Made by a program: the position numbers and the translations under genes. From the NCBI RefSeq assembly GCF_026241195.1, contig NZ_JAPFQO010000011.1, positions 62,001 through 126,000 of the forward strand: 64,000 nt of DNA, in the 5' to 3' direction. The stretch is from Pontibacter anaerobius. Lineage in GTDB: Bacteria; Bacteroidota; Bacteroidia; Cytophagales; Hymenobacteraceae. This document shows, in pieces, positions 1-64,000 of this stretch. Within the stretch, counting starts at the first letter, position 1. Each line of letters starts with the position of its first letter. The notes below the pieces were generated by a model. It was given only the letters and a program-made list of their open reading frames with translations. It searched no databases and had not been told where the DNA came from.

Positions 1-63
1 ACAAAACGCATGGTGGCGTGATACCCTTACCTGCCATGTATGGACAAAGACAAATATAAAACT

Positions 64-216
64 ATGGGAAATTTACTTTACATCATCGCCGTAGTGCTGG
101 TGATCTTTTGGCTGATCGGCTTCCTGGGATTCCCGGATGCTGTTGGCGGAATAATTCATGTGCTGTTGGTGCTAGCCGTTGTTGCGGTGCTGTTGCGCCT
201 AATCAGGAGTGCTTAA
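64..216 (+). CDS. lmo0937-family (DUF5670) small membrane protein, copy 1
   Basis: This 50-residue protein starts MGNLLYIIAVVL and is almost entirely two hydrophobic helices, at about residues 4-20 and 27-46, joined by a short turn with FLGFPDAVGG. That pattern and the length match the lmo0937/DUF5670 family of tiny membrane proteins, whose biochemical role is unknown. The next gene (280-429) is a near copy, so the pair is a tandem duplication and probably co-transcribed, with only 63 bases between them. It is too short for usual ORF cut-offs, but the conservation between the two copies at protein level supports real coding. Confidence 0.85.
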   Translation: MGNLLYIIAVVLVIFWLIGFLGFPDAVGGIIHVLLVLAVVAVLLRLIRSA

Positions 217-279
217 CCCTCAGCGTGTATTTACGTTAAAAGAAAAAAATCAACTCAAACACTATAAATAGACAAAACT

Positions 280-429
280 ATGGGAAATTTATTGTATATA
301 ATAGCTGTGGTACTCGTGATCATCTGGCTGATCGGTTTCCTAGGATTCCCTGATGCAGTTGGTGGTCTGATTCACATTCTGCTAGTGATCGCAATTATTG
401 TAGTGCTGCTTCGCCTCATACGGGGTTGA
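280..429 (+). CDS. lmo0937-family (DUF5670) small membrane protein, copy 2
   Basis: This 49-residue protein is nearly identical to the product of 64-216: both begin MGNLLYIIAVVLVI and both end in LLRLIR plus one or two residues. The differences are mostly conservative (F/I, V/I, L/I), and many codons differ silently, which indicates purifying selection on the protein. It has two predicted membrane helices and no signal peptide. The gene ends just before a strong bidirectional terminator. Its function is unknown; members of this family are often described around stress or envelope genes, but nothing in the sequence proves a role. Confidence 0.85.
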   Translation: MGNLLYIIAVVLVIIWLIGFLGFPDAVGGLIHILLVIAIIVVLLRLIRG

Positions 430-449
430 TAAAAGCCTTACTTTAAAAT

Positions 450-487
450 AAAATGGGCTGCCATTAGATTGGCAGCCCATTTTTTAT
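450..487. terminator. bidirectional intrinsic terminator
   Basis: An 11-base stem (ATGGGCTGCCA / TGGCAGCCCAT) closes a 6-base loop. It is flanked by A-rich sequence on the left and TTTTTT on the right, so it can end transcription from the plus-strand small membrane genes and from the minus-strand gene that stops at 501. Confidence 0.9.
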
Positions 488-500
488 GCTCACTCGTACA

Positions 501-1214
501 CTATCTTCTTGTAAAAGGAACGTTAAACCCTACCCGTATCACCGGGTTACTATAGGGGTTTATAGGGTCATCGTTCCCATTATACAGCAGCAGCATATCA
601 AAATACCCGTTATTGGAGAAACGCTGGCGGTAGCCAATTCCAATCATAGGTATGGTTAAGGCTGTGCGGTCAATATGCCGTCTTCCGGTCACGTCATAGT
701 AAGGTACTGCTACACTTAACACCTCTGCCTCAGCATGAGCTAGTACTGCACCATCTCCAATATTGAACATCTCAAGTTGCGCAAGCCCGCGACCCCCATA
801 GTGGTGCAGGTTAAAGCCCTCGCCGCTCTCGTAGTGGTACACACCGCCCACACCCGCATACAGCTTCGGTGTAAGGGCATAGCTTATGGTTGGCAATAAC
901 GAGATGCTGGTGTAAGTGCCAAATTGCAGGCCAAAGCTTCCGCCAAAGTATAACCTGTCGATAAAACGCAGCTGCTCCTCGGGTTGCGCTTCCCTTTCCT
1001 GCTGTTGCACTACCTCCGGTTCCGGCTCCGGCTGTTCTCTTACCCGTGGCTGCGGTCGTGGCCTTGGCTGCTCCACAGGGGCAGGAGGCCCGGTAGGCAG
1101 TTCCGGTTTGCGGTAGGTGGTGTCAGGCACCTGTGCAGCGGCCCCTGTGCTTGCAAACAGTACAAACAAAAGCGGCAACAAAAGAGGAGTAAGGTGGCGC
1201 GAAGGCGTCAGCAT
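501..1214 (-). CDS. Exported protein with proline-rich linker and outer-membrane beta-barrel-like domain
   Basis: The 237-residue product begins with a classic signal peptide (about residues 1-28, hydrophobic core LLLPLLFVLFAS, then GAAAQ). A linker of about 35 residues rich in Pro, Glu and Arg follows. The rest, from about residue 85, alternates polar and aromatic residues in short strands (for example GGSFGLQFGTYTSISLLP and YAGVGGVYHYESGEG), as in 8-stranded outer-membrane barrels. No named family is recognised. The gene lies 31 bases downstream of the ABC-F gene on the same strand, so the two are probably one transcript ending at the terminator at 450-487. A periplasm-spanning linker plus barrel is an inference. 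Confidence 0.65.
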   Translation of the reverse strand: MLTPSRHLTPLLLPLLFVLFASTGAAAQVPDTTYRKPELPTGPPAPVEQPRPRPQPRVREQPEPEPEVVQQQEREAQPEEQLRFIDRLYFGGSFGLQFGTYTSISLLPTISYALTPKLYAGVGGVYHYESGEGFNLHHYGGRGLAQLEMFNIGDGAVLAHAEAEVLSVAVPYYDVTGRRHIDRTALTIPMIGIGYRQRFSNNGYFDMLLLYNGNDDPINPYSNPVIRVGFNVPFTRR

Positions 1215-1245
1215 AGTTCTGCAGGTATAGTTTTTAACTTGTCCT

Positions 1246-3210
<1,965 letters not shown>

Positions 3211-3681
3211 ATGGCTTCTGCTAAAGTCTCTTTTCAGAACATTGCTATTAAGTATGGTTTACTGGTAGGTGTGGCACACATAGTATATTTTCTGGTGATG
3301 CGCGTACTAGGCCTAACCGACATTGTTGAGCTCTCTTACCTGAGCGGTATATTCCTTATCATCGGAATTGTAATTGCCATCTCTAAGTTCAAACGGCTGA
3401 ACAATGGCCTCATTAAGTACTTTGATGGGCTGGGGATAGGCTTGATCACCGCCTTTACATCATCGCTTATAATTGCGTTGTTCCTGGTGCTGTACGTAAC
3501 GGTGCTGGATAAGACGTATCTTGAGGCGCTGAGCGCAAGCTCTCTTTTCCCGGAGGGGCTTTCTGTGCTCTCTATGTTCTGGATAGCTGTAGCTCATGGC
3601 ACATGGCCGGGGTTCATCATCGGCTTTATTGCCATGCAGTGGTTCAAGAGCCCGGAACATACCATGCCTAACCAAGTATAA
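3211..3681 (+). CDS. DUF4199-family membrane protein, first of tandem pair
   Basis: A 156-residue integral membrane protein with four hydrophobic segments, at roughly residues 14-34, 41-58, 75-98 and 118-142. The opening (IAIKYGLLVGVAHIVYF) and the amphipathic loop around FDGLGIGLITAF are typical of DUF4199, a family largely confined to Bacteroidota and of unknown function. The gene directly downstream (3734-4192) encodes a paralogue with the same topology and the same C-terminal FIAMQWFK motif, so the two arose by tandem duplication and probably share a transcript. Confidence 0.8.
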   Translation: MASAKVSFQNIAIKYGLLVGVAHIVYFLVMRVLGLTDIVELSYLSGIFLIIGIVIAISKFKRLNNGLIKYFDGLGIGLITAFTSSLIIALFLVLYVTVLDKTYLEALSASSLFPEGLSVLSMFWIAVAHGTWPGFIIGFIAMQWFKSPEHTMPNQV

Positions 3682-3733
3682 AGCTGCGTACTGCTAAGAA
3701 CGATTACCGAAACACCCTTAACTAAATACTACT

Positions 3734-4192
3734 ATGGAAAAGATTGGCCTCAAATATGGCCTGCTTACAGCTGCGGCACTGATTATATATTTTTTTCTGA
3801 TGAAGCTGCTGGGGCTGGTGCACGTCATTGAGCTGCGTTTCCTGAACGGCCTGATTATGGCCGTGGGCGTAGTTCTCGCCATTCGGGCATATAGACTGGT
3901 AATGGATGGCCAGATTTCATACTTCAAAGGGCTTGGCACCGGAATTATAACTGCTGTGGTGGGCACCGTTATTTTTGCCGCTTTTATGGTGGTGTATGTA
4001 AAAACAGGTGGGGAGTCGCTGATTGAAATGCTGTCGGCGGAGCGATATTTTGGCGAGAGGGTAGAGGCGACGCCGGGCGTGGTCATCTTCTCGGTGCTGT
4101 TCCTGGAGGGCATCATTTCCGGTGTGATGATCTCCTTTATAGCCATGCAGTGGTTTAAGCAACGCCAACACAAGGTGCCCGGGGCTCCTTAA
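3734..4192 (+). CDS. DUF4199-family membrane protein, second of tandem pair
   Basis: A 152-residue, four-helix membrane protein paralogous to the gene just upstream. Shared landmarks are KYGLLTAAALIIYF near the N-terminus, YFKGLGTGIITA in the middle and SFIAMQWFK near the C-terminus. Only 52 bases separate the two genes. As with the first copy, the DUF4199 family has no established function. The gene ends 33 bases before a long perfect palindrome that separates it from the convergent gene at 4289-4522. Confidence 0.8.
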   Translation: MEKIGLKYGLLTAAALIIYFFLMKLLGLVHVIELRFLNGLIMAVGVVLAIRAYRLVMDGQISYFKGLGTGIITAVVGTVIFAAFMVVYVKTGGESLIEMLSAERYFGERVEATPGVVIFSVLFLEGIISGVMISFIAMQWFKQRQHKVPGAP

Positions 4193-4225
4193 TAGCATAG
4201 TATATATAATATATAGGATTTACTT

Positions 4226-4279
4226 AGCACAAACAGAAGGGCCGGTCATGAATTCATGACCGGCCCTTCTGTTTGTGCT
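4226..4279. repeat. 54-base perfect palindrome between convergent genes
   Basis: The left arm runs from 4226 (AGCACAAACAGAAGGGCC...) to 4252 and the right arm from 4253 to 4279, and they are exact reverse complements over all 27 positions with no spacer. The centre is TGAATTCA. It sits between the stop codons of the convergent genes ending at 4192 and 4289. It could act as a transcription terminator on both strands, although neither flank has a strong T-tract. Confidence 0.9.
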
Positions 4280-4288
4280 GTATGTTCT

Positions 4289-4522
4289 TTACTTAACTAT
4301 ACTGTCTGGCCGTTGAATAATCTGTATCACAACTTCATGCAGGTCACCTTCTTTGTCCTCCAGCTTAAAGATAACCATCGGGTTGTCAGCATCATGGATA
4401 GATTTTGTATCTATTACCCGCTCACCTTCGTCCAATTTTGTTTCTAGTTGATCCGTCAGGTCTTTCACGGCTCTTGCGAAAGTTACCTCTAGTTTACTCG
4501 GGTTGTAAAACCTTGTCCTCAT
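4289..4522 (-). CDS. Small conserved-looking hypothetical protein
   Basis: The 77-residue product has no signal peptide and no membrane segment. It reads as a short alpha/beta protein: a basic N-terminus (MRTRFYNPSKLEV), an acidic helix (KDLTDQLETKLDEGERV), then two beta-like stretches (PMVIFKLEDKEG and HEVVIQIIQRPD). I do not recognise the family. It stands alone, convergent with the DUF4199 pair, with about 310 bases of AT-rich sequence upstream. Coding is supported by codon structure and by its position between a palindrome and a promoter-sized spacer. Confidence 0.6.
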   Translation of the reverse strand: MRTRFYNPSKLEVTFARAVKDLTDQLETKLDEGERVIDTKSIHDADNPMVIFKLEDKEGDLHEVVIQIIQRPDSIVK

Positions 4523-4832
4523 ATCGTTTTTATTAAATCGAAACCTTATTAATTAAGGTGTTTCGCGGTTATACTTGCAAAAAATCCTATTAAAGAATTC
4601 ATATATAAGGTATACCTGAAACAAGGGCTATGGTTACGAAAGTGACGGGTTATTTAGTGAATACTTGTAGGCTATAGCTTTAATAAATAATATTTTGTGC
4701 GACAATGTAAAAAAGTTAAAAAAAATACATAAAAAATATAATATTCAGATATTTTTCCTAACTTGCGCAAGCATTGTACGTTTAAGACAGCTAAAGGATC
4801 ATTTAACTACTAACACGTATTATACTTTCAAA
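4523..4832. other. AT-rich divergent promoter region
   Basis: These 310 bases lie between the divergent genes at 4289-4522 and 4833-5228. The region is strikingly AT-rich, especially 4680-4760 with runs of A and T, and carries one TATACTT word at about 4573 and another just before the downstream start. No ORF or hairpin terminator is evident; it most likely holds the two promoters. Confidence 0.45.
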
Positions 4833-5228
4833 ATGAAAAAATCTTTACTAATACTTGTACTGGTGTTGATAGGAGCAACTAGCTATGCCCAGCGTTTACA
4901 CCCAACTGACGACGCGCTGGATATGGTTGTGTTATCGATGGAGGTAGACGGGCCGACCATGGCAAGTATGGAAATGAAAGAGGAACTGAGCCTGACGGAG
5001 CAGCAGTTCAACAAGGTAACTCAGCTAAACAACAGCCGTTACCAGCAGCTGCAGCAGGCAGAGGCAAGTTTCTCCACCGACCCGCAATCGCGCTCTAAGG
5101 AGCTAAGAAATATTCAGCTGAAAAACGACAGGAATCTGATTGGCGTACTGACACAGAAGCAGCTGCGCGAGTACCAGAAACTGGAAGGAAGGCTGGATTC
5201 GCAGCTGATTACCGAGAACGAAGAATAA
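4833..5228 (+). CDS. Small exported protein, Spy/LTXXQ-like
   Basis: The start at 4833 gives 131 residues with a textbook signal peptide (MKKSLLILVLVLIGATSYAQ, cleavage after AQ). An upstream in-frame start at 4695 would add a tail with no such signal and is less likely. The mature part is helical and glutamine-rich, with a LSLTEQQFNKV motif near residue 51 and LTQKQLREYQKL near residue 109, the two LTxxQ-type helices seen in Spy/CpxP-like periplasmic chaperones and their Bacteroidota relatives. A periplasmic stress or chaperone role is therefore plausible but not shown. It ends at a terminator shared with the convergent lipoprotein gene. Confidence 0.7.
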   Translation: MKKSLLILVLVLIGATSYAQRLHPTDDALDMVVLSMEVDGPTMASMEMKEELSLTEQQFNKVTQLNNSRYQQLQQAEASFSTDPQSRSKELRNIQLKNDRNLIGVLTQKQLREYQKLEGRLDSQLITENEE

Positions 5229-5248
5229 GATAGTATTGAAAACCATAA

Positions 5249-5288
5249 AAACAGCAAAGCCCGGGTTTTACTCGGGCTTTGCTGTTTC
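5249..5288. terminator. bidirectional intrinsic terminator
   Basis: AACAGCAAAGCCCG and CGGGCTTTGCTGTT form a 14-base stem with a short TTTTA-type loop. The right arm overlaps the last codons of the minus-strand gene at 5268, so one hairpin serves both convergent genes. Confidence 0.85.
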
Positions 5289-5675
5289 TGTTACTGGCTT
5301 ATAGTAGGTTATTTCAGATACTTTGCCGAGGGAGTTTATGCGCACCTGCACGCGGTTTGCCTCCGACATTCGTGTGCGCCGGTCCTGACACTGGGCACCG
5401 GGCTCTATGTAATAGAAGTAGATGCGCTGGCTGCGCTCCATCAGTTCCTCGCTATCGGGCTTGCCCAGTACGTTGCGCACCACATACTCTTTCTTGCCAT
5501 ACATCTCTTTCCGGATCAACTCAAAGTCATCCACCAGTTCGGCTCGCTGGTTGTCGCACCCAAAGCGGTCGTTTTTCCAGGTGGTGCTGTCAAAGTCTTT
5601 CAGGCTATCTGGTGTGGTGCAGGCTGCCAGCAGCAGGAGGCCTATACTTTGCGCTATAATAGATCGTTTTGCCAT
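5268..5675 (-). CDS. Small lipoprotein, possibly BamE/SmpA-like fold
   Basis: A 135-residue lipoprotein: a basic start, a hydrophobic core and lipobox LAAC with Cys19. The mature region contains RKEMYGKKEYVVRNVLGKPD, which resembles the helix-then-'LGxP' turn of SmpA/BamE-type small lipoproteins, followed by strands YFYYIEPGAQC and RVQVRINSLGKVSEITYY. It has two further cysteines (about residues 40 and 96) that could pair. The BamE comparison is a guess from local pattern only. The gene stands alone, convergent with the Spy-like gene. Confidence 0.65.
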   Translation of the reverse strand: MAKRSIIAQSIGLLLLAACTTPDSLKDFDSTTWKNDRFGCDNQRAELVDDFELIRKEMYGKKEYVVRNVLGKPDSEELMERSQRIYFYYIEPGAQCQDRRTRMSEANRVQVRINSLGKVSEITYYKPVTETAKPE

Positions 5676-5943
5676 AGTCTTAATTTACTGCCATAAAGTT
5701 GCAGCAAGATCTTTTGCCACACAAGGCAAAGCCAAAATAATCGGTAAATTGTATTTATACTATATATTGTTAGATAGTAGTGGTAATTTGCGGCCTTAGC
5801 AGCTATAGCTATTGCATTTTATATAAAAACGTCTTAGTTTAAGTCTATAGATGCTATATAGAATTTACAGCCATGGAACAATTTGCACGGTTTTCCATGT
5901 TGCTTTAGCCGAACTCATATAACAGAAAGCTTAATCTAAACTT

Positions 5944-6756
5944 ATGGTAAGAGTGTTTTTAACTGCAATCACCCTCGGTCTTCTTTCCTTTACTTCTGCT
6001 GCCCCTGATCATGCAGTTGCCACACCGGCTGCTACTTTGGCGGATACAAAAGAGGTAATCGCAAATAACGCTGGTGGTGCTGCGGCTGCAAAAGAGGCGG
6101 CTTTTGACAATCATGTGCAGGAGCTTTACAATGCGGCAGGTTTAAAACAGAAAGGCCTGTCTTACGAGGTCTTTGAGAAGGCTGTGGTAGGGTTTCAGAA
6201 CTTCAAGCGCCTGCAGGTGGTGGCCCCGAAGAAATCCATAATTTCAGTAGTCGATTTTACAAAGCCCAGCTCACAGAAGCGCCTCTGGATTATAGACCTG
6301 AACGCCAAAAAAGTACTTTTTAATACACTGGTGGCACATGGCCGCAATACCGGCCAGGATAAAGCCACCCAGTTCTCCAACACTTCCGGTTCTTATATGA
6401 GCAGTCTCGGCTTTTACCTGACCGACGCCACTTACTTTGGTAAGCATGGCCTCTCACTGCGCCTGCAGGGGATGGATGAGGGGTATAACTCCAATGCCAT
6501 GGAAAGAGCCATTGTGGTACACGGAGCCGATTACGTTAGCGAGAATTTTGTAAAGCAGTATGGCCGTCTGGGCCGCAGCCTGGGGTGCCCATCCGTACCG
6601 AAGGAGATCTCCAAAGATGTGATTGAGACGATCAAAGACAAATCAGTGCTGTACATCCACGGCAACGACAGCAAGTATACTTCCCGCTTCTTGGATGACA
6701 GCAAGGCAGTGGAATACTATGCCGCCAAGGCCGCCACTGATGTGATGAGCATCTAA
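5944..6756 (+). CDS. Murein L,D-transpeptidase catalytic-domain protein (YkuD_2 type)
   Basis: A 270-residue exported protein with a signal peptide (about residues 1-20, ending in SFTSAAPDHA). The catalytic region begins near residue 95 (SVVDFTKPSSQKRLWIIDL) and contains the family landmarks: VLFNTLVAHGRNTG, the His motif IVVHGADYV near residue 183, and the active-site Cys motif GRSLGCPSVP near residue 209. These identify the PF13645-type L,D-transpeptidase-like family of Bacteroidota and Proteobacteria, which is expected to act on peptidoglycan in the periplasm. A gene-length 5' region (5676-5943) without an ORF precedes it and a strong terminator follows. Confidence 0.85.
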   Translation: MVRVFLTAITLGLLSFTSAAPDHAVATPAATLADTKEVIANNAGGAAAAKEAAFDNHVQELYNAAGLKQKGLSYEVFEKAVVGFQNFKRLQVVAPKKSIISVVDFTKPSSQKRLWIIDLNAKKVLFNTLVAHGRNTGQDKATQFSNTSGSYMSSLGFYLTDATYFGKHGLSLRLQGMDEGYNSNAMERAIVVHGADYVSENFVKQYGRLGRSLGCPSVPKEISKDVIETIKDKSVLYIHGNDSKYTSRFLDDSKAVEYYAAKAATDVMSI

Positions 6757-6775
6757 GTCGGTCTCTCTGAAAATA

Positions 6776-6817
6776 TAAAAGCCACCTGCTATACTTTTAG
6801 CAGGTGGCTTTTTTTTG
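6776..6817 (+). terminator. intrinsic terminator with TATACTT in loop
   Basis: AAAGCCACCTGCTA and TAGCAGGTGGCTTT form a long stem followed by T8. The loop and upper stem contain the window-wide word TATACTT. Confidence 0.9.
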
Positions 6818-6835
6818 TACGTATCCGTTAGATGG

Positions 6836-7033
6836 TTATGCTTCGTCTTTCGTGGTTTTAACCAGATTTATTCCTGCGAAGAAGAAAATCAGGCCAACCA
6901 CAAACGGAACGGCGGAAGTATACTTGCCTACCACGCCGCCATCACCCCCCATCAGGAAGGCGTAGGCACCCCATATGATACCCACAATACCCAATACTGT
7001 GAGAATGGTGCCGAATGTTCGTTTCTGGTTCAT
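6836..7033 (-). CDS. Small two-helix membrane protein
   Basis: Starting at the internal ATG (MNQKRTFGTILTV) gives 65 residues. A start seven codons upstream (7054) is possible. Two hydrophobic helices (about residues 6-25 and 38-55) flank a glycine-rich loop (MGGDGGVVG). There is no signal peptide and no recognised family, though small double-helix inner-membrane proteins of this size are common in Bacteroidota. It is convergent with the L,D-transpeptidase and uses the same terminator region. Confidence 0.6.
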   Translation of the reverse strand: MNQKRTFGTILTVLGIVGIIWGAYAFLMGGDGGVVGKYTSAVPFVVGLIFFFAGINLVKTTKDEA

Positions 7034-7269
7034 GGTTCTGTTTATTTGTTTCACTTAAGTGCAGCCTAATGCTGCAAGCATGTCTTATTACGAGAACCGC
7101 GGCATAAAGTATACAATACTGCTATATATCTGCCTGCTGTTGCCCCGCACCTGCCCCCAAAGAATTCGAAGTATGACTTCTTCTAAAGAACACAACCAGC
7201 GCCCACGGCTACACGTTTTCTTTGTACCATTTGCATGTTTGGCAGTGGTTGTTAACGGATACTATAATC

Positions 7270-8082
7270 ATGAGAGGAGCAATAAAATTTATAATCGCAC
7301 TGCTGGTGGCTGCTGTGTCGTTAGTTACCTATTGGTGCAGTTCAGAGCAGAATGAGTTCACCGGCGAGGAACAGCGCGTGGACATGACCGTGGAGCAGGA
7401 GATAGCGCTGGGCCTGCAGGCGGCCCCGCAGATGGCGGAGCAGTACGGCGGCCTGCACCCCGACCAGCAGGCAGCCCAAGAGGTGAAAGCCATCGGGCAA
7501 CGGCTGGTGCAGAGCACACGGGTAAAGGAAACACCTTATGAGTTTGATTTTCATTTGCTTGCCGATGAACAGACGGTAAATGCCTTTGCTTTGCCTGGTG
7601 GCCAGATATTTATCACGGCTGGTTTGCTGAGGCGCCTGGAGTCTGAGGGGCAGCTTGCCGGGGTGCTAGGCCATGAGATTGGGCATGTGGTGGCGCGGCA
7701 CTCGGCGCAGCAGCTGGCCAAGGCAAAGCTAACACAAGGTCTTACCGGCGCAGCCGCCATCGCTACGTATGATCCGGACAACCCTGCCAGCCGATCCGGA
7801 GCTGCAGTGGCCGCCATGATCGGGCAACTGGTAAACATGAGCTATGGCCGTGAAGATGAACTGGAGTCGGATGTGCTGGCGGTGGAGCTTACCGGAAATG
7901 CAGGGTATGATCCCCGTTCCATGGTGCGGGTGATGCAGATACTGGAGGAGGCGAGCGGTGGGGCAGGTGGTGGACCTGAGTTCATGCAGACGCACCCTAA
8001 CCCAGGCAATCGTGTGGCAAAGATCGAGGCCGCCATACAGGAGCAGTATCCGAATGGTCTGCCTGAGGGCTTAACCGAATAA
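7270..8082 (+). CDS. M48-family metalloprotease, exported
   Basis: With the start at 7270 (MRGAIKFIIALLVAAV) the 270-residue protein has an N-terminal membrane anchor or signal segment. The zinc site HEIGH is at residues 135-139, and the third ligand is likely the Glu in REDELESD near residue 200. FALPGGQIFITAGLL upstream of the site and MQTHPNPGNRVAKI near the C-terminus are hallmarks of periplasmic M48 proteases of the LoiP/BepA type. These cut damaged outer-membrane or periplasmic proteins. A second M48 gene lies at 16018-16851. The longer ORF start at 7222 would place polar sequence before the anchor and is less likely. Confidence 0.88.
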   Translation: MRGAIKFIIALLVAAVSLVTYWCSSEQNEFTGEEQRVDMTVEQEIALGLQAAPQMAEQYGGLHPDQQAAQEVKAIGQRLVQSTRVKETPYEFDFHLLADEQTVNAFALPGGQIFITAGLLRRLESEGQLAGVLGHEIGHVVARHSAQQLAKAKLTQGLTGAAAIATYDPDNPASRSGAAVAAMIGQLVNMSYGREDELESDVLAVELTGNAGYDPRSMVRVMQILEEASGGAGGGPEFMQTHPNPGNRVAKIEAAIQEQYPNGLPEGLTE

Positions 8083-8161
8083 TCAGCAAGCAAACACGTT
8101 TACCGTACCACCCAACGAGTTGTTCTGCGTATGGAGAACAACAGAAAAGACACAAAACAGA

Positions 8162-9058
8162 ATGGAGCTACATAAGCACAGAAACCTACTCTTCGTGCTG
8201 AACCCGATTGCCGGCGATATCGAGAAAGAAGATCTGAAAGAAGACATCGCGGCAATTTGCCAGGAACACGAAATAAAGTATGAAATTTACACCACCACCG
8301 GAGAAAACGATAAGGAGGAACTGAAGAAAAAGCTGGACGGCAACACCTTTGAAGGCGTATACGCGGTTGGAGGCGATGGCACCGTAAGTATGGTAGGCGA
8401 CCTGCTGATTGGCACCGGCACGCCCCTGGGTATTATACCCTTGGGTTCCGGCAACGGTCTTGCAAAAGACCTGGACATACCACAGGATACCGAGGAGGCG
8501 CTGGAGCTCATCCATAAACATGTTGTCCGTAACATCGATACCATCACGCTAAACGGCATGCCCTCCATCCACCTCAGCGACCTTGGTTTTAATGCGCTGG
8601 TGGTACAGCGTTTTTGCGAGGGAGACACACGGGGACCGGGCGCTTACGCCTGGATTGCGCTGCAGGAGTACCTGAGCTATGAGCCGAAACACTACAGGAT
8701 AGAGACAGACTCGGATAGCTTTGAAGGAAAAGCCTTTATGGTGACGGTTGCCAATGCCAATGCCTGGGGCTCTAATGCCAGCATTAATCCGGATGGAATC
8801 CTGAACGACGGTATGTTTGAGATCTGCCTGATAGAGCCTTTCCCAAAGGCTGCCAGCATCGGTATACTTTATAAGCTTTACACAGATAGTATAGACACCA
8901 GCGTGTACACGCGCATCCTGAAGTGCAGGCGCGCCACTATCTATAACCTGGACCACGAGGTGATGCATATTGACGGAGAACCGGTTGATACGACGGAGAA
9001 AATAGAGGTGGAAATGCACGCCAAAAGCCTGAAGGTTATACTTCCAAAAGGGGGTTAG
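8162..9058 (+). CDS. Diacylglycerol/lipid kinase family protein (YegS/BmrU-like)
   Basis: The 298-residue protein beginning MELHKHRNLLFVLNP has the fold markers of the DAGK catalytic family: NPIAG near the N-terminus, the nucleotide loop GGDGTVSMVG (about residues 62-71) and the substrate loop PLGIIPLGSGNGLAKDL. The C-terminal half is a beta sandwich ending with HIDGEPVDTTEKIEVEM, as in YegS. It is expected to phosphorylate a lipid alcohol at the inner membrane. Its stop overlaps the stop of the convergent phosphoesterase gene by four bases. The ORF could open earlier (8120), but 8162 fits the family N-terminus. Confidence 0.88.
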   Translation: MELHKHRNLLFVLNPIAGDIEKEDLKEDIAAICQEHEIKYEIYTTTGENDKEELKKKLDGNTFEGVYAVGGDGTVSMVGDLLIGTGTPLGIIPLGSGNGLAKDLDIPQDTEEALELIHKHVVRNIDTITLNGMPSIHLSDLGFNALVVQRFCEGDTRGPGAYAWIALQEYLSYEPKHYRIETDSDSFEGKAFMVTVANANAWGSNASINPDGILNDGMFEICLIEPFPKAASIGILYKLYTDSIDTSVYTRILKCRRATIYNLDHEVMHIDGEPVDTTEKIEVEMHAKSLKVILPKGG

Positions 9059-10236
9059 ATCCTTTTCCGGAACATCAGAAGGCCATTTTCCTGAGACTCA
9101 GAAACGGTGCGGCACTCTATCCATACTTGCCCGTTGCTGTAGCAGTTTAGCACAAAGAAGCCCAGGTCCTCCAGCGCAAATGTTGCTTTGCCTCCTTTCT
9201 TCACAAAGGCTGTCTTACTACCCGATCCGCTCACGATGTAGTGGTTGCCCTGCACCTCAAAATACTGCAGGTTATGGTCGTGGCCGCCCACATAAATCAG
9301 GTTGTCGTACCGATGGAAGATACGGACCAGGCGTTTGCGCATCTTTTTATACTTGCCATGCGACATATCCTCATAAGCCCCGAACATCTTGCGGTAAAAC
9401 GGGTACAGCGACCCAAACACCGGCAGCGGAATAAGAAAGCGCTTGTGGAGGGCTGTGAGCGGAAAAATGTGCTGCTTAATGGTAAACTTGCCACCGTGCA
9501 TGGCGTTGCTGTAGAGCGGGTGGTGCGCGGTAATAAGTATGCGTTGGTGGCTGTTGCGCTTCAGTAGTTTGTTCAGGCGCACAAAAAACTCTTCGATGTC
9601 AGAATAAGGGCAACCATACTTGCTGCCCATAGGTTTAAAGCCACGCTGCACAAACCACTGCGTGTTTATGACCACCAGCAGCAGGTTATCCGCCAGCTGC
9701 AGACAGCTTGGGCCAGGGCAGCCTTTGGGGGGCAGGTAACTGTCAGGCTGCTGCAGGTGCTCCTCCACGTACTGCTCTTGCCGCAGCTGCTGCTCATAGC
9801 CACCCTCGCGTCCCTTTAGCCAATCGTGGTTGCCGCCCAGAAATATTCCCCGCCCCGGGTAATTTTTTATACTTTCGATAAGGGTGTTGAGCCTAGCCTC
9901 GGCCAGGTCGCGGTGACGGTTACCTGCTTCCGGCAAACCGATGGGGTACAGGTTATCACCCAGAAAAACCATGGTACCTTTTTCACCGACCTGGTGCTGC
10001 CACTGCTGAGCCAGTTGCAGCACCAGGTCGGTGCCGTCGGTGGCAATGGCGCCCACATCACCGAGCAGCGCCACAGAGTGCAGAAGATCAGTATCGGGGG
10101 GCGGTGCGTGGCGCTGCCAACCCACATCCGATAGCTTGTAAAAAGGCTTGCGCCTATACTTGCGTTCCTGCCAGTAGCTAAAGGCGAAGAATGCGAGCAC
10201 GAGTACCGGAACAATGATGAGGAAGTATACCAGCAT
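9055..10236 (-). CDS. Membrane-anchored calcineurin-like metallophosphoesterase
   Basis: The 393-residue product has one N-terminal membrane helix (residues 3-21) and then a metallophosphoesterase domain. Metal-binding motifs appear in order: ALLGDVGA (about residue 57), FLGDNLYP (about 91), GGNHDW (about 134), ITAHHPLY (about 237) and GGHDHNLQYF (about 317). The natural substrate is not evident. It is the last gene of a probable two-gene unit, starting 21 bases after the stop of the Lon-N gene, and overlaps the convergent lipid kinase gene by four bases. Confidence 0.85.
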   Translation of the reverse strand: MLVYFLIIVPVLVLAFFAFSYWQERKYRRKPFYKLSDVGWQRHAPPPDTDLLHSVALLGDVGAIATDGTDLVLQLAQQWQHQVGEKGTMVFLGDNLYPIGLPEAGNRHRDLAEARLNTLIESIKNYPGRGIFLGGNHDWLKGREGGYEQQLRQEQYVEEHLQQPDSYLPPKGCPGPSCLQLADNLLLVVINTQWFVQRGFKPMGSKYGCPYSDIEEFFVRLNKLLKRNSHQRILITAHHPLYSNAMHGGKFTIKQHIFPLTALHKRFLIPLPVFGSLYPFYRKMFGAYEDMSHGKYKKMRKRLVRIFHRYDNLIYVGGHDHNLQYFEVQGNHYIVSGSGSKTAFVKKGGKATFALEDLGFFVLNCYSNGQVWIECRTVSESQENGLLMFRKRI

Positions 10237-10257
10237 ATAGTATAAACAGCGCGGGGC

Positions 10258-10899
10258 TTAAAAGTTCGGAGGGGTGAGGTGTTTAAAGTGCCCGTTTAGG
10301 CGAATGCGCTCCTTCAGCTTCTCTGTTTCCAGCAGCAAGGGCAGTAACTGCTGCAGGTGAAGCAGTATAACCTCCTGCCGTTCTGTCTCGCTCAGGAGCT
10401 GTAGCAGGGCGTATTCCTGCTCGGTGTTCAGGCCCAGTTGGTGCGCAATGTCATAGCTTTTAAAGTCCTCCGGTAGCTCCATGTATAAATTCCCAAGCCC
10501 GAGTGTTTCATAGAGCTTTTCCAGCAGCTCCCTTATTTTCATCTTCGTGATGATGTCCTCCTCATACTTGTTCTCCACCATCTCCACCTCGCCGCCTGCA
10601 TAAAGCCTGTCCGGAGCCATTTTATCAAACTGCTGTATCTTGAATATTTGTAGCCCCCTGGTGCGGATGTCCATCTCCCCATTATCATACTTCTTCTCGA
10701 TGCTCAGTATCTCCACCTCGGTGCCGAACAGCCCTACGCCGTTCCGTATAAAGGTGGGTATGCCAAAGGTCTTTCCGGACTCCACACAGTCGAGCACCAG
10801 TTGCTTGTAACGCGGCTCAAGAATATGCAGGTTCAGTTTCTCCTCCGGGAATACCACAATGTTCAGCGGGAACAGCGGCAGGTATTTAGTTTCAGGCAT
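10258..10899 (-). CDS. LON peptidase substrate-binding domain protein
   Basis: The start at 10899 gives 213 residues beginning MPETKYLPLFPLNIVVFPEE, the characteristic opening of the Lon N-terminal (substrate-binding) domain. ILEPRYKQLVLDCVESGKTFGI and LFGTEVEILSIEKKYDNG continue that domain. There is no AAA or protease domain, so this is a stand-alone Lon-N protein, a common bacterial family whose target is unknown. An ORF extension of 13 codons upstream is unlikely because the LFPLNIVVFP strand normally sits near the N-terminus. It is transcribed ahead of the phosphoesterase gene. Confidence 0.85.
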   Translation of the reverse strand: MPETKYLPLFPLNIVVFPEEKLNLHILEPRYKQLVLDCVESGKTFGIPTFIRNGVGLFGTEVEILSIEKKYDNGEMDIRTRGLQIFKIQQFDKMAPDRLYAGGEVEMVENKYEEDIITKMKIRELLEKLYETLGLGNLYMELPEDFKSYDIAHQLGLNTEQEYALLQLLSETERQEVILLHLQQLLPLLLETEKLKERIRLNGHFKHLTPPNF

Positions 10900-11068
10900 A
10901 GTGTCTTGTTTGCTTATACTTTCAGGGGATTTCCGCAAAGTATAAGTATACCTCGCATCCCTGATTTACCCTACGCTTGCGGCAGGGCTTACGTTCGGGG
11001 CTGGCTTTGCCGTGTTAGGAAAATACTCCAAACTCCTTACCTTTGCGGCCGAATGACAGTGCATCAGA

Positions 11069-11803
11069 ATGGCTAAAAAAAGACTGGGGTTAAGGCAAAT
11101 AAAGCTGCTTTTCGTGAAGCTGGTACTCAGCCTTTTCCTGATAAGTGTGGCGTGGGTGCTGGTATACCGATGGGTAGCGCCACCGGCTACGCTGCACATG
11201 CTTAAGCGCAGAGCCGAGGCAGGTGCCACCGGCAAAGAAAACCCGGGCATCAAGTATAAATTCGTATCGTTGGAGGAGATGTCGGACCAGCTGCCTTTGG
11301 CCGTTGTGGCCTCAGAGGACCAGAAGTTTCTGCAACACAGCGGGTTCGATTTTGACGCCATATCAGACGCCTTTCAGCGGAACCAGAAGGGAGGGAATAT
11401 GAGAGGCGGCAGCACCATTAGCCAGCAGGTAGCCAAGAACGTTTTTCTATGGCACGGGCGCAGTTACCTTCGTAAGGCGGTAGAGGCGTATTTCACCGTG
11501 CTGATAGAGGTGCTGTGGGGAAAGCAGCGCATCCTGGAAGTATACCTGAACATTGCCGAGATGGGCGATGGCGTTTTCGGGGTGGAGGCCGCATCCCGGC
11601 AGTACTTTAAAAAACCAGCAAGTGAAGTGGGGCGGTGGCAAGCCTCGTTGCTGGCGGCAGTACTGCCAAACCCGATCAGGTATTCCGCTAACCGCCCATC
11701 AGGTTACATTCTTGGCCGGAGGGTGCGCATAGCCAGGGCAATGGGCCGCTTAGGGGGCGCCACGTACATTAAAGAGATTTTACCGGAGAAAGATGAGAAA
11801 TAG
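11069..11803 (+). CDS. mtgA: Monofunctional peptidoglycan glycosyltransferase MtgA
   Basis: A 244-residue GT51 enzyme with one N-terminal transmembrane helix (about residues 13-34). It polymerises lipid II into glycan strands at the outer face of the inner membrane. Motif 1 is ASEDQKFLQHSGFD, with the catalytic Glu83. Motif 2 is RGGSTISQQVAKN (about 112-124), and KQRILEVYLNIAEMG plus AASRQYFKKPASEV follow. The length and the absence of a transpeptidase domain distinguish it from class A PBPs. The last 11 bases overlap the downstream lipoprotein gene in another frame, so translation is probably coupled. Confidence 0.95.
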   Translation: MAKKRLGLRQIKLLFVKLVLSLFLISVAWVLVYRWVAPPATLHMLKRRAEAGATGKENPGIKYKFVSLEEMSDQLPLAVVASEDQKFLQHSGFDFDAISDAFQRNQKGGNMRGGSTISQQVAKNVFLWHGRSYLRKAVEAYFTVLIEVLWGKQRILEVYLNIAEMGDGVFGVEAASRQYFKKPASEVGRWQASLLAAVLPNPIRYSANRPSGYILGRRVRIARAMGRLGGATYIKEILPEKDEK

Positions 11804-12248
11804 ACTTTACATCCTGCTGGCGCTTTGCCTCTTAAGTATGAGTGCCTGTGTGAGCAGCCAAAAACAACCTGCTGTTACCGATGCGAGGGCCGAAGTACGA
11901 CAGGTACTGGAGGAGCAGGCGCAATGCTGGAGCACAGGCGACTTGGAGTGTTATATGCAGGGCTACTGGAAGTCAGACTCTCTTTTGTTTATCGGTTCGC
12001 GCGGGCTTACCTACGGCTGGCAGCAAACCCTGGATAACTATAAAAAAAGCTACCCCGATGTATCAGCCATGGGCAAGCTTAATTTCGACTTGAAAGAGTT
12101 TCGTATGCTCTCCCCGGAAACGATGCTGGTGGTTGGCAAATGGCACCTGCTGCGCGATGCCGACAAAGGGGACCTGCAAGGCCATTTCTCCGTCATCTTC
12201 AGGAAATTTCCGGAAGGGTGGAAGATCATTGCCGATCACTCTAGCTAG
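11793..12248 (+). CDS. Lipoprotein with SnoaL/DUF4440-like domain
   Basis: A 151-residue lipoprotein: signal MRNRLYILLALCLL then lipobox MSAC with Cys19. The mature part begins with a helix, RAEVRQVLEEQAQCWSTGDLECYMQGYWKSDSLLFIGS, the typical cone-shaped NTF2-like start of YybH/DUF4440 proteins, and ends with strands HFSVIFRKFPEGWKIIADHSS. NTF2-like domains often bind small ligands, but none is identifiable. It overlaps the end of mtgA and probably shares its transcript; the functional link is unknown. Confidence 0.8.
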   Translation: MRNRLYILLALCLLSMSACVSSQKQPAVTDARAEVRQVLEEQAQCWSTGDLECYMQGYWKSDSLLFIGSRGLTYGWQQTLDNYKKSYPDVSAMGKLNFDLKEFRMLSPETMLVVGKWHLLRDADKGDLQGHFSVIFRKFPEGWKIIADHSS

Positions 12249-12373
12249 AAGCGGAAGCATTGTCTGAATGTCGAACTTGCAGTGGACTAAAGCGGGAACG
12301 GCATTTCAAGTATGTCGCGGCTTTCAGCTCGTACCTAGGCTCAATTCAACTACTGCTATAGAAGTTCGTTTAA

Positions 12374-12898
12374 CTACTCCGCAGGGTAAGTAATCCTGGT
12401 AACCTCTACCAGCTCCTCGTTTCGTCCTAATTTCAAGCTGACCGTCTGCCCAACCCTTGCGCCACCCACAGCGCGGGCTATGGGAGCTACGAAAGCAATC
12501 TTTCCTGCTGCCACATCTGCCTCATCCACCCCTACAATTGTAAAAGTACGTTTCATGCCAGGCTTCGGGCCTTTAATAGTTTGTAGGGTAACTTTGGCTC
12601 CAAACCGTACCTCATTTGCAGGTTGGCTGGCAGGATCTATGACACGGGCACTTGCCAGGCGCTCATGCAGCGCGCTGAGCCTGCCGTTCAAGATGCTGAG
12701 CTGGCGTGTGCGGTTAGCCTCATCCTCACGGTTGGCCTCCACCTTTGTTCTTTCTGCCTCCAGCTCCGCCAATTCAGTACGCAGCTGTGCTAGGCCTTGC
12801 GGTGTTACATAGTTCGTAACGCCCGGCGGCAGCGCGGCGCGTGGTGGAATAATGGGTGGCTCGCCCGCATCATCTTCTTTTACAAATGCTCTGCTCAT
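12374..12898 (-). CDS. GreA/GreB-family transcription elongation factor
   Basis: The 174-residue product from the start at 12898 (MSRAFVKEDDAGEP) has a proline-rich lead (PPIIPPRAALPPGVTNYVTP) seen in GreB-like proteins of Bacteroidota. It then has a coiled-coil (about residues 35-85) and the C-terminal FKBP-like domain, with VTLQTIKGPKPGMKRTFTIVGVDEAD and an ending GQTVSLKLGRNEELVEVTRI. Gre factors enter the RNA polymerase secondary channel and stimulate cleavage of backtracked RNA. The acidic tip of the coiled coil (ANREDEANRTRQ) differs from canonical GreA, so activity as a cleavage factor is inferred only. Confidence 0.85.
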   Translation of the reverse strand: MSRAFVKEDDAGEPPIIPPRAALPPGVTNYVTPQGLAQLRTELAELEAERTKVEANREDEANRTRQLSILNGRLSALHERLASARVIDPASQPANEVRFGAKVTLQTIKGPKPGMKRTFTIVGVDEADVAAGKIAFVAPIARAVGGARVGQTVSLKLGRNEELVEVTRITYPAE

Positions 12899-12968
12899 AC
12901 TATCTTTATACAAGTATGCTTGTGTAGGTTTTTACTTTGAACAGAATGTTGAATCGAGGTACATCGGG

Positions 12969-14621
12969 TCAGCCCTTCTGCATCAGGTGGCTTAAGTCTC
13001 CGGCACGGAACCAGCGGTAACCGTACGCATCCAGCGTTATGTGATGCTTGCCTTTTTTATCTGCAACACTTTCCTCGTTCTGCATCAGGTCCACCAGGCT
13101 ATGTACTTGCTTTTGCTTCAGGTCCAGCACCACCTCATGGGCTTTCTCATCAAAGTTGTGGAAGATCAGCAGCGAGCTTCCTTTCCAGTGATAGTGCATG
13201 GCAAGTACATGCGCCTTGTCCGTCTCTATAATTTGCCAGTCGCCCCACCCGATTTCTGTACATTCCTGGCGCAGCCGGATCAGGGTGGTCATCCAGTTCA
13301 GAAGAGAGTCCGGGATACGGCGCTGGGTGTCTACGTTTACGTGGTGATAGGAGTAAGGACCCTTGTCGATGACGGAGTGAATAAGTTTATCTGCCTCCGA
13401 GAAGCCGGCTTGTTTATCTGCGGACCATTGCATGGGCGTGCGCACCGCATTGCGTTCCTTCAGGCTCAGGTCATCACCCATGCCTATCTCGTCGCCGTAC
13501 CGGATGACCGGTGCCCCGGGCAGCGAGAACATCAGGCTATACGCCAGCTCCGTCTGCTGCCGGTTGCCCAACATAGTTGATAACCTCCGGCGGATACCCC
13601 GGTTGTAGAGTTGCATGTTCTCTTCAGGGCCAAAGCGGGCAAAAACCTTCTGCCGCTGTTCTTCCGTCAGGCGTCCCAGGTCCAACTCATCGTGGTTACG
13701 CAGGAAGTGCGCCCACTGGGAGGTAGGAGAGGAGGAGATGCGTGTCGCTTCCAGGGCTTCTTTCAATGGTTCAATCTCGCTTGTGGCCAGCGCATAGAAC
13801 ATGTATTGGTTCACATAGAAGTTGAACATCAGGTGAATGCCATCCCCATCCTCGCCAAAATATTCCTTGCTCTCTTTTGGTAGCACATTCGCCTCCCCCA
13901 GAAGTATGGCATCGCCCCTGCGCCACTGCAGGAAGCGGCGTATCTGCATCAGGTACTCAAACTTTAAGGAAGGCTTAGCCGGCCCCGGCGCGGGAGTTTC
14001 AAGTATAAACGGCACGGCATCAACCCTAAAACCGGCCACGCCTAACTCTAGCCAAAAGCCAATTATACGGTTTATTTCTTCGCGTACCTCCGGGTTATCC
14101 ATGTTCAGGTCAGGTTGAAACTCATAGAAGCGGTGGAAGTAGTAGGCCTTGGCTTTCTTGTCATAGGTCCAGGTGGCCTCCTGCACCCCCGGGAAAACCA
14201 TGCCTTTGTTCCAGTCCGATGGTTTTTTATCAGACCATACATACCAGTCGTGGTGCTTGGCGTCTTTACCCTGGCGTGCATCCTGAAACCAGGGGTGCTC
14301 ATCAGAAGTATGGTTCACCACCAGATCAATGATAACCTTAATGCCGCGCTTGTTGGCCTGGTGCATAAACTCCACAAAATTGCCGCTGCTACCATGCCGC
14401 TGGTCTACCCCGTAATAGTCCTTCACGTCGTAACCGTTATCCTTGTTGGGTGTAGGCTGAAAGGGAGCGAGCCAGACTGTGTCTATGCCCATGGCATGCA
14501 GGTAATCAAGACGGCGGGCCAGGCCCTGAAAATCTCCGACTCCATCCCCGTTAAGGTCCATAAAGGTTTCGAGGTCCAGGCTGTAGATAATGGCATTCTT
14601 GTACCAAAGCTCTTCTGTCAT
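12969..14621 (-). CDS. GH13 alpha-amylase-family enzyme, trehalose synthase-like
   Basis: A 550-residue cytoplasmic glycoside hydrolase. The four GH13 regions are clear: DLVVNHTS (about 99-106), GFRVDAVPF with nucleophile Asp201, GEAN with acid/base Glu243, and LRNHDEL with Asp311. The opening WYKNAIIYSLDLETFMD and the stretches NRGIRRRLSTMLGN and PVIRYGDEIGMGDDL strongly resemble TreS (GH13_16), which interconverts maltose and trehalose. The C-terminal domain (about 460-550) is a beta domain, and no maltokinase is fused. Plain alpha-glucosidase activity cannot be excluded. It stands alone, 70 bases from the Gre-factor start. Confidence 0.85.
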   Translation of the reverse strand: MTEELWYKNAIIYSLDLETFMDLNGDGVGDFQGLARRLDYLHAMGIDTVWLAPFQPTPNKDNGYDVKDYYGVDQRHGSSGNFVEFMHQANKRGIKVIIDLVVNHTSDEHPWFQDARQGKDAKHHDWYVWSDKKPSDWNKGMVFPGVQEATWTYDKKAKAYYFHRFYEFQPDLNMDNPEVREEINRIIGFWLELGVAGFRVDAVPFILETPAPGPAKPSLKFEYLMQIRRFLQWRRGDAILLGEANVLPKESKEYFGEDGDGIHLMFNFYVNQYMFYALATSEIEPLKEALEATRISSSPTSQWAHFLRNHDELDLGRLTEEQRQKVFARFGPEENMQLYNRGIRRRLSTMLGNRQQTELAYSLMFSLPGAPVIRYGDEIGMGDDLSLKERNAVRTPMQWSADKQAGFSEADKLIHSVIDKGPYSYHHVNVDTQRRIPDSLLNWMTTLIRLRQECTEIGWGDWQIIETDKAHVLAMHYHWKGSSLLIFHNFDEKAHEVVLDLKQKQVHSLVDLMQNEESVADKKGKHHITLDAYGYRWFRAGDLSHLMQKG

Positions 14622-14753
14622 AGTTGCGGGAGTTTTTAATGAAGTATAGGCTATGTATGATTTATGTCTTGTACGGGAACAAGTATGGATACAGTTGGCA
14701 AAGAGCTGAGTTTATACTTAGTAGGGCACAATAGGGGCAGCAGCATACAGGCT

Positions 14754-14793
14754 TAAAAACAAAACAGGCGCAGGTAAATCTCCGCGCCTGTTG
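14754..14793 (-). terminator. intrinsic terminator for the App1-like gene
   Basis: On the minus strand AACAGGCGC and GCGCCTGTT pair across a 12-base loop and run into TTTTGTTTTT, 20-60 bases after the stop of the gene at 14815. Confidence 0.75.
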
Positions 14794-14814
14794 CTGGTCC
14801 AGCTGATATTATAC

Positions 14815-15960
14815 TTAGTTGGTATCGCCTTCCTCGTCAAGCTCTGCCTCTTTCTCTACCTCTTTCACCTCCTCTACAAGTATAAACCCTTTCTCTGCAG
14901 CGTGTGCTGCCGCAGCGGCCGTGTCTTTTACAAGCACCATTTCCACCTCTCCGTTGGCCTTTAGTTCATCGGCAATCTTGGTTACGGCCTGTGTGCGCTT
15001 CTCAATGTTCACGTCGCGTATGTAGATGGCCATTATACGTCCCGGGTGGTTCTTCACAACCTCATGGTAAATAGGCGCATCTTGCTGGCCGCTATCGCCT
15101 ATAAGTATAAAGTTGAGGTGCGGATAGGTGATCAGGATATTCTCGATCTCCTTATACTTGTGGCTCATGTGGTCACTATGGCCCAGCTTGCTTTCATCTA
15201 TCCCAAAATCGCGGAGCAGGAGGGGGCCCTGCGGTATCTCGTTCAGCTCCAGGAAGTGGTATAGCAGGTCGTAGTTGTTCCAGGGGCTGCTGCTTACGTA
15301 GAAAAACGGGTTATTGCGTTTGCCGTTGCGCCCCAGTTGCAGCGATTTATAAAACTGCGAAACCCCGTGAAAAGGGATGCGGCTATGGGCATTGTTCAAA
15401 AGCACATTCCGGCCTGTCTGCAGCAGGCTTGTGGCCCCCGTACGCACAATGGTGTCGTCAATATCGGAGATGATGCCGTACTCCGCATCTGGTGGCGGCA
15501 CCAGTACATAGGCTGTTTCTTTAATACCGGTTTCAAAGTTGTGTACTGGTGCCTCTATAAGTTCCAATTCTATCGGGTGCCAGATGTCCTCCAGATGAAG
15601 TGGTTCTTCAGGGTGCAGGTTCAGCACAAAATAGCCTTCAATATCTGTGGTGATATCGTAGTGTTTGTTCTGCAGGCAGAGCTGCACGCGCGCGTTGGGT
15701 ATCTCATCGCTCTCGAAGCGGCGGTACATGTTCAGGAGGTTCTCCCAGGTGGTATCGTTCTCCTCGGAGTGCTGTATTCCTTTGTCTACCAGCACACGGC
15801 CTTTTACATAGAGGCGTTCGGGGGTGCCGTAGCTGCGGTAAGTCACTATTTGCAGGGGGCGGTTTAGCCGTAGTTTATTCTTTAGCTCGAACGTGAGCAG
15901 GTCCAGTTTTTCTTCCCCTTTCAGTATGGTTTTGGTGATGCTCTTCTTAATATTTTTCAT
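14815..15960 (-). CDS. App1-family phosphatidate phosphatase-like protein (DUF2183)
   Basis: The 381-residue protein has a C-terminal half with the App1 catalytic core: the HAD-like DIDDTIVRTGATSLL motif near residue 168, FFYVSSSPWNNYDLL, and ILIGDSGQQDAPIYHEV with the second acidic pair. In yeast App1 this domain dephosphorylates phosphatidic acid. Bacterial members are presumed phosphatases of lipid or related substrates. The N-terminal half (about 40-160) is beta-rich. There is no signal peptide. The C-terminus (from about residue 360) is a highly acidic tail. It is a single-gene unit between two terminators. Confidence 0.85.
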   Translation of the reverse strand: MKNIKKSITKTILKGEEKLDLLTFELKNKLRLNRPLQIVTYRSYGTPERLYVKGRVLVDKGIQHSEENDTTWENLLNMYRRFESDEIPNARVQLCLQNKHYDITTDIEGYFVLNLHPEEPLHLEDIWHPIELELIEAPVHNFETGIKETAYVLVPPPDAEYGIISDIDDTIVRTGATSLLQTGRNVLLNNAHSRIPFHGVSQFYKSLQLGRNGKRNNPFFYVSSSPWNNYDLLYHFLELNEIPQGPLLLRDFGIDESKLGHSDHMSHKYKEIENILITYPHLNFILIGDSGQQDAPIYHEVVKNHPGRIMAIYIRDVNIEKRTQAVTKIADELKANGEVEMVLVKDTAAAAAHAAEKGFILVEEVKEVEKEAELDEEGDTN

Positions 15961-15981
15961 AGTTCTGCGCTTCTAAAAAGA

Positions 15982-16014
15982 AATGCCTGCCGGGTAGGGG
16001 CAGGCACTTTTTAC
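15982..16014 (-). terminator. intrinsic terminator for the M48 lipoprotease gene
   Basis: TGCCTGCC and GGCAGGCA form the stem. On the minus strand it is followed by TTTCTTTTT, and on the plus strand by CTTTTT, so it may work in both directions. It lies directly after the stop at 16018. Confidence 0.7.
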
Positions 16015-16017
16015 GTT

Positions 16018-16851
16018 TTATAACCCAAGGGCGGTTTTCAATTGCTGAAAATCAGTGTCAGGGGCTGATGCGGTGCTGCAGTCCCGCTCCTGTGCCAGCT
16101 CCTGTATGTGCTGTATGCGGTTTTCGGGGCTAGGGTGGGTGCTGAGGAACTCTGGTGGCGTGCCTTGCTGCTCCTGCTGTTCCATTTTCACGAAGAAGCC
16201 GGCTGCCCCATCACAGGCGTAGTGGTTTGTGCCTCCCAGGTAAGCCACCGAGGATTCGTCGGCCTCCGTTTCGGCATCACGGCTGAACTTTAGCCCGGCC
16301 AGCGAGCCCGTAAGCTGCGCTGCAATCTGCTTCAGCACACTGGGGTTGTTACCGAGCGCCACCGAAAGCAGCAAGGCTATGCCGTAGTCGCGCTGCAGCT
16401 GCTTTACGCTATGGCGCAGGTCGGCATGGGCAATCTCGTGGGCCAGCACGCCGGCAAAATGGTCCTCATCGTCCAGGAACTTGATCAGGCCGGTAAAAAC
16501 ATAGATCTGGCCACCGGGAGAGGCAAAGGCATTCAGGGTCTCATCATCCTTAATGATCTTGACCGTCCACGGGAATTCCTGCTGATACTTCACTTCGCCG
16601 GAGGTAAGCACCCTGTTCACGATGCGGTCCAGGTTCTGGTAAGCTTTCTGGGTGTTTGTGTTAGTGCTGTTGCGCTCCAGCAACTTGCCCTGTGCGCGGT
16701 AAGTAGAGTCTACTTCGTGGGCAACCTGCTGCCCCAGGTTTATGTCATCCTGAATAGAGAAGATAACGCCATCATTGTTGTCGCAGCTGCTAAACGCAAG
16801 CATACCTGTTAGCGCCATTAGCCACAAAGGGGTGTAAATTAGTTTTTTCAT
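16018..16851 (-). CDS. M48-family metalloprotease, lipoprotein
   Basis: Starting at 16851 (MKKLIYTPLWLMALTGML) gives 277 residues with lipobox FSSC, so the mature protein is lipid-anchored in the envelope. The zinc motif HEIAHADLRHS is near residue 137, FASPGGQIYVFTGLIKFL precedes it, and AETEADESSVAYL supplies the third ligand. LSTHPSPENRIQHIQEL near the end matches the M48 C-terminal motif. A role in envelope protein quality control, as for BepA/LoiP, is the family expectation. It is a second M48 enzyme beside 7270-8082. It lacks TPR repeats, unlike BepA. Confidence 0.88.
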   Translation of the reverse strand: MKKLIYTPLWLMALTGMLAFSSCDNNDGVIFSIQDDINLGQQVAHEVDSTYRAQGKLLERNSTNTNTQKAYQNLDRIVNRVLTSGEVKYQQEFPWTVKIIKDDETLNAFASPGGQIYVFTGLIKFLDDEDHFAGVLAHEIAHADLRHSVKQLQRDYGIALLLSVALGNNPSVLKQIAAQLTGSLAGLKFSRDAETEADESSVAYLGGTNHYACDGAAGFFVKMEQQEQQGTPPEFLSTHPSPENRIQHIQELAQERDCSTASAPDTDFQQLKTALGL

Positions 16852-17017
16852 GTTAAAGTTTAAGCTCATAAAGATGCAACGCAACGCAGCTGCATATTTG
16901 TACAGCCTTTAGCAAATATATGGCCAAACGCTATATTTGCCGGCGTTGCAACCTGCTTTACGTTTATTTGCGCGGCTATGGTTGCAGGGTTTATGGCCAA
17001 AAAGAGTGCAAAAAGGA

Positions 17018-17052
17018 AATAAAAAAACCCTCGGTAAAACCAAGGGCTCTCT
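17018..17052 (-). terminator. intrinsic terminator for the M16 protease gene
   Basis: On the minus strand GCCCTTGG pairs with CCGAGGGT (one mismatch) around a TTTTA loop and is followed by TTTTTTT. It lies 17 bases after the stop at 17069. Confidence 0.7.
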
Positions 17053-17068
17053 TAGTGTAGTATGTGGT

Positions 17069-19918
17069 TTATTTTACGGATGAGCTGGCAATCGGGTTGC
17101 CGTCCGTATCAAGCTCCACAACCTCATAATTCAGCGCCTCCAGCTTCGGAAGCACCGTCTTTTTATCGCCTACTACCACGATGTGCATGTTGTCAACCGG
17201 CAGGTTTTTGGCTGCGAGCGCATCAATCTCCTGTTTCGTGATGTTGTTCAGGATCTCGGTCTGCTTCTTCACATAGTCCTTGCTTAGGTCGTATTCCAGA
17301 ATACGTCCCAGGAAACCGGCTTTCTGGAATGGCGTCTCGTACTGGCGCGCATCGGCCTGGCCTATAGAGCTCTTCATGAACTGAAGTTCATCCTCTTTGA
17401 TACCATTTTTGTGGAAGTCGGTCAGCTCTTTCATGAACTCTGTCACCGACTCGGCTGTGGCATCGGCACGAACCCCGGCAGAGGCTGTGAACGGGCCAGC
17501 ATAATGGCCGCCGCTGAAGTAGGAGCGGGCACCGTAGGTATAGCCTTTGTCTTCGCGCAGGTTCAGGTTGATGCGGCTGTTGAAGGCACCGCCCAGGTTA
17601 TAGTTCATCAGGCCGGCTTTGTAGTAATCGCCGGTGGCATCAAATGGCATGGCCATGTAACCGATCCTGATCTCAGACTGTGCAGCATCCGGTTTATCTA
17701 CCAGGTAAATGCGGGTCTTTTCGATGGATGGTGTTTTCACGTCGGCTGGCAGCTGCACGTTCTTCTTCTTCCATTTCTTCAGGAATTTCAGCTTGCCCAT
17801 CAACTCTTTCTCGGAAATATCGCCTACCACAACCAGCTGCGACACAGAAGGAGAGTAGTTGTCGTTGTAGAACTTCTTCACATCCTCCAGCGTGATGTTC
17901 TCTACGGTTTCGGCTGTACCAGAAACAGGTATGGCCATTACGCTGCCTTCGCCATAAAGCAGTTTGCTATACACGTTATTAGCGATAGCGGTTGGTTGCG
18001 TGGCCTGGTTCGCGATACCTTCCAGTTGCTGCTTCTTCAGGCGGTCAAAATCCTCTTGCGTAAACTTCGGTCTGAACAAGCGTTCTTCCAGCAGGGCAAG
18101 CGTCTTGTCCAGGTTCTTTTTCAGCGACTGTACTGTGATGTACGTATCGTTTGAGCCGGAGCCGATGCGGATGGAGCTACCCAGTTTGTCGAGTTCGTTG
18201 CTGAACTGCTCTGAAGTATAGTTTTGGGTGTCCTCGTTCAGCATGTCTGCAGTAAGGCTGGAAATACCTGCCTTGCTTGGGTCGTTAGCCGACAGCCTGT
18301 GGCCCCCTTTGATGGTAAGCTGCATGGTAACCGTCGGAATCTCGTTGGTGTTCGTGCCGATCATCTTCAGGCCGTTCTTGAACTTGCTGGTATAGTAGTT
18401 CGGTACTGCCACTACCGGGTTCTCGCCTGCGCCCGGGCGCTTGGTACGGTCAAAGGTATCCACAGCCTTGGTATACTTCAGGCCGCTGTACTCATCTGCA
18501 CCTGCCGTGTAGCCATCTTTAGAGATAGTGTAGTCATCAGCTTTGGCCAGCAACTCGGCTTTTCCTTTTGGCACCACGCTCAGCATTACCGCGGGCTTGC
18601 CCTTGATGTACTGGTTATACACGCGCTGCACATCTTCTTTCGTAACCGACTGCAGGCGCTTTATTTCTTCCTGCAGATAGTTTGCGTTGTTTCGGAAGGT
18701 CTCATAGTATGCCAGCTGCGATACTTTGCCGCTCACGCTGGCCATGCGGTTGATCAGGCTGGATTCTGCCTGTGCTTTGAAGCGCTGCAGGTCCTCATCG
18801 TTGATGCCGCGTGTCTCAAACTCTGCTATGGATTTACGGGCTAGCTCCTCGGTTTGCGCCAGTGGCGTGTTAGGGTAAGCGAGCACAGTAATGCTGAACT
18901 CACCGGCCAGCTCAGAAGTGGAGTTGTACACTGAGGCCTGCATGGCTTTCTGCTCCTTCACAAAGTTTTTGTAGAAGATAGACGTTTTACCCTGCCCCAG
19001 GATCTCGGCCAATACGTCCAGCGCCGGCTCGTCTTTGTGCCCGGACTCAGGAGTTGGGAAGGTCATGCGCAGCATCGGGAAACGGATGTTGTCCTCGTAG
19101 CTAACATAGCGGTCTTTCTCCAGCTTGGCCATTTGCGGTTTCATGTCCTGCACGGCAGGTCCGGCAGGTATCGAGCCGAAGTATTTCTCTACCAGCTTCA
19201 CTACCTCTTCCGGCTTCACGTCGCCGCCCACGGTAAGGGTAGCGTTATTAGGGCCGTACCAGCGCAGGAAGAAGTTCTTCAGGTCGTTTACGTTTACGCG
19301 GTTCAGGTCCTCAATATACCCGATGGTGGTCCAGGAATAGGGGTGTCCGTAGGGGTACAGGTTCTTGGATGTCATCTCATACACCAGGCCATACGGGCGG
19401 TTGTCGTAGTTCTGGCCGCGCTCGTTCTTTACAGTTTCGCGCTGCACCTCAAATTTCGGCTGCGTTACGGCATCCAATAAAAAGCCCATGCGGTCGGCCT
19501 CCAGCCACAGTGCCGTTGCCAGCTGGTTACTAGGCACGGTTTCGAAGTAGTTGGTGCGATCGCGGTTAGTGGTTCCGTTCAGCGTACCTCCCGATTCAGA
19601 AACGATCTTGAAGTGCTCCTCATCGGCCACGTTATCGGAGCCCTGGAACATCATGTGCTCAAAAAAGTGCGCGAAGCCGGACTTGCCAACCTCCTCACGC
19701 GCCGAGCCTACATGGTAGGTTACATCCACGTGTACTACCGGGTCTGAGTGATCCTCGTGTACGATTAAAGTAAGTCCGTTAGGGAGTTTATACTTGGTGT
19801 AGGGGATCACCAGCTCGTCGCCTTGCCTGGTAACCTTTTCGACTAGTTTGGTCTGAGCCTCGGCAACGCTTACTACGCTTGCAGTGAGCAGGATACTCAG
19901 CACGGTTTTATTCATCAT
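17069..19918 (-). CDS. M16-family zinc protease, two-domain (pitrilysin/PqqL-like)
   Basis: A 949-residue exported protein (signal peptide about 1-21, ending VAEAQ). The N-terminal half is an active M16 domain: HFFEH at 84-88 is the inverted zinc motif and the downstream Glu lies in VKNERGQNYDNRP near residue 165. The second half (from about 500) is another M16 domain without HxxEH, as usual in this clam-shell family. Such proteases degrade peptides in the periplasm. The length fits the fused Bacteroidota type. An alternative start one codon later (MNKT) is equally good. It is a single-gene unit. Confidence 0.92.
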   Translation of the reverse strand: MMNKTVLSILLTASVVSVAEAQTKLVEKVTRQGDELVIPYTKYKLPNGLTLIVHEDHSDPVVHVDVTYHVGSAREEVGKSGFAHFFEHMMFQGSDNVADEEHFKIVSESGGTLNGTTNRDRTNYFETVPSNQLATALWLEADRMGFLLDAVTQPKFEVQRETVKNERGQNYDNRPYGLVYEMTSKNLYPYGHPYSWTTIGYIEDLNRVNVNDLKNFFLRWYGPNNATLTVGGDVKPEEVVKLVEKYFGSIPAGPAVQDMKPQMAKLEKDRYVSYEDNIRFPMLRMTFPTPESGHKDEPALDVLAEILGQGKTSIFYKNFVKEQKAMQASVYNSTSELAGEFSITVLAYPNTPLAQTEELARKSIAEFETRGINDEDLQRFKAQAESSLINRMASVSGKVSQLAYYETFRNNANYLQEEIKRLQSVTKEDVQRVYNQYIKGKPAVMLSVVPKGKAELLAKADDYTISKDGYTAGADEYSGLKYTKAVDTFDRTKRPGAGENPVVAVPNYYTSKFKNGLKMIGTNTNEIPTVTMQLTIKGGHRLSANDPSKAGISSLTADMLNEDTQNYTSEQFSNELDKLGSSIRIGSGSNDTYITVQSLKKNLDKTLALLEERLFRPKFTQEDFDRLKKQQLEGIANQATQPTAIANNVYSKLLYGEGSVMAIPVSGTAETVENITLEDVKKFYNDNYSPSVSQLVVVGDISEKELMGKLKFLKKWKKKNVQLPADVKTPSIEKTRIYLVDKPDAAQSEIRIGYMAMPFDATGDYYKAGLMNYNLGGAFNSRINLNLREDKGYTYGARSYFSGGHYAGPFTASAGVRADATAESVTEFMKELTDFHKNGIKEDELQFMKSSIGQADARQYETPFQKAGFLGRILEYDLSKDYVKKQTEILNNITKQEIDALAAKNLPVDNMHIVVVGDKKTVLPKLEALNYEVVELDTDGNPIASSSVK

Positions 19919-19998
19919 GTGCTATAATGTTTGGGTGAATGTTTTATCAAACAATATAGCAAACAGAAGGTGTAGTTGAAAATAATATAGACGAATGG

Positions 19999-20403
19999 CT
20001 ATTTTGTCTCGCTTAACACTTGTTTGGCAAACATAACAGAAACGGTGAGTGTGAGCAGTGAGATAACGAGCATGGCCGTGGTCAGCAGGAAAGCCATACC
20101 TGCTGTTTCGGTAGCGTCCGGCCCCAGTGGTTGCTGCACCATACCCAGCAGCCGGATAAAGTAGGTGCCCGCACGCCAGCCCAGCAACAGGGTAAGCAAA
20201 CCAGCCTCTATGGTTCCGAGCGTAAAGCCCCAGCGCTTGCCACGGTTCAGGAAGTGCCCTGCCGTAAGCCCCATTAAACCACCAACGGCCCCGGTAATCA
20301 AGGCAGTGTTGGCCTGCTCTCCGGCCAGATCCACGGCCACTACGCCGCAGCCCAGTAAAAAGAACCCGAAAAAGGCGTAGAGGTAAGAGATGTTCTTGTG
20401 CAT
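19999..20403 (-). CDS. Four-helix membrane protein of unknown function
   Basis: A 134-residue integral membrane protein with four hydrophobic segments, at about 5-25, 33-50, 58-78 and 100-125. A glycine-rich pair (ITGAVGGLMGLTAGHFLNRGKRWGFTLGT) in the middle suggests tight helix packing. I do not recognise a family. It lies 80 bases after the M16 start on the same strand and just before a 900-base repeat field. No partner gene suggests a role. Confidence 0.6.
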   Translation of the reverse strand: MHKNISYLYAFFGFFLLGCGVVAVDLAGEQANTALITGAVGGLMGLTAGHFLNRGKRWGFTLGTIEAGLLTLLLGWRAGTYFIRLLGMVQQPLGPDATETAGMAFLLTTAMLVISLLTLTVSVMFAKQVLSETK

Positions 20404-20538
20404 GTTGCGGTGCTGGGGTTTGTGTAGGTTGTAAATATAAGGATGAAAGCTGAAAGTAGGAAAGGGAGGAGTTATTGCTTATACTTCTCAGGCTATACTT
20501 GCTAGCTGGTTGATGATCTTTTTATACTTCGGCTATAC

Positions 20539-20745
20539 CTCTTCTGGCGCAAGTCTTCAGACTTGTGTCTTTTTATGATGTTGCGTTTGTAACGCAACTG
20601 TAGCCATACTTTATACTTTAGCTATACTTCATACTTGTCGATTTATACATTAGTGGCTGCTGCTTCCTATAACTTGAGCTAAGCTACCCGCTGTTCCGGA
20701 CATCCCTGTCCGGAACCTCTCTGCCGCGGATTTCCTAATCCGCAT
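20539..20745. repeat. Cluster of four short perfect hairpins
   Basis: Four inverted repeats follow each other: AAGTCTTCAGACTT (about 20548), GTTGCGTTTGTAACGCAAC (20581), GTTCCGGACA/TGTCCGGAAC (20693) and GCGGAT/ATCCGC (20725). The first has a copy with a coordinated arm change at 50247 (GAGTCTCCAGACTC). The lead sequence CTGGCGC and the trailer GTGTC are shared by both. The region has no coding capacity and lies inside the 20404-21335 gene-free stretch. Confidence 0.75.
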
Positions 20746-20769
20746 ACTTATCCATAGCCGCTGCTTTCT

Positions 20770-21182
20770 GCAACTTGAAGCAAGCTATCCTTACTAGCTG
20801 CTGCTGATTCTCAGTCTTACGAACCTACTGTTTCACCTCAGGCCTTGGCTCCCTCAGGCCCGGGAGGGCTCGTCTTCCCGCATCGCGCTGTGTTCCCTCC
20901 TGCGCCAGGGCGCTGCCACTAACGTGGCACCGGATCTCACAAGGCGCTCAACGGAAAGACTGGGAACAGTTCTTAATAGCCACTGCTCACGAAGCTTGAA
21001 CCAAGTCCCCCTTTGAAGGGGGCAGGGGGATGACAATCGTCTGCCGAAATCTCCCTCTCCTGTTTTGGGGGTAGGGGCCCTCGAGAAAAGGAGAGGGCTG
21101 GGGAGAGGTGAAATTCCCCTGTCGAAAGGGGCTAGGGGTGGGTTTACAACTGTAGGGACAGTTTGTAACCTGTCCGCGCAAC
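20770..21182 (-). repeat. Composite intergenic repeat, copy 1
   Basis: This copy runs in minus orientation. Read on that strand, the modules are a TGTAGGGA hairpin (21151-21180), the AATTCCCC...GGGGTGGG palindrome (21111-21146), a CCCTCTCC / GGAGAGGG module with GGGGCCCTCGAG (about 21049-21110), a CCCTTTGAAGGGG hairpin (about 21005-21035), a conserved CAGTCTTTCCGTTGAGCG block (about 20945-20975), a CGATGCGGGAAGACGAGCC block (about 20865-20885) and an end block with GACTGA. The same order recurs at 36849-37247 and 50382-50945, and in part at 53575-53990. Confidence 0.75.
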
Positions 21183-21335
21183 GGCAGCTGCCATGCAACG
21201 GAGCTTATACTTTAGCCAAAGCAGCTGCAGAACTATCCGCCTTATCCAAGCAACAGGCAAGTAAAATACTGTACAACTTTTGCTACAAAGTATAGTATGA
21301 AGTGCTGAGGCAGGATGTTGAGGAAGCCTCTGAAA

Positions 21336-22424
21336 ATGACGAAGAAAGAAATACACGAATTATACGCTGACCCCAGCAAATCCGCGGCCTGGGCTGGGCT
21401 GCGTTATACCTCTGATGATAAACCCGGTTATACCCGCAAAAAAGCCGGCAAGGGGTTTTATTTTCAGAATTATAAAGGAGAGAAGGTAACAGATGAAAAG
21501 GTACTGGCAAGGCTGCAGGCATTGGTTATACCACCGGCCTGGACTGAAGTATGGATCTGCAAATCGCCTAAAGGGCATTTGCAGGTAACAGGCCGTGATG
21601 CGAAGGGGCGCAAACAGTATATCTACCACCCGCAGTGGCAGCAGGCCCGTAACCTGACTAAGTTTGGCCGCATCATCGATTTTGGCCATGCGCTGCCTAA
21701 GCTGCGGGAGCGGATTCAGGAGGATATTGCCTCGCGCAAACTGGACCGCCGCAAAGTTACCGCCGTGGTGCTCACCATCCTTGACAATGCCCTGATCCGG
21801 ATCGGAAACCGGCACTATGCCAAGTCTAACGATTCTTACGGCCTCACCACGCTGCGCGACAAGCACGTGAAGATCAACGGCAGCAGTATTAAGTTCTCGT
21901 TTGTGGGGAAAAAAGGCGTGGCGCAGGAAATCGATATGAAAGACCGCCGACTGGCCCGCCTTGTTAAAAAATGCAAAGACATACCGGGGTATGATCTGTT
22001 CCAGTATTTTGATGAGAACGGGGAGAGGCAAACGCTGGAGTCGGGAGATGTGAACGAGTACCTGCGGGAGGCCACAGCCCAGGACTTTTCTGCAAAAGAT
22101 TTCCGGACCTGGGGAGGTACTGTGCGCATGGTGCAATGCCTGGAAACGGTGCTCGACGAAGAGCCCGAACTCGACAAAGAGAAGGCCATTAAGGAAGCGG
22201 TAAAAGATGTAGCCAAAGGGTTAGGCAACACGCCCAGCGTTTGCAGCAAATACTACATCCATCCGGAGGTGGTAAACCTTTTTCGGGAAGACAGGCTGGT
22301 AAACTACCTGAAGCGCCACGACGCCTCCAAACCTAAAACGAAATACCTGTCAGGTACAGAGGAACTGGTGCTGAAGATGCTGGAGCGCGTGGCGAAGGAA
22401 AAAAAGAAAAAGGCGGCGGCTTAA
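21336..22424 (+). CDS. DNA topoisomerase IB
   Basis: A 362-residue bacterial type IB topoisomerase (poxvirus-like group), which relaxes supercoils through a 3'-phosphotyrosyl link. The N-terminal domain reads GLRYTSDDKPGYTRKKAG, YFQNYKGEKVTDE, then VIPPAWTEVWICKSPKGHLQ and GRDAKGRKQYIYHP. The catalytic domain has LIRIGNRHYAKSNDSYGLTT, the DFRTWGGT motif (about 255-262) and the active-site Tyr307 in KYYIHPEV. A start seven codons upstream (21315) is possible, but MTKKEIHELY fits better. It is flanked on both sides by repeat fields, with no partner genes. Confidence 0.93.
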   Translation: MTKKEIHELYADPSKSAAWAGLRYTSDDKPGYTRKKAGKGFYFQNYKGEKVTDEKVLARLQALVIPPAWTEVWICKSPKGHLQVTGRDAKGRKQYIYHPQWQQARNLTKFGRIIDFGHALPKLRERIQEDIASRKLDRRKVTAVVLTILDNALIRIGNRHYAKSNDSYGLTTLRDKHVKINGSSIKFSFVGKKGVAQEIDMKDRRLARLVKKCKDIPGYDLFQYFDENGERQTLESGDVNEYLREATAQDFSAKDFRTWGGTVRMVQCLETVLDEEPELDKEKAIKEAVKDVAKGLGNTPSVCSKYYIHPEVVNLFREDRLVNYLKRHDASKPKTKYLSGTEELVLKMLERVAKEKKKKAAA

Positions 22425-22498
22425 ATGATTTCTGTAGCTGGCTCGAATATGCTTGATCTTTCAGAAGACCAGGTTCATTACATAACTCAAGTTGTGAT

Positions 22499-22653
22499 TA
22501 ACCCACCCCTGAGAGCTGCGCTCGCTAGCTCAAAACTCGCGTTTTGGCTAATCCAGAGGAGGTGGATTTCGCAAAAGAGTTCCTAATTCCCCTCCTCGGA
22601 GGGGTTAGGGGTGGGTTTACACCTGCACTGCATATTTAATCGCAACTTAGGTT
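22499..22653. repeat. Palindromic repeat pair with shared end module
   Basis: A long-loop variant (22499-22570, CCCACCCC...GAGGAGG with GAGCTGCGCTCGCTAGCTC inside) runs minus. A short-loop copy, AATTCCCCTCC/GGAGGGGTTAGGGG, runs plus at 22585-22616. It is followed by a module CACTGCAT...AATCGCAACTTAGGTTAC (to 22653) whose reverse complement occurs at 36638-36690. The stretch 22425-22842 has no gene. Confidence 0.75.
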
Positions 22654-22683
22654 ACATACTATCAATAGAGCCTTCCTTTTAAT

Positions 22684-22768
22684 CTCATTCTGTTAAGAAA
22701 CTTGGCAGAGGCGATGTTAAACCTTTGCCACTGGCCCACAAGATTCTTACAGGATGACATGAAAGGAG
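22684..22768 (+). repeat. Dispersed 85-base repeat, copy 1
   Basis: The repeat starts TTCTGTTAAGAA, contains GAGGCGATGTTAA and ends ACAGGATGACA. A closely matching inverted copy lies at 24480-24571 and a diverged copy at 38013-38105. Copies 1 and 2 flank the lipoprotein and glycosylase genes in opposite orientations. Confidence 0.7.
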
Positions 22769-22842
22769 GGAGGTTAAGGTTTTCAGGCTGGCTTAGTTTA
22801 GATCTACCTCTGTTCCATTCTGGCTCTGTAAAGGAGAGATTT

Positions 22843-23529
22843 TCAATAGTTGATTTCGTAAAAAGTGGTGTCGTGCTCTACCAGTGGTATGCTTACGGTA
22901 TTACTTTCTGTAGCGCTATCTGTTGTCACATCCCATTTTAGAAGCACGAATGTGGTGCGTTTGAAGTAAAAGCCCCGTAAAAGCTCTGCAGTTGTAGTCG
23001 CTGCATTGTAGTTTATAATTTCTGAATTATACATCATCCCAGAGACTGGTGAGGCCGACGCATTCAGCGGGTACGAAAGTGTTACTTTCAAATCCTTGCC
23101 AGGAGTGCTTACGGAATTGTTGATGTTTAATTTAAAATAAGAACCACGGGCAATGTTGATGTCCAACACATTACGTTCGTTTGGTTTGATCACCTTGCCT
23201 ATCACATCTTTCACCTCCAAGTAACCTGCTTTTTCAGGAGTAACCCAATACACCGTTTGCCCCTCACGAGGGGTTTTTACAAATTTATACTCGCCTTGGT
23301 TGTTGGTGCTCCCGTCAATTACTTCAGGTGTTGTGAGGCTCATCTCTTTCGACAAGCCATTCCAAATGAATAGGTCAACGTCAGTTCCGGCAACGGATTG
23401 ATTTGTGTCCAGGTCTATTACTTTACCTGTAAACTCGGTGGTGCTTTCTTCTTTTTCGCAGCTTGTCAGCAGTGCCAGTAGCAGCAAGGTGCCGGTAAGT
23501 TTGTTCAGTTTTTTGCAGAGGTGCAGCAT
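22843..23529 (-). CDS. Lipoprotein with carboxypeptidase-regulatory-like domain
   Basis: A 228-residue lipoprotein with signal MLHLCKKLNKLTGTLLLLALL and lipobox LTSC (Cys24). The mature region starts with TEFTGKVIDLDTNQSVAGTDVDLF and SSTNNQGEYKF-like sequence, the pattern of CarboxypepD_reg-like/beta-sandwich domains used as cell-surface modules in Bacteroidota. The second half (PLNASASPVSG to VSIPLVEHDTTFYEINY) is beta-rich and unassigned. No SusD or TonB genes accompany it. It is an isolated gene in a repeat-rich zone. Confidence 0.7.
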   Translation of the reverse strand: MLHLCKKLNKLTGTLLLLALLTSCEKEESTTEFTGKVIDLDTNQSVAGTDVDLFIWNGLSKEMSLTTPEVIDGSTNNQGEYKFVKTPREGQTVYWVTPEKAGYLEVKDVIGKVIKPNERNVLDINIARGSYFKLNINNSVSTPGKDLKVTLSYPLNASASPVSGMMYNSEIINYNAATTTAELLRGFYFKRTTFVLLKWDVTTDSATESNTVSIPLVEHDTTFYEINY

Positions 23530-23613
23530 AGGGTTAGCTGTTTATATATAGCAGACACAATATCCTGATAAGCTACGACTTTGCAAACAAACCTGTCACT
23601 AAACATATATTTG

Positions 23614-24237
23614 CTACTTCGGCATATTATCCAGCGATTGCCAGAGGTATTTGCTGGCGATGGTACGGTAAGGGCGCCACGGTTGCGCGATTTCCTGCAT
23701 TCTCAGCTTCAGTTTCTTGCCGGATTCTTCTATGTCGTAATGGCGTTTCATGGCGTTCTGTATGCCCAGGTCATCTACCGGAAAAACGTCCGGGCGCTCC
23801 AGGGCGAACATCAGCAGCATCTCCACGGTCCAGCGGCCAACGCCTTTGATCTGGGTCAGGTGCTGGATCAGGGGTTCGTCTTCCATGGCGTCGATGGTAG
23901 CGTGCTGCAGGTTGCCTTCTGCTGCAAAGGCTGCCACGTTGCGCACATACCCGATCTTCTGAAAAGACAGCCCGGCGCTGCGCAACAACTCATCCGGCGC
24001 CTCCAGCACCAGTTCCGGGTGCGGGTACTCCTCAGGGAATAGCTCCTGAAACCTCCTGAAGATAACCGCCGCTACTTTGGTGCTCAGCTGTTGTGATACG
24101 ATGGAGCTAAGCAGTTTAAAGTATACATCCTCGGAGCGGGAGGAGGGTAAGGGCTGACCTTTTTCGATGATTCCGCAGATGATCGGATCAGCGGCGAAAG
24201 CGGCCATTATTTCGGGAGTGGGGTAGGAGGAGTTCAT
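23614..24237 (-). CDS. DNA-3-methyladenine glycosylase, AlkA-like HhH-GPD
   Basis: A 207-residue HhH-GPD base-excision glycosylase that would remove alkylated bases such as 3-methyladenine. The recognition segment is FKLLSSIVSQQLSTKVAAVIFRRF. The helix-hairpin-helix is LTQIKGVGRWTVEMLLMF (about 128-145) and the catalytic Asp is in FPVDDLG (about 154-156). It lacks the N-terminal domain of E. coli AlkA, as short bacterial 3MG enzymes do. There is no iron-sulfur cluster motif, so it is not an MutY/Nth type. The start at 24237 fits the usual N-terminus. Confidence 0.88.
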   Translation of the reverse strand: MNSSYPTPEIMAAFAADPIICGIIEKGQPLPSSRSEDVYFKLLSSIVSQQLSTKVAAVIFRRFQELFPEEYPHPELVLEAPDELLRSAGLSFQKIGYVRNVAAFAAEGNLQHATIDAMEDEPLIQHLTQIKGVGRWTVEMLLMFALERPDVFPVDDLGIQNAMKRHYDIEESGKKLKLRMQEIAQPWRPYRTIASKYLWQSLDNMPK

Positions 24238-24267
24238 AGTTTAAGGTTAAGATAAAGGAATATTATG

Positions 24268-24660
24268 GTTGTAGGGAGAGGTCGCGACCTCTCCGCGCGA
24301 TGGACTTTAAGACGCAGCAAGTATAAATTATGGCTGTTGCACCCTGTTTGCAATTATAAGTATACGATTAACCCACCCTAACCCCTCCGAGGAGGGGAAT
24401 ATTCAGCAGCAGATTATCATCCCCCTGCCCCCTTCGAAGTGGGACTTTAAACTTCCCTCCTTTGAAGTAAAGCAGCTATGTTCTCTTTTTTGTCATCCTG
24501 TAAGGATCTTGTGGGCAAGCTGCATAAGCTTAACATCGCCTCAACCAGGATTCTTAACAGAATGACAAAGGCTTTATCCGCTCGCTGGCGTGGGTTTGTA
24601 ACCCGTGTCCTATCTATGCAGTCAGGTTTGTAACCCGACTGGGCCTGAGGCCCACACAAC
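24268..24660. repeat. Repeat field between glycosylase and threonine aldolase
   Basis: These bases hold, in order, a GTAGGGAGAGGTCGCGACCT hairpin module (24271-24300), an AACCCACCC...GAGGGGAAT palindrome in minus orientation (24369-24400), a CCCCCTGCCCCCTTCGAAG module (24419-24448), the second 85-base dispersed repeat (24480-24571, minus), and three small hairpins: GGGTTTGTAACCC, GTCAGGTTTGTAACCCGAC and GGGCCTGAGGCCC (24592-24655). There is no credible gene in 24238-24735. Confidence 0.75.
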
Positions 24661-24735
24661 AGCATTCACGCGCGAGGACGCATCGCTATAAGTATGCATG
24701 AATCAGAACGAACCGGCCCTGCAATCTAATAAGTA

Positions 24736-25782
24736 CTACACCCGTACCTGTTCCTCGCTCAGCGTATGCAGTACCTGCAGCAGGTGCTGGTGCATTTCCT
24801 CTGAAATATCGAGGTGGGTGACGAAGCGGATCATCTGCGGGCCGAAGCTGGAGGCAAGTATGTGCTGCTTTGCCAGCGCCTGCACAAAGGCAGCGTCGGT
24901 TATACTTTCGTTTAGCTTAAAGATGACAATGTTGGTTTCTACGGGCAGTACGCTTTCCACGTAATTGGCCTGCAGCAGCGCCTGCTCCAGTTCCTTTGCT
25001 CTGCGGTGGTCTTCGTGCAGGCGCTTTACGTGGTTATCCAGGGCGTAGATGCCGGCCGCGGCCAGGTAGCCGGCCTGTCGCATGCCGCCGCCCATCACTT
25101 TTCTAACTCTTTTAGCTCTCTTGATAAAATCTTTGGAGCCAAGCAGCACCGAACCCACCGGGGCACCCAGCCCTTTGGAGAGGCATACCGAGATGCTGTC
25201 AAAGTATAAACCGTAATCTTTGGAGGCATCGCCGGAGGCAGCCAGCGCGTTGAACACGCGGGCACCATCCAGGTGCAGGGCCAGGTTATGGCGCCTGCAT
25301 ACTTCCGAAATGGCCGCGATCTCCTTTATAGTATAAAACGAGCCGCCGCCTTTGTTGCAGCTGTTCTCCAGGGCCACCAGGCGGGTTTCCGGGAAGTGCA
25401 CGTTATCCAGCGGACGGATGTTGGCCTCTACCTGCTGCGGCGTCATTTTGCCGCGCTCGCCGTGCACCAGCGCCGTGGAGGCGGCCGAGTTAAAGGCAAT
25501 GCCCCCGCCTTCGTACTGGTGGATGTGGGCCGTAACGTCGCAGATCACTTCGGTGAGCGGCTGCGTGTGCACCTTGATTGCGATCTGGTTGGTCATGGTG
25601 CCGGAAGGGCAGAAGAGGCCGGCCTCCATACCAAACAGGGCGGCTGACTTTTGCTCCAGCGCATTTACAGTGGGGTCCTCGCCGTACACATCATCACCCA
25701 CAGGGGCGGCAAACATGGCCTGCAGCATTTCTGGGGTTGGTTTGGTTACGGTGTCGGAGCGGAGGTCTATCGTATGTGTCAT
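24736..25782 (-). CDS. ltaE: Low-specificity threonine aldolase family protein
   Basis: A 348-residue fold-type I PLP enzyme that cleaves threonine or allo-threonine to glycine and acetaldehyde. The opening [18 protein letters not shown] and [15 protein letters not shown] are family signatures. The PLP lysine lies in [20 protein letters not shown] (about residue 200), and [10 protein letters not shown] supplies the cofactor-binding Asp. The length is normal. No glycine or serine metabolism gene is adjacent, so it is assigned by sequence alone. The start at 25782 begins just before the signature. Confidence 0.9.
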
Positions 25783-25826
25783 GAATTTGCTTTAGGAAAA
25801 AACTTTTCTTTGTAAAAATAATAACT

Positions 25827-25834
25827 TACTTTTG
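25827..25834 (+). promoter_or_regulatory. Bacteroidota-type -7 element (TACTTTTG)
   Basis: TACTTTTG matches the TAnnTTTG box used by the primary sigma factor of Bacteroidota. It lies 27 bases before the ATG at 25861, in an AT-rich spacer. The upstream -33 box is only approximate (a TTTT about 19 bases earlier). Confidence 0.5.
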
Positions 25835-25860
25835 CCCTTCAAATTAAAATCATTGCAACG

Positions 25861-26052
25861 ATGGGAGTTACTAGACTAAAAAGAAAAGATCGCAGAAATA
25901 AGGCAAGAGCTAACAACAAAGTAGCTAGAATTAAGCAACTGTTGCTGACACCGGTTATCAAGAATGTTGACATGGACGAGCTGAGAGCTCAGTTCGGTGA
26001 GGCTCCAAAAAACAAGCCTGCTGAGCAGAAAGAAGAAGCTGCTGCTGAGTAA
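25861..26052 (+). CDS. Small basic protein of unknown function
   Basis: The 63-residue protein begins MGVTRLKRKDRRNKARANNK, a strongly basic stretch that could bind nucleic acid. It continues IKQLLLTPVIKNVDMDELR and ends in an acidic, alanine-rich tail (AEQKEEAAAE). The gene is preceded by a good promoter and followed by a terminator, so it is a monocistronic, probably well-expressed unit. Similar short proteins are, to my recollection, widespread in Cytophagales, but no function is known to me. Confidence 0.75.
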   Translation: MGVTRLKRKDRRNKARANNKVARIKQLLLTPVIKNVDMDELRAQFGEAPKNKPAEQKEEAAAE

Positions 26053-26132
26053 TCCTTATTTTTCGAGAAAGTAAGTCCATCTGCTGCCGCTGCTGTTGTA
26101 AGCGAATGGCGGCGGCTTACTAACCAAGACTT

Positions 26133-26168
26133 CAAGTGTGTTTGCAAAAGCAGGCACACTTTTTTTAT
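26133..26168 (+). terminator. intrinsic terminator
   Basis: AAGTGTGTTTGC pairs with GCAGGCACACTT (two wobble pairs) around AAAA, followed by TTTTTTT. It ends the small basic protein gene and touches the stop of the convergent gene at 26165. Confidence 0.8.
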
Positions 26169-26665
26169 GCCCGTTTGCCCAGCTCCACCACCTGCAAATC
26201 CTGCACCTTGCCCTCGCTTATACTAAACTTCACCATCGTCCGAACCTTATGGAAGCCGTGCCTGCCCGCCGCGCCCGGGTTAATGTGCAGCAGGTTGTTG
26301 AGGCTTTTATCGGTCATTATTTTAAGGATGTGCGAGTGGCCCGTAATGTAGAGCTGCGGCGGGTTGAGTTTTATACTTTGGCGCACGTCGGGGTGGTACT
26401 TGCCGGGGTAGCCGCCAATGTGCGTCATCATCACATCCAGCCCTTCCGCCTCAAAACGGTTTACCTTAGGGTGCAGCTGCCGGATAGCGGCATCGTCTAT
26501 ATTGCCGTACACGCCCCGCAACGGCGCCAGCTCCTGCAGCCTGTCCGATACTTCCATACTTCCAAAGTCCCCCGCATGCCATATCTCGTGGCGGTCTGAG
26601 AGGTGGCGCATGATCTGGTCGTCGAGGTAGGAGTGGGTGTCGGAGAGGAGGCCGATCTTGAGCAT
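26165..26665 (-). CDS. YfcE/MJ0936-type metallophosphoesterase
   Basis: The start at 26665 (MLKIGLLSDTHSYLDD) gives 166 residues, the normal length of this compact phosphodiesterase family. Metal ligands are in LLSDTHS, HAGDFGS (about 31-37), VYGNIDD (about 54-60), MMTHIGGYPGK and YITGHSH (about 112-118). The ORF extends 36 codons upstream, but that tail has no similarity to the family. Homologues hydrolyse phosphodiesters such as cyclic nucleotides in vitro; the physiological substrate is unknown. It is convergent with the small basic protein gene. Confidence 0.9.
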   Translation of the reverse strand: MLKIGLLSDTHSYLDDQIMRHLSDRHEIWHAGDFGSMEVSDRLQELAPLRGVYGNIDDAAIRQLHPKVNRFEAEGLDVMMTHIGGYPGKYHPDVRQSIKLNPPQLYITGHSHILKIMTDKSLNNLLHINPGAAGRHGFHKVRTMVKFSISEGKVQDLQVVELGKRA

Positions 26666-26855
26666 GGCATTTATACTTTTGATATGCTGTGAAGTTAGTG
26701 AAAAATTGTGTTTACGTGTTGCCGGTGCTTCTGTTAAGCGGGCCCTGTGGCACTTTTTATACTGGGTAAGCAAGTGTGCTGTGACCTGTGTGGCGGCAGA
26801 TGGCTGTAAAACAACTGTGTAGCAGCCCCGTAGGTAAATACAGGACTAATGTAAC

Positions 26856-27155
26856 ATGACTATGAAAACAAATACGCACAAAATATACCGTAAGCTTTTT
26901 ACCGGTGTTCTGCTACTGCTTTTCCCGCTGATGGTAGGCTGTTCTACGTTCTCGGGAGGTGGCAGTGTATCCAGTGACCCGGCAGTGGCCGAGCAGCAAC
27001 GGGAGGTAGAGCGTTTAGAGCGGGAAGTGAAGGAGGCGGAGCGCCTTGCCGAGGAAGCAGCGCAACGTGAGAAAGCCGCCAAGAACAGGCTGAAAGCCGC
27101 CGAGCATGAGCTTAAGGCGCTGGAGGAACAGGCGAAGAGAAGGAGCGAGTATTAG
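26856..27155 (+). CDS. Small coiled-coil lipoprotein
   Basis: A 99-residue lipoprotein (a start at the third codon, MKTNTHKIYRK, is equally likely). The signal ends in lipobox MVGC (Cys29), then a Ser/Gly spacer and a continuous charged heptad helix from about residue 44, for example EQQREVERLEREVKEAERL. This resembles Lpp-like or other short envelope coiled-coil lipoproteins. Whether it links to peptidoglycan is unknown; there is no C-terminal lysine. It is a single-gene unit with a strong terminator. Confidence 0.75.
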   Translation: MTMKTNTHKIYRKLFTGVLLLLFPLMVGCSTFSGGGSVSSDPAVAEQQREVERLEREVKEAERLAEEAAQREKAAKNRLKAAEHELKALEEQAKRRSEY

Positions 27156-27181
27156 TAGCCTTCTGCTTAATACAAGTATAA

Positions 27182-27225
27182 AAAATGCCCCGGATAGGTT
27201 TTTAGCCTGTTTGGGGCATTTTTTG
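27182..27225 (+). terminator. intrinsic terminator
   Basis: AAAATGCCCC pairs with GGGGCATTTT across a 21-base loop and leads into TTTTTT. It follows the coiled-coil lipoprotein gene. Confidence 0.85.
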
Positions 27226-27247
27226 TTCCTGATGCCTGGATGCCGGG

Positions 27248-27395
27248 TCCAACCACCCCTGCCTCTCCTTGTTTAAGGAGGGGAGCCTGTAACTGCTTTG
27301 GCTGAAGTATAAGTTGGAATAGTGCGGTGAGGTCGCGGCCTGACCCTGCAGGTGTAAGAACCCACCCCTAACCCCTCCAAGGAGGGGAATTCCCC
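27248..27395 (-). repeat. Palindromic repeat modules upstream of DUF559 gene
   Basis: Two palindromes in the same orientation, a divergent one (27248-27288) and a good one (27360-27395, ACCCACCCCTAACCCCTCC then GGAGGGGAATT), bracket a hairpin module GTGAGGTCGCGGCCTGAC (about 27327-27345). Read on the minus strand, the order is palindrome then hairpin, as in composite copies 1 and 2. Confidence 0.75.
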
Positions 27396-27520
27396 ATAGA
27401 TTGTAATTTGTTTATCTGACTTTAGCATGCTTTTCTTAATTTGTGCTTTTGTTTTAGGGGTATAGTGTGGGAAACCTTAGAGCTTTATACATTATCTGCT
27501 AATTCTACTTTGCCACGGAA

Positions 27521-27553
27521 CAATTCCCCTCCTTGGAGGGGTTAGGGGTGGGT
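27521..27553 (+). repeat. Palindromic repeat directly upstream of DUF559 gene
   Basis: AATTCCCCTCC/GGAGGGG followed by TTAGGGGTGGGT, in plus orientation, 27 bases before the DUF559 start codon. It faces the copy at 27360-27395. Confidence 0.8.
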
Positions 27554-27579
27554 CAATCGTTCCCACTCGCCACGCATAC

Positions 27580-27951
27580 ATGAAGCAAAGGATCATCCCG
27601 TACAAACCCTACTTAAAAGAACTTGCAAAGAGACTGCGTCAGAACAGCACCTTCTCCGAAGTGCTGCTCTGGAACGAACTGAAGAACAAGCAGCTACACG
27701 ACTTAGACTTTGACAGGCAAAAGCCGCTGGGTAGTTATATTGTTGATTTCTATTGTAAGGAATTAATGTTAGTCATCGAAATAGATGGAGATAGCCATGA
27801 CTATAGTCTGGAAGAGGATGCAACCCGCCAACGCGAACTTGAAGCGTTAGGCGTATGCTTTCTGCGGTTCGATGATGCAGAGGTTAAATTTGACATAGCC
27901 AATGTTCTCCGGGAGATAGAGGCGTGGGTAATGCAGCATCGTCAGGTGTAA
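27580..27951 (+). CDS. DUF559 / Vsr-like endonuclease-domain protein
   Basis: A 123-residue protein of the DUF559 family, related to the very-short-patch-repair nuclease fold (PD-(D/E)XK). It begins MKQRIIPYKPYLKELAKRLR. Candidate active-site residues are Asp56 in SYIVDFYCK and Glu67/Asp69 in VIEIDGDSH, and the family helix TFSEVLLWNELKNKQL is intact. No Dcm-type methylase is adjacent, so a Vsr repair role is unlikely. The gene is enclosed by four copies of the same palindromic repeat, two on each side and in facing orientation, which suggests a link between the nuclease and the repeats (inference). It looks complete and undamaged. Confidence 0.85.
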   Translation: MKQRIIPYKPYLKELAKRLRQNSTFSEVLLWNELKNKQLHDLDFDRQKPLGSYIVDFYCKELMLVIEIDGDSHDYSLEEDATRQRELEALGVCFLRFDDAEVKFDIANVLREIEAWVMQHRQV

Positions 27952-27952
27952 T

Positions 27953-27983
27953 AACCCACCCCTGCCCCTCCGAGGAGGGGAAT
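27953..27983 (-). repeat. Palindromic repeat directly downstream of DUF559 gene
   Basis: AACCCACCCCTGCCCCTCC then GGAGGGGAAT begins two bases after the DUF559 stop codon, in minus orientation. Confidence 0.8.
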
Positions 27984-28075
27984 AATTAGGCTCTGTAGCA
28001 ACAGTAAAAGCTTTGTTTCTAACACCTTTTTTAATCAGATAAATTTAGATTTGGTATGACAGAGGAGGTAAGTTA

Positions 28076-28110
28076 GAATTCCCCTCCTCGGAGGGGTTAG
28101 TGGTGGGTTC
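28076..28110 (+). repeat. Palindromic repeat before type IIG gene
   Basis: AATTCCCCTCCTCGGAGGGG followed by TTAGTGGTGGGTT, in plus orientation. It faces the copy at 27953-27983 and closes the DUF559 unit. Confidence 0.8.
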
Positions 28111-28218
28111 CTACACTCTCATAAACCTAAACCCCCCACCCCCCAATTCATCTCCCCAACTCACAAATATTTATCTCTTTTTCCCTATCTTGCTGTAGAA
28201 AACAAATGCTACCCACAC

Positions 28219-31200
28219 ATGCTGCAGCACCACACCCTGCGCCCGAAACAGGCACTGAACAAGGCTTACCTGAAACTCAAGACATCCCGGGAGGATATAG
28301 AACGGTTTAAGCGGGCGCTTACGGCCTTGCTGGATAGTATAAACCTGCAGGAAACGGAGGAGCATGCCAAAAACCACCTGCGCGATTTTCTGCGGTTGAC
28401 GTTTTATGATAAGTACGGCGTGAACACCAAAGGCAAGACCGACCTGGTGATCCATACCGGCAACACAACCAAGAGCAACGCCGGCGTGCTGCTGGAGGTG
28501 AAGCGGCCCACCAACAAGGCCGACATGCCCACCACCGACAACCTGAACTACAAGGCCACCCACGAGCTGCTGCTCTACTACCTGCGCGAGCGCCTGGAGC
28601 ATAACAACCACGACATGCGCCACCTCATCGTGACCAGCGTGCACGAGTGGTTCGTGTTTGATGCCCTGGAGTTTGACCGCCTGTTTTTCCGGAACACGCA
28701 GCTGAAGAAGGACTTTGCCGACTGGAGCGCCGGGCGAAAGGCCAGCGGCAGCACCGACTTTTTCTACAAGGAGATTGCCGCGCCCTACCTGGCCAAGCTG
28801 CAGGAAAGTATAAACTATACTTACTTCAACCTGAAAGACTACGAGAAGCCGCTGCGCAACAAAAACCCCAAGGACGATGTGAAGCTGGTGGCGCTATACA
28901 AGCTGCTCTCGCCGGCGCATTTGCTCAAAGAGCCCTTCGCCAACGACGCCAACTCCCTGGACCGCGACTTTTACCTGGAGCTGCTGCACATTATAGGCCT
29001 GGAGGAAGTGAAGGAGGGAGGCCGCAAGCTGATACGCCGCAAGGAGAAACCCAACCCCGGCTCGCTGCTGGAGGCGGCGTACCAGAAACTGCGCTCCGAA
29101 GACCTGATCTCAGGACTCGACAACCCCTACAGCTACGGCAGCACCCGCGAGGAGCAGCTGTTTAACGTGGCGCTTGAGCTGTGCATCACCTGGATGAACC
29201 GTATCCTGTTCCTGAAGCTGCTGGAGGCGCAGCTGGTAAGCTACCACCACGGCGACAAGAAGTATAACTTTATGGGCACGGCCAACCTCAAAGAGTTCGA
29301 CGACCTGAACGAGCTGTTTTTCGACGTGCTGGCCGAGCGCCCCGAGAACCGCAGCGCCAGCGTAAAGCACAGGTATAGCCACATCCCGTACCTCAACTCC
29401 TCGCTGTTCGAGACCACGGCGCTGGAGAAACGCACGTTGCGCATCTCTAACCTGAAAGACCGCAGCCTGCTGCCGCTTTACCCGCAAACCGTGTTCAGGC
29501 GCACCTTGGGCAAGGATTTTACCGGCAAGCACCCCGAGCTGCACACGCTGGAGTACCTGCTGCGCTTCCTGGGTAGCTACGACTTCGGGGCCGAGGGCAA
29601 GGAGGAGATACAGGAGGAGAACAAAACGCTGATAACGGCCTCGGTGCTGGGGCTTATTTTTGAGAAGATAAACGGCTACCGCGACGGCTCCTTCTACACG
29701 CCCGGTTTCATAACCATGTACATGAGCCGCGAGGCCATCCGCCGAGCGGTGGTGCAGCGTTTTTCCGAGAAGTATAACTGGAACATCGATGCCAATGGAG
29801 CCGATGCCGGTTTCGAATCCCTGCAGATTCACATTTCCAGGGCAAACGGCATGGCGCAGCTGCAAGAGTATAACCAGCTGATAAACAACCTGCGCATCTG
29901 CGACCCGGCCGTGGGGTCGGGGCACTACCTGGTGAGCGCCCTGAACGAGCTGATTGTGCTGAAGCATGAGCTGCGGCTGCTGCTGAGCCGCCAGGGCAAG
30001 CCGCTGCACTACGGAAGTATAGAAGTGCAGAACGATGAGCTGATCGTGACGGACCAGCACGGCGAGCCTTTCAGCTACAGCGTAACCGAGCACCCCGACG
30101 GCCAACGAAGTATAAACCCGCAGGTGCAGGAGCTGCAGGAGGCGCTCTTCCACGAGAAGCAGACCATTATAGAGAACTGCCTTTTCGGGGTGGATATTAA
30201 CCCAAACTCCGTGAAGATCTGCCGCCTGCGCCTTTGGATAGAGCTACTCAAAAATGCCTATTATACCGGCCCCGGAAGTATAAACGGCGAATTGAGCAGC
30301 CCGGTGTGCTACGCCAATACCAGCGGTCTGCGCGAGGGCTTTAATGATGAAGAATCCTGGAAATCAGTTAATAATCCTGATTCAGACAAGTATACCCAAC
30401 TGCAGACGCTGCCCAACATCGACATTAACATAAAGCAGGGCAACTCGCTGCTGAGCCGCTACCCGCTCTCCGCCGACCTGCACGAGGCCTTTGGCAAAAA
30501 GGGACACAGTTTGCAGGCCTACCGCGAGGCCGTGTACAAGTATAAGCACACCAACTCCAAGGCTGATAAAAAGCAGCTCCTGGCTTTTCTGGAGGAGATA
30601 AAGCAGGGCTTTAAGACCACGCTGGCCAACAACGACCCGCTGCGTCGCGACATGGCCAAACTGCGCGGACAGATTGCCGTGATGCAGGACCCGGACCTGT
30701 TCGGGGCCAAAAAAGTAGACAAGAAAGACCTGCAGCAAAAGCAGAAAACCCTGCAGAAACTGGAGGACGAGCGCGACGCCATCGAGACGAACAAAGTATA
30801 CGAGGGAGCTTTTGAGTGGCGCTTCGAGTTTCCGGAGGTGCTGGACGAGGAAGGCAAGTATAAAGGCTTCGATGTGGTGATCGGGAACCCGCCATACATA
30901 CGGCAGGAGGAGCTGGGCAACTTTAAAGTATACTTGCAGAAGCAGTTTCAAACATATGCAGGCACCGCCGACCTGTATGTATATTTTGTGGAGCGCGGCA
31001 TAGAACTGCTTCGCGAGGGCGGACAGTTCAGCTACATTTTGCCGAACAAATGGATGCGTGCCGGCTACGGACAGGCGCTGCGAGCCTGGCTGCAAAACCA
31101 TACCCTGGTGCAGCTGCTAGACTTCGGCGACTTGCCAGTATTTGAAGAAGCTACCACTTACCCGCTCATACTTGCCGTGGCAAAGTATAAACCCGAGGCT

Positions 31201-32232
31201 GGCTATACTTTTGAGGCCGCACCTATAAACACCCTGAAGTATGAGCAGGGGCTGGAGGCATACGTGCAGCAGCACAAGTATGAAGTACAAGCCGACCTGC
31301 TACCCGACTCCGGCTGGACGCTCTCCGACAGCACCGCACAGCAACTGCTGGAGAAGCTGAAAAACACCGGCACGCCGCTTGGAGAGTATGTGGAGGGTAA
31401 AATATACTACGGAATTAAAACGGGTTATAACGAGGCTTTTGTAATTGATGAAGCCACCAAAGACCAACTTATACTTGAAGACCCACGAAGTGCAGAAATC
31501 ATTAAGCCGTTTCTGGCTGGCCGTGATGTGAAGCGGTATCAACCACCGAAGTCGGAAAAGCATCTTATACTTTTCCCTTCCGGATTTACGAAAGAACGTG
31601 CCGGTAATGTAAATGAGCAACAAGCGTGGCAGTGGCTGCAGGATAATTATACTTCTGTAGCAGCATTTATGGCTCCCTTTGCTGAAAAGGCTAGAAAGCG
31701 TTTTGATAAAGGTAATTACTGGTGGGAGCTAAGAGCTTGTGCTTATTATGATGAGTTTGAGAAACCGAAGATTCTTTTCCAAGAGATTGCTACTTTCAAT
31801 GCTTTCACTTGGGATGTGACCGGTGCTTATTCTAACAACAAGACTTTTATTGTCCCTAATGTAGATTTATACTTGCTAGGACTCCTTAACTCAAAAGTAG
31901 TTTGGTATTTCTTAAATCAAGTAACTTCTAAACTACAGGGTGGAGCTTTAGCAATGCAAACACCTTATACTTTTCAGATTCCTATTGTATCTGATGACGA
32001 AGAAACGAAAGCAAGTATAACGCAGCTGGTGGAGCAGATACTAAGTATAAAACAAGCCGATGCCGCAGCCGATACGTCGGGGCTGGAGGCCGAGGTGGAT
32101 GTGCTGGTGTACCGCCTCTACCACCTCACCTACGAGGAAGTGCTGCTGGTGGAGCCGGGCTTTGCCATGTCGCGCGAGGCGTATACGTTAACCCCAGACC
32201 TCGCAGCAACGGGAGGCAGTGCAGGTGCCTGA
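28219..32232 (+). CDS. Type IIG restriction-modification enzyme (Eco57I-like methylase, TaqI-like specificity domain)
   Basis: A 1337-residue single-chain restriction-methylation enzyme. The N-terminal region has a PD-(D/E)XK-type site, Asp75 with Glu93-Val-Lys95 (GKTDLVIH ... LLEVKRP). The adenine-methylase core has motif I DPAVGSGHYL (from residue 562) and motif IV IGNPPYIRQ (Asn890). The C-terminal part (about 1010-1290) is the probable target-recognition domain and ends with a short helical tail. Partner genes (separate REase, specificity subunit, BREX genes) are absent, so it would act alone. Rows of the coding sequence are about 65% GC, but 31381-32010 is strongly AT-rich (row 31741 is 33%), matching the recognition domain. 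Recognition sequence unknown. Confidence 0.9.
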   Translation: MLQHHTLRPKQALNKAYLKLKTSREDIERFKRALTALLDSINLQETEEHAKNHLRDFLRLTFYDKYGVNTKGKTDLVIHTGNTTKSNAGVLLEVKRPTNKADMPTTDNLNYKATHELLLYYLRERLEHNNHDMRHLIVTSVHEWFVFDALEFDRLFFRNTQLKKDFADWSAGRKASGSTDFFYKEIAAPYLAKLQESINYTYFNLKDYEKPLRNKNPKDDVKLVALYKLLSPAHLLKEPFANDANSLDRDFYLELLHIIGLEEVKEGGRKLIRRKEKPNPGSLLEAAYQKLRSEDLISGLDNPYSYGSTREEQLFNVALELCITWMNRILFLKLLEAQLVSYHHGDKKYNFMGTANLKEFDDLNELFFDVLAERPENRSASVKHRYSHIPYLNSSLFETTALEKRTLRISNLKDRSLLPLYPQTVFRRTLGKDFTGKHPELHTLEYLLRFLGSYDFGAEGKEEIQEENKTLITASVLGLIFEKINGYRDGSFYTPGFITMYMSREAIRRAVVQRFSEKYNWNIDANGADAGFESLQIHISRANGMAQLQEYNQLINNLRICDPAVGSGHYLVSALNELIVLKHELRLLLSRQGKPLHYGSIEVQNDELIVTDQHGEPFSYSVTEHPDGQRSINPQVQELQEALFHEKQTIIENCLFGVDINPNSVKICRLRLWIELLKNAYYTGPGSINGELSSPVCYANTSGLREGFNDEESWKSVNNPDSDKYTQLQTLPNIDINIKQGNSLLSRYPLSADLHEAFGKKGHSLQAYREAVYKYKHTNSKADKKQLLAFLEEIKQGFKTTLANNDPLRRDMAKLRGQIAVMQDPDLFGAKKVDKKDLQQKQKTLQKLEDERDAIETNKVYEGAFEWRFEFPEVLDEEGKYKGFDVVIGNPPYIRQEELGNFKVYLQKQFQTYAGTADLYVYFVERGIELLREGGQFSYILPNKWMRAGYGQALRAWLQNHTLVQLLDFGDLPVFEEATTYPLILAVAKYKPEAGYTFEAAPINTLKYEQGLEAYVQQHKYEVQADLLPDSGWTLSDSTAQQLLEKLKNTGTPLGEYVEGKIYYGIKTGYNEAFVIDEATKDQLILEDPRSAEIIKPFLAGRDVKRYQPPKSEKHLILFPSGFTKERAGNVNEQQAWQWLQDNYTSVAAFMAPFAEKARKRFDKGNYWWELRACAYYDEFEKPKILFQEIATFNAFTWDVTGAYSNNKTFIVPNVDLYLLGLLNSKVVWYFLNQVTSKLQGGALAMQTPYTFQIPIVSDDEETKASITQLVEQILSIKQADAAADTSGLEAEVDVLVYRLYHLTYEEVLLVEPGFAMSREAYTLTPDLAATGGSAGA

Positions 32233-32326
32233 GCATGTACCTTAAAGTATAAAATGCCGTGCAGCAACAGTAGTTAGCAAAATAGATTTAACCTGAAACG
32301 TAAGGCAGCAGCTTTAACCTAAAAGT

Positions 32327-32560
32327 ATGGAAACCGAATTTAAATCAACTATTACATGCCCCCATTGCGGACACCGGAAGGAGGAGGAAATGCCAACAGA
32401 CGCATGCCAGTACTTCTATGAATGCGAAAGCTGCAAAGCCATACTTAAGCCCCTGCAGGGCGACTGCTGCGTGTACTGTAGCTATGGCAATGTAAAATGT
32501 CCGCCCATACAGCAGCAAAAAGGATGCTGCGGCGGGCAAAGCACCGGGCATCAAGTATAG
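32327..32560 (+). CDS. GDCCVxC-domain cysteine-rich small protein
   Basis: A 77-residue protein with eleven cysteines. It has a zinc-ribbon-like first half (TCPHCGH and CESCK pairs) and the diagnostic motif GDCCVYCSYGNVKCPP (about residues 49-64), with GCCGG near the end. This is the GDCCVxC family, small proteins that commonly sit beside mercury or other heavy-metal transport genes and in some organisms contain selenocysteine. Here all positions are Cys. It is directly upstream of the MerC-like gene (21-base gap), so both probably work in soft-metal handling (inference). Confidence 0.85.
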   Translation: METEFKSTITCPHCGHRKEEEMPTDACQYFYECESCKAILKPLQGDCCVYCSYGNVKCPPIQQQKGCCGGQSTGHQV

Positions 32561-32581
32561 TTTTCACCCACATTTCACCCC

Positions 32582-33004
32582 ATGAAACTGACAACCAGTA
32601 TTGATAAACTAGGCACGGCAGGCCTGTTTCTCACAGCCATACTTTCGCCCTGCTGTTTCCCGCTTTTTGCTTTTGCAGCTTCTGCGTTTGGCTTTGGCGG
32701 TGCCGAGCTTTTCGGCCCCTACACCATGTGGGTCTTCCAGGGTATGGTGCTGCTGGTGCTGGTGGGGCTATACCTGTCGTACCGGAAACACCGTTGCCTG
32801 TACCCGCTGCTGCTTGCCGTGCCGGGTGCACTGTTTATTTTCTACGGTTACCATTACAACGAAAGCGGCTACTGGTTATACTTCCTTTATGCGGGTATGC
32901 TGGCCCTGTTAGCGGCTTCAGCCTGGAACTACAGGCGCAGCAAACTGCACAGCACCTGCTGCACCATCCCGGCAAGTATAAAAACCAAACTTAAGCTATG
33001 CTAA
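32582..33004 (+). CDS. MerC-like heavy-metal membrane transporter
   Basis: A 140-residue protein with four membrane helices. The first helix carries the paired cysteines Cys24-Cys25 (ILSPCCFPLFA), the mark of MerC/MerT-type mercuric ion transporters. A second pair, STCC, lies in the C-terminal tail on the same side by topology. These would pass Hg(II) or a similar thiophilic ion inward. No merA reductase, merP or MerR regulator is in the window, so a complete mercury operon is not present here. The last seven bases overlap the HTH gene that follows. Confidence 0.8.
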   Translation: MKLTTSIDKLGTAGLFLTAILSPCCFPLFAFAASAFGFGGAELFGPYTMWVFQGMVLLVLVGLYLSYRKHRCLYPLLLAVPGALFIFYGYHYNESGYWLYFLYAGMLALLAASAWNYRRSKLHSTCCTIPASIKTKLKLC

Positions 33005-33537
33005 ACATAAACAAACTGCCCCTGCCGGAGGAGGCAAAACAAGAGATCCGGCATCATCACGACAAGCTGCTGGCCGTAACCGGCGTGAAGGTAGATATAC
33101 TGGAAGTAGGCCCCGAGATCATAAAAGTGCGGGTAGTGCAGCGGGAGCTGAAGAACGGCTATCTGCTAAACCAGCGGCAGTTGGTAGGCAGGGCAGCAAA
33201 TGTGGTAGCGCCACTGATGGACGGACCGCACAGGATACACTTTTACCCTTTAACCTATAAACCCGATTTCTCCATTGTTACCGCAGGCTGGCTACAAGAG
33301 AAACTGGCCGCGTTCAAACTCTCCCGCAACGACCTCGCCAAGCAAACCAACCTGGACAAGACAGCGATAGGCAGGATGTTGAAAGGCTACGAGCAGCCCA
33401 CACCGCCGCAGCAGGCCGCGCTGTACTATTACTTCCTGCTGCACGAGGTAAACCACCACATCCGCGAGTTCCTGGACTCCGACGACAACGCCCCGGCAGA
33501 AGACCTGTACGAGGTGGTAAGCGGGGAAGAAGTATAA
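32998..33537 (+). CDS. HTH-containing protein linked to MerC-like gene
   Basis: A 179-residue soluble protein. Residues about 105-145 form an XRE-like helix-turn-helix (LSRNDLAKQTNLDKTAIGRMLKGYEQPT). The N-terminal 90 residues are a separate alpha/beta domain (VKVDILEVGPEIIKVRVVQREL, then GPHRIHFYPLTY). There are no cysteines in a metal-sensor arrangement. The start overlaps the MerC-like stop by seven bases, so the genes are translationally coupled and this may be an autoregulator of the cluster. I do not recognise the family, and it is neither MerR nor ArsR type. Confidence 0.65.
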   Translation: MLNINKLPLPEEAKQEIRHHHDKLLAVTGVKVDILEVGPEIIKVRVVQRELKNGYLLNQRQLVGRAANVVAPLMDGPHRIHFYPLTYKPDFSIVTAGWLQEKLAAFKLSRNDLAKQTNLDKTAIGRMLKGYEQPTPPQQAALYYYFLLHEVNHHIREFLDSDDNAPAEDLYEVVSGEEV

Positions 33538-33854
33538 AACAACATGCCGCCGCCGGAGCGGGCGAGGGTAAGCCTCAACTACAAGCTACCAAGCTCCTGG
33601 CAGGACGACAATAAGAGGAGAAGGAAACGACACTGCCTACCAAAGCCCAGGCTGTTTCCTTAAGTGCTCCTTACTGGACGGCAAAAACTGACCATGCGGT
33701 AAAACCAAGGTTTTATGGCGTGGCCAGAAGAATGCTCCTAAACCACCCCGCCTCTTATACCCTGATTATCAACTGAGTATAATCTTTATTTTGTTGATTT
33801 CGTACAAATAAATATATAAAAAGTATCTAAAATGTATTTTATCGTGACATCTGT
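33538..33854. other. Intergenic region, promoter of the small gene at 33855
   Basis: The first half (to about 33740) is GC-neutral sequence without an ORF or a repeat I recognise elsewhere. The last 80 bases become AT-rich (TTGTTGATTTCG, then TATATAAAAAG) and probably form the promoter of 33855-34271. Confidence 0.4.
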
Positions 33855-34271
33855 ATGGAGGCACTTACCTACACCAAAGCCCTTGAGAAAGAATTTGTCA
33901 CGATCAGTTACAGCCAGGAGAGGCATTTTATCTGGAACGAGTGGAGAGGGGAGATACCAAGCCATGAGCTACGGGAGGCCATCCTGTTTTCCTGCCATTT
34001 TATACTTGATAATGGCGTAGAGTTTATACTTGCAGATTACACCCTGATGATCGCCCCCAGTTTAGACGATCAGATCTGGATCGCCAACCACTCCGCCGAA
34101 CTGCTCCGGCACAGCAAATTAAAACGTGTAGCCAACGTACTCGCCTCCGATATTTTCCAGCAAGTAGCCATCGAAACCATTTACGACATTGCTTCCGAGG
34201 TGCCCCTGCCTTGCGAGTCGAGGCACTTTGTATCCCTGGAAGATGCCCTGCAGTGGCTTTTCGAGGCCTAA
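33855..34271 (+). CDS. Small hypothetical protein, paralogue of 35126-35557
   Basis: A 138-residue soluble protein. A beta-rich start (EFVTISYSQERHFIWNEWRGEIP) is followed by a helix (SHELREAILFSCHFIL), a strand and turn (GVEFILADYTLMIAP) and a helix ending in SKLKRVANVLASDIFQQ. The order strand-helix-strand-DY-helix resembles the SpoIIAA/STAS-like proteins of Bacteroidota. This is a fold impression, not a family hit. The gene at 35126 is clearly paralogous (shared WNEWRG, ILADY/LLADY, KRVANVLA/RKVANLLA and IFQQ). The pair flanks a divergent lipoprotein gene. Confidence 0.65.
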   Translation: MEALTYTKALEKEFVTISYSQERHFIWNEWRGEIPSHELREAILFSCHFILDNGVEFILADYTLMIAPSLDDQIWIANHSAELLRHSKLKRVANVLASDIFQQVAIETIYDIASEVPLPCESRHFVSLEDALQWLFEA

Positions 34272-34606
34272 GCTTTTCTGCCGCTACTGCTGCCTTGCCT
34301 ACTTCAACACCGTACACGTTGAGATCGGTTTTTACCGAAGGTTAAATGGCTTTCTACCCCCGGGTTAAGCCTATGAAGCTTGCCAAAAAAATCCTTTCCG
34401 GATAACAAAAAATAGAATGAAGGTAATAGCCCTAGCTCCTCTGAGGGGAGTTGTAACATGTAGGGGCCCTCGCCAAAGCAGGGGGCAGGCAAGCGTTACC
34501 CGGTTGGTTCCCCTCCCTGGTGGGCTAGGGGTGGGTAAACGTGTCGCCTCCCTTCTATAGTTAGTTTTGAGCATGCACCTGCCTTACGCTGTGCAAGTGG
34601 CAAAGC
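34272..34606. repeat. Decayed palindromic repeat region
   Basis: No gene is seen. A GTAGGGGCCCTCGCC module (about 34461-34490) and a weak TTCCCCTCC...GGGGTGGGT palindrome (34508-34537) are present, both diverged from the forms elsewhere in the window. Confidence 0.55.
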
Positions 34607-34645
34607 AAAAGCGCCTGTTTACAGAAACAGGCGCTTTTGTTTTTA
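34606..34645. terminator. bidirectional intrinsic terminator
   Basis: AAAAGCGCCTGTTT pairs perfectly with AAACAGGCGCTTTT around ACAG and is followed by GTTTTT. It probably ends the minus-strand lipoprotein gene at 34681 and possibly plus-strand transcripts. Confidence 0.85.
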
Positions 34646-34680
34646 CTCAAGTATAAACAGCCGCTCGGGCTGCGCTTTGT

Positions 34681-34911
34681 TTAATCGTTATCCTCGTCTT
34701 CTACTTCAGCTTCCACGGTTTTGGTGCGTTGGGTGGTGTCGTACTCCACCACGGTTTCGGTAACTTCATACTCGGTGGCCACGGAGTCGCGGTCTACCAC
34801 CACGGTATTGTCTTCCTCGTTTTCCAGGCTGGTTGTTTTCTCGGTGTTCTCGCAGGCTGCCAGGCTCAGGGAGCCAACCAGGGCAGCGCTTGCTAAAATT
34901 ATCTTTTTCAT
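34681..34911 (-). CDS. Small acidic lipoprotein
   Basis: A 76-residue lipoprotein with signal MKKIILASAALVGSLSLAAC (Cys20). The mature part is very acidic and rich in Thr and Val (for example TEYEVTETVVEYDTTQRT) and ends EVEDEDND. It probably forms an extended or disordered surface segment. No family is recognised. It is divergent from the paralogue at 35126 and has its own terminator. Confidence 0.65.
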   Translation of the reverse strand: MKKIILASAALVGSLSLAACENTEKTTSLENEEDNTVVVDRDSVATEYEVTETVVEYDTTQRTKTVEAEVEDEDND

Positions 34912-35125
34912 AGTTGTATGCTTCTGTTATATAAAATTAAGTACAATTTCAGTTTCGTCAATTGTACTATACGCTTCTTAATACGGATAAAGTATACGAA
35001 AAGGTATCTTTCCACAGGTTCAGGCTGCACTTCTTTTTAATTTTTTTTAATACAATTTTCCCTGATCGGCCCTGTGTAACGTATTGTAAATAAGAAGCTT
35101 ATTGCGTCCACATTTAATCATTGCC

Positions 35126-35557
35126 ATGCTACTGAGTACACTGGAATTCACCACCATCCTAGACACCAAGTACCTCACCATTCGCCACTGTCCGGAAGAA
35201 AAGCTCCTCTGGAACGAGTGGCGCGGCGTTATACCCAGCCAGCAGCTACGGCAGGCAATAATCTACGACTGTAATTTTATACTTGAAAATGACGTAGAGC
35301 TGCTGCTGGCTGATTACCTTAACCTAAGCGCCCCCGTAGTGGAAGACCAGGTTTGGGTAGCACGGCACTCCGCACCGCTACTCCGGAAAAGCAGGCTCCG
35401 GAAAGTAGCCAACCTGCTGGCGCAAAACATCTTTCAGCAGTTAGCCGTCGAAAACTTCTACGAAAAGGAGGCCGTACTGCCCCGCAATTGCGTGCGAAGA
35501 GAGTTTGTATCTAATAACGACGCCCTGGTTTGGCTGCTATCAAGTTATAGCGGCTGA
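35126..35557 (+). CDS. Small hypothetical protein, paralogue of 33855-34271
   Basis: The start at 35126 gives 143 residues, beginning MLLSTLEFTTILDTKYLTIRH, aligned with the paralogue at 33855. Shared positions include LLWNEWRGVIPSQQLRQAI, LLLADYLNLSAP, DQVWVARHSAPLLRKS and RKVANLLAQNIFQQLAVE. The tail ends NNDALVWLLS, against LEDALQWLFE in the other copy. Its function is unknown; the conserved DY and Trp positions suggest a STAS/SpoIIAA-like fold. The last 18 bases overlap the convergent DoxX-like gene. Confidence 0.65.
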   Translation: MLLSTLEFTTILDTKYLTIRHCPEEKLLWNEWRGVIPSQQLRQAIIYDCNFILENDVELLLADYLNLSAPVVEDQVWVARHSAPLLRKSRLRKVANLLAQNIFQQLAVENFYEKEAVLPRNCVRREFVSNNDALVWLLSSYSG

Positions 35558-36307
35558 AGCCTGCACGGATTCTCCTCTTTTTCTTGCCCCCATAAATAGC
35601 CTGGCAACCAGCAGCAGCGCCTCTGCCAGTACCAGTCCGCCCAAATACCACTCGGCTTTCGTTATGCTTTTCCCCAGCGTCAGCACGGCCATGGCCACAA
35701 AGGGTAAGCTCAGCAGCAGCACATCCAGCTTGTGCTGCACGTCGCTGCGTGTAAGTGTCAGGGCAAAGGCCGCAAAGGCCAGTAAGGCAAACATGTTTGT
35801 AAGCAACAGGTTAACAGGGGCCGCTGCCAGCGTAAGCAGGCTAAAGCCCAGCCCCAGCCAGCTATACACATTCTGCCCGATCCGGTCTAAAGTGGTAGGT
35901 GTAACCTGGAAAGCCGTATTGGACTGCAGCAAAAACCGGAATTTGGGGTAGGCCATGGCTAGCAGCCATAGGTTTAGCAGCAGCAGAAAGGTATTAACGA
36001 CCGGTGTGCCTACCCACTGCTGCGAAACGGTTACGGCAAGTATGGCCACGTTCATCGGCACCAGCATAATGGCACCCAGCAAACTGAACCGCTGCGAGAG
36101 CAGCAGGGCACCGCATACTACCTGGCTCACGGCCACCACCTGCGCAAACAGGCCAAGCCCGTATGCTGCCAGCCGCTCCTCCAGCCAGGGCGGCCCGATT
36201 ATCTGGCCAAAGTTGCCGTGCGTAAGCTTGCATACGCCAGCGGATAGAAAGATGTACCCCAGGAACACCCGGATCAGGAGCGAGAGCAGGTCTTTGTTTT
36301 TCAGCAT
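35540..36307 (-). CDS. DoxX/MauE-like membrane protein
   Basis: A 255-residue integral membrane protein with about seven hydrophobic segments. The first half matches the DoxX-like four-helix unit: LLIRVFLGYIFLSAGVCKLTH near the N-terminus, then a helix with VVAVSQVVCGALLL and another with LGAIMLVPMNVAILAV. The second half adds three helices and a short basic tail. DoxX-type proteins are associated with membrane redox chemistry, but the role here is unknown. It is convergent with, and overlaps, the paralogue gene. Confidence 0.7.
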   Translation of the reverse strand: MLKNKDLLSLLIRVFLGYIFLSAGVCKLTHGNFGQIIGPPWLEERLAAYGLGLFAQVVAVSQVVCGALLLSQRFSLLGAIMLVPMNVAILAVTVSQQWVGTPVVNTFLLLLNLWLLAMAYPKFRFLLQSNTAFQVTPTTLDRIGQNVYSWLGLGFSLLTLAAAPVNLLLTNMFALLAFAAFALTLTRSDVQHKLDVLLLSLPFVAMAVLTLGKSITKAEWYLGGLVLAEALLLVARLFMGARKRGESVQASAAIT

Positions 36308-36690
36308 AGTTTTATAGTGTTAGGAGCGTGGCAGTTGGTTTTAACTACGGCAAAAGAATCATTTCCGCCCACACATTAAAAACTATTAGACCAAAGCCGG
36401 AAAGACCACTGCTAACATAGGGTACAGGGGTGATGAAGTATAAAAGGCAAAAGGTTTCCTGCCATTATGAAGGTAGAAATTTCCTGCTCCAAGCTGGATG
36501 CAGTTTATACTTATGGCAGATGCAAGTGAGGGCACCTGCAGGGTTTCTTATCCTCGCAAGTTGATTACTTGCAGTAGTGATAGCTCCAAGCTTGAAGCAG
36601 TTTAACAAAACATGGAACTAACCTTAACCGAAGTAACCTAAGTTGCGATTTACTAATGCAGTGCAGTTGTAAACTCACCCATAACCCTCA
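36308..36690. other. Gene-free region with short repeats
   Basis: Two 22-base near repeats, starting GCTCCAAGCTGGATGCAG (about 36487) and GCTCCAAGCTTGAAGCAG (about 36581), lie 94 bases apart. A module CTAAGTTGCGATT...ATGCAGTGCAG (36638-36690) is the reverse complement of 22606-22653. No ORF is credible. Confidence 0.55.
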
Positions 36691-36822
36691 ATGCCGTCAA
36701 CTTAAGAAATATTTCGGGTTGTCTCCAGTATGGCAGTCGCCCTAGCTGTGTCTTCTGACCGGCAAGTTGTTGGTGAGAACACGCAACAACGGCAAACTTA
36801 AATGCTTAAGTTGTCGGCATTG
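36689..36822. mobile_element. Candidate miniature inverted-repeat element
   Basis: An 18-base end, CAATGCCGTCAACTTAAG (36689-36706), is repeated inverted at 36805-36822 with one mismatch, enclosing 98 bases. The interior has no ORF and a GTTGTTG/CAACAAC hairpin (about 36767-36790). It could be a MITE or a large stem-loop. No transposase is present and no target duplication is evident. Confidence 0.45.
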
Positions 36823-37247
36823 GGGCGCGACCTTTCCCTACAGGTATAAACCCACCCCCTAGAGCTACGCTCGCTAGCTCAAAACTCTCGTTTTGGCTAG
36901 TCCAGAGGAGGGGAATTATACCTCTCCCCAGCCCTCTCCTTTTCTCGAGGGCCCCTACCCCAAAACAGGAGAGGGAGTTTTCGGCAGACGATTGTCATCC
37001 CCTGCCCCCTTCAAAGGGGGACTTGGTTCAAGCTTCGTGAGCAGTGGCTATCGAACTGTTCCCAGTCTTTCCGTTGAGCGCCTTTGGAGTTTTTCGGTCC
37101 CGAAGGGATTGCAAAGCGACAGCGAGCAAAGAAAAGGTCCCAGCGCGATGCGGGAAGACGAGCCCTCCCGGGCTGGAGGGAGCCAAAGCCAGAGGTGCAA
37201 CTTTAGGTTCGTAAGACTGAGGATCAGCAGCAACTAGCAAGGATAGC
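36822..37247 (+). repeat. Composite intergenic repeat, copy 2
   Basis: This copy begins with the TGTAGGGA-type hairpin (36822-36843, reversed), then the long-loop palindrome (36849-36916) with GAGCTACGCTCGCTAGCTC, the CCCTCTCC/GGAGAGGG module (to 36978), the CCCCTTCAAAGGGGG hairpin (about 37003), the CAGTCTTTCCGTTGAGCG block (about 37060), CGATGCGGGAAGACGAGCC (about 37147), and ends near GACTGAGGATCAGCAGCAAC (37219). The order is the same as in copies 1 and 3. ORFs read through it are non-genic. Confidence 0.75.
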
Positions 37248-37280
37248 TTGGCGCCAGTTAAAGGAAACAGTGGCTATGAA

Positions 37281-37370
37281 AGTATAAGTATAAGTATAAG
37301 TATAAGTATAAGTATAAGTATAAGTATAAGTATAAGTATAAGTATAAGTATAAGTATAAGTATAAGTATA
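37281..37370 (+). repeat. Tandem hexanucleotide array (AGTATA)15
   Basis: Fifteen perfect copies of AGTATA occupy 90 bases without a single interruption, preceded by AA and followed by CGGATG. The unit is the same word that is dispersed hundreds of bases apart throughout the window. It lies in the gap between composite repeat copy 2 and the DinB-family gene. Confidence 0.97.
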
Positions 37371-37420
37371 CGGATGTCCGCAGCATACCCGGGAGGTAAA
37401 GCCAAAGTTAAAACCCACCA

Positions 37421-37900
37421 CTACTGAAACTGCCCCAACAGCTTCCGCAGCAGCACGATCTGGCCCAGGTGGTAGGCGTTGTGCTCGGCCACGAGCAAGG
37501 CCTCGCGCAGCAGGGTTTGCCCCTGGCCGTGTGCAAAAGGCTCAAAAAGGTCTTTCTCCGGATCTTGCACCAGTTGTATCATTTCTTGCAGGTCGTTGGC
37601 CATGGCTTGTAAGGTTTGCTGCAGGGCTGCCTCGTCCGGCGGTGCTGTTTTGGTGGAGGGCCAGTAATCGTCCGGCCAGGTAGGCTCCTTGTAGTCCGGG
37701 TTGCGGCAAAAGTCCAGGATATCGTGTTGGGCGAAGCGAAGGTGGTCCAGTAACTGCCAGATAGTATAAGGCATGCCGGTTACCTGCTGGCCCGCTTCCG
37801 CTGCCGTTAGCCCCTCCAGCAGTTCCTCGCGCGACCTGAACGCCTGGCCGCCTTGCATCAGTTTTACCAGCTGCTCCCGCAATTGTTTTTCGTGTTTCAT
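37421..37900 (-). CDS. DinB-family protein
   Basis: A 159-residue four-helix-bundle protein of the DinB/YfiT-like superfamily. The metal-binding histidines are likely His53 in WQLLDHLRFAQHD and the pair in VAEHNAYHLGQIVLLRKLLG near the C-terminus. A proline-rich loop (PDYKEPTWPDDYWPS) sits between helices 2 and 3, as in Bacteroidota members. Such proteins often act as thiol-dependent transferases, but the substrate is unknown. Its stop lies 50 bases from the hexamer array. Confidence 0.85.
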   Translation of the reverse strand: MKHEKQLREQLVKLMQGGQAFRSREELLEGLTAAEAGQQVTGMPYTIWQLLDHLRFAQHDILDFCRNPDYKEPTWPDDYWPSTKTAPPDEAALQQTLQAMANDLQEMIQLVQDPEKDLFEPFAHGQGQTLLREALLVAEHNAYHLGQIVLLRKLLGQFQ

Positions 37901-38231
37901 AGGGGCTAGTTTTTAAAGTATAACATACTTGGCGGAGGTATGCCGGGTTGCCCTGGCAAGGGGAGCTTCTGAAAAAGCAGGTGCGTTAAGTTCTACTATA
38001 TGAAGCCAAAAAGTTGTCCTTCTGCTAAGAAACCTGGTGGAGAACAGGGCCTTCCCCCGGCAGGTTAATCCTATGCTACCAGGATACTGACAGGATGACA
38101 AAAAGAGGAGAATGATTCGACCCTGATCTGATAAGGGGTAAGGAGTCTGGCCTTGTAGCGTGTGTGCAGAAAACAGGCCCCATAATTCAGGGAAAGTGCT
38201 ATATTTAGCGGCGCATAACATCACTCAATAC
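37901..38231. repeat. Spacer with diverged 85-base dispersed repeat
   Basis: The stretch 38013-38105 resembles the dispersed repeat at 22684 and 24480 (TTCTGCTAAGAAACCTGG ... GACAGGATGACA) but is diverged. The rest has no gene. An AT-rich TATATTTAG about 30 bases before the ATG at 38232 may be the promoter of the next gene. Confidence 0.5.
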
Positions 38232-39059
38232 ATGAAAACAGCTTTACTACCCCTGCTAGCCGCCCTGTTGCTTACTGCTGCCTGCCAGCAAAAGAACGAG
38301 CCGGTGCCCACCCCGGACCCTGGCACAACCTTTATCTGTTTCCCCACCAGTGTTACCTCCGCAAACGACGAAGGCCTGAACGAGGTTTTTACCTACAGTC
38401 CGCAAGGCGACCTGCAGCAGCGCGAGTATTTTACCCGTACCGATACGGTGCATCATTTTGAGCTCTACCTAAACGATATCAGGGATTATGTGGGGATAGT
38501 CGAGTTCCGCGACCATTCGCCGAATAGCCCGAAGCTAAGCTACCACAGCATCAGCTACATGCATTACGACAATCTACCGGTTTATAAGAACCATTACCCG
38601 GCAGAGCCAGTCAACTCCATGGTTATGCTTGGGTCGGAGGTGTATACTTATAATGCGCAGTATGAGCTGGATGAGCAGCAGATCCATAAAAACTATCGCC
38701 TTGCAAAAAAGTATAAGTTCACGAATGCCAACAACATAATGCGTCATGTGGAGGTGTACGATGGCCCAACTGGCGAAAAACTTCGGGACATGGACCTGGA
38801 GTATGATGATAAAGTGTTTCCGCATGCCCAGAACGTGCCTTACAAGAAGATACTGGTAGGCCTGGGGTTTCCGCACTTCCATAACCTGAAGGAGGTGATG
38901 GTGCACGATGCTGCCGGTGAGCTGCTGGAGGAGGAGTCGTACCGCAACACTTTTACCTATAACGAGCAAGGGTACCCGTTAACCATTACCCAAACTTACC
39001 TGAACGGCTACAGCAACACATTTACCTATACATACAACTGCATAGACATAAGCAAGTAA
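38232..39059 (+). CDS. Lipoprotein with YD-repeat-like C-terminus
   Basis: The start at 38232 gives 275 residues: signal MKTALLPLLAALLLTAAC, lipobox TAAC and a proline-rich spacer (EPVPTPDPG). The body is beta-rich with scattered YTYN-type turns (VYTYNAQYELD, TFTYNEQGYPLTITQTY) and ends FTYTYNC. The lipoprotein at 42100-42927 has the same plan and the same closing YNC motif, so both are members of one family. The repeats recall YD/RHS-type beta hairpins. A surface role is inferred. An earlier in-frame start (38160) would place 24 residues before the signal and is rejected. Confidence 0.75.
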   Translation: MKTALLPLLAALLLTAACQQKNEPVPTPDPGTTFICFPTSVTSANDEGLNEVFTYSPQGDLQQREYFTRTDTVHHFELYLNDIRDYVGIVEFRDHSPNSPKLSYHSISYMHYDNLPVYKNHYPAEPVNSMVMLGSEVYTYNAQYELDEQQIHKNYRLAKKYKFTNANNIMRHVEVYDGPTGEKLRDMDLEYDDKVFPHAQNVPYKKILVGLGFPHFHNLKEVMVHDAAGELLEEESYRNTFTYNEQGYPLTITQTYLNGYSNTFTYTYNCIDISK

Positions 39060-39130
39060 AAGCGAGGCCGGTAAGTAACAACGTTTGCACTTAAATTACC
39101 CTGAGCCAGGGGAGGGCTACGCTAGCCAGC

Positions 39131-39421
39131 CTAGGTTTGCGCCAGGTAGTTTTTGTTGGTCTCATCGGGCTTGAGCGGGCACAGCGTGAGGAGCTTCTGC
39201 GGGTTACTGTTTTTAAGGTGGCCCAGCATAAACTTAAACACATGGTATACTTCCCTCGCTTTTTTTGGCTCTTCCAGGTTCATCCTGTAATCCAGGGTAT
39301 CCATGAAACACTCGTAATCGTTGTAGAGGACGTACTCATACACATTTAAGAAAAATTTCCTGGCAGTTTTCCTTTTAAGGCTCACTCCCAACGTCTCCTG
39401 AATAGCTCTTGTCCTTTCCAT
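39131..39421 (-). CDS. Small hypothetical protein
   Basis: A 96-residue soluble, helical, basic protein beginning MERTRAIQETLGVSLKRKTAR and containing FFLNVYEYVLYNDYECFMDTLDYRM and YHVFKFMLGHLKN. No signal peptide or membrane segment is present, and no family is recognised. It is isolated between the YD-type lipoprotein (convergent) and the heme A synthase gene. Confidence 0.55.
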   Translation of the reverse strand: MERTRAIQETLGVSLKRKTARKFFLNVYEYVLYNDYECFMDTLDYRMNLEEPKKAREVYHVFKFMLGHLKNSNPQKLLTLCPLKPDETNKNYLAQT

Positions 39422-39558
39422 GCCTTTTAAAATGTGTTATAGTGTGCAAGATGCAGATAAACAGGGCTTTAATAAATGATGTTGATCAACTTTTATAAAA
39501 TTTTATACTTTAGCGAGTATCAACCCAGGAAAATTGAAGTGTAACTATATTTTCTGAC

Positions 39559-40581
39559 TTACGCCACACTGAGCCGAAGCCTGTGCACGAGCAGCACTGC
39601 AAATGCAAACAGCACCACCGCCACCACCTGGTGCAGCACCCCCAAACTTACCGGCACAGCCAGCAGCAGGGTAGCGATGCCCAGTGCTACCTGTATCAAA
39701 CAGGTGAGCAGCAAGCTCCGGGCAAGGGTACGCACCGTGTAAGGAAGCTCGGCGGGTCTGGTGCGATACCAGAGTAACGTTACGGCAAGCAGTACCAGTA
39801 TCGCTATCCAACGGTGCGCAAACTGCATCACCACACCGTTTTCGATGGTAGTTTGCCAGGTCAGGTAACCCTGCAGGTGAGCAGGGAAAAACTCGCCATC
39901 CATGAGGGGGTAGGAGTTGTAGGAGAAACCAGCCTTTAGCCCCGCTACAAACGCCCCGAGAATAATCTGCAGCAGCACGGCGACCAGTACAAGTATGGCC
40001 AGCCTTTTCAGTTTTGTACCCTTATGGCTTTTCAGCTTCAGAACTTTGCCCGAGGTAAGGTCAGCCACCGTCCAGAGTATGACACCGATCAGCGCCAGGG
40101 CCAGGCTCAGGTGCGCCGCCAGCCGGAAGTGGCTCACGTGCGGATTATCTACCAGGCCGCTTTTTACCATCAGCCAACCAATTACGCCCTGCGCAAGTAT
40201 AAACAGCAGCCTTCGAAACAGGCCACTGGTAAGTTGTTTGGTGATGAGGAAGTATAGAAACGGAAGTATAAACACCAGCCCGACCAGGCGGCCCAGCAAG
40301 CGGTGCAGGTACTCCCACCAAAAGATCTTCTGAAAGCCCTCCAGCGTTAAGTGGGTGTTCAGCTTCTGATACTCCGGAAACTGCTTGTACTGCTCAAAGG
40401 CCGTTATCCATGCCTCCTGGTTTAGCGGGGGCAGTGTTCCCGAAATCAGGTTCCACTCCACTATCGAAAGCCCGGAACCCGTAAGCCTGGTAATGCCGCC
40501 GACAATAACCATCGCCAGGATCAGCAGTGCCCCGCTCAGGAGCCAGTACACAATAGCCTTGTTGTAAGTTGATGTTTGCAT
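39559..40581 (-). CDS. ctaA: Heme A synthase, COX15/CtaA family
   Basis: A 340-residue membrane protein with eight transmembrane helices. It hydroxylates the C8 methyl of heme O to form heme A for cytochrome oxidase. Landmarks are GGITRLTGSGLSIVEWN near the N-terminus and the four conserved histidines in EYLHRLLGR (about 113), HFRLAAHLSLA (about 153 and 158), QFAHRWIAI (about 258) and GVLHQVVAV (about 317). The COX15-like long loop (NQEAWITAFEQYKQFPEY) is present. No other cytochrome oxidase gene is adjacent, so the gene is detached from a cox operon here. Confidence 0.92.
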   Translation of the reverse strand: MQTSTYNKAIVYWLLSGALLILAMVIVGGITRLTGSGLSIVEWNLISGTLPPLNQEAWITAFEQYKQFPEYQKLNTHLTLEGFQKIFWWEYLHRLLGRLVGLVFILPFLYFLITKQLTSGLFRRLLFILAQGVIGWLMVKSGLVDNPHVSHFRLAAHLSLALALIGVILWTVADLTSGKVLKLKSHKGTKLKRLAILVLVAVLLQIILGAFVAGLKAGFSYNSYPLMDGEFFPAHLQGYLTWQTTIENGVVMQFAHRWIAILVLLAVTLLWYRTRPAELPYTVRTLARSLLLTCLIQVALGIATLLLAVPVSLGVLHQVVAVVLFAFAVLLVHRLRLSVA

Positions 40582-40801
40582 AACCCGGCAAAGATCTGCT
40601 AAAAATACTTTTTAAAGATTGACCTTCGTCATTGTCAGAAATAGCGTTCAGCTAAAACCGGTGCTATAAGTATAAGCTCATTACTCACGGGCACTATATT
40701 TTAGGATAGGTGGCGGCAGGTATACTTTCTATTAAATCCGGCCGTAAAATGCGGGATTTCGTTAGAAGTTTTATCTTTACAGTAGAACAAAACTTAAGCT
40801 G

Positions 40802-41566
40802 ATGAGACCATATATACTTGCCGAAACAAACTGGAAAGCCTTAAAAGACCAGCAGGTGGATCTGGCAGTGCTGCCATGGGGAGCTACAGAGGCGCACAAC
40901 TACCACCTGCCCTACGCCACGGATGTGATAGAGGCTGATGCCATTGCCGCCGCCTCCGCCAAAATAGCCTGGGACAATGGCACCAAAGTAATGGTGCTGC
41001 CTACCATACCATTTGGGGTAAACACCGGCCAGGCCGACATTAAGCTGGATATTAACCTGAACCCGAGCACGCAGCTAGCCATACTGGATGATATAGTGGC
41101 TGTACTTAGCCGGCAGGGAATTAAAAAGCTGCTTGTGCTCAACAGCCATGGCGGCAACGATTTTAAGCCCATGCTGCGGGAACTGGGGCTTCGCTACCCC
41201 GATATGTTCCTGGTTAGCTGTTTCTGGATACAAGCGGCAGACCGCAAGCAGTTTTTTGAGGCCCCCGGCGACCACGCCGATGAGATGGAAACGAGCCTGC
41301 TGCTGTACCTCCGTCCGGACCTGGTGCTGCCACTGGAAGAAGCAGGGGAGGGCAAAGAGCGGAAGTCAAAGATAAAAGGCATACGCGAGGGCTGGGCCTG
41401 GTCAGAAAGGCAGTGGTCTATGGTAACCGAGGATACAGGCGTGGGTAACCCTAAGGCAGCCACCGAAGAAAAGGGGAAAGCTTTTCTGGAGGCCGCCGCC
41501 CATAACATTGCCAACCTGTATACCGAGATCGCCCAGGTAACTATACATGACCGCTACGGCGGCTAG
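40802..41566 (+). CDS. Creatininase-family amidohydrolase
   Basis: A 254-residue metal-dependent amidohydrolase of the creatininase fold. Metal ligands are in GATEAHNYHLPYATD (about 28-42), LNSHGGND (about 113-120) and GDHADEMETS (about 157-166). The known family members act on creatinine, N-formylated amides or mycofactocin precursors. Which reaction applies here is not evident, and no pathway partners are adjacent. A TATCTTTA element about 25 bases before the ATG resembles a -7 box. The gene ends at a perfect terminator. Confidence 0.85.
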   Translation: MRPYILAETNWKALKDQQVDLAVLPWGATEAHNYHLPYATDVIEADAIAAASAKIAWDNGTKVMVLPTIPFGVNTGQADIKLDINLNPSTQLAILDDIVAVLSRQGIKKLLVLNSHGGNDFKPMLRELGLRYPDMFLVSCFWIQAADRKQFFEAPGDHADEMETSLLLYLRPDLVLPLEEAGEGKERKSKIKGIREGWAWSERQWSMVTEDTGVGNPKAATEEKGKAFLEAAAHNIANLYTEIAQVTIHDRYGG

Positions 41567-41582
41567 ACAGGGGAGGTGTAAA

Positions 41583-41620
41583 AGCAAAAAGCCTTACACG
41601 GATGTGTAAGGCTTTTTGCT
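41583..41620. terminator. bidirectional intrinsic terminator
   Basis: AGCAAAAAGCCTTACAC and GTGTAAGGCTTTTTGCT form a perfect 17-base stem around GGAT. It serves the creatininase-family gene and the convergent cold-shock gene. Confidence 0.9.
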
Positions 41621-41641
41621 TGAATGACTTTTATGTTAAAA

Positions 41642-41833
41642 CTAAGCGCGCTTAACGTTAACCGCGTTTAGTCCTTTTCTGCCTTCCTGTAGGTCAAAAG
41701 TAACTTCGTCATTTTCTCTGATTTCGTCGATTAAACCAGTTACGTGTACAAAGTACTCCTGATTTGTGTTCTCGTCCTTAATGAAGCCGAATCCTTTTTC
41801 TCCATTAAAGAATTTTACTGTTCCTCTGTTCAT
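41642..41833 (-). CDS. Cold-shock protein (CspA family)
   Basis: A 63-residue cold-shock domain protein that binds single-stranded RNA. It begins MNRGTVKFFNGEKGFGFIKD, with RNP1 (KGFGFI) and RNP2-like YFVHVTGL intact. The acidic loop ENDEVTFDLQEGRKGLNAVNVK closes the fold. Upstream (41834-42090) is a long AT-rich untranslated-type leader containing AGAAAAAGTT and a GGGG/CCCC hairpin (about 41931-41955), as expected for cold-shock control by mRNA structure. It is a monocistronic unit. Confidence 0.93.
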   Translation of the reverse strand: MNRGTVKFFNGEKGFGFIKDENTNQEYFVHVTGLIDEIRENDEVTFDLQEGRKGLNAVNVKRA

Positions 41834-42099
41834 AATTTTTTTGTGATTGTAAAACTAAGACGTTTTCGACCATAAAAGTGTTCAAAATTTTTTAGAAAAA
41901 GTTAATTATTTTCTGAAAACTTCGTTTCAGGGGACCAAAAGCCCCCTTTTCTGCAAAATTTTTTTCAGAAATAGGCCGAGGCAGTGCGTAGCGTGGTAAA
42001 AAGCCTAAAACTGAGCCTTGGTAAATAAGCCACTTCTGAATTTTGGGTAGTTAAAAAGAGTAGCAAGCTGTATCTTCGTATACTTATTAGTTGATGCGT

Positions 42100-42927
42100 A
42101 TGAAATTCAGATTTTTTACACCGTTGCTGGCTCTCCTGCTGCTCGTTGGCTGCTCCGAAGACGACGAACCGACCGTTGCGCCTACGCCTGCACCTCAGAA
42201 CCTGTGCTACCTGCAGGAGCAGACAAACAACAGTACGGGCGCCAGCACCCGCTATACTTACAATGAGTTCAACCAAATTATCCGTACAGAGCATTATGAG
42301 CAGGAGAACCTGGCGGAGGTGCGCACCTATACGTATACTGCCGCAGGTAAACTAGCCGAGGAGCGCCTGCTTGCACCAGACGGGGAGGAGGAGATTTCCT
42401 TCACGGTTTATAGTTACAACCCGCAGGGGCGTGTATCAAAGTATGAGGTAAAACAGCGGGTGCCGGGCCTGCAGACGGTACATCGGCTGTCCTCTTTCAA
42501 AGCGGTTTACGATACGCGCGGCCGCCTGACCTCTGCCACCGATTACCTATACTTAAACAACACAGAGGTATCAAACGGATCTGTTACCCAAACATACCCG
42601 CAGTCCAAGCCGGTTGTCGCCACCGTTAAAAGCGCGGACGGTCAGACATACACGGCCACCTACGCCCAGGATAGTGCCCGGTATGCTCCGCTTTTTGCTG
42701 TTCCGGTATTTTTGCAGCGCCGTCCGGGTGTTGCCTACCCACACTTGAGTAACATTACGGTGTTTAACGCCACCACTGGCTCCGGAGAGGAACAGGCCCA
42801 GGTTAACGATGTGGCCTACACGGCAGAGTATACTTACAACGACCAGGGCTACCCTATAACTGCCACCTATACTTATACCGGTGGCCGTACCGAGAGTATA
42901 AGTTATGAGTACAATTGCACAGAGTAG
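42100..42927 (+). CDS. Lipoprotein with YD-repeat-like C-terminus
   Basis: The start at 42100 (MKFRFFTPLLALLLLVGC) gives a 275-residue lipoprotein with lipobox LVGC at Cys18. Starts at 42094 or 42091 add only two or three residues. After a Pro/Thr spacer the body has many YTYN/TYT turns (TRYTYNEFNQI, VRTYTYTAAGKL, AEYTYNDQGYPITATYTY) and ends SISYEYNC. The same architecture and final YNC occur in 38232-39059. Several Tyr-Thr pairs are spelled TATACTT, the window-wide word. A function as a surface beta-hairpin scaffold is a guess. Confidence 0.75.
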   Translation: MKFRFFTPLLALLLLVGCSEDDEPTVAPTPAPQNLCYLQEQTNNSTGASTRYTYNEFNQIIRTEHYEQENLAEVRTYTYTAAGKLAEERLLAPDGEEEISFTVYSYNPQGRVSKYEVKQRVPGLQTVHRLSSFKAVYDTRGRLTSATDYLYLNNTEVSNGSVTQTYPQSKPVVATVKSADGQTYTATYAQDSARYAPLFAVPVFLQRRPGVAYPHLSNITVFNATTGSGEEQAQVNDVAYTAEYTYNDQGYPITATYTYTGGRTESISYEYNCTE

Positions 42928-42949
42928 CACCGGTTTATAGGTTAAGCAA

Positions 42950-42986
42950 ACAAAAAGGCAGCCCTGAAGAGGGGCTGCCTTTTTAT
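42950..42986. terminator. bidirectional intrinsic terminator
   Basis: AAAAAGGCAGCCC pairs with GGGCTGCCTTTTT across a short loop with GAAGAGG. It ends the lipoprotein gene and, on the other strand, dapA. Confidence 0.88.
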
Positions 42987-43005
42987 ATTTATACTTGCCG
43001 CTAAA

Positions 43006-43875
43006 CTATAGTAGCTTGTACAGCCTGTCTTTTAGTCCGGAGGAAGCCTCTACCAGTGGCAGCCTAACCTGCGCCGAACACACGCCGAAACGCTCCAGCA
43101 CTGCCTTCACGCCAACCGGGTTGCTTTCCTCGTACATCAGCGGGTTGAGGTCTACAAAGCTCAGTAGCGCGGCAGAAGCCTCTTTATAGTCGCCTTTCAG
43201 CGCCTGTCGCACCATGTTGCTGAACTTGCCCGGGAACGCATTGGCTAGTACAGAGATCACCCCGTCGGCTCCAAAGCTGGTCATGGGTACGGTAAGCAGG
43301 TCGTCGCCGCTGATAAGCATGAAGCCAGCAGGCTTGTGCTTGGCAATGTACATGCACTGCTCCAGGTTGCCGGAGGCTTCTTTTATCCCGATGATCTTGT
43401 CGTGGCCGGCCAGTTTTACCGTGGTTTCGCCGGAGATGTTACTGCCGGTACGGCCTGGCACATTGTAAAGTATAACCGGCACCGGCGAGGCGTTTGCCAC
43501 CTGCACATAGTGTTGGTAAATGCCCTGCTGCGACGGCTTGTTATAGTAGGGGCTAACAGAAAGTATGGCCGTAATACCCTCCAGGTTTGTGTCGGAGATG
43601 GTATTCATAACCTCCTGCGTGTTATTGCCGCCAAGGCCGTACACCAGCGGCACCCGCCCATTTACATGCTCCTTTATCTCCTGCAGAATCTTCGCCTTCT
43701 CCGCTGCGGTGGTGGTCACCGACTCGGCCGTTGTGCCGTTCACTACCAGGTAATCTACGCCGCCATCCAGCACAAAGTCCAGTAACTTGCGCAGCGCATC
43801 GTAATCAACAGCCTGCTCCTTCGTAAAAGGCGTAACCAAGGCCACACCCGTTCCTCTTAATCTTTCCTGAATCAT
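43006..43875 (-). CDS. dapA: 4-hydroxy-tetrahydrodipicolinate synthase
   Basis: A 289-residue class I aldolase that condenses pyruvate with aspartate semialdehyde in the lysine and diaminopimelate pathway. The Schiff-base lysine is Lys165 in IIGIKEASG, and the catalytic Tyr137 lies in YNVPGRTG. The Thr-Thr pair is at 48-49 in NGTTAES; the usual Gly after it is Ala here, a mild variant. The length is normal. It is monocistronic, between two terminators, with no other dap gene nearby. Confidence 0.95.
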   Translation of the reverse strand: MIQERLRGTGVALVTPFTKEQAVDYDALRKLLDFVLDGGVDYLVVNGTTAESVTTTAAEKAKILQEIKEHVNGRVPLVYGLGGNNTQEVMNTISDTNLEGITAILSVSPYYNKPSQQGIYQHYVQVANASPVPVILYNVPGRTGSNISGETTVKLAGHDKIIGIKEASGNLEQCMYIAKHKPAGFMLISGDDLLTVPMTSFGADGVISVLANAFPGKFSNMVRQALKGDYKEASAALLSFVDLNPLMYEESNPVGVKAVLERFGVCSAQVRLPLVEASSGLKDRLYKLL

Positions 43876-43978
43876 CCTTTAACTTATGAAATACGAAGTT
43901 CTAATTATGTTACCGATTCTGCAAATATCGTGTCAGGTATCTATTATAAGTACGGTGTCAAAAGTATAAGTTGCCCAG

Positions 43979-44004
43979 AAAAAAGGCGCAATCCCTTGCG
44001 CCTT
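43979..44004 (-). terminator. intrinsic terminator of the LytS/LytT operon
   Basis: AAGGCGCAA pairs with TTGCGCCTT around TCCC. On the minus strand it is followed by TTTTT. It lies about 120 bases after the response-regulator stop. Confidence 0.75.
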
Positions 44005-44123
44005 AACTTAAAATGCTTCATACTTCCGCTTAATTTGGGTGGGAGGCACAAAACTGTACTTCAGACACTCGCAAGTTCTTCGCCCATAGCGAAATCTTTC
44101 CTGCCTCTCTACTTTTTACCTTC

Positions 44124-44858
44124 CTACTGTATATTATTCTCCTCCACCCACTTCAGGAAAGCTTCTTTGTAAACCTCACCTATTGGGATTTCCTTATTGC
44201 CGATGCGGATGCGGCTTTTCTCGATGCTGTCGATCTTTTGCAGCGACACGATAAAAGAGCGGTGCACGCGCAGGAATTTAGAGTCGGGCAGCTTCTCCAT
44301 CATCTTGTTCATTGAGAGGAGCGTGATGATCTTCTGATCCTTGGTCTGGATGATGATGTAGTCCTTCAGACCCTCTATCCAAAGGATGTCCTTAAAATCA
44401 ACCCGAATGGTTTTGTAATCGGCCTTCACGAATATGAAGTCATGCTCTGCTGTGGCTGGCTGTGCGGCCGGAGCAGCCTCGCTGGCTTTGGAGCCGGAAC
44501 GCTGCAGCCTTTCCTGCGCCTTGGTCACGGCCTTCAGAAAGCGATCGAAGGGGATGGGCTTGAGCAGGTAATCGACGGCATCCTGATTAAAACCCTCCAG
44601 GGCATAATCGGGGTAGGCGGTGGTGAAGATGATGAGCGGCTGGTGCTTGAGTATGTTCAGGAACTGTATACCCGTCAGTTCGGGCATCTCAATATCCAGG
44701 AACATCAGGTCTACCTGCTCCTCCTGCAGCACCTGCATAGCCTCGGTGGCGCTGGAGCAGGTTTTTACCAGTTTCAGGAAAGGCAGTTTGCTTACGTAGC
44801 TCTCGATGATGTCGAGGGCCAGCGGTTCATCGTCAACGGCAAGGCAGCGGATTGTCAT
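44124..44858 (-). CDS. LytTR-family response regulator
   Basis: The start at 44858 (MTIRCLAVDDEPLAL) gives 244 residues. The receiver domain has Asp9/Asp10, the phosphoacceptor Asp55 in LMFLDIEMPE and Lys100 in YLLKPIPFD. A linker rich in Ala and Pro (about 115-135) leads to the LytTR DNA-binding domain (about 140-240: KTIRVDFKDILWIEGLKDYI, then FLRVHRSFIVSLQKID). The ORF could start 23 codons earlier, but that part has no receiver similarity. The gene starts four bases after the histidine kinase stop, so the two form a two-component pair. Confidence 0.92.
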   Translation of the reverse strand: MTIRCLAVDDEPLALDIIESYVSKLPFLKLVKTCSSATEAMQVLQEEQVDLMFLDIEMPELTGIQFLNILKHQPLIIFTTAYPDYALEGFNQDAVDYLLKPIPFDRFLKAVTKAQERLQRSGSKASEAAPAAQPATAEHDFIFVKADYKTIRVDFKDILWIEGLKDYIIIQTKDQKIITLLSMNKMMEKLPDSKFLRVHRSFIVSLQKIDSIEKSRIRIGNKEIPIGEVYKEAFLKWVEENNIQ

Positions 44859-44862
44859 AGTT

Positions 44863-45927
44863 TTATTTGGTTTTAGGCTTGAAGTATAATTTGAGGGTGG
44901 CGTAAAATGTACCTCCCTTTTCCTCAAAAGTCAGTTCGTGGCGTTTGTTGTACAGCAGGTTGAGACGGCGTTTCAGGTTTTCAAGGCCAATGCCCCCAAA
45001 CTCCCGCTTCTTGTGCTGGCTGGTGTTGTTGATGGTACTGAAGAGCAGGAAATCCTCCTTCACCACCAGGTTAAGTATAATTCCCACCTCGTTCTTGCTC
45101 ACCAGGCCATGTTTAAAGGCATTCTCCACCAGCGTCATCAGTAGCATGGGCGCTATCTGCTTTCCCTCCAGGCTCCCCTGTATGTTAAATTTTATACTTG
45201 TCTGCTCGCGCAGGCGTAGCTTCTGCAAATCTATAAAATTCTTGATGTGGTCCACCTCTTTCTCCAGGCTCACCAGGGCATCGTTGCTTTCGTACAGCAT
45301 GTAGCGCATCAGCAGCGAGAGTTTCATGATGGCATCCGGCGTTTCGGGGTGCTGCTTGTAAGCCAGTGAGTAAATGTTGTTGAGCGTGTTAAAGAGGAAA
45401 TGCGGGTTTACCTGCGATTTGAGGAAGGCCAGTTCCGCGGTTAGCTTCTGCGTCTCCAGCTCCTTGTTTCGCCGCTCGTTGCGAATGTAGTTGCCGGTCA
45501 CCTTCAGGGCAGAGGAGATAAAGACCAGCACCAGCCCCCCCATGATGTACTGAATAATGCGTTCGCTGCTGTAAAGCTGTGTCATCTCGCGGTTAAACTC
45601 CCGGAACAGGTAAAAATCGAGCGGCGCCCGAAGTACGGCAATGGCTACCAGTGTGGTGAGAACGGCGGCAATGTACAGGAAGATGCGGTTACGCGCCAGG
45701 TACCTGGAGATAAGCACATACCAGTTAAAGTAGAAGATGAAGATGTTGATCAGCAGGCCCACCAGCACATCCAGTACCTTGGTGAAGGAGAGCGCGCTGT
45801 TACCGTACAGAAAATAAAACACCCAGGCCCCGAATAGCAACCAGGCCGTCACGTGTATGGCAACGGTATACCTTTTCTTCACGGTTACCTGGGGCAGAAC
45901 TATGCTGACTTTTGACAAGGCTATCAA
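44863..45927 (-). CDS. LytS-like sensor histidine kinase
   Basis: A 354-residue membrane kinase with four N-terminal helices (about 23-44, 52-72, 82-100 and 126-144). The His_kinase (PF06580) box QVNPHFLFNTLNNIYSLA has phosphoacceptor His176, and the ATPase region has LLMTLVENAFKHG and GGIGLENLKRRL. It has no extracytoplasmic sensor domain. It is the first gene of the operon with the LytTR regulator and is divergent from an ABC exporter. Inverted repeats lie in the spacer just upstream (45953-45984). Confidence 0.92.
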   Translation of the reverse strand: MIALSKVSIVLPQVTVKKRYTVAIHVTAWLLFGAWVFYFLYGNSALSFTKVLDVLVGLLINIFIFYFNWYVLISRYLARNRIFLYIAAVLTTLVAIAVLRAPLDFYLFREFNREMTQLYSSERIIQYIMGGLVLVFISSALKVTGNYIRNERRNKELETQKLTAELAFLKSQVNPHFLFNTLNNIYSLAYKQHPETPDAIMKLSLLMRYMLYESNDALVSLEKEVDHIKNFIDLQKLRLREQTSIKFNIQGSLEGKQIAPMLLMTLVENAFKHGLVSKNEVGIILNLVVKEDFLLFSTINNTSQHKKREFGGIGLENLKRRLNLLYNKRHELTFEEKGGTFYATLKLYFKPKTK

Positions 45928-45952
45928 TCTGGCTTTAGCTGTTAACTGGCAG

Positions 45953-46044
45953 CATGCAAGTATAAACTAACTTATACCTGCATGTAGCTTCTTCATTGTA
46001 TAAAGATAAACAAAGTATGGCATTTAAGTACTGCCGCCATACTT
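45953..46044. promoter_or_regulatory. Two inverted repeats in divergent LytS/ABC promoter region
   Basis: CATGCAAGTATAA (45953-45965) faces TTATACCTGCATG (45972-45984), with one mismatch and a 6-base spacer. AAGTATGGC (46013-46021) faces GCCATACTT (46036-46044) across 14 bases. Both lie between the kinase start at 45927 and the ABC start at 46216, so they are candidate operators or mRNA hairpins. They also contain the window-wide word, which may be coincidental. Confidence 0.4.
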
Positions 46045-46215
46045 CTATATACTAACCTGCCTGTAATGGCTATCAAAAGTATGATTTACAGGACAAAACA
46101 GCTCTGGTGCATGGTTTTATACTTGGTCTAGGATTTTTGGAGGTTGGTATATTCTATTTTTTTGATGCCGAAATAAATTCCTCTTTTGTAGCCATACGCT
46201 ACTAACATCAAAACT

Positions 46216-47175
46216 ATGAAACCATTTATCATTGAGACCCACGGCCTTAACTACAGCTTCGGGAAGCGGCAGGTGCTGCAAAACCTGGAGCTGCGCGTGC
46301 CGCAGGGAGCTATCTTCGGCTTTCTGGGACCTAACGGTGCCGGAAAATCCACCACCATTCGTATTCTGCTGGGGCTGCTGCCGGTGCCCAAAGGCCAGGT
46401 GCTGGTGCATGGGCAGGACCTGAAGGAGAACCGCATCGACATCCTCCGCCGCACGGGTTCTTTGATCGAGATGCCTACGCTGTACCGCCACCTTTCCGGC
46501 CACGACAACCTGGAGATGCACCGACGCATGGTGCAGGCACCTAAAGCCCGCATTGCCGAAGTACTGCAAATTGTAGGGCTTACGCAGGATGCCCACCGCA
46601 AAACAAAGGAGTACTCGCTGGGCATGAGCCAGCGACTCGGCATTGCACTGGCCTTGATGGCCGACCCAGAACTGCTTATTCTGGATGAGCCCACTAACGG
46701 GCTGGACCCTAGTGGAATAAGAGAGGTGCGTGAGTTGCTCGTTAGGCTGAACCGTGACTTCGGGAAAACGATCTTCCTCTCCAGCCACCTGCTTTCCGAG
46801 ATAGAGAAATGCGCTACTGAACTGGCTATAATCGACAAGGGGGGCATGCTTTACCAGGGCAGCCTGCAGCATTTATATGAAGGTACTTTCCAGAGCAATG
46901 TGCTGCAACTGGAGACCAGCAATAATGCCATCGCCCACAAACTGCTTGAAGACCACCAGTACCAGCTGCTACCGCAGGAAGACGATGTGCTGGCGGTGCA
47001 GGTGCAGGACAAGCAGCAGGTAGCCAGGATAAACCGCTTTCTGGTGGTGAACGGGCTGGAGGTATTTCGCCTTAGCACCCATACCTACAACCTGGAGGAG
47101 CTTTTCCTGAATATCACCAAAGGAGATGTAGCGGCCACTGCCATACAAGAACCCGTACTTTTCGAAAGACTATGA
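46216..47175 (+). CDS. ABC transporter ATP-binding protein (BcrA-like)
   Basis: A 319-residue ATPase of an ABC-2 exporter. Walker A is GPNGAGKST (about 39-47), the signature region is YSLGMSQRLGIALAL (about 137-151), Walker B is LLILDEPTNGLDPSG (about 157-171), and FLSSHLLSEIEKC supplies the switch His. The C-terminal third (from about 225) is the extension typical of bacitracin/lantibiotic-type exporters. The stop overlaps the permease start (ATGA), so translation is coupled. It is divergent from a LytS/LytT pair that may control it. Confidence 0.92.
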   Translation: MKPFIIETHGLNYSFGKRQVLQNLELRVPQGAIFGFLGPNGAGKSTTIRILLGLLPVPKGQVLVHGQDLKENRIDILRRTGSLIEMPTLYRHLSGHDNLEMHRRMVQAPKARIAEVLQIVGLTQDAHRKTKEYSLGMSQRLGIALALMADPELLILDEPTNGLDPSGIREVRELLVRLNRDFGKTIFLSSHLLSEIEKCATELAIIDKGGMLYQGSLQHLYEGTFQSNVLQLETSNNAIAHKLLEDHQYQLLPQEDDVLAVQVQDKQQVARINRFLVVNGLEVFRLSTHTYNLEELFLNITKGDVAATAIQEPVLFERL

Positions 47176-47951
47176 ACGCGCTAATCTACTACCGCAGCAG
47201 TGTCAGCTCAGAATCGTTAAAGCTGAAAAACACCTTCTCGCTCTGGCTCTCCATTCTTGCGCCCTGCGCCCTCATTGGCATGCACGTGCTGGTGTTCTGG
47301 TCCAAAGGGCAGCATTTTATCACTGAAGGCGTTAATCCCTGGCATCGGTTTGCCATGCAGAATTTCAGCCTTTATACCATTTTGCTTATGCCCATTTTTA
47401 TCGCGCTGCTGACAAGCCTGACCAACGGCATTGAGCATAAATCTAACGGCTGGAAGCACCTTAATAGCCTGCCGCTACCTAAAAGCACGATCTACACAGC
47501 CAAGGCTACTACTGTGGTGGGGCTGGTGCTGCTGAGCAACGTGGTATTTGTGCTGGCTTACCTGGCAGCTGGTTTGTTCCTGCAGCTGGTGCGCCCCGAT
47601 CTGGGTTTCGAAAATATAGTGGGCTTACAAGTAGTGTTTGTGGCCGTGCTGAAGATGTTTCTGGCCACCTTCGTGATTATTGCCGTGCAGTTCTGGCTGA
47701 GCATCCGCTGGAGCAGTTTTGCCTTAAGTATGGGAGTGGGAATAGTGGCTATCATCACAGTGATTGTGGCCACCCAGTGGGAGTATATTCATTTATACCC
47801 CTTTGCCTATCCGCTTATGTCAATCAAAAACTTCCCTTCAGAAGCAGAGGTGTATAACCTGTTTAGCCAGGAGGTACTGTTAAGTTTAGGCGTTGGTTTG
47901 CTGGTGTTTATACTTGGCTACTTCGATGTTTCCAGGAAGCGGATTTCTTAA
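47172..47951 (+). CDS. ABC transporter permease (ABC-2 type)
   Basis: A 259-residue permease with six hydrophobic segments, at about 22-42, 62-82, 108-130, 150-172, 180-200 and 233-252. Its start overlaps the ATPase stop by four bases. The pattern of an N-terminal helix, a long loop (NGIEHKSNGWKHLNSLPLP) and a core of four helices matches lantibiotic-immunity/exporter permeases. The two genes together form a complete exporter. The substrate is unknown; a peptide antibiotic or lipid-linked drug would be usual for the family. Confidence 0.88.
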   Translation: MNALIYYRSSVSSESLKLKNTFSLWLSILAPCALIGMHVLVFWSKGQHFITEGVNPWHRFAMQNFSLYTILLMPIFIALLTSLTNGIEHKSNGWKHLNSLPLPKSTIYTAKATTVVGLVLLSNVVFVLAYLAAGLFLQLVRPDLGFENIVGLQVVFVAVLKMFLATFVIIAVQFWLSIRWSSFALSMGVGIVAIITVIVATQWEYIHLYPFAYPLMSIKNFPSEAEVYNLFSQEVLLSLGVGLLVFILGYFDVSRKRIS

Positions 47952-47979
47952 AGTATGAGTGTTTGTTGTTTGTTTTATA

Positions 47980-48018
47980 TAAGTGCAGCACCGGTATCCG
48001 GTGCTGCACTTTTTTATA
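47980..48018 (+). terminator. intrinsic terminator
   Basis: AAGTGCAGCACCGG pairs with CCGGTGCTGCACTT around TAT and is followed by TTTTTT. It ends the ABC exporter operon. Confidence 0.9.
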
Positions 48019-48126
48019 GTATAAAAAGTAAGAAGAGGCTTAGAGGAGAAGGGCTTTCATGCTGACTTGCTACTATGCTCAGAAGGTAACTGTATTTACA
48101 GAGCAAGAATAAACAGCCTAAAAACT

Positions 48127-50313
<2,187 letters not shown>

Positions 50314-50381
50314 GGTTGGGCTCTGCAGCCGATTTCATTCCTCTGTCCTCTTATTGGAAGTTTAGAGTTTAGGAACGATGA

Positions 50382-50945
50382 TCCCACCCCTAGAGCTACG
50401 CTCGCTAGCTCAAAACTCCCGTTTTGGCTAGTCCAGAGGAGGGGAATTTCCGACCACCCCTGCCCTCAGAGCTATGCTCGCTGCCTTCAAACTCACGTTC
50501 TCGTTAGTCAAAGCAGGTGAGTTTACCTCACCCCAACCCTCTCCTAAGAACAGGAGAGGAAGTTTTCAAAGACGATTAACATCCCCCTACCCCCTTCAAA
50601 GGGGGACTTGGTTTAACGCAACTACCTCAGTCCAATTGTCATCACGACCTTCAGGGAGAGATCTGGCTGAACCAGTAACGTGGGCATTCTCCAGATTTCT
50701 CGCGCTGCTCGAAATGACAGGGAAGGAGTGGCTATCGAGAACTGATCCCAGTCTTTCCGTTGAGCGCCTTTTGAGATTCCGGTGCCGCAAAGCGGCATTG
50801 CGACCTAAGGGTAGCAAAAGAAGGGAACACCGCGCGATGCGGGAAAACGAGGCCTCCGGCCTTGATGGCATCATAGCCGGAGATGAAACGATAGATAAGT
50901 AAGACTGCGGATAAACGGAGACTAGAAACGATAGCTTGTGCCAAA
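50382..50945 (+). repeat. Composite intergenic repeat, copy 3
   Basis: This is the longest copy. It starts with the long-loop palindrome (50382-50450) and a diverged relative (50451-50517), then the CCCTCTCC/GGAGAGG module (50527-50570), the CCCTTCAAAGGGGG hairpin (about 50590-50610), the CAGTCTTTCCGTTGAGCG block (about 50750), CGATGCGGGAAAACGAGGCC (about 50836) and the end block with GACTGCGGAT. An extra segment of about 100 bases is inserted before the CAGTCTTT block. Confidence 0.75.
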
Positions 50946-51019
50946 CTGAAGAAAGCAGCGGCCCAAAGTATAAAGGCACAAGCAGAAACCTGCGCCAGGA
51001 AAGTATAAAACAAAACATC

Positions 51020-51404
51020 AACGACAAGCCTATAAGCCGGGTTCTGTCGCTACGCCCGAAGGCGTGCGTCTTATCATTTATCTAGGCCTGCACTCGCGCA
51101 CAGGCTCCATCGACCTACCCACTGACATCGGACGAGCAGCCCTTAGCCCCGCCGAAGCGAGGCGCTGTCAGCCTATTTGGTCTTTCAACTCCTAAGGTTT
51201 ACCCAGCCGGACTGGTCACCCAGCCGCTGGTGCGCTCTTACCGCACCTTTTCACCCTTACCTCAATTGCTTGAGGCGGTAATTTTCTGTGGCACTGGCTG
51301 TATCCCGCTTGCGCAGGACCCTTCCCGTTAGGAAGTAGGATGCTCTGTGTTGCCCGGACTTTCCTCTCCCCAAAAGGGCAGCGATAAGACGACTTGCCGT
51401 TGAT
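51020..51404 (-). ncRNA. rnpB: RNase P RNA (bacterial type A)
   Basis: This 385-base RNA removes 5' leaders from tRNA precursors. On the minus strand it starts CAACGGCAAGTCGTC and ends GGCTTGTCGTTG, and these ends pair almost perfectly as helix P1 (one G-U). Conserved elements are GAGGAAAGTCCGGGCAAC near the 5' end (the universal P4 strand) and AGAACCCGGCTTATAGG at the 3' end, with a GCGCAAGCGGGATAC stretch and a long P12-like stem. The ends are accurate to within a few bases. Short ORFs read across it are not genes. It lies between repeat copy 3 and the DUF2027 gene. Confidence 0.95.
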
Positions 51405-51541
51405 ATTTTGCTTTGCACAAAGATAACACAATTACCGAACCGGAGGTTCGGATAGAGTTAAAGAGTTGGGGAGATAGAGAGTTTAGATGTTAAGAACAGA
51501 TTTCTGGAGTCTCTAACTCCTAAACACCCAAACTCTCTAAC

Positions 51542-52495
51542 TTATTTCAGTCTCACCAACGTGGCGCCGTAACCGAATTTTTCTTTGCGGGCGTCTTCGA
51601 AGAATTTGATGCCGGGGGTGCGGCTCAGTATTTTCTGTAGTTCCTTGCGAAGCACGCCGTTACCGGCCCCGTGTATGAACACGATCTCGTGCATGTTGGT
51701 GGCCATGGCCCTGTCCAGCGCATCCTGGAAGCGCTCCAATTGTGTTTTAATGATGGCGCTGTTGCTCATGCCGCTGTGGTCGTCCACCAGTTTCTCAATG
51801 TGCAGGTCCACTTCGTGCTCGGGCGCAGTAAGTTTGTAGGTTTCGTGGTTTTGCGCCGCTTCTTCGAGCTGCTCTTTTATCTTATCAGGATTAACGGAAA
51901 CAGGCTTCTGATCGAGCTGGAACAGGTAGGCCTCTTTGTTGAGCACAGGCGCAGTGCGCTTACTCTTGTAAAAAGAACTGGCCTTAAACTGCACCCGCTT
52001 TACAACCGGTTCGAAGATGGTAGGGCTGCCATTGCGATGCTGAATGAACTGGATCAGCAGGTTTGGCCATTTTTCGAACTCCTTCAGGTGGTAATGTGTT
52101 ATCACGCGGGTTGCTTTTGGAGCCAGCTTGTCGTTCTGCAGCCCGCGGTAATTCTTCTCGCGCTCCTCACCGCTGGTAAACAGCACATCGTAATCCGAGT
52201 TATTTACCATGGTTACCGCCAACAACTCCTCCGACTGGTGCACCAGCGCCAGGTACACCCCTTGTGCCGCCAAAACCGGCGCGGCAGGCTCTTTACGTTT
52301 GCTTGGCTGTATGGTGGTTTCGTCCTGGCGCATATACTTTTGCTCCTCAGCGGCGATCACCACCACCTCGCGGCGGGCAACAGGTATGGTAAAGTCGTTA
52401 TCGATGGCTACTTCTACCAGATTATTATCCAAAAGGCGCGTAATAATGCCTTCCTCACGGCCGGACATCAGGCGCACACGGTCTCCTACGTTCAT
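51542..52495 (-). CDS. DUF2027 and Smr-domain protein
   Basis: A 317-residue soluble protein. The N-terminal 60 residues (MNVGDRVRLMSGREEGIITRL) form an SH3-like barrel, and a basic Pro linker leads to the DUF2027 beta domain (about 75-190). The C-terminal Smr domain (from about 225: VDLHIEKLVDDHSG, then VFIHGAGNGVLRKELQ) has the HGxGxG motif expected of a nuclease-like fold. Smr domains in MutS2 act on stalled ribosomes or DNA. What this Bacteroidota-specific combination does is unknown. Monocistronic. Confidence 0.88.
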   Translation of the reverse strand: MNVGDRVRLMSGREEGIITRLLDNNLVEVAIDNDFTIPVARREVVVIAAEEQKYMRQDETTIQPSKRKEPAAPVLAAQGVYLALVHQSEELLAVTMVNNSDYDVLFTSGEEREKNYRGLQNDKLAPKATRVITHYHLKEFEKWPNLLIQFIQHRNGSPTIFEPVVKRVQFKASSFYKSKRTAPVLNKEAYLFQLDQKPVSVNPDKIKEQLEEAAQNHETYKLTAPEHEVDLHIEKLVDDHSGMSNSAIIKTQLERFQDALDRAMATNMHEIVFIHGAGNGVLRKELQKILSRTPGIKFFEDARKEKFGYGATLVRLK

Positions 52496-52599
52496 GGTTT
52501 CTTTGTTCGTTATGGGTTGTTGATCAATCGTTCTTTATAAAGTATGAACGATCGAACAGGATACACAAAGATACGAATCTTTGGGCAGGGGAGGCGGAC

Positions 52600-53499
52600 T
52601 TAGAAGTACAACGGGTGCAGTTTAAAACCGTTTTTCCGGTTATACTCCAATGCAGGGGCAGGCACTTTGATGATGCTGAGCACGTATAGGGCGGTGTTCC
52701 ATACTTTGTTGCGGCCTTTGAAGTGCATCAGGTTGAGGTCGGGGCTGAGGTAGAACTGGCGGTGCGCATCCAGCCCCGCGGCGGCGTTAGCCTCCGGATC
52801 GTTGTAGACCATTTCCTGCGCACCGTAGCCTACGGCAATATTCAGCCACTTCGGGTACTTGCTTTCTTCGTTCAGAAAGGCACCTACATTCACCGAAAGC
52901 CAGTAGGTTTGGCCGTTGTAATCTTTCAGTGCCTGCTCTCCCAGGTTACTGCCGAGCACATTGGGGCGCATATCGGCGTAGCGGGTAGTATGAAAAGAAT
53001 ATTTAGGCATGATGCGCACTTCCTGCCAGGCCAGCTCCTGCGCCACCACACCGGCAGAGCCAACTGTATTGGCCACTACATCACCCACAGAGGCGCCATA
53101 ATCAGCTTGATACCCATCAAAAATTTCGATCGGAGTTTGCAGAAGTATACCTGTAAGTCCGCCGTAAAATATGGCTTTTTTCTCCGGCATGCCTGCCCAG
53201 CGCAGCATGTCGATACCTGCCCGGCTTTGGTGAAAGGCACCCCAGAAATGCCCCGCTTTATCCACCTGTTTCCATTGCTTGTTGTCGTCAAACCAATGAA
53301 AATCAGTGCGCTCTTCTTCGGAGTACCAAGCTTTGTTAAGGGAGATCAGCAGGGAAGTATAGCCTACCCCGAAAGCTGAACCCAGCACCAGCAGACGTTT
53401 GTTGCTTACCTTAGTTGTATCGGGCTGCACTTGAGCCATACTTAGCCGGGGCAGGCAAAGCAGCAGGAGCAGGAGGTGAAGTATAAGTCGCTGGCGCAT
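52600..53499 (-). CDS. DUF2279-family exported protein
   Basis: A 299-residue protein with a signal peptide (about 1-22, ending SMAQ). GSAFGVGYTSLLISLNKAWY, HWFDDNKQWKQVDKAGHFWGAFHQSRAG and PIEIFDGYQADYGASVGDVVANTVGSA are the pattern of DUF2279 (YfiM-like) proteins, with several conserved His, Asp and Gly residues in short membrane-associated helices. The C-terminus ends in a beta-like HPLYF, as in outer-membrane proteins. The function is unknown. It is a single gene, divergent from the repeats at 53575. Confidence 0.8.
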   Translation of the reverse strand: MRQRLILHLLLLLLCLPRLSMAQVQPDTTKVSNKRLLVLGSAFGVGYTSLLISLNKAWYSEEERTDFHWFDDNKQWKQVDKAGHFWGAFHQSRAGIDMLRWAGMPEKKAIFYGGLTGILLQTPIEIFDGYQADYGASVGDVVANTVGSAGVVAQELAWQEVRIMPKYSFHTTRYADMRPNVLGSNLGEQALKDYNGQTYWLSVNVGAFLNEESKYPKWLNIAVGYGAQEMVYNDPEANAAAGLDAHRQFYLSPDLNLMHFKGRNKVWNTALYVLSIIKVPAPALEYNRKNGFKLHPLYF

Positions 53500-53574
53500 C
53501 GGGGCAAAGATAGGGATATTCGGTTTATCTGGTTAGTATTTGCTGGTAGGGGAGTCATAGGGTTTGTCTATACT

Positions 53575-53990
53575 CTCATAGCTGCTGCTTTCATCATCCT
53601 GATACAAACTATCTTTTCTAGCTTCTGCTGATCCTGAGTCTTCTAAAACTATTGTTCCACTTCCTGCTGTGGTGTCCTCCAGGTCGGAAGACCTCGTCCT
53701 GGGGGTAGGGGCCCTCGATATGGGCATCGCGCGGTGTATTGAAGCTGCCATCGCTACGCTGCAGGCTGCCCTCCGGGCACCGCATCAATACAAGGCGCTC
53801 AACCCACGGACTGGAATCTAGTTTGGTAGCCACCGCTGACGGAGCCTGAGCAGTACTCCCTCTCCTGTTTTGGGGGTAGGGGCCCTCGAGAAAAGGAGAG
53901 GGCTGGGGTGAGGTAAATTCCCCTCCTTAGACTACCGAGAACGTGAGTTCGAAGGTAGCGAGCTTAGCTCTGAGGGGCAGGGGTGGTTGG
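53575..53990 (-). repeat. Composite intergenic repeat, copy 4 (partial/diverged)
   Basis: Read on the minus strand, a long-loop palindrome (53917-53990, inside GAACGTGAGTTCG) is followed by the CCCTCTCC/GGAGAGGG module with GGGCCCTCGAG (53859-53914), a diverged GTTGAGCGCCTTG block (about 53790) and an end block GACTCAGGATCAGCAG (about 53620-53640). A second GGGGCCCTCGA module is inserted at about 53700. Further decayed modules extend to 54040. No gene is present in 53500-54140. Confidence 0.7.
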
Positions 53991-54083
53991 ATCCGGTACT
54001 GCAGAGCTTCCTCCCCTGTTTTGGGGGAGGGGCCCCTCTATATTGTCTTATCCTGCAAATCCTGATTCTGACAGGGGATTAAA

Positions 54084-54121
54084 ACAAAAGCGGCGAAACA
54101 TTTCTGCTCCGCCGCTTTTTA
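54084..54121 (-). terminator. intrinsic terminator for the PDH E1 beta gene
   Basis: AAAAGCGGCG pairs with CGCCGCTTTT across a 14-base loop. On the minus strand it runs into TTTGTTTTAA, 20-55 bases after the stop at 54141. Confidence 0.8.
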
Positions 54122-54140
54122 TACCTTAAAGCATTTATAT

Positions 54141-55124
54141 TTATGCTTTCTTGTACATTACTGATTTAACAGCCTCTATCGTACGCTCTACATTTGGCAG
54201 TGATGCCTCGATCAGGGTAGGGGCGTAAGGAAGCGGCACGTCGCGGCAGGTAACACGCTTTACCGGAGCATCCATGTAATCGAACGCGTTGCTCTGGATG
54301 TGGTACGCCAGCTCGGCAGAGATGGAAGCCAGTGGCCATGCCTCTTCTACAACCACCATGCGGTTTGTCTTCTTCACAGACTCTACCAGTGTTTTGTAGT
54401 CGATAGGGCGAACGGTGCGCAGGTCGATTACCTCGGCGTTAATACCGTCTTCGGCCAGTTCTTCGGCAGCTGCCAGGGCTACTTTCATCATCTTGCCAAA
54501 AGAAACGATGGTCACGTCAGAACCTTCGCGCTTGATGTCGGCTACACCGATCGGAATAGTGTACTCTTCCTCCGGAACCTCGCCTTTGTCGCCGTACATC
54601 TGCTCCGACTCCATGAAGATCACCGGGTCGTTGTCGCGGATGGCAGACTTCAGCAGGCCTTTTGCATCGTAAGGGTTTGATGGAACAATTACTTTTAGAC
54701 CAGGCGTGTTGGCATACCAGTTCTCGAAGTTCTGCGAGTGCTGCGAAGACAGCATACCGGCGCTACCGGTAGGGCCACGGAACACCATTGGGGCACCGTA
54801 TTGCCCACCTGACATGGACATCAGCTTAGCGGCAGAGTTGATCACCTGGTCGATGGCAACCAGCGAGAAGTTAAAGGTCATGAACTCGATGATCGGGCGC
54901 AGGCCGTTCATGGCAGCACCCACACCGATACCGGCAAAACCCAGCTCGGCGATTGGGGTATCGATCACACGCTCCGGACCAAACTCGTCCAGCATGCCTT
55001 GGCTCACTTTGTAAGCTCCGTTGTACTCGGCAACTTCCTCGCCCATCAGAAACACGCTCTTGTCGCGGCGCATCTCCTCCGACATCGCTTCGCGCAGGGC
55101 TTCTCTAAACTGTATACTTCGCAT
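54141..55124 (-). CDS. pdhB: Pyruvate dehydrogenase E1 component, beta subunit
   Basis: A 327-residue transketolase-like subunit that, with E1 alpha, decarboxylates pyruvate using thiamine diphosphate. [18 protein letters not shown] and the ThDP-binding [18 protein letters not shown] with [17 protein letters not shown] match PdhB. The C-terminal domain has [17 protein letters not shown] and [18 protein letters not shown]. The E1 alpha gene is not adjacent, as is usual when pdhA, pdhB and pdhC are scattered. Branched-chain E1 beta is the alternative reading, but the sequence looks PdhB. Confidence 0.92.
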
Positions 55125-55212
55125 ATAAGATGTTTAATTCTCGGTTCAGCAGGTAAAATTAAGAGAACTCTGTCAAATTACAATGTACTCCCGTGTTTTC
55201 TGCGCTCCAAAC

Positions 55213-56994
55213 TTAACGAATCAGCGCATCTTTATAGGACTGCTTCTTGCGGTAAGCCTCAAATTCCATGTCGTTGATGGCTTTTTGCATAAAGCTATTG
55301 TCAGCGTTTACGGCGCGGCGCAAGCCCTGCTGCAGCTTTTCCTCGTCCCCGGTGCGGGCACCAAGTATGGCCAGGCTGTAGTAGGCCAGGGCATCGTCTG
55401 GCTTTTGCTCCAGCGCGTTCAGGTAAAACTCCTCAGCGCCTTCGTAGTTCTCCTTCAGCAGGTAGCTCAGGCCCAGGTTCATGTTGGTCTGGTAACTGTC
55501 GCCGGCATACTTCAGACTTTCGATAGCCTCATTGTATCTGCCGGTTTCAATCTCCAGTGCTGCCTTATCCGCGAAAATTGACTGCAGCAGCACTTCTTCT
55601 CCGCCTAAGCTAACGGCATAGTTATAGTTCTCCAACGCCTCTTCGTACTTACCCAATTGGTGATAGGCACTGGCGAGGCTGTAGTACACTTTAGCAGTTG
55701 GGTTGCGGTAGCCGGCAAACTTTAAGTTAGCAATTGCTTTCTCCAGCAAGGCTTTTTTAGCGGCAGGGCGATAGTCTTTGCGGGCCATCTCCTTATACAC
55801 CACGCCCAGGTTATAATAGGCTGGCCATTTATCGGTAGTTTTAACGGCAGCTTCATAGAGTTTGCGCTTCTCGGCCAAAAGTGGGGTGAGGGTGGCGGCA
55901 TGCTGCAATTCCTCCTCCGTCAGTTCATCGGCATCCACTTCCTCGTTGGCGATGCGCTGGGCCATAACGTACAGTTCATAGTCTGGGCGGCGGCTGCGGT
56001 TGTAGTTAAACTCTACCTGGGCGGCCTGCAGGCTTGGGTATACATACTTCTGCAAGTATGGAAATGCTTCTGCTTGCTGCAGCGCCTGCAGTTTCTCCTG
56101 TTCATTCTGCTCCCCCTGAAGTATAGCCAGCACCTCCTGCTTCTGTGCTTTAGGCAGGGCGGTAGCTTCCAGTTTCTGCTGCAGCAATTCCAGCATGTTC
56201 TCCTGCACTGCGGTTGCAATCTCAACTTTTTTGCCGCTGTAGTCCAGCGCCTTCATCTTCTGGCGGTAATGGTTTTCCAGTGTCTGCGCGCGCTTATGGG
56301 CCAGGTTGTTGTTTTTCTCGCCCGGGGCGCGCATGCCCGTTATTTTTATCTTTTGAGAAGGCACGTTATCCAGGGCATACTGCTCCAGTACCTGCAGCTT
56401 GCCGTCCGAAAGGTCATCCAGCTTCGACTGGTTCTGCTCGAAGTAGAATATAAGTTTGCCGGTGCTGTCAGCCTCTTCTATATACTTATCTGCTGTGTAA
56501 GAGAACTCGTTGTTTCGCACCAACAGCAGGGGCGTGGTGTTAAGGCCTGTGGTAACTTGTTTGGGGTCGGTATAAGCTATGTTGTTGTCTTCCTTGTCTA
56601 TGGCTCGCCCCTGCACCATCAGGCGGCCACTGGATTTTTCCGGAGCATAAGGGAAAGACAGCTCTTTTATGATGGTAGGCTTCTGGTCTTCGTAAAGGAA
56701 CTCCCCGAATTCAAAACTGTATGTGCCGATATTTTCGCGCTTCTCATTGCCGTACTCATAGTATACATCGAGTTTGTACACTTCTTTGTCCCGAATTAGT
56801 TTTTCCGGCACCTGCGCCTTCAGTTCAAAGTTTACGCGCTCCCCATTCGTTACCAGCGGGGCAGGCACCACAGTAACCTGCTGGTGCTTTTCGGCGGTTT
56901 TAACCATGCGCTGCAGGGTGCAGCCCGAGCCGCCAACGCCAAGAGAAACTGTAAGGAGAAGGAGTAGGGTTCTGTTTTTTTTGTACTGTTGCAT
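55213..56994 (-). CDS. TPR lipoprotein with OmpA-like middle region
   Basis: A 593-residue lipoprotein: signal peptide with lipobox-like GSGC near residue 25, a beta-rich region (about 30-175), and then LIFYFEQNQSKLDDLSDGKLQVLEQYAL, which has the cadence of an OmpA C-terminal peptidoglycan-binding domain (about 180-260, KRAQTLENHYR). Helical Gln-rich sequence follows (about 270-330). From about 395 to the end are at least four tetratricopeptide-like repeats (WPAYYNLGVVYKEMARKD, AKVYYSLASAYHQLGKYEEAL, QTNMNLGLSYLLKENYEGAEE). A scaffold of the envelope is plausible. It is a single gene. Confidence 0.7.
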   Translation of the reverse strand: MQQYKKNRTLLLLLTVSLGVGGSGCTLQRMVKTAEKHQQVTVVPAPLVTNGERVNFELKAQVPEKLIRDKEVYKLDVYYEYGNEKRENIGTYSFEFGEFLYEDQKPTIIKELSFPYAPEKSSGRLMVQGRAIDKEDNNIAYTDPKQVTTGLNTTPLLLVRNNEFSYTADKYIEEADSTGKLIFYFEQNQSKLDDLSDGKLQVLEQYALDNVPSQKIKITGMRAPGEKNNNLAHKRAQTLENHYRQKMKALDYSGKKVEIATAVQENMLELLQQKLEATALPKAQKQEVLAILQGEQNEQEKLQALQQAEAFPYLQKYVYPSLQAAQVEFNYNRSRRPDYELYVMAQRIANEEVDADELTEEELQHAATLTPLLAEKRKLYEAAVKTTDKWPAYYNLGVVYKEMARKDYRPAAKKALLEKAIANLKFAGYRNPTAKVYYSLASAYHQLGKYEEALENYNYAVSLGGEEVLLQSIFADKAALEIETGRYNEAIESLKYAGDSYQTNMNLGLSYLLKENYEGAEEFYLNALEQKPDDALAYYSLAILGARTGDEEKLQQGLRRAVNADNSFMQKAINDMEFEAYRKKQSYKDALIR

Positions 56995-57132
56995 GTCCTG
57001 TTTTTTTCAGATGCCGTAAAGGTAAGGTACACCACAAACTATGTTTTCACGTTTATTGTTATACTTCCCAGGCGTCATAAGATTTTGATGTTTGAGGAAC
57101 AAAGTATAATTTAGAATTTAAATCAGATGATC

Positions 57133-57351
57133 ATGAAACGGCTTCAGTACTTTATCGAATCACAGGCTTTTGGTGTGTGCACGATGCTAGGGGAGAAGCT
57201 GGGCTTTGCCTCCAGCAGCATCCGCCTCACGTTCATCTATGTCTCTTTCCTTACGATGGGCTCCCCTGTGCTCATTTACCTGATGCTGGCCTTCTGGATG
57301 AACGTAAGCAAGCACCTGCGCCGGGAACGCAGCACGGTTTGGGACCTATAG
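57133..57351 (+). CDS. PspC-domain protein
   Basis: The start at 57133 (MKRLQYFIESQAFGVCTMLG) gives 72 residues; ATG two codons upstream is possible. GVCTMLGEKLGFASSSIRLTFIYVSF and GSPVLIYLMLAFWMN are the core of the PspC stress-response domain, with one long membrane helix at the end. It may act as a phage-shock-like membrane regulator, but there is no PspA or PspB nearby. Its last six bases overlap the stop of the convergent glycosyltransferase gene. Confidence 0.85.
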   Translation: MKRLQYFIESQAFGVCTMLGEKLGFASSSIRLTFIYVSFLTMGSPVLIYLMLAFWMNVSKHLRRERSTVWDL

Positions 57352-58368
57352 CTCCTGCACCGTCCGTTTCTGCCGGATAAAATATTGCCACACGATACTG
57401 CCTTTGTAAACGCCCGTGATGTAAGGGAAATTGCCTTTGGGTTGCTGCTCTCTTCTGCGGCGGCGCCAGTAGGCACTGTTTCGGAGCAGATCTGCGTGGG
57501 CATCCAGCACGGCCCTGGCGTCTCTGTTCTGGCCTGCCAACACCATTCTTAAGGCAGCTACCCAATCCAGTAGTAGGCGCAGCGCCATTGAGGCCACTAA
57601 CTCGCGGGAAGGTGTATTCTTGTAAAGCAGCGCCAGTCCGTTACGAAAGTTCAAGTACGTTTTTCTTGGGTTTGACTTATGCAGTGTGCCGCCGCCCACA
57701 TGATATACGCGGCTGTGGCCATTGTACATTACCTTATAGCCTGTGTTCTTGGCGCGCCAGCAAAAGTCAATCTCCTCCATGTGGGCGAAGAAAGCAGGCT
57801 CCAGGCCACCAAGCTGCTGGTAAACATCGGCCCGCACAAACATACAGGCACCCGTAGCCCAGAAAACCTCCTGCACATCATCGTACTGTCCTTTGTCCTC
57901 CTCCAGCGTCTCGAACAGGCGGCCACGGCAAAAAGGATATGCCAGTACATCCAGCATACCTCCGCCTGCGCCGGCATACTCAAAAAAGCCGGGGTGCTGC
58001 TGCGCGAGGATCTTCGGTTGGCAAACCGCTATACTTTGGTCCTGCTCCATCAGCCCGATGATCGGCTCGGTCCAACCGGGCGGTACTTCCACATCGGAGT
58101 TTAGCAGCACGAAGTACTTGGCCTGCACCTGCTGCAGCGCTTTGTTGTAGCCTTCGCAAAATCCGAAATTCTCGGATAGCAGGATAAGGCGCACCTGCGG
58201 GAAGTGCTCCTGCAGAAAGGCAACAGAGCCATCGGTAGAGGCGTTGTCAGCCACAATTATCTCGGCATTGCCGCTATTAGCCACAACCGATGGCAGGAAC
58301 TGTTGTAAATGCTTCAGACCGTTCCAGTTAAGGATAACAACGGCCGTGTGGGCCGGGTTATAGTCCAA
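57346..58368 (-). CDS. Family 2 glycosyltransferase
   Basis: A 340-residue GT2 enzyme. It opens TAVVILNWNGLKHLQQFLPSV; the nucleotide-sugar site is IIVADNASTDGSVAF (about 37-51), the metal-binding DxD-type motif is LLNSDVEVPPGW (about 87-98), and EEIDFCWRAKNTGYK is in the acceptor region. A C-terminal helical segment (about 250-300) follows. It probably extends a surface polysaccharide or rhamnan-type chain. Its start overlaps the ybaB stop by 11 bases, so it is translated after YbaB from one transcript; the pairing has no obvious logic. Confidence 0.88.
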   Translation of the reverse strand: MDYNPAHTAVVILNWNGLKHLQQFLPSVVANSGNAEIIVADNASTDGSVAFLQEHFPQVRLILLSENFGFCEGYNKALQQVQAKYFVLLNSDVEVPPGWTEPIIGLMEQDQSIAVCQPKILAQQHPGFFEYAGAGGGMLDVLAYPFCRGRLFETLEEDKGQYDDVQEVFWATGACMFVRADVYQQLGGLEPAFFAHMEEIDFCWRAKNTGYKVMYNGHSRVYHVGGGTLHKSNPRKTYLNFRNGLALLYKNTPSRELVASMALRLLLDWVAALRMVLAGQNRDARAVLDAHADLLRNSAYWRRRRREQQPKGNFPYITGVYKGSIVWQYFIRQKRTVQEL

Positions 58369-58693
58369 AGCTGCCGAGGTCTAAGCCGGGTATGTTCGGG
58401 ATAAGGCCTTCGGTGTGCTTGCGCATTTCTTCCTGTGCCCGTTCGCCAGCGGTCAGCATGGCGTTGTTCACAGCTGCTACAACTAAATCATTAACCATTT
58501 CACGGTCATCCGCATTCAAGATCGACTCATCGATCTCTATTTTCAGGAGCTGGCGTTGGCCGTTAACCGTGGCCTTTACTAGTCCCGCACCCGACTCAGC
58601 GGTTACGGTTACGTCTTTCAGTTTCTCCTGTGCTTCCTTCATTTTGGCCTGAGCTTCCTTAATCTTGCCCATCATGCCCATCATATCAAACAT
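58358..58693 (-). CDS. ybaB: YbaB/EbfC-family nucleoid-associated protein
   Basis: A 111-residue DNA-binding protein beginning MFDMMGMMGKIKEAQAKMKEAQEKL, with the conserved core VKATVNGQRQLLKIEIDESIL and DDREMVNDLVVAAVNNAM. The length fits YbaB. It normally sits beside dnaX and recR, but here it is upstream of, and overlaps, a glycosyltransferase gene. It forms tweezer-shaped dimers that bind and loop DNA. The promoter side (58694-58815) carries one AAGTATA word. Confidence 0.92.
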   Translation of the reverse strand: MFDMMGMMGKIKEAQAKMKEAQEKLKDVTVTAESGAGLVKATVNGQRQLLKIEIDESILNADDREMVNDLVVAAVNNAMLTAGERAQEEMRKHTEGLIPNIPGLDLGSFGL

Positions 58694-58815
58694 AGTTTTC
58701 TCCTTTATAGGTGTGTGTACGAAGTATAACGTTCGGTTATCGGTTTATGCTTACAAATATAAGCACTCTTTTTTAAGCGGTTTATACTTTAGCGGAATGG
58801 CTGAAAAGAGGAATG

Positions 58816-60744
58816 CTAGCGCAGAAGCGTAATGGTGCCGGTTCTCTTTTTAGTAGTGCCGAAACTGGTCTGGAAGGAGATTGTGTAAGCGTAGGCTCCT
58901 GCAGGCGCTTCGCGGCCGTTGTCCGTTCCGTCCCAGGCGGCGTCAGCCTCAGTGCCTTCATAAACAACGCTGCCGGAGCGGTTAAACACGCGCAACGTAT
59001 AGCCGCTGAAGAACTTGCCCTGTATCTCGAAGACGTCATTCAGACCGTCCCCGTTCGGTGTAAAGGCACTCGGGATATACACCAGCGCGTCTTGCTCTAT
59101 CTCCACCATATTAGAGAACGAAACACCGGTGCCATTCTGAGACATTGCCTTGATGCGGTAGCGCAACACAGGAAGGTCGTTGCTCAGGGTTTGATCTGTG
59201 AAGGTGCGGCCGGTGGCGGGGTAGCTGGTAACAAGGGTACCGTTCTCGTCCAGCAGCTCTACACTATACTGTCCCACACCATCCGGAAAACCGGTGAATG
59301 CCGACCAGCTGAGGTTTATGCTTCCGTCTGTCTGCCGTTCGGCCTCAAGTATAATAGGGCAGGTGATGTTGCTGGCAGGCGATGTGTTGCCGCAAACGTT
59401 TGTGAAGGTGCTGCGGTAGCAAACAGGCTGTCCGTTTATACTTTCATCCAATATATTTGTCTGCTGTGTCTGCGCCAACTGCTGGTAGGGGCCACCCTTT
59501 ATACTTTTCTCGATGGTTGCTACGCTTACTGTTTCGCCCTCGGGCAGCTGCAGCGTAAGTTCCACCTGGTTGCTCAGGTTAAAGCTGGATAGTAAGTATG
59601 GCGCGGCAGGTACGGCAGTGGAAGTTACCTCAGCATCACGCGTGGCGGATACAGAAGTATAGCGGTCGCCCTGCGGATCGTTGCCTGTGCCCACTACGTA
59701 ATAGCTGTAGGTCTGGCCGCAGGTAACTTCATTGTCGGTGAATGCGGAGGTGGTGCCGGGCAAGGTTTGAAGCAGGGTGCCGTTGCGGTATACCTCAAAG
59801 GCGCTGAAGTCTGGTGAATATTCCCAATTAAGCTGCGCCTGCTCTTCGTCCGTCTGCGCATTCAGCGAAATACCACTAATAACATTCGAGTTGATTGAAA
59901 CCTCTCCGCAGGCATCCACTGGGCGAGCTAGGTACCAGGTACCATCTACAGTGTTCACATCTCTGATGGTTTGAGTAAGTGTAGCACCAGTAACATCCTG
60001 TACAACACCAATCTCAATGTATGGCTGCCTGAAATCGCCAGTGTACTGCTCTATGGTATAAGCGTAACCGGGCACCAGCCCCGACAACTCCAGTTGTATG
60101 CTTCCATTTTCTGCCTGTTCCAGCACGGTCAGTTTCTCTATCTGTGTTGGGTTTTCTCTGTCCAGCACAGGAAGTGTGGAGACGCTTTGCGAACTTATGC
60201 CCTGGCAGGTGGCGCCATTGTAGCTGCCGGTAAGTGTTACGGTGAAACTCCCCTGAGAACTATAAGTATGGGTGATGGTGCTGCTGCCGTCGGTCTGCTG
60301 TGTTGTTCCGTCTCCAAAATCGAAAGTATAAACATCATACTCCGGGTTGGTGATGGTGAAGGAAACAGCACCACTGGCACAGCTTTGGGTGGTAAAAACG
60401 GGCTCGGGTGCTGCTTTTACCTCGAAAACTCTTGAAACGGTGTCAGTAGAGGTGCTGCCATAATTGGCTATCTGCAAGACTTTATACCTGCCGGGTGCTG
60501 TGTAAGTATGTTTCTTGTTTGTGGATGAGGGAGTGGGAATGGGCGACTCTCCTTTGTAATCAAACACATAGTACTCCTTATCGTCATCAACCTTGTCATA
60601 GCAATCCTTAAAGGTTACTTCCTGGCCCACGCAAAGCACTTCTGTTTCCTCGCCGGCTGCGTTTAGCGCTGCTATGCACTTTTCATCCTGCGCCCAGCAA
60701 GCGGTGGCTAAAAGTATAAACCATATGGTAAGCAGGTATCTCAA
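58816..60744 (-). CDS. PKD-domain surface protein with T9SS type B sorting domain
   Basis: A 642-residue exported protein: signal peptide about 1-18 (ending CWAQ). A PKD-like domain (about 100-185, TFDFGDGTTQQTDGSS then ITHTYSSQGSFTVTL) is followed by fibronectin-like beta domains (about 190-540). At the end is the gliding-motility-associated type B C-terminal domain: YIPSAFTPNGDGLNDVFEI near residue 553, then LRVFNRSGSVVYEG and GTDNGREAPAGAYAYTI. This identifies cargo of the type IX secretion system, so it is cell-surface or secreted. Adhesin-like function is a guess. Confidence 0.9.
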   Translation of the reverse strand: MRYLLTIWFILLATACWAQDEKCIAALNAAGEETEVLCVGQEVTFKDCYDKVDDDKEYYVFDYKGESPIPTPSSTNKKHTYTAPGRYKVLQIANYGSTSTDTVSRVFEVKAAPEPVFTTQSCASGAVSFTITNPEYDVYTFDFGDGTTQQTDGSSTITHTYSSQGSFTVTLTGSYNGATCQGISSQSVSTLPVLDRENPTQIEKLTVLEQAENGSIQLELSGLVPGYAYTIEQYTGDFRQPYIEIGVVQDVTGATLTQTIRDVNTVDGTWYLARPVDACGEVSINSNVISGISLNAQTDEEQAQLNWEYSPDFSAFEVYRNGTLLQTLPGTTSAFTDNEVTCGQTYSYYVVGTGNDPQGDRYTSVSATRDAEVTSTAVPAAPYLLSSFNLSNQVELTLQLPEGETVSVATIEKSIKGGPYQQLAQTQQTNILDESINGQPVCYRSTFTNVCGNTSPASNITCPIILEAERQTDGSINLSWSAFTGFPDGVGQYSVELLDENGTLVTSYPATGRTFTDQTLSNDLPVLRYRIKAMSQNGTGVSFSNMVEIEQDALVYIPSAFTPNGDGLNDVFEIQGKFFSGYTLRVFNRSGSVVYEGTEADAAWDGTDNGREAPAGAYAYTISFQTSFGTTKKRTGTITLLR

Positions 60745-60815
60745 ACTCTCTTTTGTATTGGCTTTACGATTAAATTAATAAAAGTACGGCACAAAAGTTT
60801 AGCGGCCAGCAAAAG

Positions 60816-60851
60816 AAAAGCCTCTGCCACAACCATGGCAGAGGCTTTTTA
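60816..60851. terminator. bidirectional intrinsic terminator
   Basis: AAAAGCCTCTGCCA pairs with TGGCAGAGGCTTTT around CAACCA. It lies after the hutH stop (60869) on the minus strand, and the T-run is followed directly by TATACTTT. Confidence 0.85.
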
Positions 60852-60868
60852 TACTTTAAAAGTATGAT

Positions 60869-62359
60869 TTACAAAGTATAAAGCCTGAGGAAGCTAATGC
60901 TTTGCTTGATGTCGTGGTGCAGCACACGGTCTGTGGAGACGAACGGCACCTGTTCCCGGTATACCTTTACCAGTTGCTCCAGCGGCTCCGAGGTCTGCAG
61001 TGGCCTGCGGAAGTCCATGGCCTGAGCGGCATTCATTAGTTCGATGGCCAATACACGCTCCGTGTTGTGCACCACCTGGTAAGCCTTGGTAGCGGCATTG
61101 GCACCCATACTCACGTGGTCTTCCTGGTTATGGGAGGATGGTATGGTATCCACAGAGGCCGGTGTACAAAGCTGCTTGCTCTGGCTCACGATGGAGGCTG
61201 CCGTGTACTGGCTGATCATAAAGCCGGAATTGAGCCCCGGCTCCGCCACCAGGAAAGCCGGCAGGCCGCGCTGTCCGGATATTAATTGGTAAGTTCTGCG
61301 CTCTGATATACTGCCTAGCTCGGCCACGGCTATTGCCATAAAGTCGAGCGCCAGCGCCAGTGGCTGACCGTGGAAGTTGCCCCCGGATATGATCTCGTCC
61401 TCCTCCGGGAAAATGTTTGGATTGTCGGTTACGGCATTAATCTCTGTCAGGAAAACCTGCTCCACGTAGTTCAGAGCGTCTTTAGAAGCACCGTGTACCT
61501 GCGGAATGCAACGGAAGGAGTAGGGGTCCTGCACATGCTGCTTCTCCTGCTCAATCAGCTGGCTTCCTGCCAGCAGGTTTCTCATTACTTCTGCGGTTTG
61601 CAGCTGCCCCTGGTGCGGCCTTACCTGGTGGATAAGCTGGTTAAATGGCTCTATGCGTCCGTCATAAGCATCCAGCGACAAAGCACTAACCAAATCGGCT
61701 TGTTTTGACAGTCGTTTGGCCATCAATAGGTTATGTACACCGTAGGCGCTCATAAACTGGGTGCCGTTCAGGAGGGCAAGACCTTCCTTCGCCTTCAGGG
61801 CAATTGGTTCCCAGCTGAACATTTCCAGCACATGGCGGCTCTCCAGCTTCATTCCCTGGAAGTATACCTCGCCCAAACCGATGAGCGGCAGACACAGGTG
61901 CGCCAGCGGAGCCAGGTCGCCGCTCGCCCCTAATGAGCCTTGCTGGTACACCACCGGGTACACATCGCGGTTATAGAAGTCGATCAGGCGCTTTACTGTC
62001 TGCAGTTGCACACCGCTATGCCCATAGGCCAGCGACTGGATCTTGAGCAGCAACATGAGTTTCACCACCTCTTGCGGCACCTCGTCGCCGGTTCCGCAGG
62101 CATGCGACATCATCAGGTTGCGTTGTAGTTGCTCCAGGTCCTCAGGGGAGATTTTCTTGTCGTAGAGTGAGCCGAAGCCGGTATTTATCCCGTAAATGCT
62201 GCGGTGTGTTCCTGTAATTTTCTGCTGCAGATACTCGTGGCAACGCACAATGCGCTCCTCCGCCTGTTCCGACAGTGCCAAAGTATAATTCTCATTTAGG
62301 ATCGTGCCGATAAGCTCCAGCGTCAGGTGCTGGCTGGAGATGTGGTGTACCTGGGCCAT
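60869..62359 (-). CDS. hutH: Histidine ammonia-lyase
   Basis: A 496-residue enzyme that deaminates histidine to urocanate. The MIO prosthetic group forms from Ala145-Ser146-Gly147 in GSLGASGDLAPLAH, and YGINTGFG (56-63) supplies the catalytic Tyr. LLNGTQFMSAYGVHNLLM and the QNPYSxRC-like QDPYSFRCIPQVHGA are also present. The length is typical. hutU, hutI and hutG are absent. The gene starts six bases after the hisS stop, so the two are co-transcribed, joining an enzyme that charges tRNA with histidine and one that destroys it. Confidence 0.95.
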   Translation of the reverse strand: MAQVHHISSQHLTLELIGTILNENYTLALSEQAEERIVRCHEYLQQKITGTHRSIYGINTGFGSLYDKKISPEDLEQLQRNLMMSHACGTGDEVPQEVVKLMLLLKIQSLAYGHSGVQLQTVKRLIDFYNRDVYPVVYQQGSLGASGDLAPLAHLCLPLIGLGEVYFQGMKLESRHVLEMFSWEPIALKAKEGLALLNGTQFMSAYGVHNLLMAKRLSKQADLVSALSLDAYDGRIEPFNQLIHQVRPHQGQLQTAEVMRNLLAGSQLIEQEKQHVQDPYSFRCIPQVHGASKDALNYVEQVFLTEINAVTDNPNIFPEEDEIISGGNFHGQPLALALDFMAIAVAELGSISERRTYQLISGQRGLPAFLVAEPGLNSGFMISQYTAASIVSQSKQLCTPASVDTIPSSHNQEDHVSMGANAATKAYQVVHNTERVLAIELMNAAQAMDFRRPLQTSEPLEQLVKVYREQVPFVSTDRVLHHDIKQSISFLRLYTL

Positions 62360-62364
62360 TTACG

Positions 62365-63759
62365 TTATTTCAGTTGCGTGATGATTTCCTCTATTGTCAG
62401 GTCATGCTGCTCTCCGCGTTTCATGTCACGCAGTTTCAGCTTCCCGGATGCCATTTCCTCAGAGCCGATCAGGATCACATATGGGATGTTCTTTTGATCG
62501 GCATAGCCCATCTGCTTCTTCAGCTTGGCTGCCTCCGGGTACAATTCAGCACTAATACCGGCATCGCGCAGTTGCTGCAGCACTGGTAAGGCATACATCT
62601 CGGAGTCCTTATCGAACTGCACAATAAGGGCAGTAGTACTCTGCTGGCTGCTCTCCGGGAACAGTTGCAGCTCTTCCAGTACATCGTAAATCCGATCGAC
62701 CCCGAATGAGAAGCCTACACCCGAAACGCCCGGCAACCCGAACATGCCTGTCAGGTTATCATACCGGCCTCCGCCACTGATGCTGCCCATACTTACATTA
62801 TTCACCTTCACCTCGAAAATGCAGCCGGTGTAGTAGGAGAGGCCACGGGCCAGGGTCACGTCCAGCATCAGGCGCGGCTCCCCGGATGGGTTCTCGGCCG
62901 TTAGCGCCTTGCTTTGCAGCCCTTGCAGGTATGCCCATACTTCACGAAGGTCGTTCAGGCCGCGCTCGCCCTCTGCTGTGTTGCCAAGTATACTTTGGAG
63001 TTGCGCCAGTTTCTCTTCGTTGCTGCCGTTCAGGTCATAGAGCGGCTCTAACTTGTTAACAGCATCTACTGTTATCCCACGCTCCAGCAGCTCCTTGCGT
63101 ACGCCCTCTTGGCCTATTTTGTCCAGCTTGTCGATGGCTACGCAGATGTCGCCTTCGCGCCCTTTTTCGTCAATGGCCTCAGCAATCCCTGCCAGCACGC
63201 CACGGTGGTTTATTTTGATGGTGAAGTCAGTTAACCCTAGATCAGTCAGAGCCCCGTTGATCATCTGCACGATCTCAGCCTCGCACAGCAGCGAGTTGGT
63301 GCCCACCACGTCGGCATCGCACTGGTAAAACTCGCGGTAGCGGCCTTTCTGCGGACGGTCGGCCCGCCAAACAGGCTGAATCTGGTACCGCTTGAACGGG
63401 AAGGTAATCTCGTTGCGGTTCATCACCACAAACCGGGCAAAGGGCACAGTCAGGTCGTAGCGCAGTGCTTTCTCTGAGATCTTTCGGGTCAGATGCTTGT
63501 AGCCCTGCTCCACATCCTCTGGCTTAGTCTTAGCCAGGAAATCCCCTGAGTTAAGGATCTTGAAGATCAGCTGGTCGCCCTCATCGCCATACTTGCCAGT
63601 CAGCACCGACAGTTGCTCCATGGCAGGAGTTTCGAGGGGCAGGTAGCCAAACTTCTCGAAGGTGCGGCGGATGATGCCAAAAATATAGTTCCGTTTGGCC
63701 ACGACAGCCGGGCCAAAATCTCTTGTTCCTTTCGGTATAGATGGTTTCTCTTTGCTCAT
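62365..63759 (-). CDS. hisS: Histidine-tRNA ligase
   Basis: A 464-residue class II synthetase. Motif 1 is near FGYLPLETPAMEQLSVLTGK, motif 2 is RYREFYQCDADVVG (about 139-152), the histidine-specific loop has GLSYYTGCIFEV, and motif 3 is GFSFGVDRIYDVL. The anticodon-binding domain is the C-terminal 95 residues. The length is slightly longer than typical bacterial HisRS (about 420). It is followed immediately by hutH in the same direction, a rare arrangement. The N-terminal start MSKEKPSIPKGTRDF fits the family. Confidence 0.96.
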   Translation of the reverse strand: MSKEKPSIPKGTRDFGPAVVAKRNYIFGIIRRTFEKFGYLPLETPAMEQLSVLTGKYGDEGDQLIFKILNSGDFLAKTKPEDVEQGYKHLTRKISEKALRYDLTVPFARFVVMNRNEITFPFKRYQIQPVWRADRPQKGRYREFYQCDADVVGTNSLLCEAEIVQMINGALTDLGLTDFTIKINHRGVLAGIAEAIDEKGREGDICVAIDKLDKIGQEGVRKELLERGITVDAVNKLEPLYDLNGSNEEKLAQLQSILGNTAEGERGLNDLREVWAYLQGLQSKALTAENPSGEPRLMLDVTLARGLSYYTGCIFEVKVNNVSMGSISGGGRYDNLTGMFGLPGVSGVGFSFGVDRIYDVLEELQLFPESSQQSTTALIVQFDKDSEMYALPVLQQLRDAGISAELYPEAAKLKKQMGYADQKNIPYVILIGSEEMASGKLKLRDMKRGEQHDLTIEEIITQLK

Positions 63760-63851
63760 GCTTTTGCAGGTTTGCCGGCGAAGTTACTAAAAGTGGAGCA
63801 AAGGTGGGAGGGGAGATACAGTTTGAGGTGAAAGAGATGGCTCAGAAGTAA

Positions 63852-64000
63852 TTAAAAAGCGTGCTTGTCGCCCCTTATCACGTTGTAAACAGTGTAGAAG
63901 ATTATCTTCAGGTCCAGGAAGAAAGACCAGTTCTCAAGGTAAAAGATATCAAGCTTTACACGCCCACGGATCTGATAGTTCTCAGTTGTGTCTCCTCGGT
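63852..64000 (-). CDS. Polyprenyl glycosylphosphotransferase, C-terminal end (partial)
   Basis: Only the last 48 codons lie in the window; the rest runs off the right edge. The reading ends with RVKLDIFYLENWSFFLDLK then IIFYTVYNVIRGDKHAF, the characteristic end of undecaprenyl-phosphate sugar phosphotransferases (WcaJ/EpsL type), which start exopolysaccharide repeat units by moving a sugar-1-phosphate to the lipid carrier. The VKLD...Y.ENWS..LD core is the family signature. It is on the same strand as hisS and about 90 bases downstream of the divergent start region. Confidence 0.8.
   Translation of the reverse strand, partial: RGDTTENYQIRGRVKLDIFYLENWSFFLDLKIIFYTVYNVIRGDKHAF

Follow-up and report, generated by a model that had tools for sequence, protein, structure and literature searches.

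AAGTATA, a highly iterated chromosomal word of Pontibacter with three spellings, may be a self-recognition signal for DNA uptake or recombination

In Neisseria, inverted pairs of uptake words act as terminators. Chi is a short, over-represented, asymmetric word, and both Chi and KOPS are strongly co-oriented. The uptake words of the Pasteurellaceae (USS) are iterated and asymmetric, and their build-up has been given a molecular-drive account (PMC1939737, in part). The uptake words of the Neisseriaceae (DUS) are read by ComP and are present in thousands of copies. They occur in clade dialects one base apart, one species carries two dialects near-equal in number, and some relatives are word-less (PMC3630211, in part). 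The readers of uptake words are the pilin ComP in the Neisseriaceae and a predicted minor pilin in the Pasteurellaceae (PMC3868556 and PMC12616744, both in part). HIP1 (GCGATCGC) of cyanobacteria is palindromic and tied to orphan methyltransferases. It is highly iterated, low in some lineages, and has no agreed function (PMC4390886, in part). Among the matches listed in the open-licence literature, none described words of this kind in Pontibacter or elsewhere in the Bacteroidota. The nearest case was Riemerella columbina, with a preference for its own DNA and tabulated k-mers that are A-rich (PMC7965970, in part).

The window is the whole stretch of Pontibacter anaerobius DNA that was analyzed (64,000 nucleotides). 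It contained 151 copies of AAGTATA or its complement TATACTT (88 on the plus strand and 63 on the minus strand). The mean of 100 dinucleotide shuffles was 6.39 copies with a maximum of 15, and base composition alone predicts 7.05. These counts confirm the heavy iteration described in the original prediction. The following features were located, with ORFs and genes called by a crude longest-ORF rule.

1..64000, both strands: AAGTATA/TATACTT, 151 copies, 92 of them in ORFs of 100 aa or longer and the other 59, among them the 15-copy array, outside
6673..6682: self-complementary AAGTATACTT, formed by two words that overlap
6790..6796, minus strand: word within a terminator-like hairpin loop, a single case
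6916..6925: self-complementary AAGTATACTT
28219..32232, plus strand: type IIG-like gene, Eco57I family, 22 words inside
30926..30935: self-complementary AAGTATACTT within the type IIG gene
37280..37370, plus strand: AAGTAT repeated 15.2 times in a perfect tandem array, not in called ORFs
48127..50274, minus strand: ligA (NAD-dependent DNA ligase), the anchor for orthologous loci
62986..62995: self-complementary AAGTATACTT

The 22 copies claimed for the type IIG gene were exact, and the roughly 18 claimed for the first 10 kb came to 17. The self-complementary form had been placed near 6674, 6918, and 30928; it starts at 6673, 6916, and 30926, with one more copy at 62986. Removal of the 15-copy tandem array leaves 136 words, 22.5-fold over the dinucleotide model. 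Order-1 and order-2 models rank AAGTATA first among the 7-mers of the window. A maximal-order model built from the window alone leaves it outside the top fifteen because the 5- and 6-mers already carry the excess. The flank extends the core, as had been suggested: the next base is A in 99 of 151 copies and T in 3. AAGTATG is also in excess (60 copies versus 7.3 expected).

The whole 4.65-Mb genome contained 8,810 copies (4,586 and 4,224 by strand). The reversed word, used as a control, gave 385 (188 and 197). The excess is genome-wide, with counts neither close to model expectation nor raised in the window only. Synonymous-codon shuffling within genes lowered the coding words of the window from 86 to 9.7 and those of other sets from 377 to 48.6, 698 to 89.7, and 518 to 57.1. 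A protein-level cause was rejected because this shuffling removes most coding copies. The prediction of a word iterated throughout the genome, akin to DUS, USS, and HIP1, is supported.

Copies had also been expected in sister species. Across 50 Pontibacter genomes, the word takes three spellings, AAGTATA, AGGTATA, and AACTATA. Thousands of copies (about 4,100 to 13,200) were present in 39 genomes, and 11 were low for all three spellings. Four genomes were mixed. One of these, G026, contained 7,552 AAGTATA and 8,118 AACTATA, for which the two-dialect species of the Neisseriaceae is a precedent (PMC3630211, in part). A directly following T is avoided in all three spellings. The word is 7 to 8 bp long, and its consensus fades 2 to 3 bases from the core. 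In a ligA tree of 42 rows, the AGGTATA loci form a single branch (100/100), as do the AACTATA loci together with one mixed locus (100/100). The AAGTATA loci are scattered, with 5 changes. The AGGTATA and AACTATA spellings each mark a clade, and the dialects are consistent with the phylogeny.

A force acting on DNA keeps the words: in AGGTATA words, conservation at silent third positions is far higher than in the same codons elsewhere. The silent-site tests cover the AGGTATA dialect. Of the third codon positions in these words, 362/400 (90.5%) were the same in a relative versus 195.5 expected (48.9%) from the same codons elsewhere. Within the words, 365/403 were kept versus 1681/2797 in the flanks (p=1.4e-38). 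Coding AGGTATA words were kept in G063 (82% identical) in 126/175 cases versus 582/2386 for permuted words. Intergenic words of the closest pair were kept in 17/25 cases versus 276/487 controls, a weak margin. Two other pairs were also weak: the window against L040 (8/25 kept; permuted, 0.27) and L019 against L024 (21/49; 0.31). Closest-pair words present in at least one outgroup were kept in 145/180 and 145/162 cases, with controls at 0.72 to 0.74 (permuted words) and 0.74 to 0.81 (TATA-containing permuted words). This outgroup-conditioned test is the weaker one, and the codon-matched third-position test is the one to rely on.

Spelling was compared site by site in 40 sequences: 39 Pontibacter and Botryobacter loci and the ligA segment of the window itself, leaving out two Adhaeribacter loci and the remaining ligA-anchored loci. 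The pairs share species and lack independence, and the conservation counts take in aligned sites only. Among AAGTATA species, 1085/2447 AAGTATA sites were kept (0.443) versus 0.149 from identity to the 7th power. In low-word species, 143/1103 were kept (0.130) versus 0.111, so conservation there is at background level. AGGTATA sites read AAGTATA in AAGTATA species in 269 of 1191 pairwise comparisons. Where coding sites differed between these two spellings, the change was synonymous in 65 of 66, pooled over 12 species so that one ancestral site may count repeatedly. In three of the phases the change can never be silent, and none of the 64 sites in those phases was re-spelled. The same site is spelled differently in different clades with the protein unchanged. 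AACTATA sites are mostly new, with only 26/831 being re-spelled AAGTATA sites. Non-conserved sites show mostly substitutions, and indel states make up 4 to 14% of aligned sites by group pair. Mobile-element insertion was rejected as the source of the words, given the few indels and the fading consensus.

The most likely role of the word resembles that of a self-recognition signal in DNA uptake or recombination. The more specific reading, to which we give a nearly even chance, is that most of Pontibacter carries a chromosomal self-marking word, spelled AAGTATA in this genome, that works like a DNA uptake sequence. The sparser small contigs described below favor this reading. A sequence-specific protein would read the word, and this reader would have changed specificity in two clades. 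DNA with the right word would enter the cell and recombine with the chromosome more readily than other DNA, and molecular drive or weak selection would thereby maintain the copies. Among the papers listed by literature searches, none gave uptake data for Pontibacter. The Pontibacter word resembles the DUS in its thousands of copies, single-base clade dialects, two-dialect genome, and word-less relatives. It differs in its length, in having no CTG core, and in its phylum, and its part in uptake is putative. The inverted terminator pairs of Neisseria are not matched: non-overlapping converging pairs were few among pairs at most 60 bp apart (28/390 in G030 and 22/193 in G021). Like the USS, the word is iterated and asymmetric, but it is a different and shorter word, and its own consensus fades quickly away from the core.

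The import route would be other than a type IV pilus. No full-length PilB/PilT-type ATPase (T2SSE family) was found in the 50 genomes; all 50 had short matches, the longest spanning 66 of the 370 profile positions. Three genomes reached the cutoff through a short fragment, and all 14 control genomes were positive. The known ComP-type route is therefore missing, and a type IV pilus route was rejected on this ATPase result; the word differs from the USS here as well. ComEC and DprA were each present in 50/50 genomes, word-rich or low-word. Therefore, neither tracks the word, and both were rejected as markers. No reader protein was found among the candidates examined.

A somewhat unlikely alternative is that selection acts directly on the word as a site for recombination or chromosome maintenance. 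Such a site could be Chi-like, or a condensin or nucleoid protein could bind it, and its reader would have changed specificity in two clades. DNA-level upkeep and dialects call for a reader but not for uptake. Words were present in each stretch sampled from two chromosomes, and the G-rich strand was slightly favored (671:605, p 0.07; 418:359, p 0.04). This preference is only 53 to 54%, unlike that of Chi and KOPS, and a strand-oriented site was rejected because orientation is near 50:50. The density of 1 to 3 words per kb exceeds that of Chi, and the 11 low-word genomes also argue against such a site.

Less probable still is a HIP1-type methylation site, which a conserved orphan methyltransferase would write and repair linked to methylation would preserve. 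The density and the loss in some lineages recall HIP1, for which methylation-dependent mismatch repair has been put forward as a model (PMC4390886, in part). Unlike HIP1, the word has three spellings and is asymmetric except for overlapping palindromic pairs (101/1,256 gaps in G030 and 20/757 in G021). The families searched were the type IIG protein and Eco57I. The type IIG protein of the window had a match of any kind in 33/50 genomes and none in word-rich G022, G029, G061, G006, and G004. The match in low-word G025 contains an internal stop, and word-rich G022 had no Eco57I-family match. As a required reader, the type IIG gene was rejected for this patchy distribution.

It is very improbable that a sequence-specific mutation or repair bias makes the word without a reader or function. 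Several one-mismatch neighbors are raised (among them AGGTATA 4.0-fold and AAATATA 3.5-fold), and non-conserved sites differ mostly by substitution. A word-creating bias alone would leave existing words unprotected, but AGGTATA third positions change far less than the same codons elsewhere. The mutational signature allowed for in the original prediction is not supported as a sole cause. Small contigs within the same cells are in some cases also sparser in words (19 words in 53.8 kb in G021, 5 in 40 kb, and 0 in 5.9 kb), although the 19 still exceed the roughly 6.6 expected by chance. The small contig of G020 was mixed: one 20-kb piece had 4 words and the other had 20. Three of the four small contigs, which are probably plasmids, are word-poor.

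Word density was 6.2 and 4.5 per kb outside ORFs versus 2.3 and 1.3 inside, and it was highest between convergent genes (9.3, 7.3, and 4.7 per kb). Hairpins of at least 7 bp were found at 6/498, 6/286, and 3/162 intergenic words (1.2, 2.1, and 1.9%) and at 0.8, 1.0, and 1.1% of random positions. The copy in a terminator-like loop noted at 6790 is real, but hairpins are not general around words, and a general terminator-hairpin role was rejected for this excess, slight at most. A transcription signal (promoter, terminator, or RNA element) would fit the intergenic densities but is hardly credible with those hairpin counts and with ORFs containing over half of the copies, where each strand and each of the six phases is represented, though in unequal shares.

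Returning to self-recognition, we tentatively propose that Pontibacter has a self-recognizing, type IV pilus-independent system for DNA import or recombination. Its reader would have changed specificity at least twice in the genus, leading to silent re-spelling of chromosomal sites. Hymenobacter (CCTAGG) and Fibrella/Fibrivirga (ACGTACC) may have word systems of a similar kind. Within one environmental genus, from a phylum other than that of the Neisseriaceae and Pasteurellaceae, the word has three spellings and has undergone two clade-wide changes, while four genomes are mixed and 11 are low in words. The word system of Pontibacter, with no pilus-type ATPase, is a natural experiment. Comparison of gene content with word content could point to the reader, and the genus shows how many sites get re-spelled once a reader changes.

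The original prediction that the 7-mer AAGTATA (complement TATACTT) is highly iterated across the window held up. The window contained 151 copies against 6.39 in dinucleotide shuffles, and the largest count in 100 shuffles was 15. One feature is a microsatellite built of the word:

37280-37370, outside called ORFs: perfect AAGTAT hexamer tandem array, 15 words

The 136 copies left once the array was removed were 22.5-fold above expectation. The iteration is also genome-wide, as had been proposed. The Pontibacter anaerobius genome (4,648,497 bases) contained 8,810 copies of AAGTATA and 385 of the reversed word, AAGTATA read backwards. Flanking bases extend the core, a point raised for checking at the outset; of the window's 151 copies, 99 were followed by A, 28 by C, 21 by G, and 3 by T. 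AAGTATG was 8-fold over expectation in the window. The 10-mer ATTCCCCTCC and its complement occurred 9 times at several places in the window (0.1 expected).

AAGTATA was counted in 59 genomes, which were P. anaerobius, 36 of the same genus, and 22 from other families of the order. The word is present in sister species, with 786 to 11,818 copies per genome within the genus. In the other 22 genomes, its ratio to the reversed-word control lay between 0.4 and 1.8. The genus mates include Pontibacter flavimaris, P. chinhatensis, and other named Pontibacter; these two had the closest ligA among named genomes (91% protein identity). The ligA neighbourhoods (22 kb or less) of named species showed that a scarcity of AAGTATA often goes with an abundance of AGGTATA or AACTATA. 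Counted over whole genomes, the three spellings placed 50 Pontibacter genomes in five classes.

Spelling classes of 50 Pontibacter genomes, assigned by eye
AAGTATA: 19 genomes, at least 4,114 copies each
AGGTATA: 12 genomes, at least 5,748 copies each
AACTATA: 4 genomes, at least 12,524 copies each
Mixed AAGTATA + AACTATA: 4 genomes (G026, 7,552 + 8,118; G032, 9,116 + 6,094; G065, 5,110 + 11,674; G071, 10,614 + 3,531)
Low, for these three words alone: 11 genomes, including the intermediates G007 (2,905 AAGTATA) and G036 (3,132 AGGTATA)

T is shunned directly after the word in all three spellings (0.04 each; logos from 1,402, 465, and 1,556 copies). The most frequent following base was A after AAGTATA and G after AGGTATA and AACTATA. 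All 12 AGGTATA loci formed a single branch in a 42-row ligA DNA tree, as did the 4 AACTATA loci with the mixed locus L026 (support 100/100 for each). AAGTATA loci were scattered over the tree, with five changes, and the deepest forks had no resolution. AAGTATA may be the ancestral spelling.

The spellings also differ at the same sites. Where an AGGTATA site was aligned with an AAGTATA species, 269 of 1,191 pairwise comparisons showed AAGTATA there and 110 showed AGGTATA. Among 183 aligned coding sites pooled over the 12 AGGTATA species, 66 read AAGTATA in one or more of the AAGTATA species. Of these differences, 65 were synonymous and one was F to L; none fell at the 64 pooled sites lying in the three phases for which the substitution is always nonsynonymous. 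The same-site signal for AACTATA was weak (26/831 comparisons), so this spelling mostly arose at new sites. Low-word species kept AAGTATA sites in 143 of 1,103 comparisons, a fraction of 0.130 where identity alone predicts 0.111.

The force that keeps the words acts on DNA, not on protein. Synonymous-codon shuffling within the window's ORFs left 9.7 copies of 86, and ratios were alike in 400 kb of each of two further genomes (G021 and G030) and in stretches of three AGGTATA genomes. All six coding phases were occupied, unequally; the rarest in G030 held 1 of 742 coding copies. Of 175 coding AGGTATA sites compared between a block of Pontibacter sp. FD36 (140 kb) and a relative (G063, 82% identical), 126 were retained; for permuted words it was 582 of 2,386. 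Non-ORF copies of the block were retained at 11 of 20 sites (permuted words, 126/382). Where the first two codon positions were equal, 362 of 400 third positions within AGGTATA words were identical; the rate for these codons elsewhere predicted 195.5. Against flanks, the values were 365/403 and 1,681/2,797. The closest pair gave a smaller contrast (403/443 against 338.2 expected from the same codons elsewhere). Word creation by mutation bias alone would not give this protection of silent positions. Pairwise conservation exceeded permuted controls in 16 of 16 comparisons. At the strong end it was 31/38 against 0.33; at the weak end, the window and ligA locus L040 gave 8/25 against 0.27.

Words were found in all 20 sampled 20-kb stretches of both the G030 (40-89 each) and G021 (16-61) chromosomes. 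There was little strand preference (G-rich strand, 671:605 in G030 and 418:359 in G021). G030 had an excess on the same strand as the gene (461:281), and G021 had none (209:229). Copies were clumped, with a per-kb variance of 7.6 at a mean of 3.2 (G030) and 3.9 at 1.9 (G021). In both, word pairs 7-40 bp apart were in excess, and pairs within 60 bp were mostly co-oriented. Non-ORF density was ~3x ORF density, with a peak between convergent genes. A general terminator role was not supported, as hairpins around words were at most slightly raised. Four small contigs are probably plasmids:

G021 C2: 19 words in 53.8 kb (~6.6 by chance)
G001 C2: 5 words in 40 kb
G031 C4: 0 words in 5.9 kb
G020 C2: mixed, 24 words in 40 kb

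ComEC and DprA were each present in 50 of 50 Pontibacter genomes. Being universal, they do not correlate with word content and were rejected as markers that track it. The comEC and dprA matches of G009 and G022 contain internal stop codons, either sequencing errors or gene loss. The 50 genomes had no full PilB/PilT/GspE ATPase; the matches were fragments, none covering more than 66 of the 370 positions, and probably represent the Walker-A region. Since all 14 control genomes were positive in this search, a Neisseria- or Haemophilus-type pilus is very unlikely. One gene in the window was also considered:

28219-32232 (+): type IIG-like Eco57I-family gene

Its protein was rejected as a required partner, since it is patchy (any match in 33/50 genomes). 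The Eco57I family had no match in word-rich G022. The N-terminal half of the gene is well conserved in several species and the C-terminal half is divergent; other species carry short remnants.

Comparable words may occur in other genera. ACCTAGG was present at 6,321 copies in Hymenobacter sp. BT559 and 6,326 in H. setariae. The reversed word numbered 8 and 5, respectively; this control contains GGATCC and may itself be avoided. Five further Hymenobacter genomes contained 80-666 copies. CCTAGG was retained at 27 of 40 sites between the BT559 and H. setariae loci (other palindromes, 62/142), with no conservation excess against loci L055 or L054 (2/9, 2/7, 1/12). ACGTACC was over-represented in Fibrivirga (L052) and Fibrella (L061) and retained at 12 of 21 sites between them, against 1/12 and 1/15 for hand-picked control words.

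Among the best-ranked open-licence papers, none was found to report iterated uptake-like words in Pontibacter or any other member of the Bacteroidota. Riemerella columbina is described as preferring its own DNA, but its tabulated k-mers are A-rich (PMC7965970). Uptake words are described or expected to show the pattern seen here (PMC3630211, PMC1939737): spellings shared across clades, genomes with two spellings, relatives with few words, different spellings at the same site, protected silent positions, and fewer copies on small contigs. The pilus associated with DUS was looked for through its ATPase and not found, and the word is therefore not classed as DUS. A sequence-specific reader, a putative protein, is strongly supported, and we infer that it may serve DNA uptake. 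Copies would be held by molecular drive and read by this putative protein. Given the match to the uptake-word pattern, the word most likely works like a self-recognition signal for uptake or recombination.
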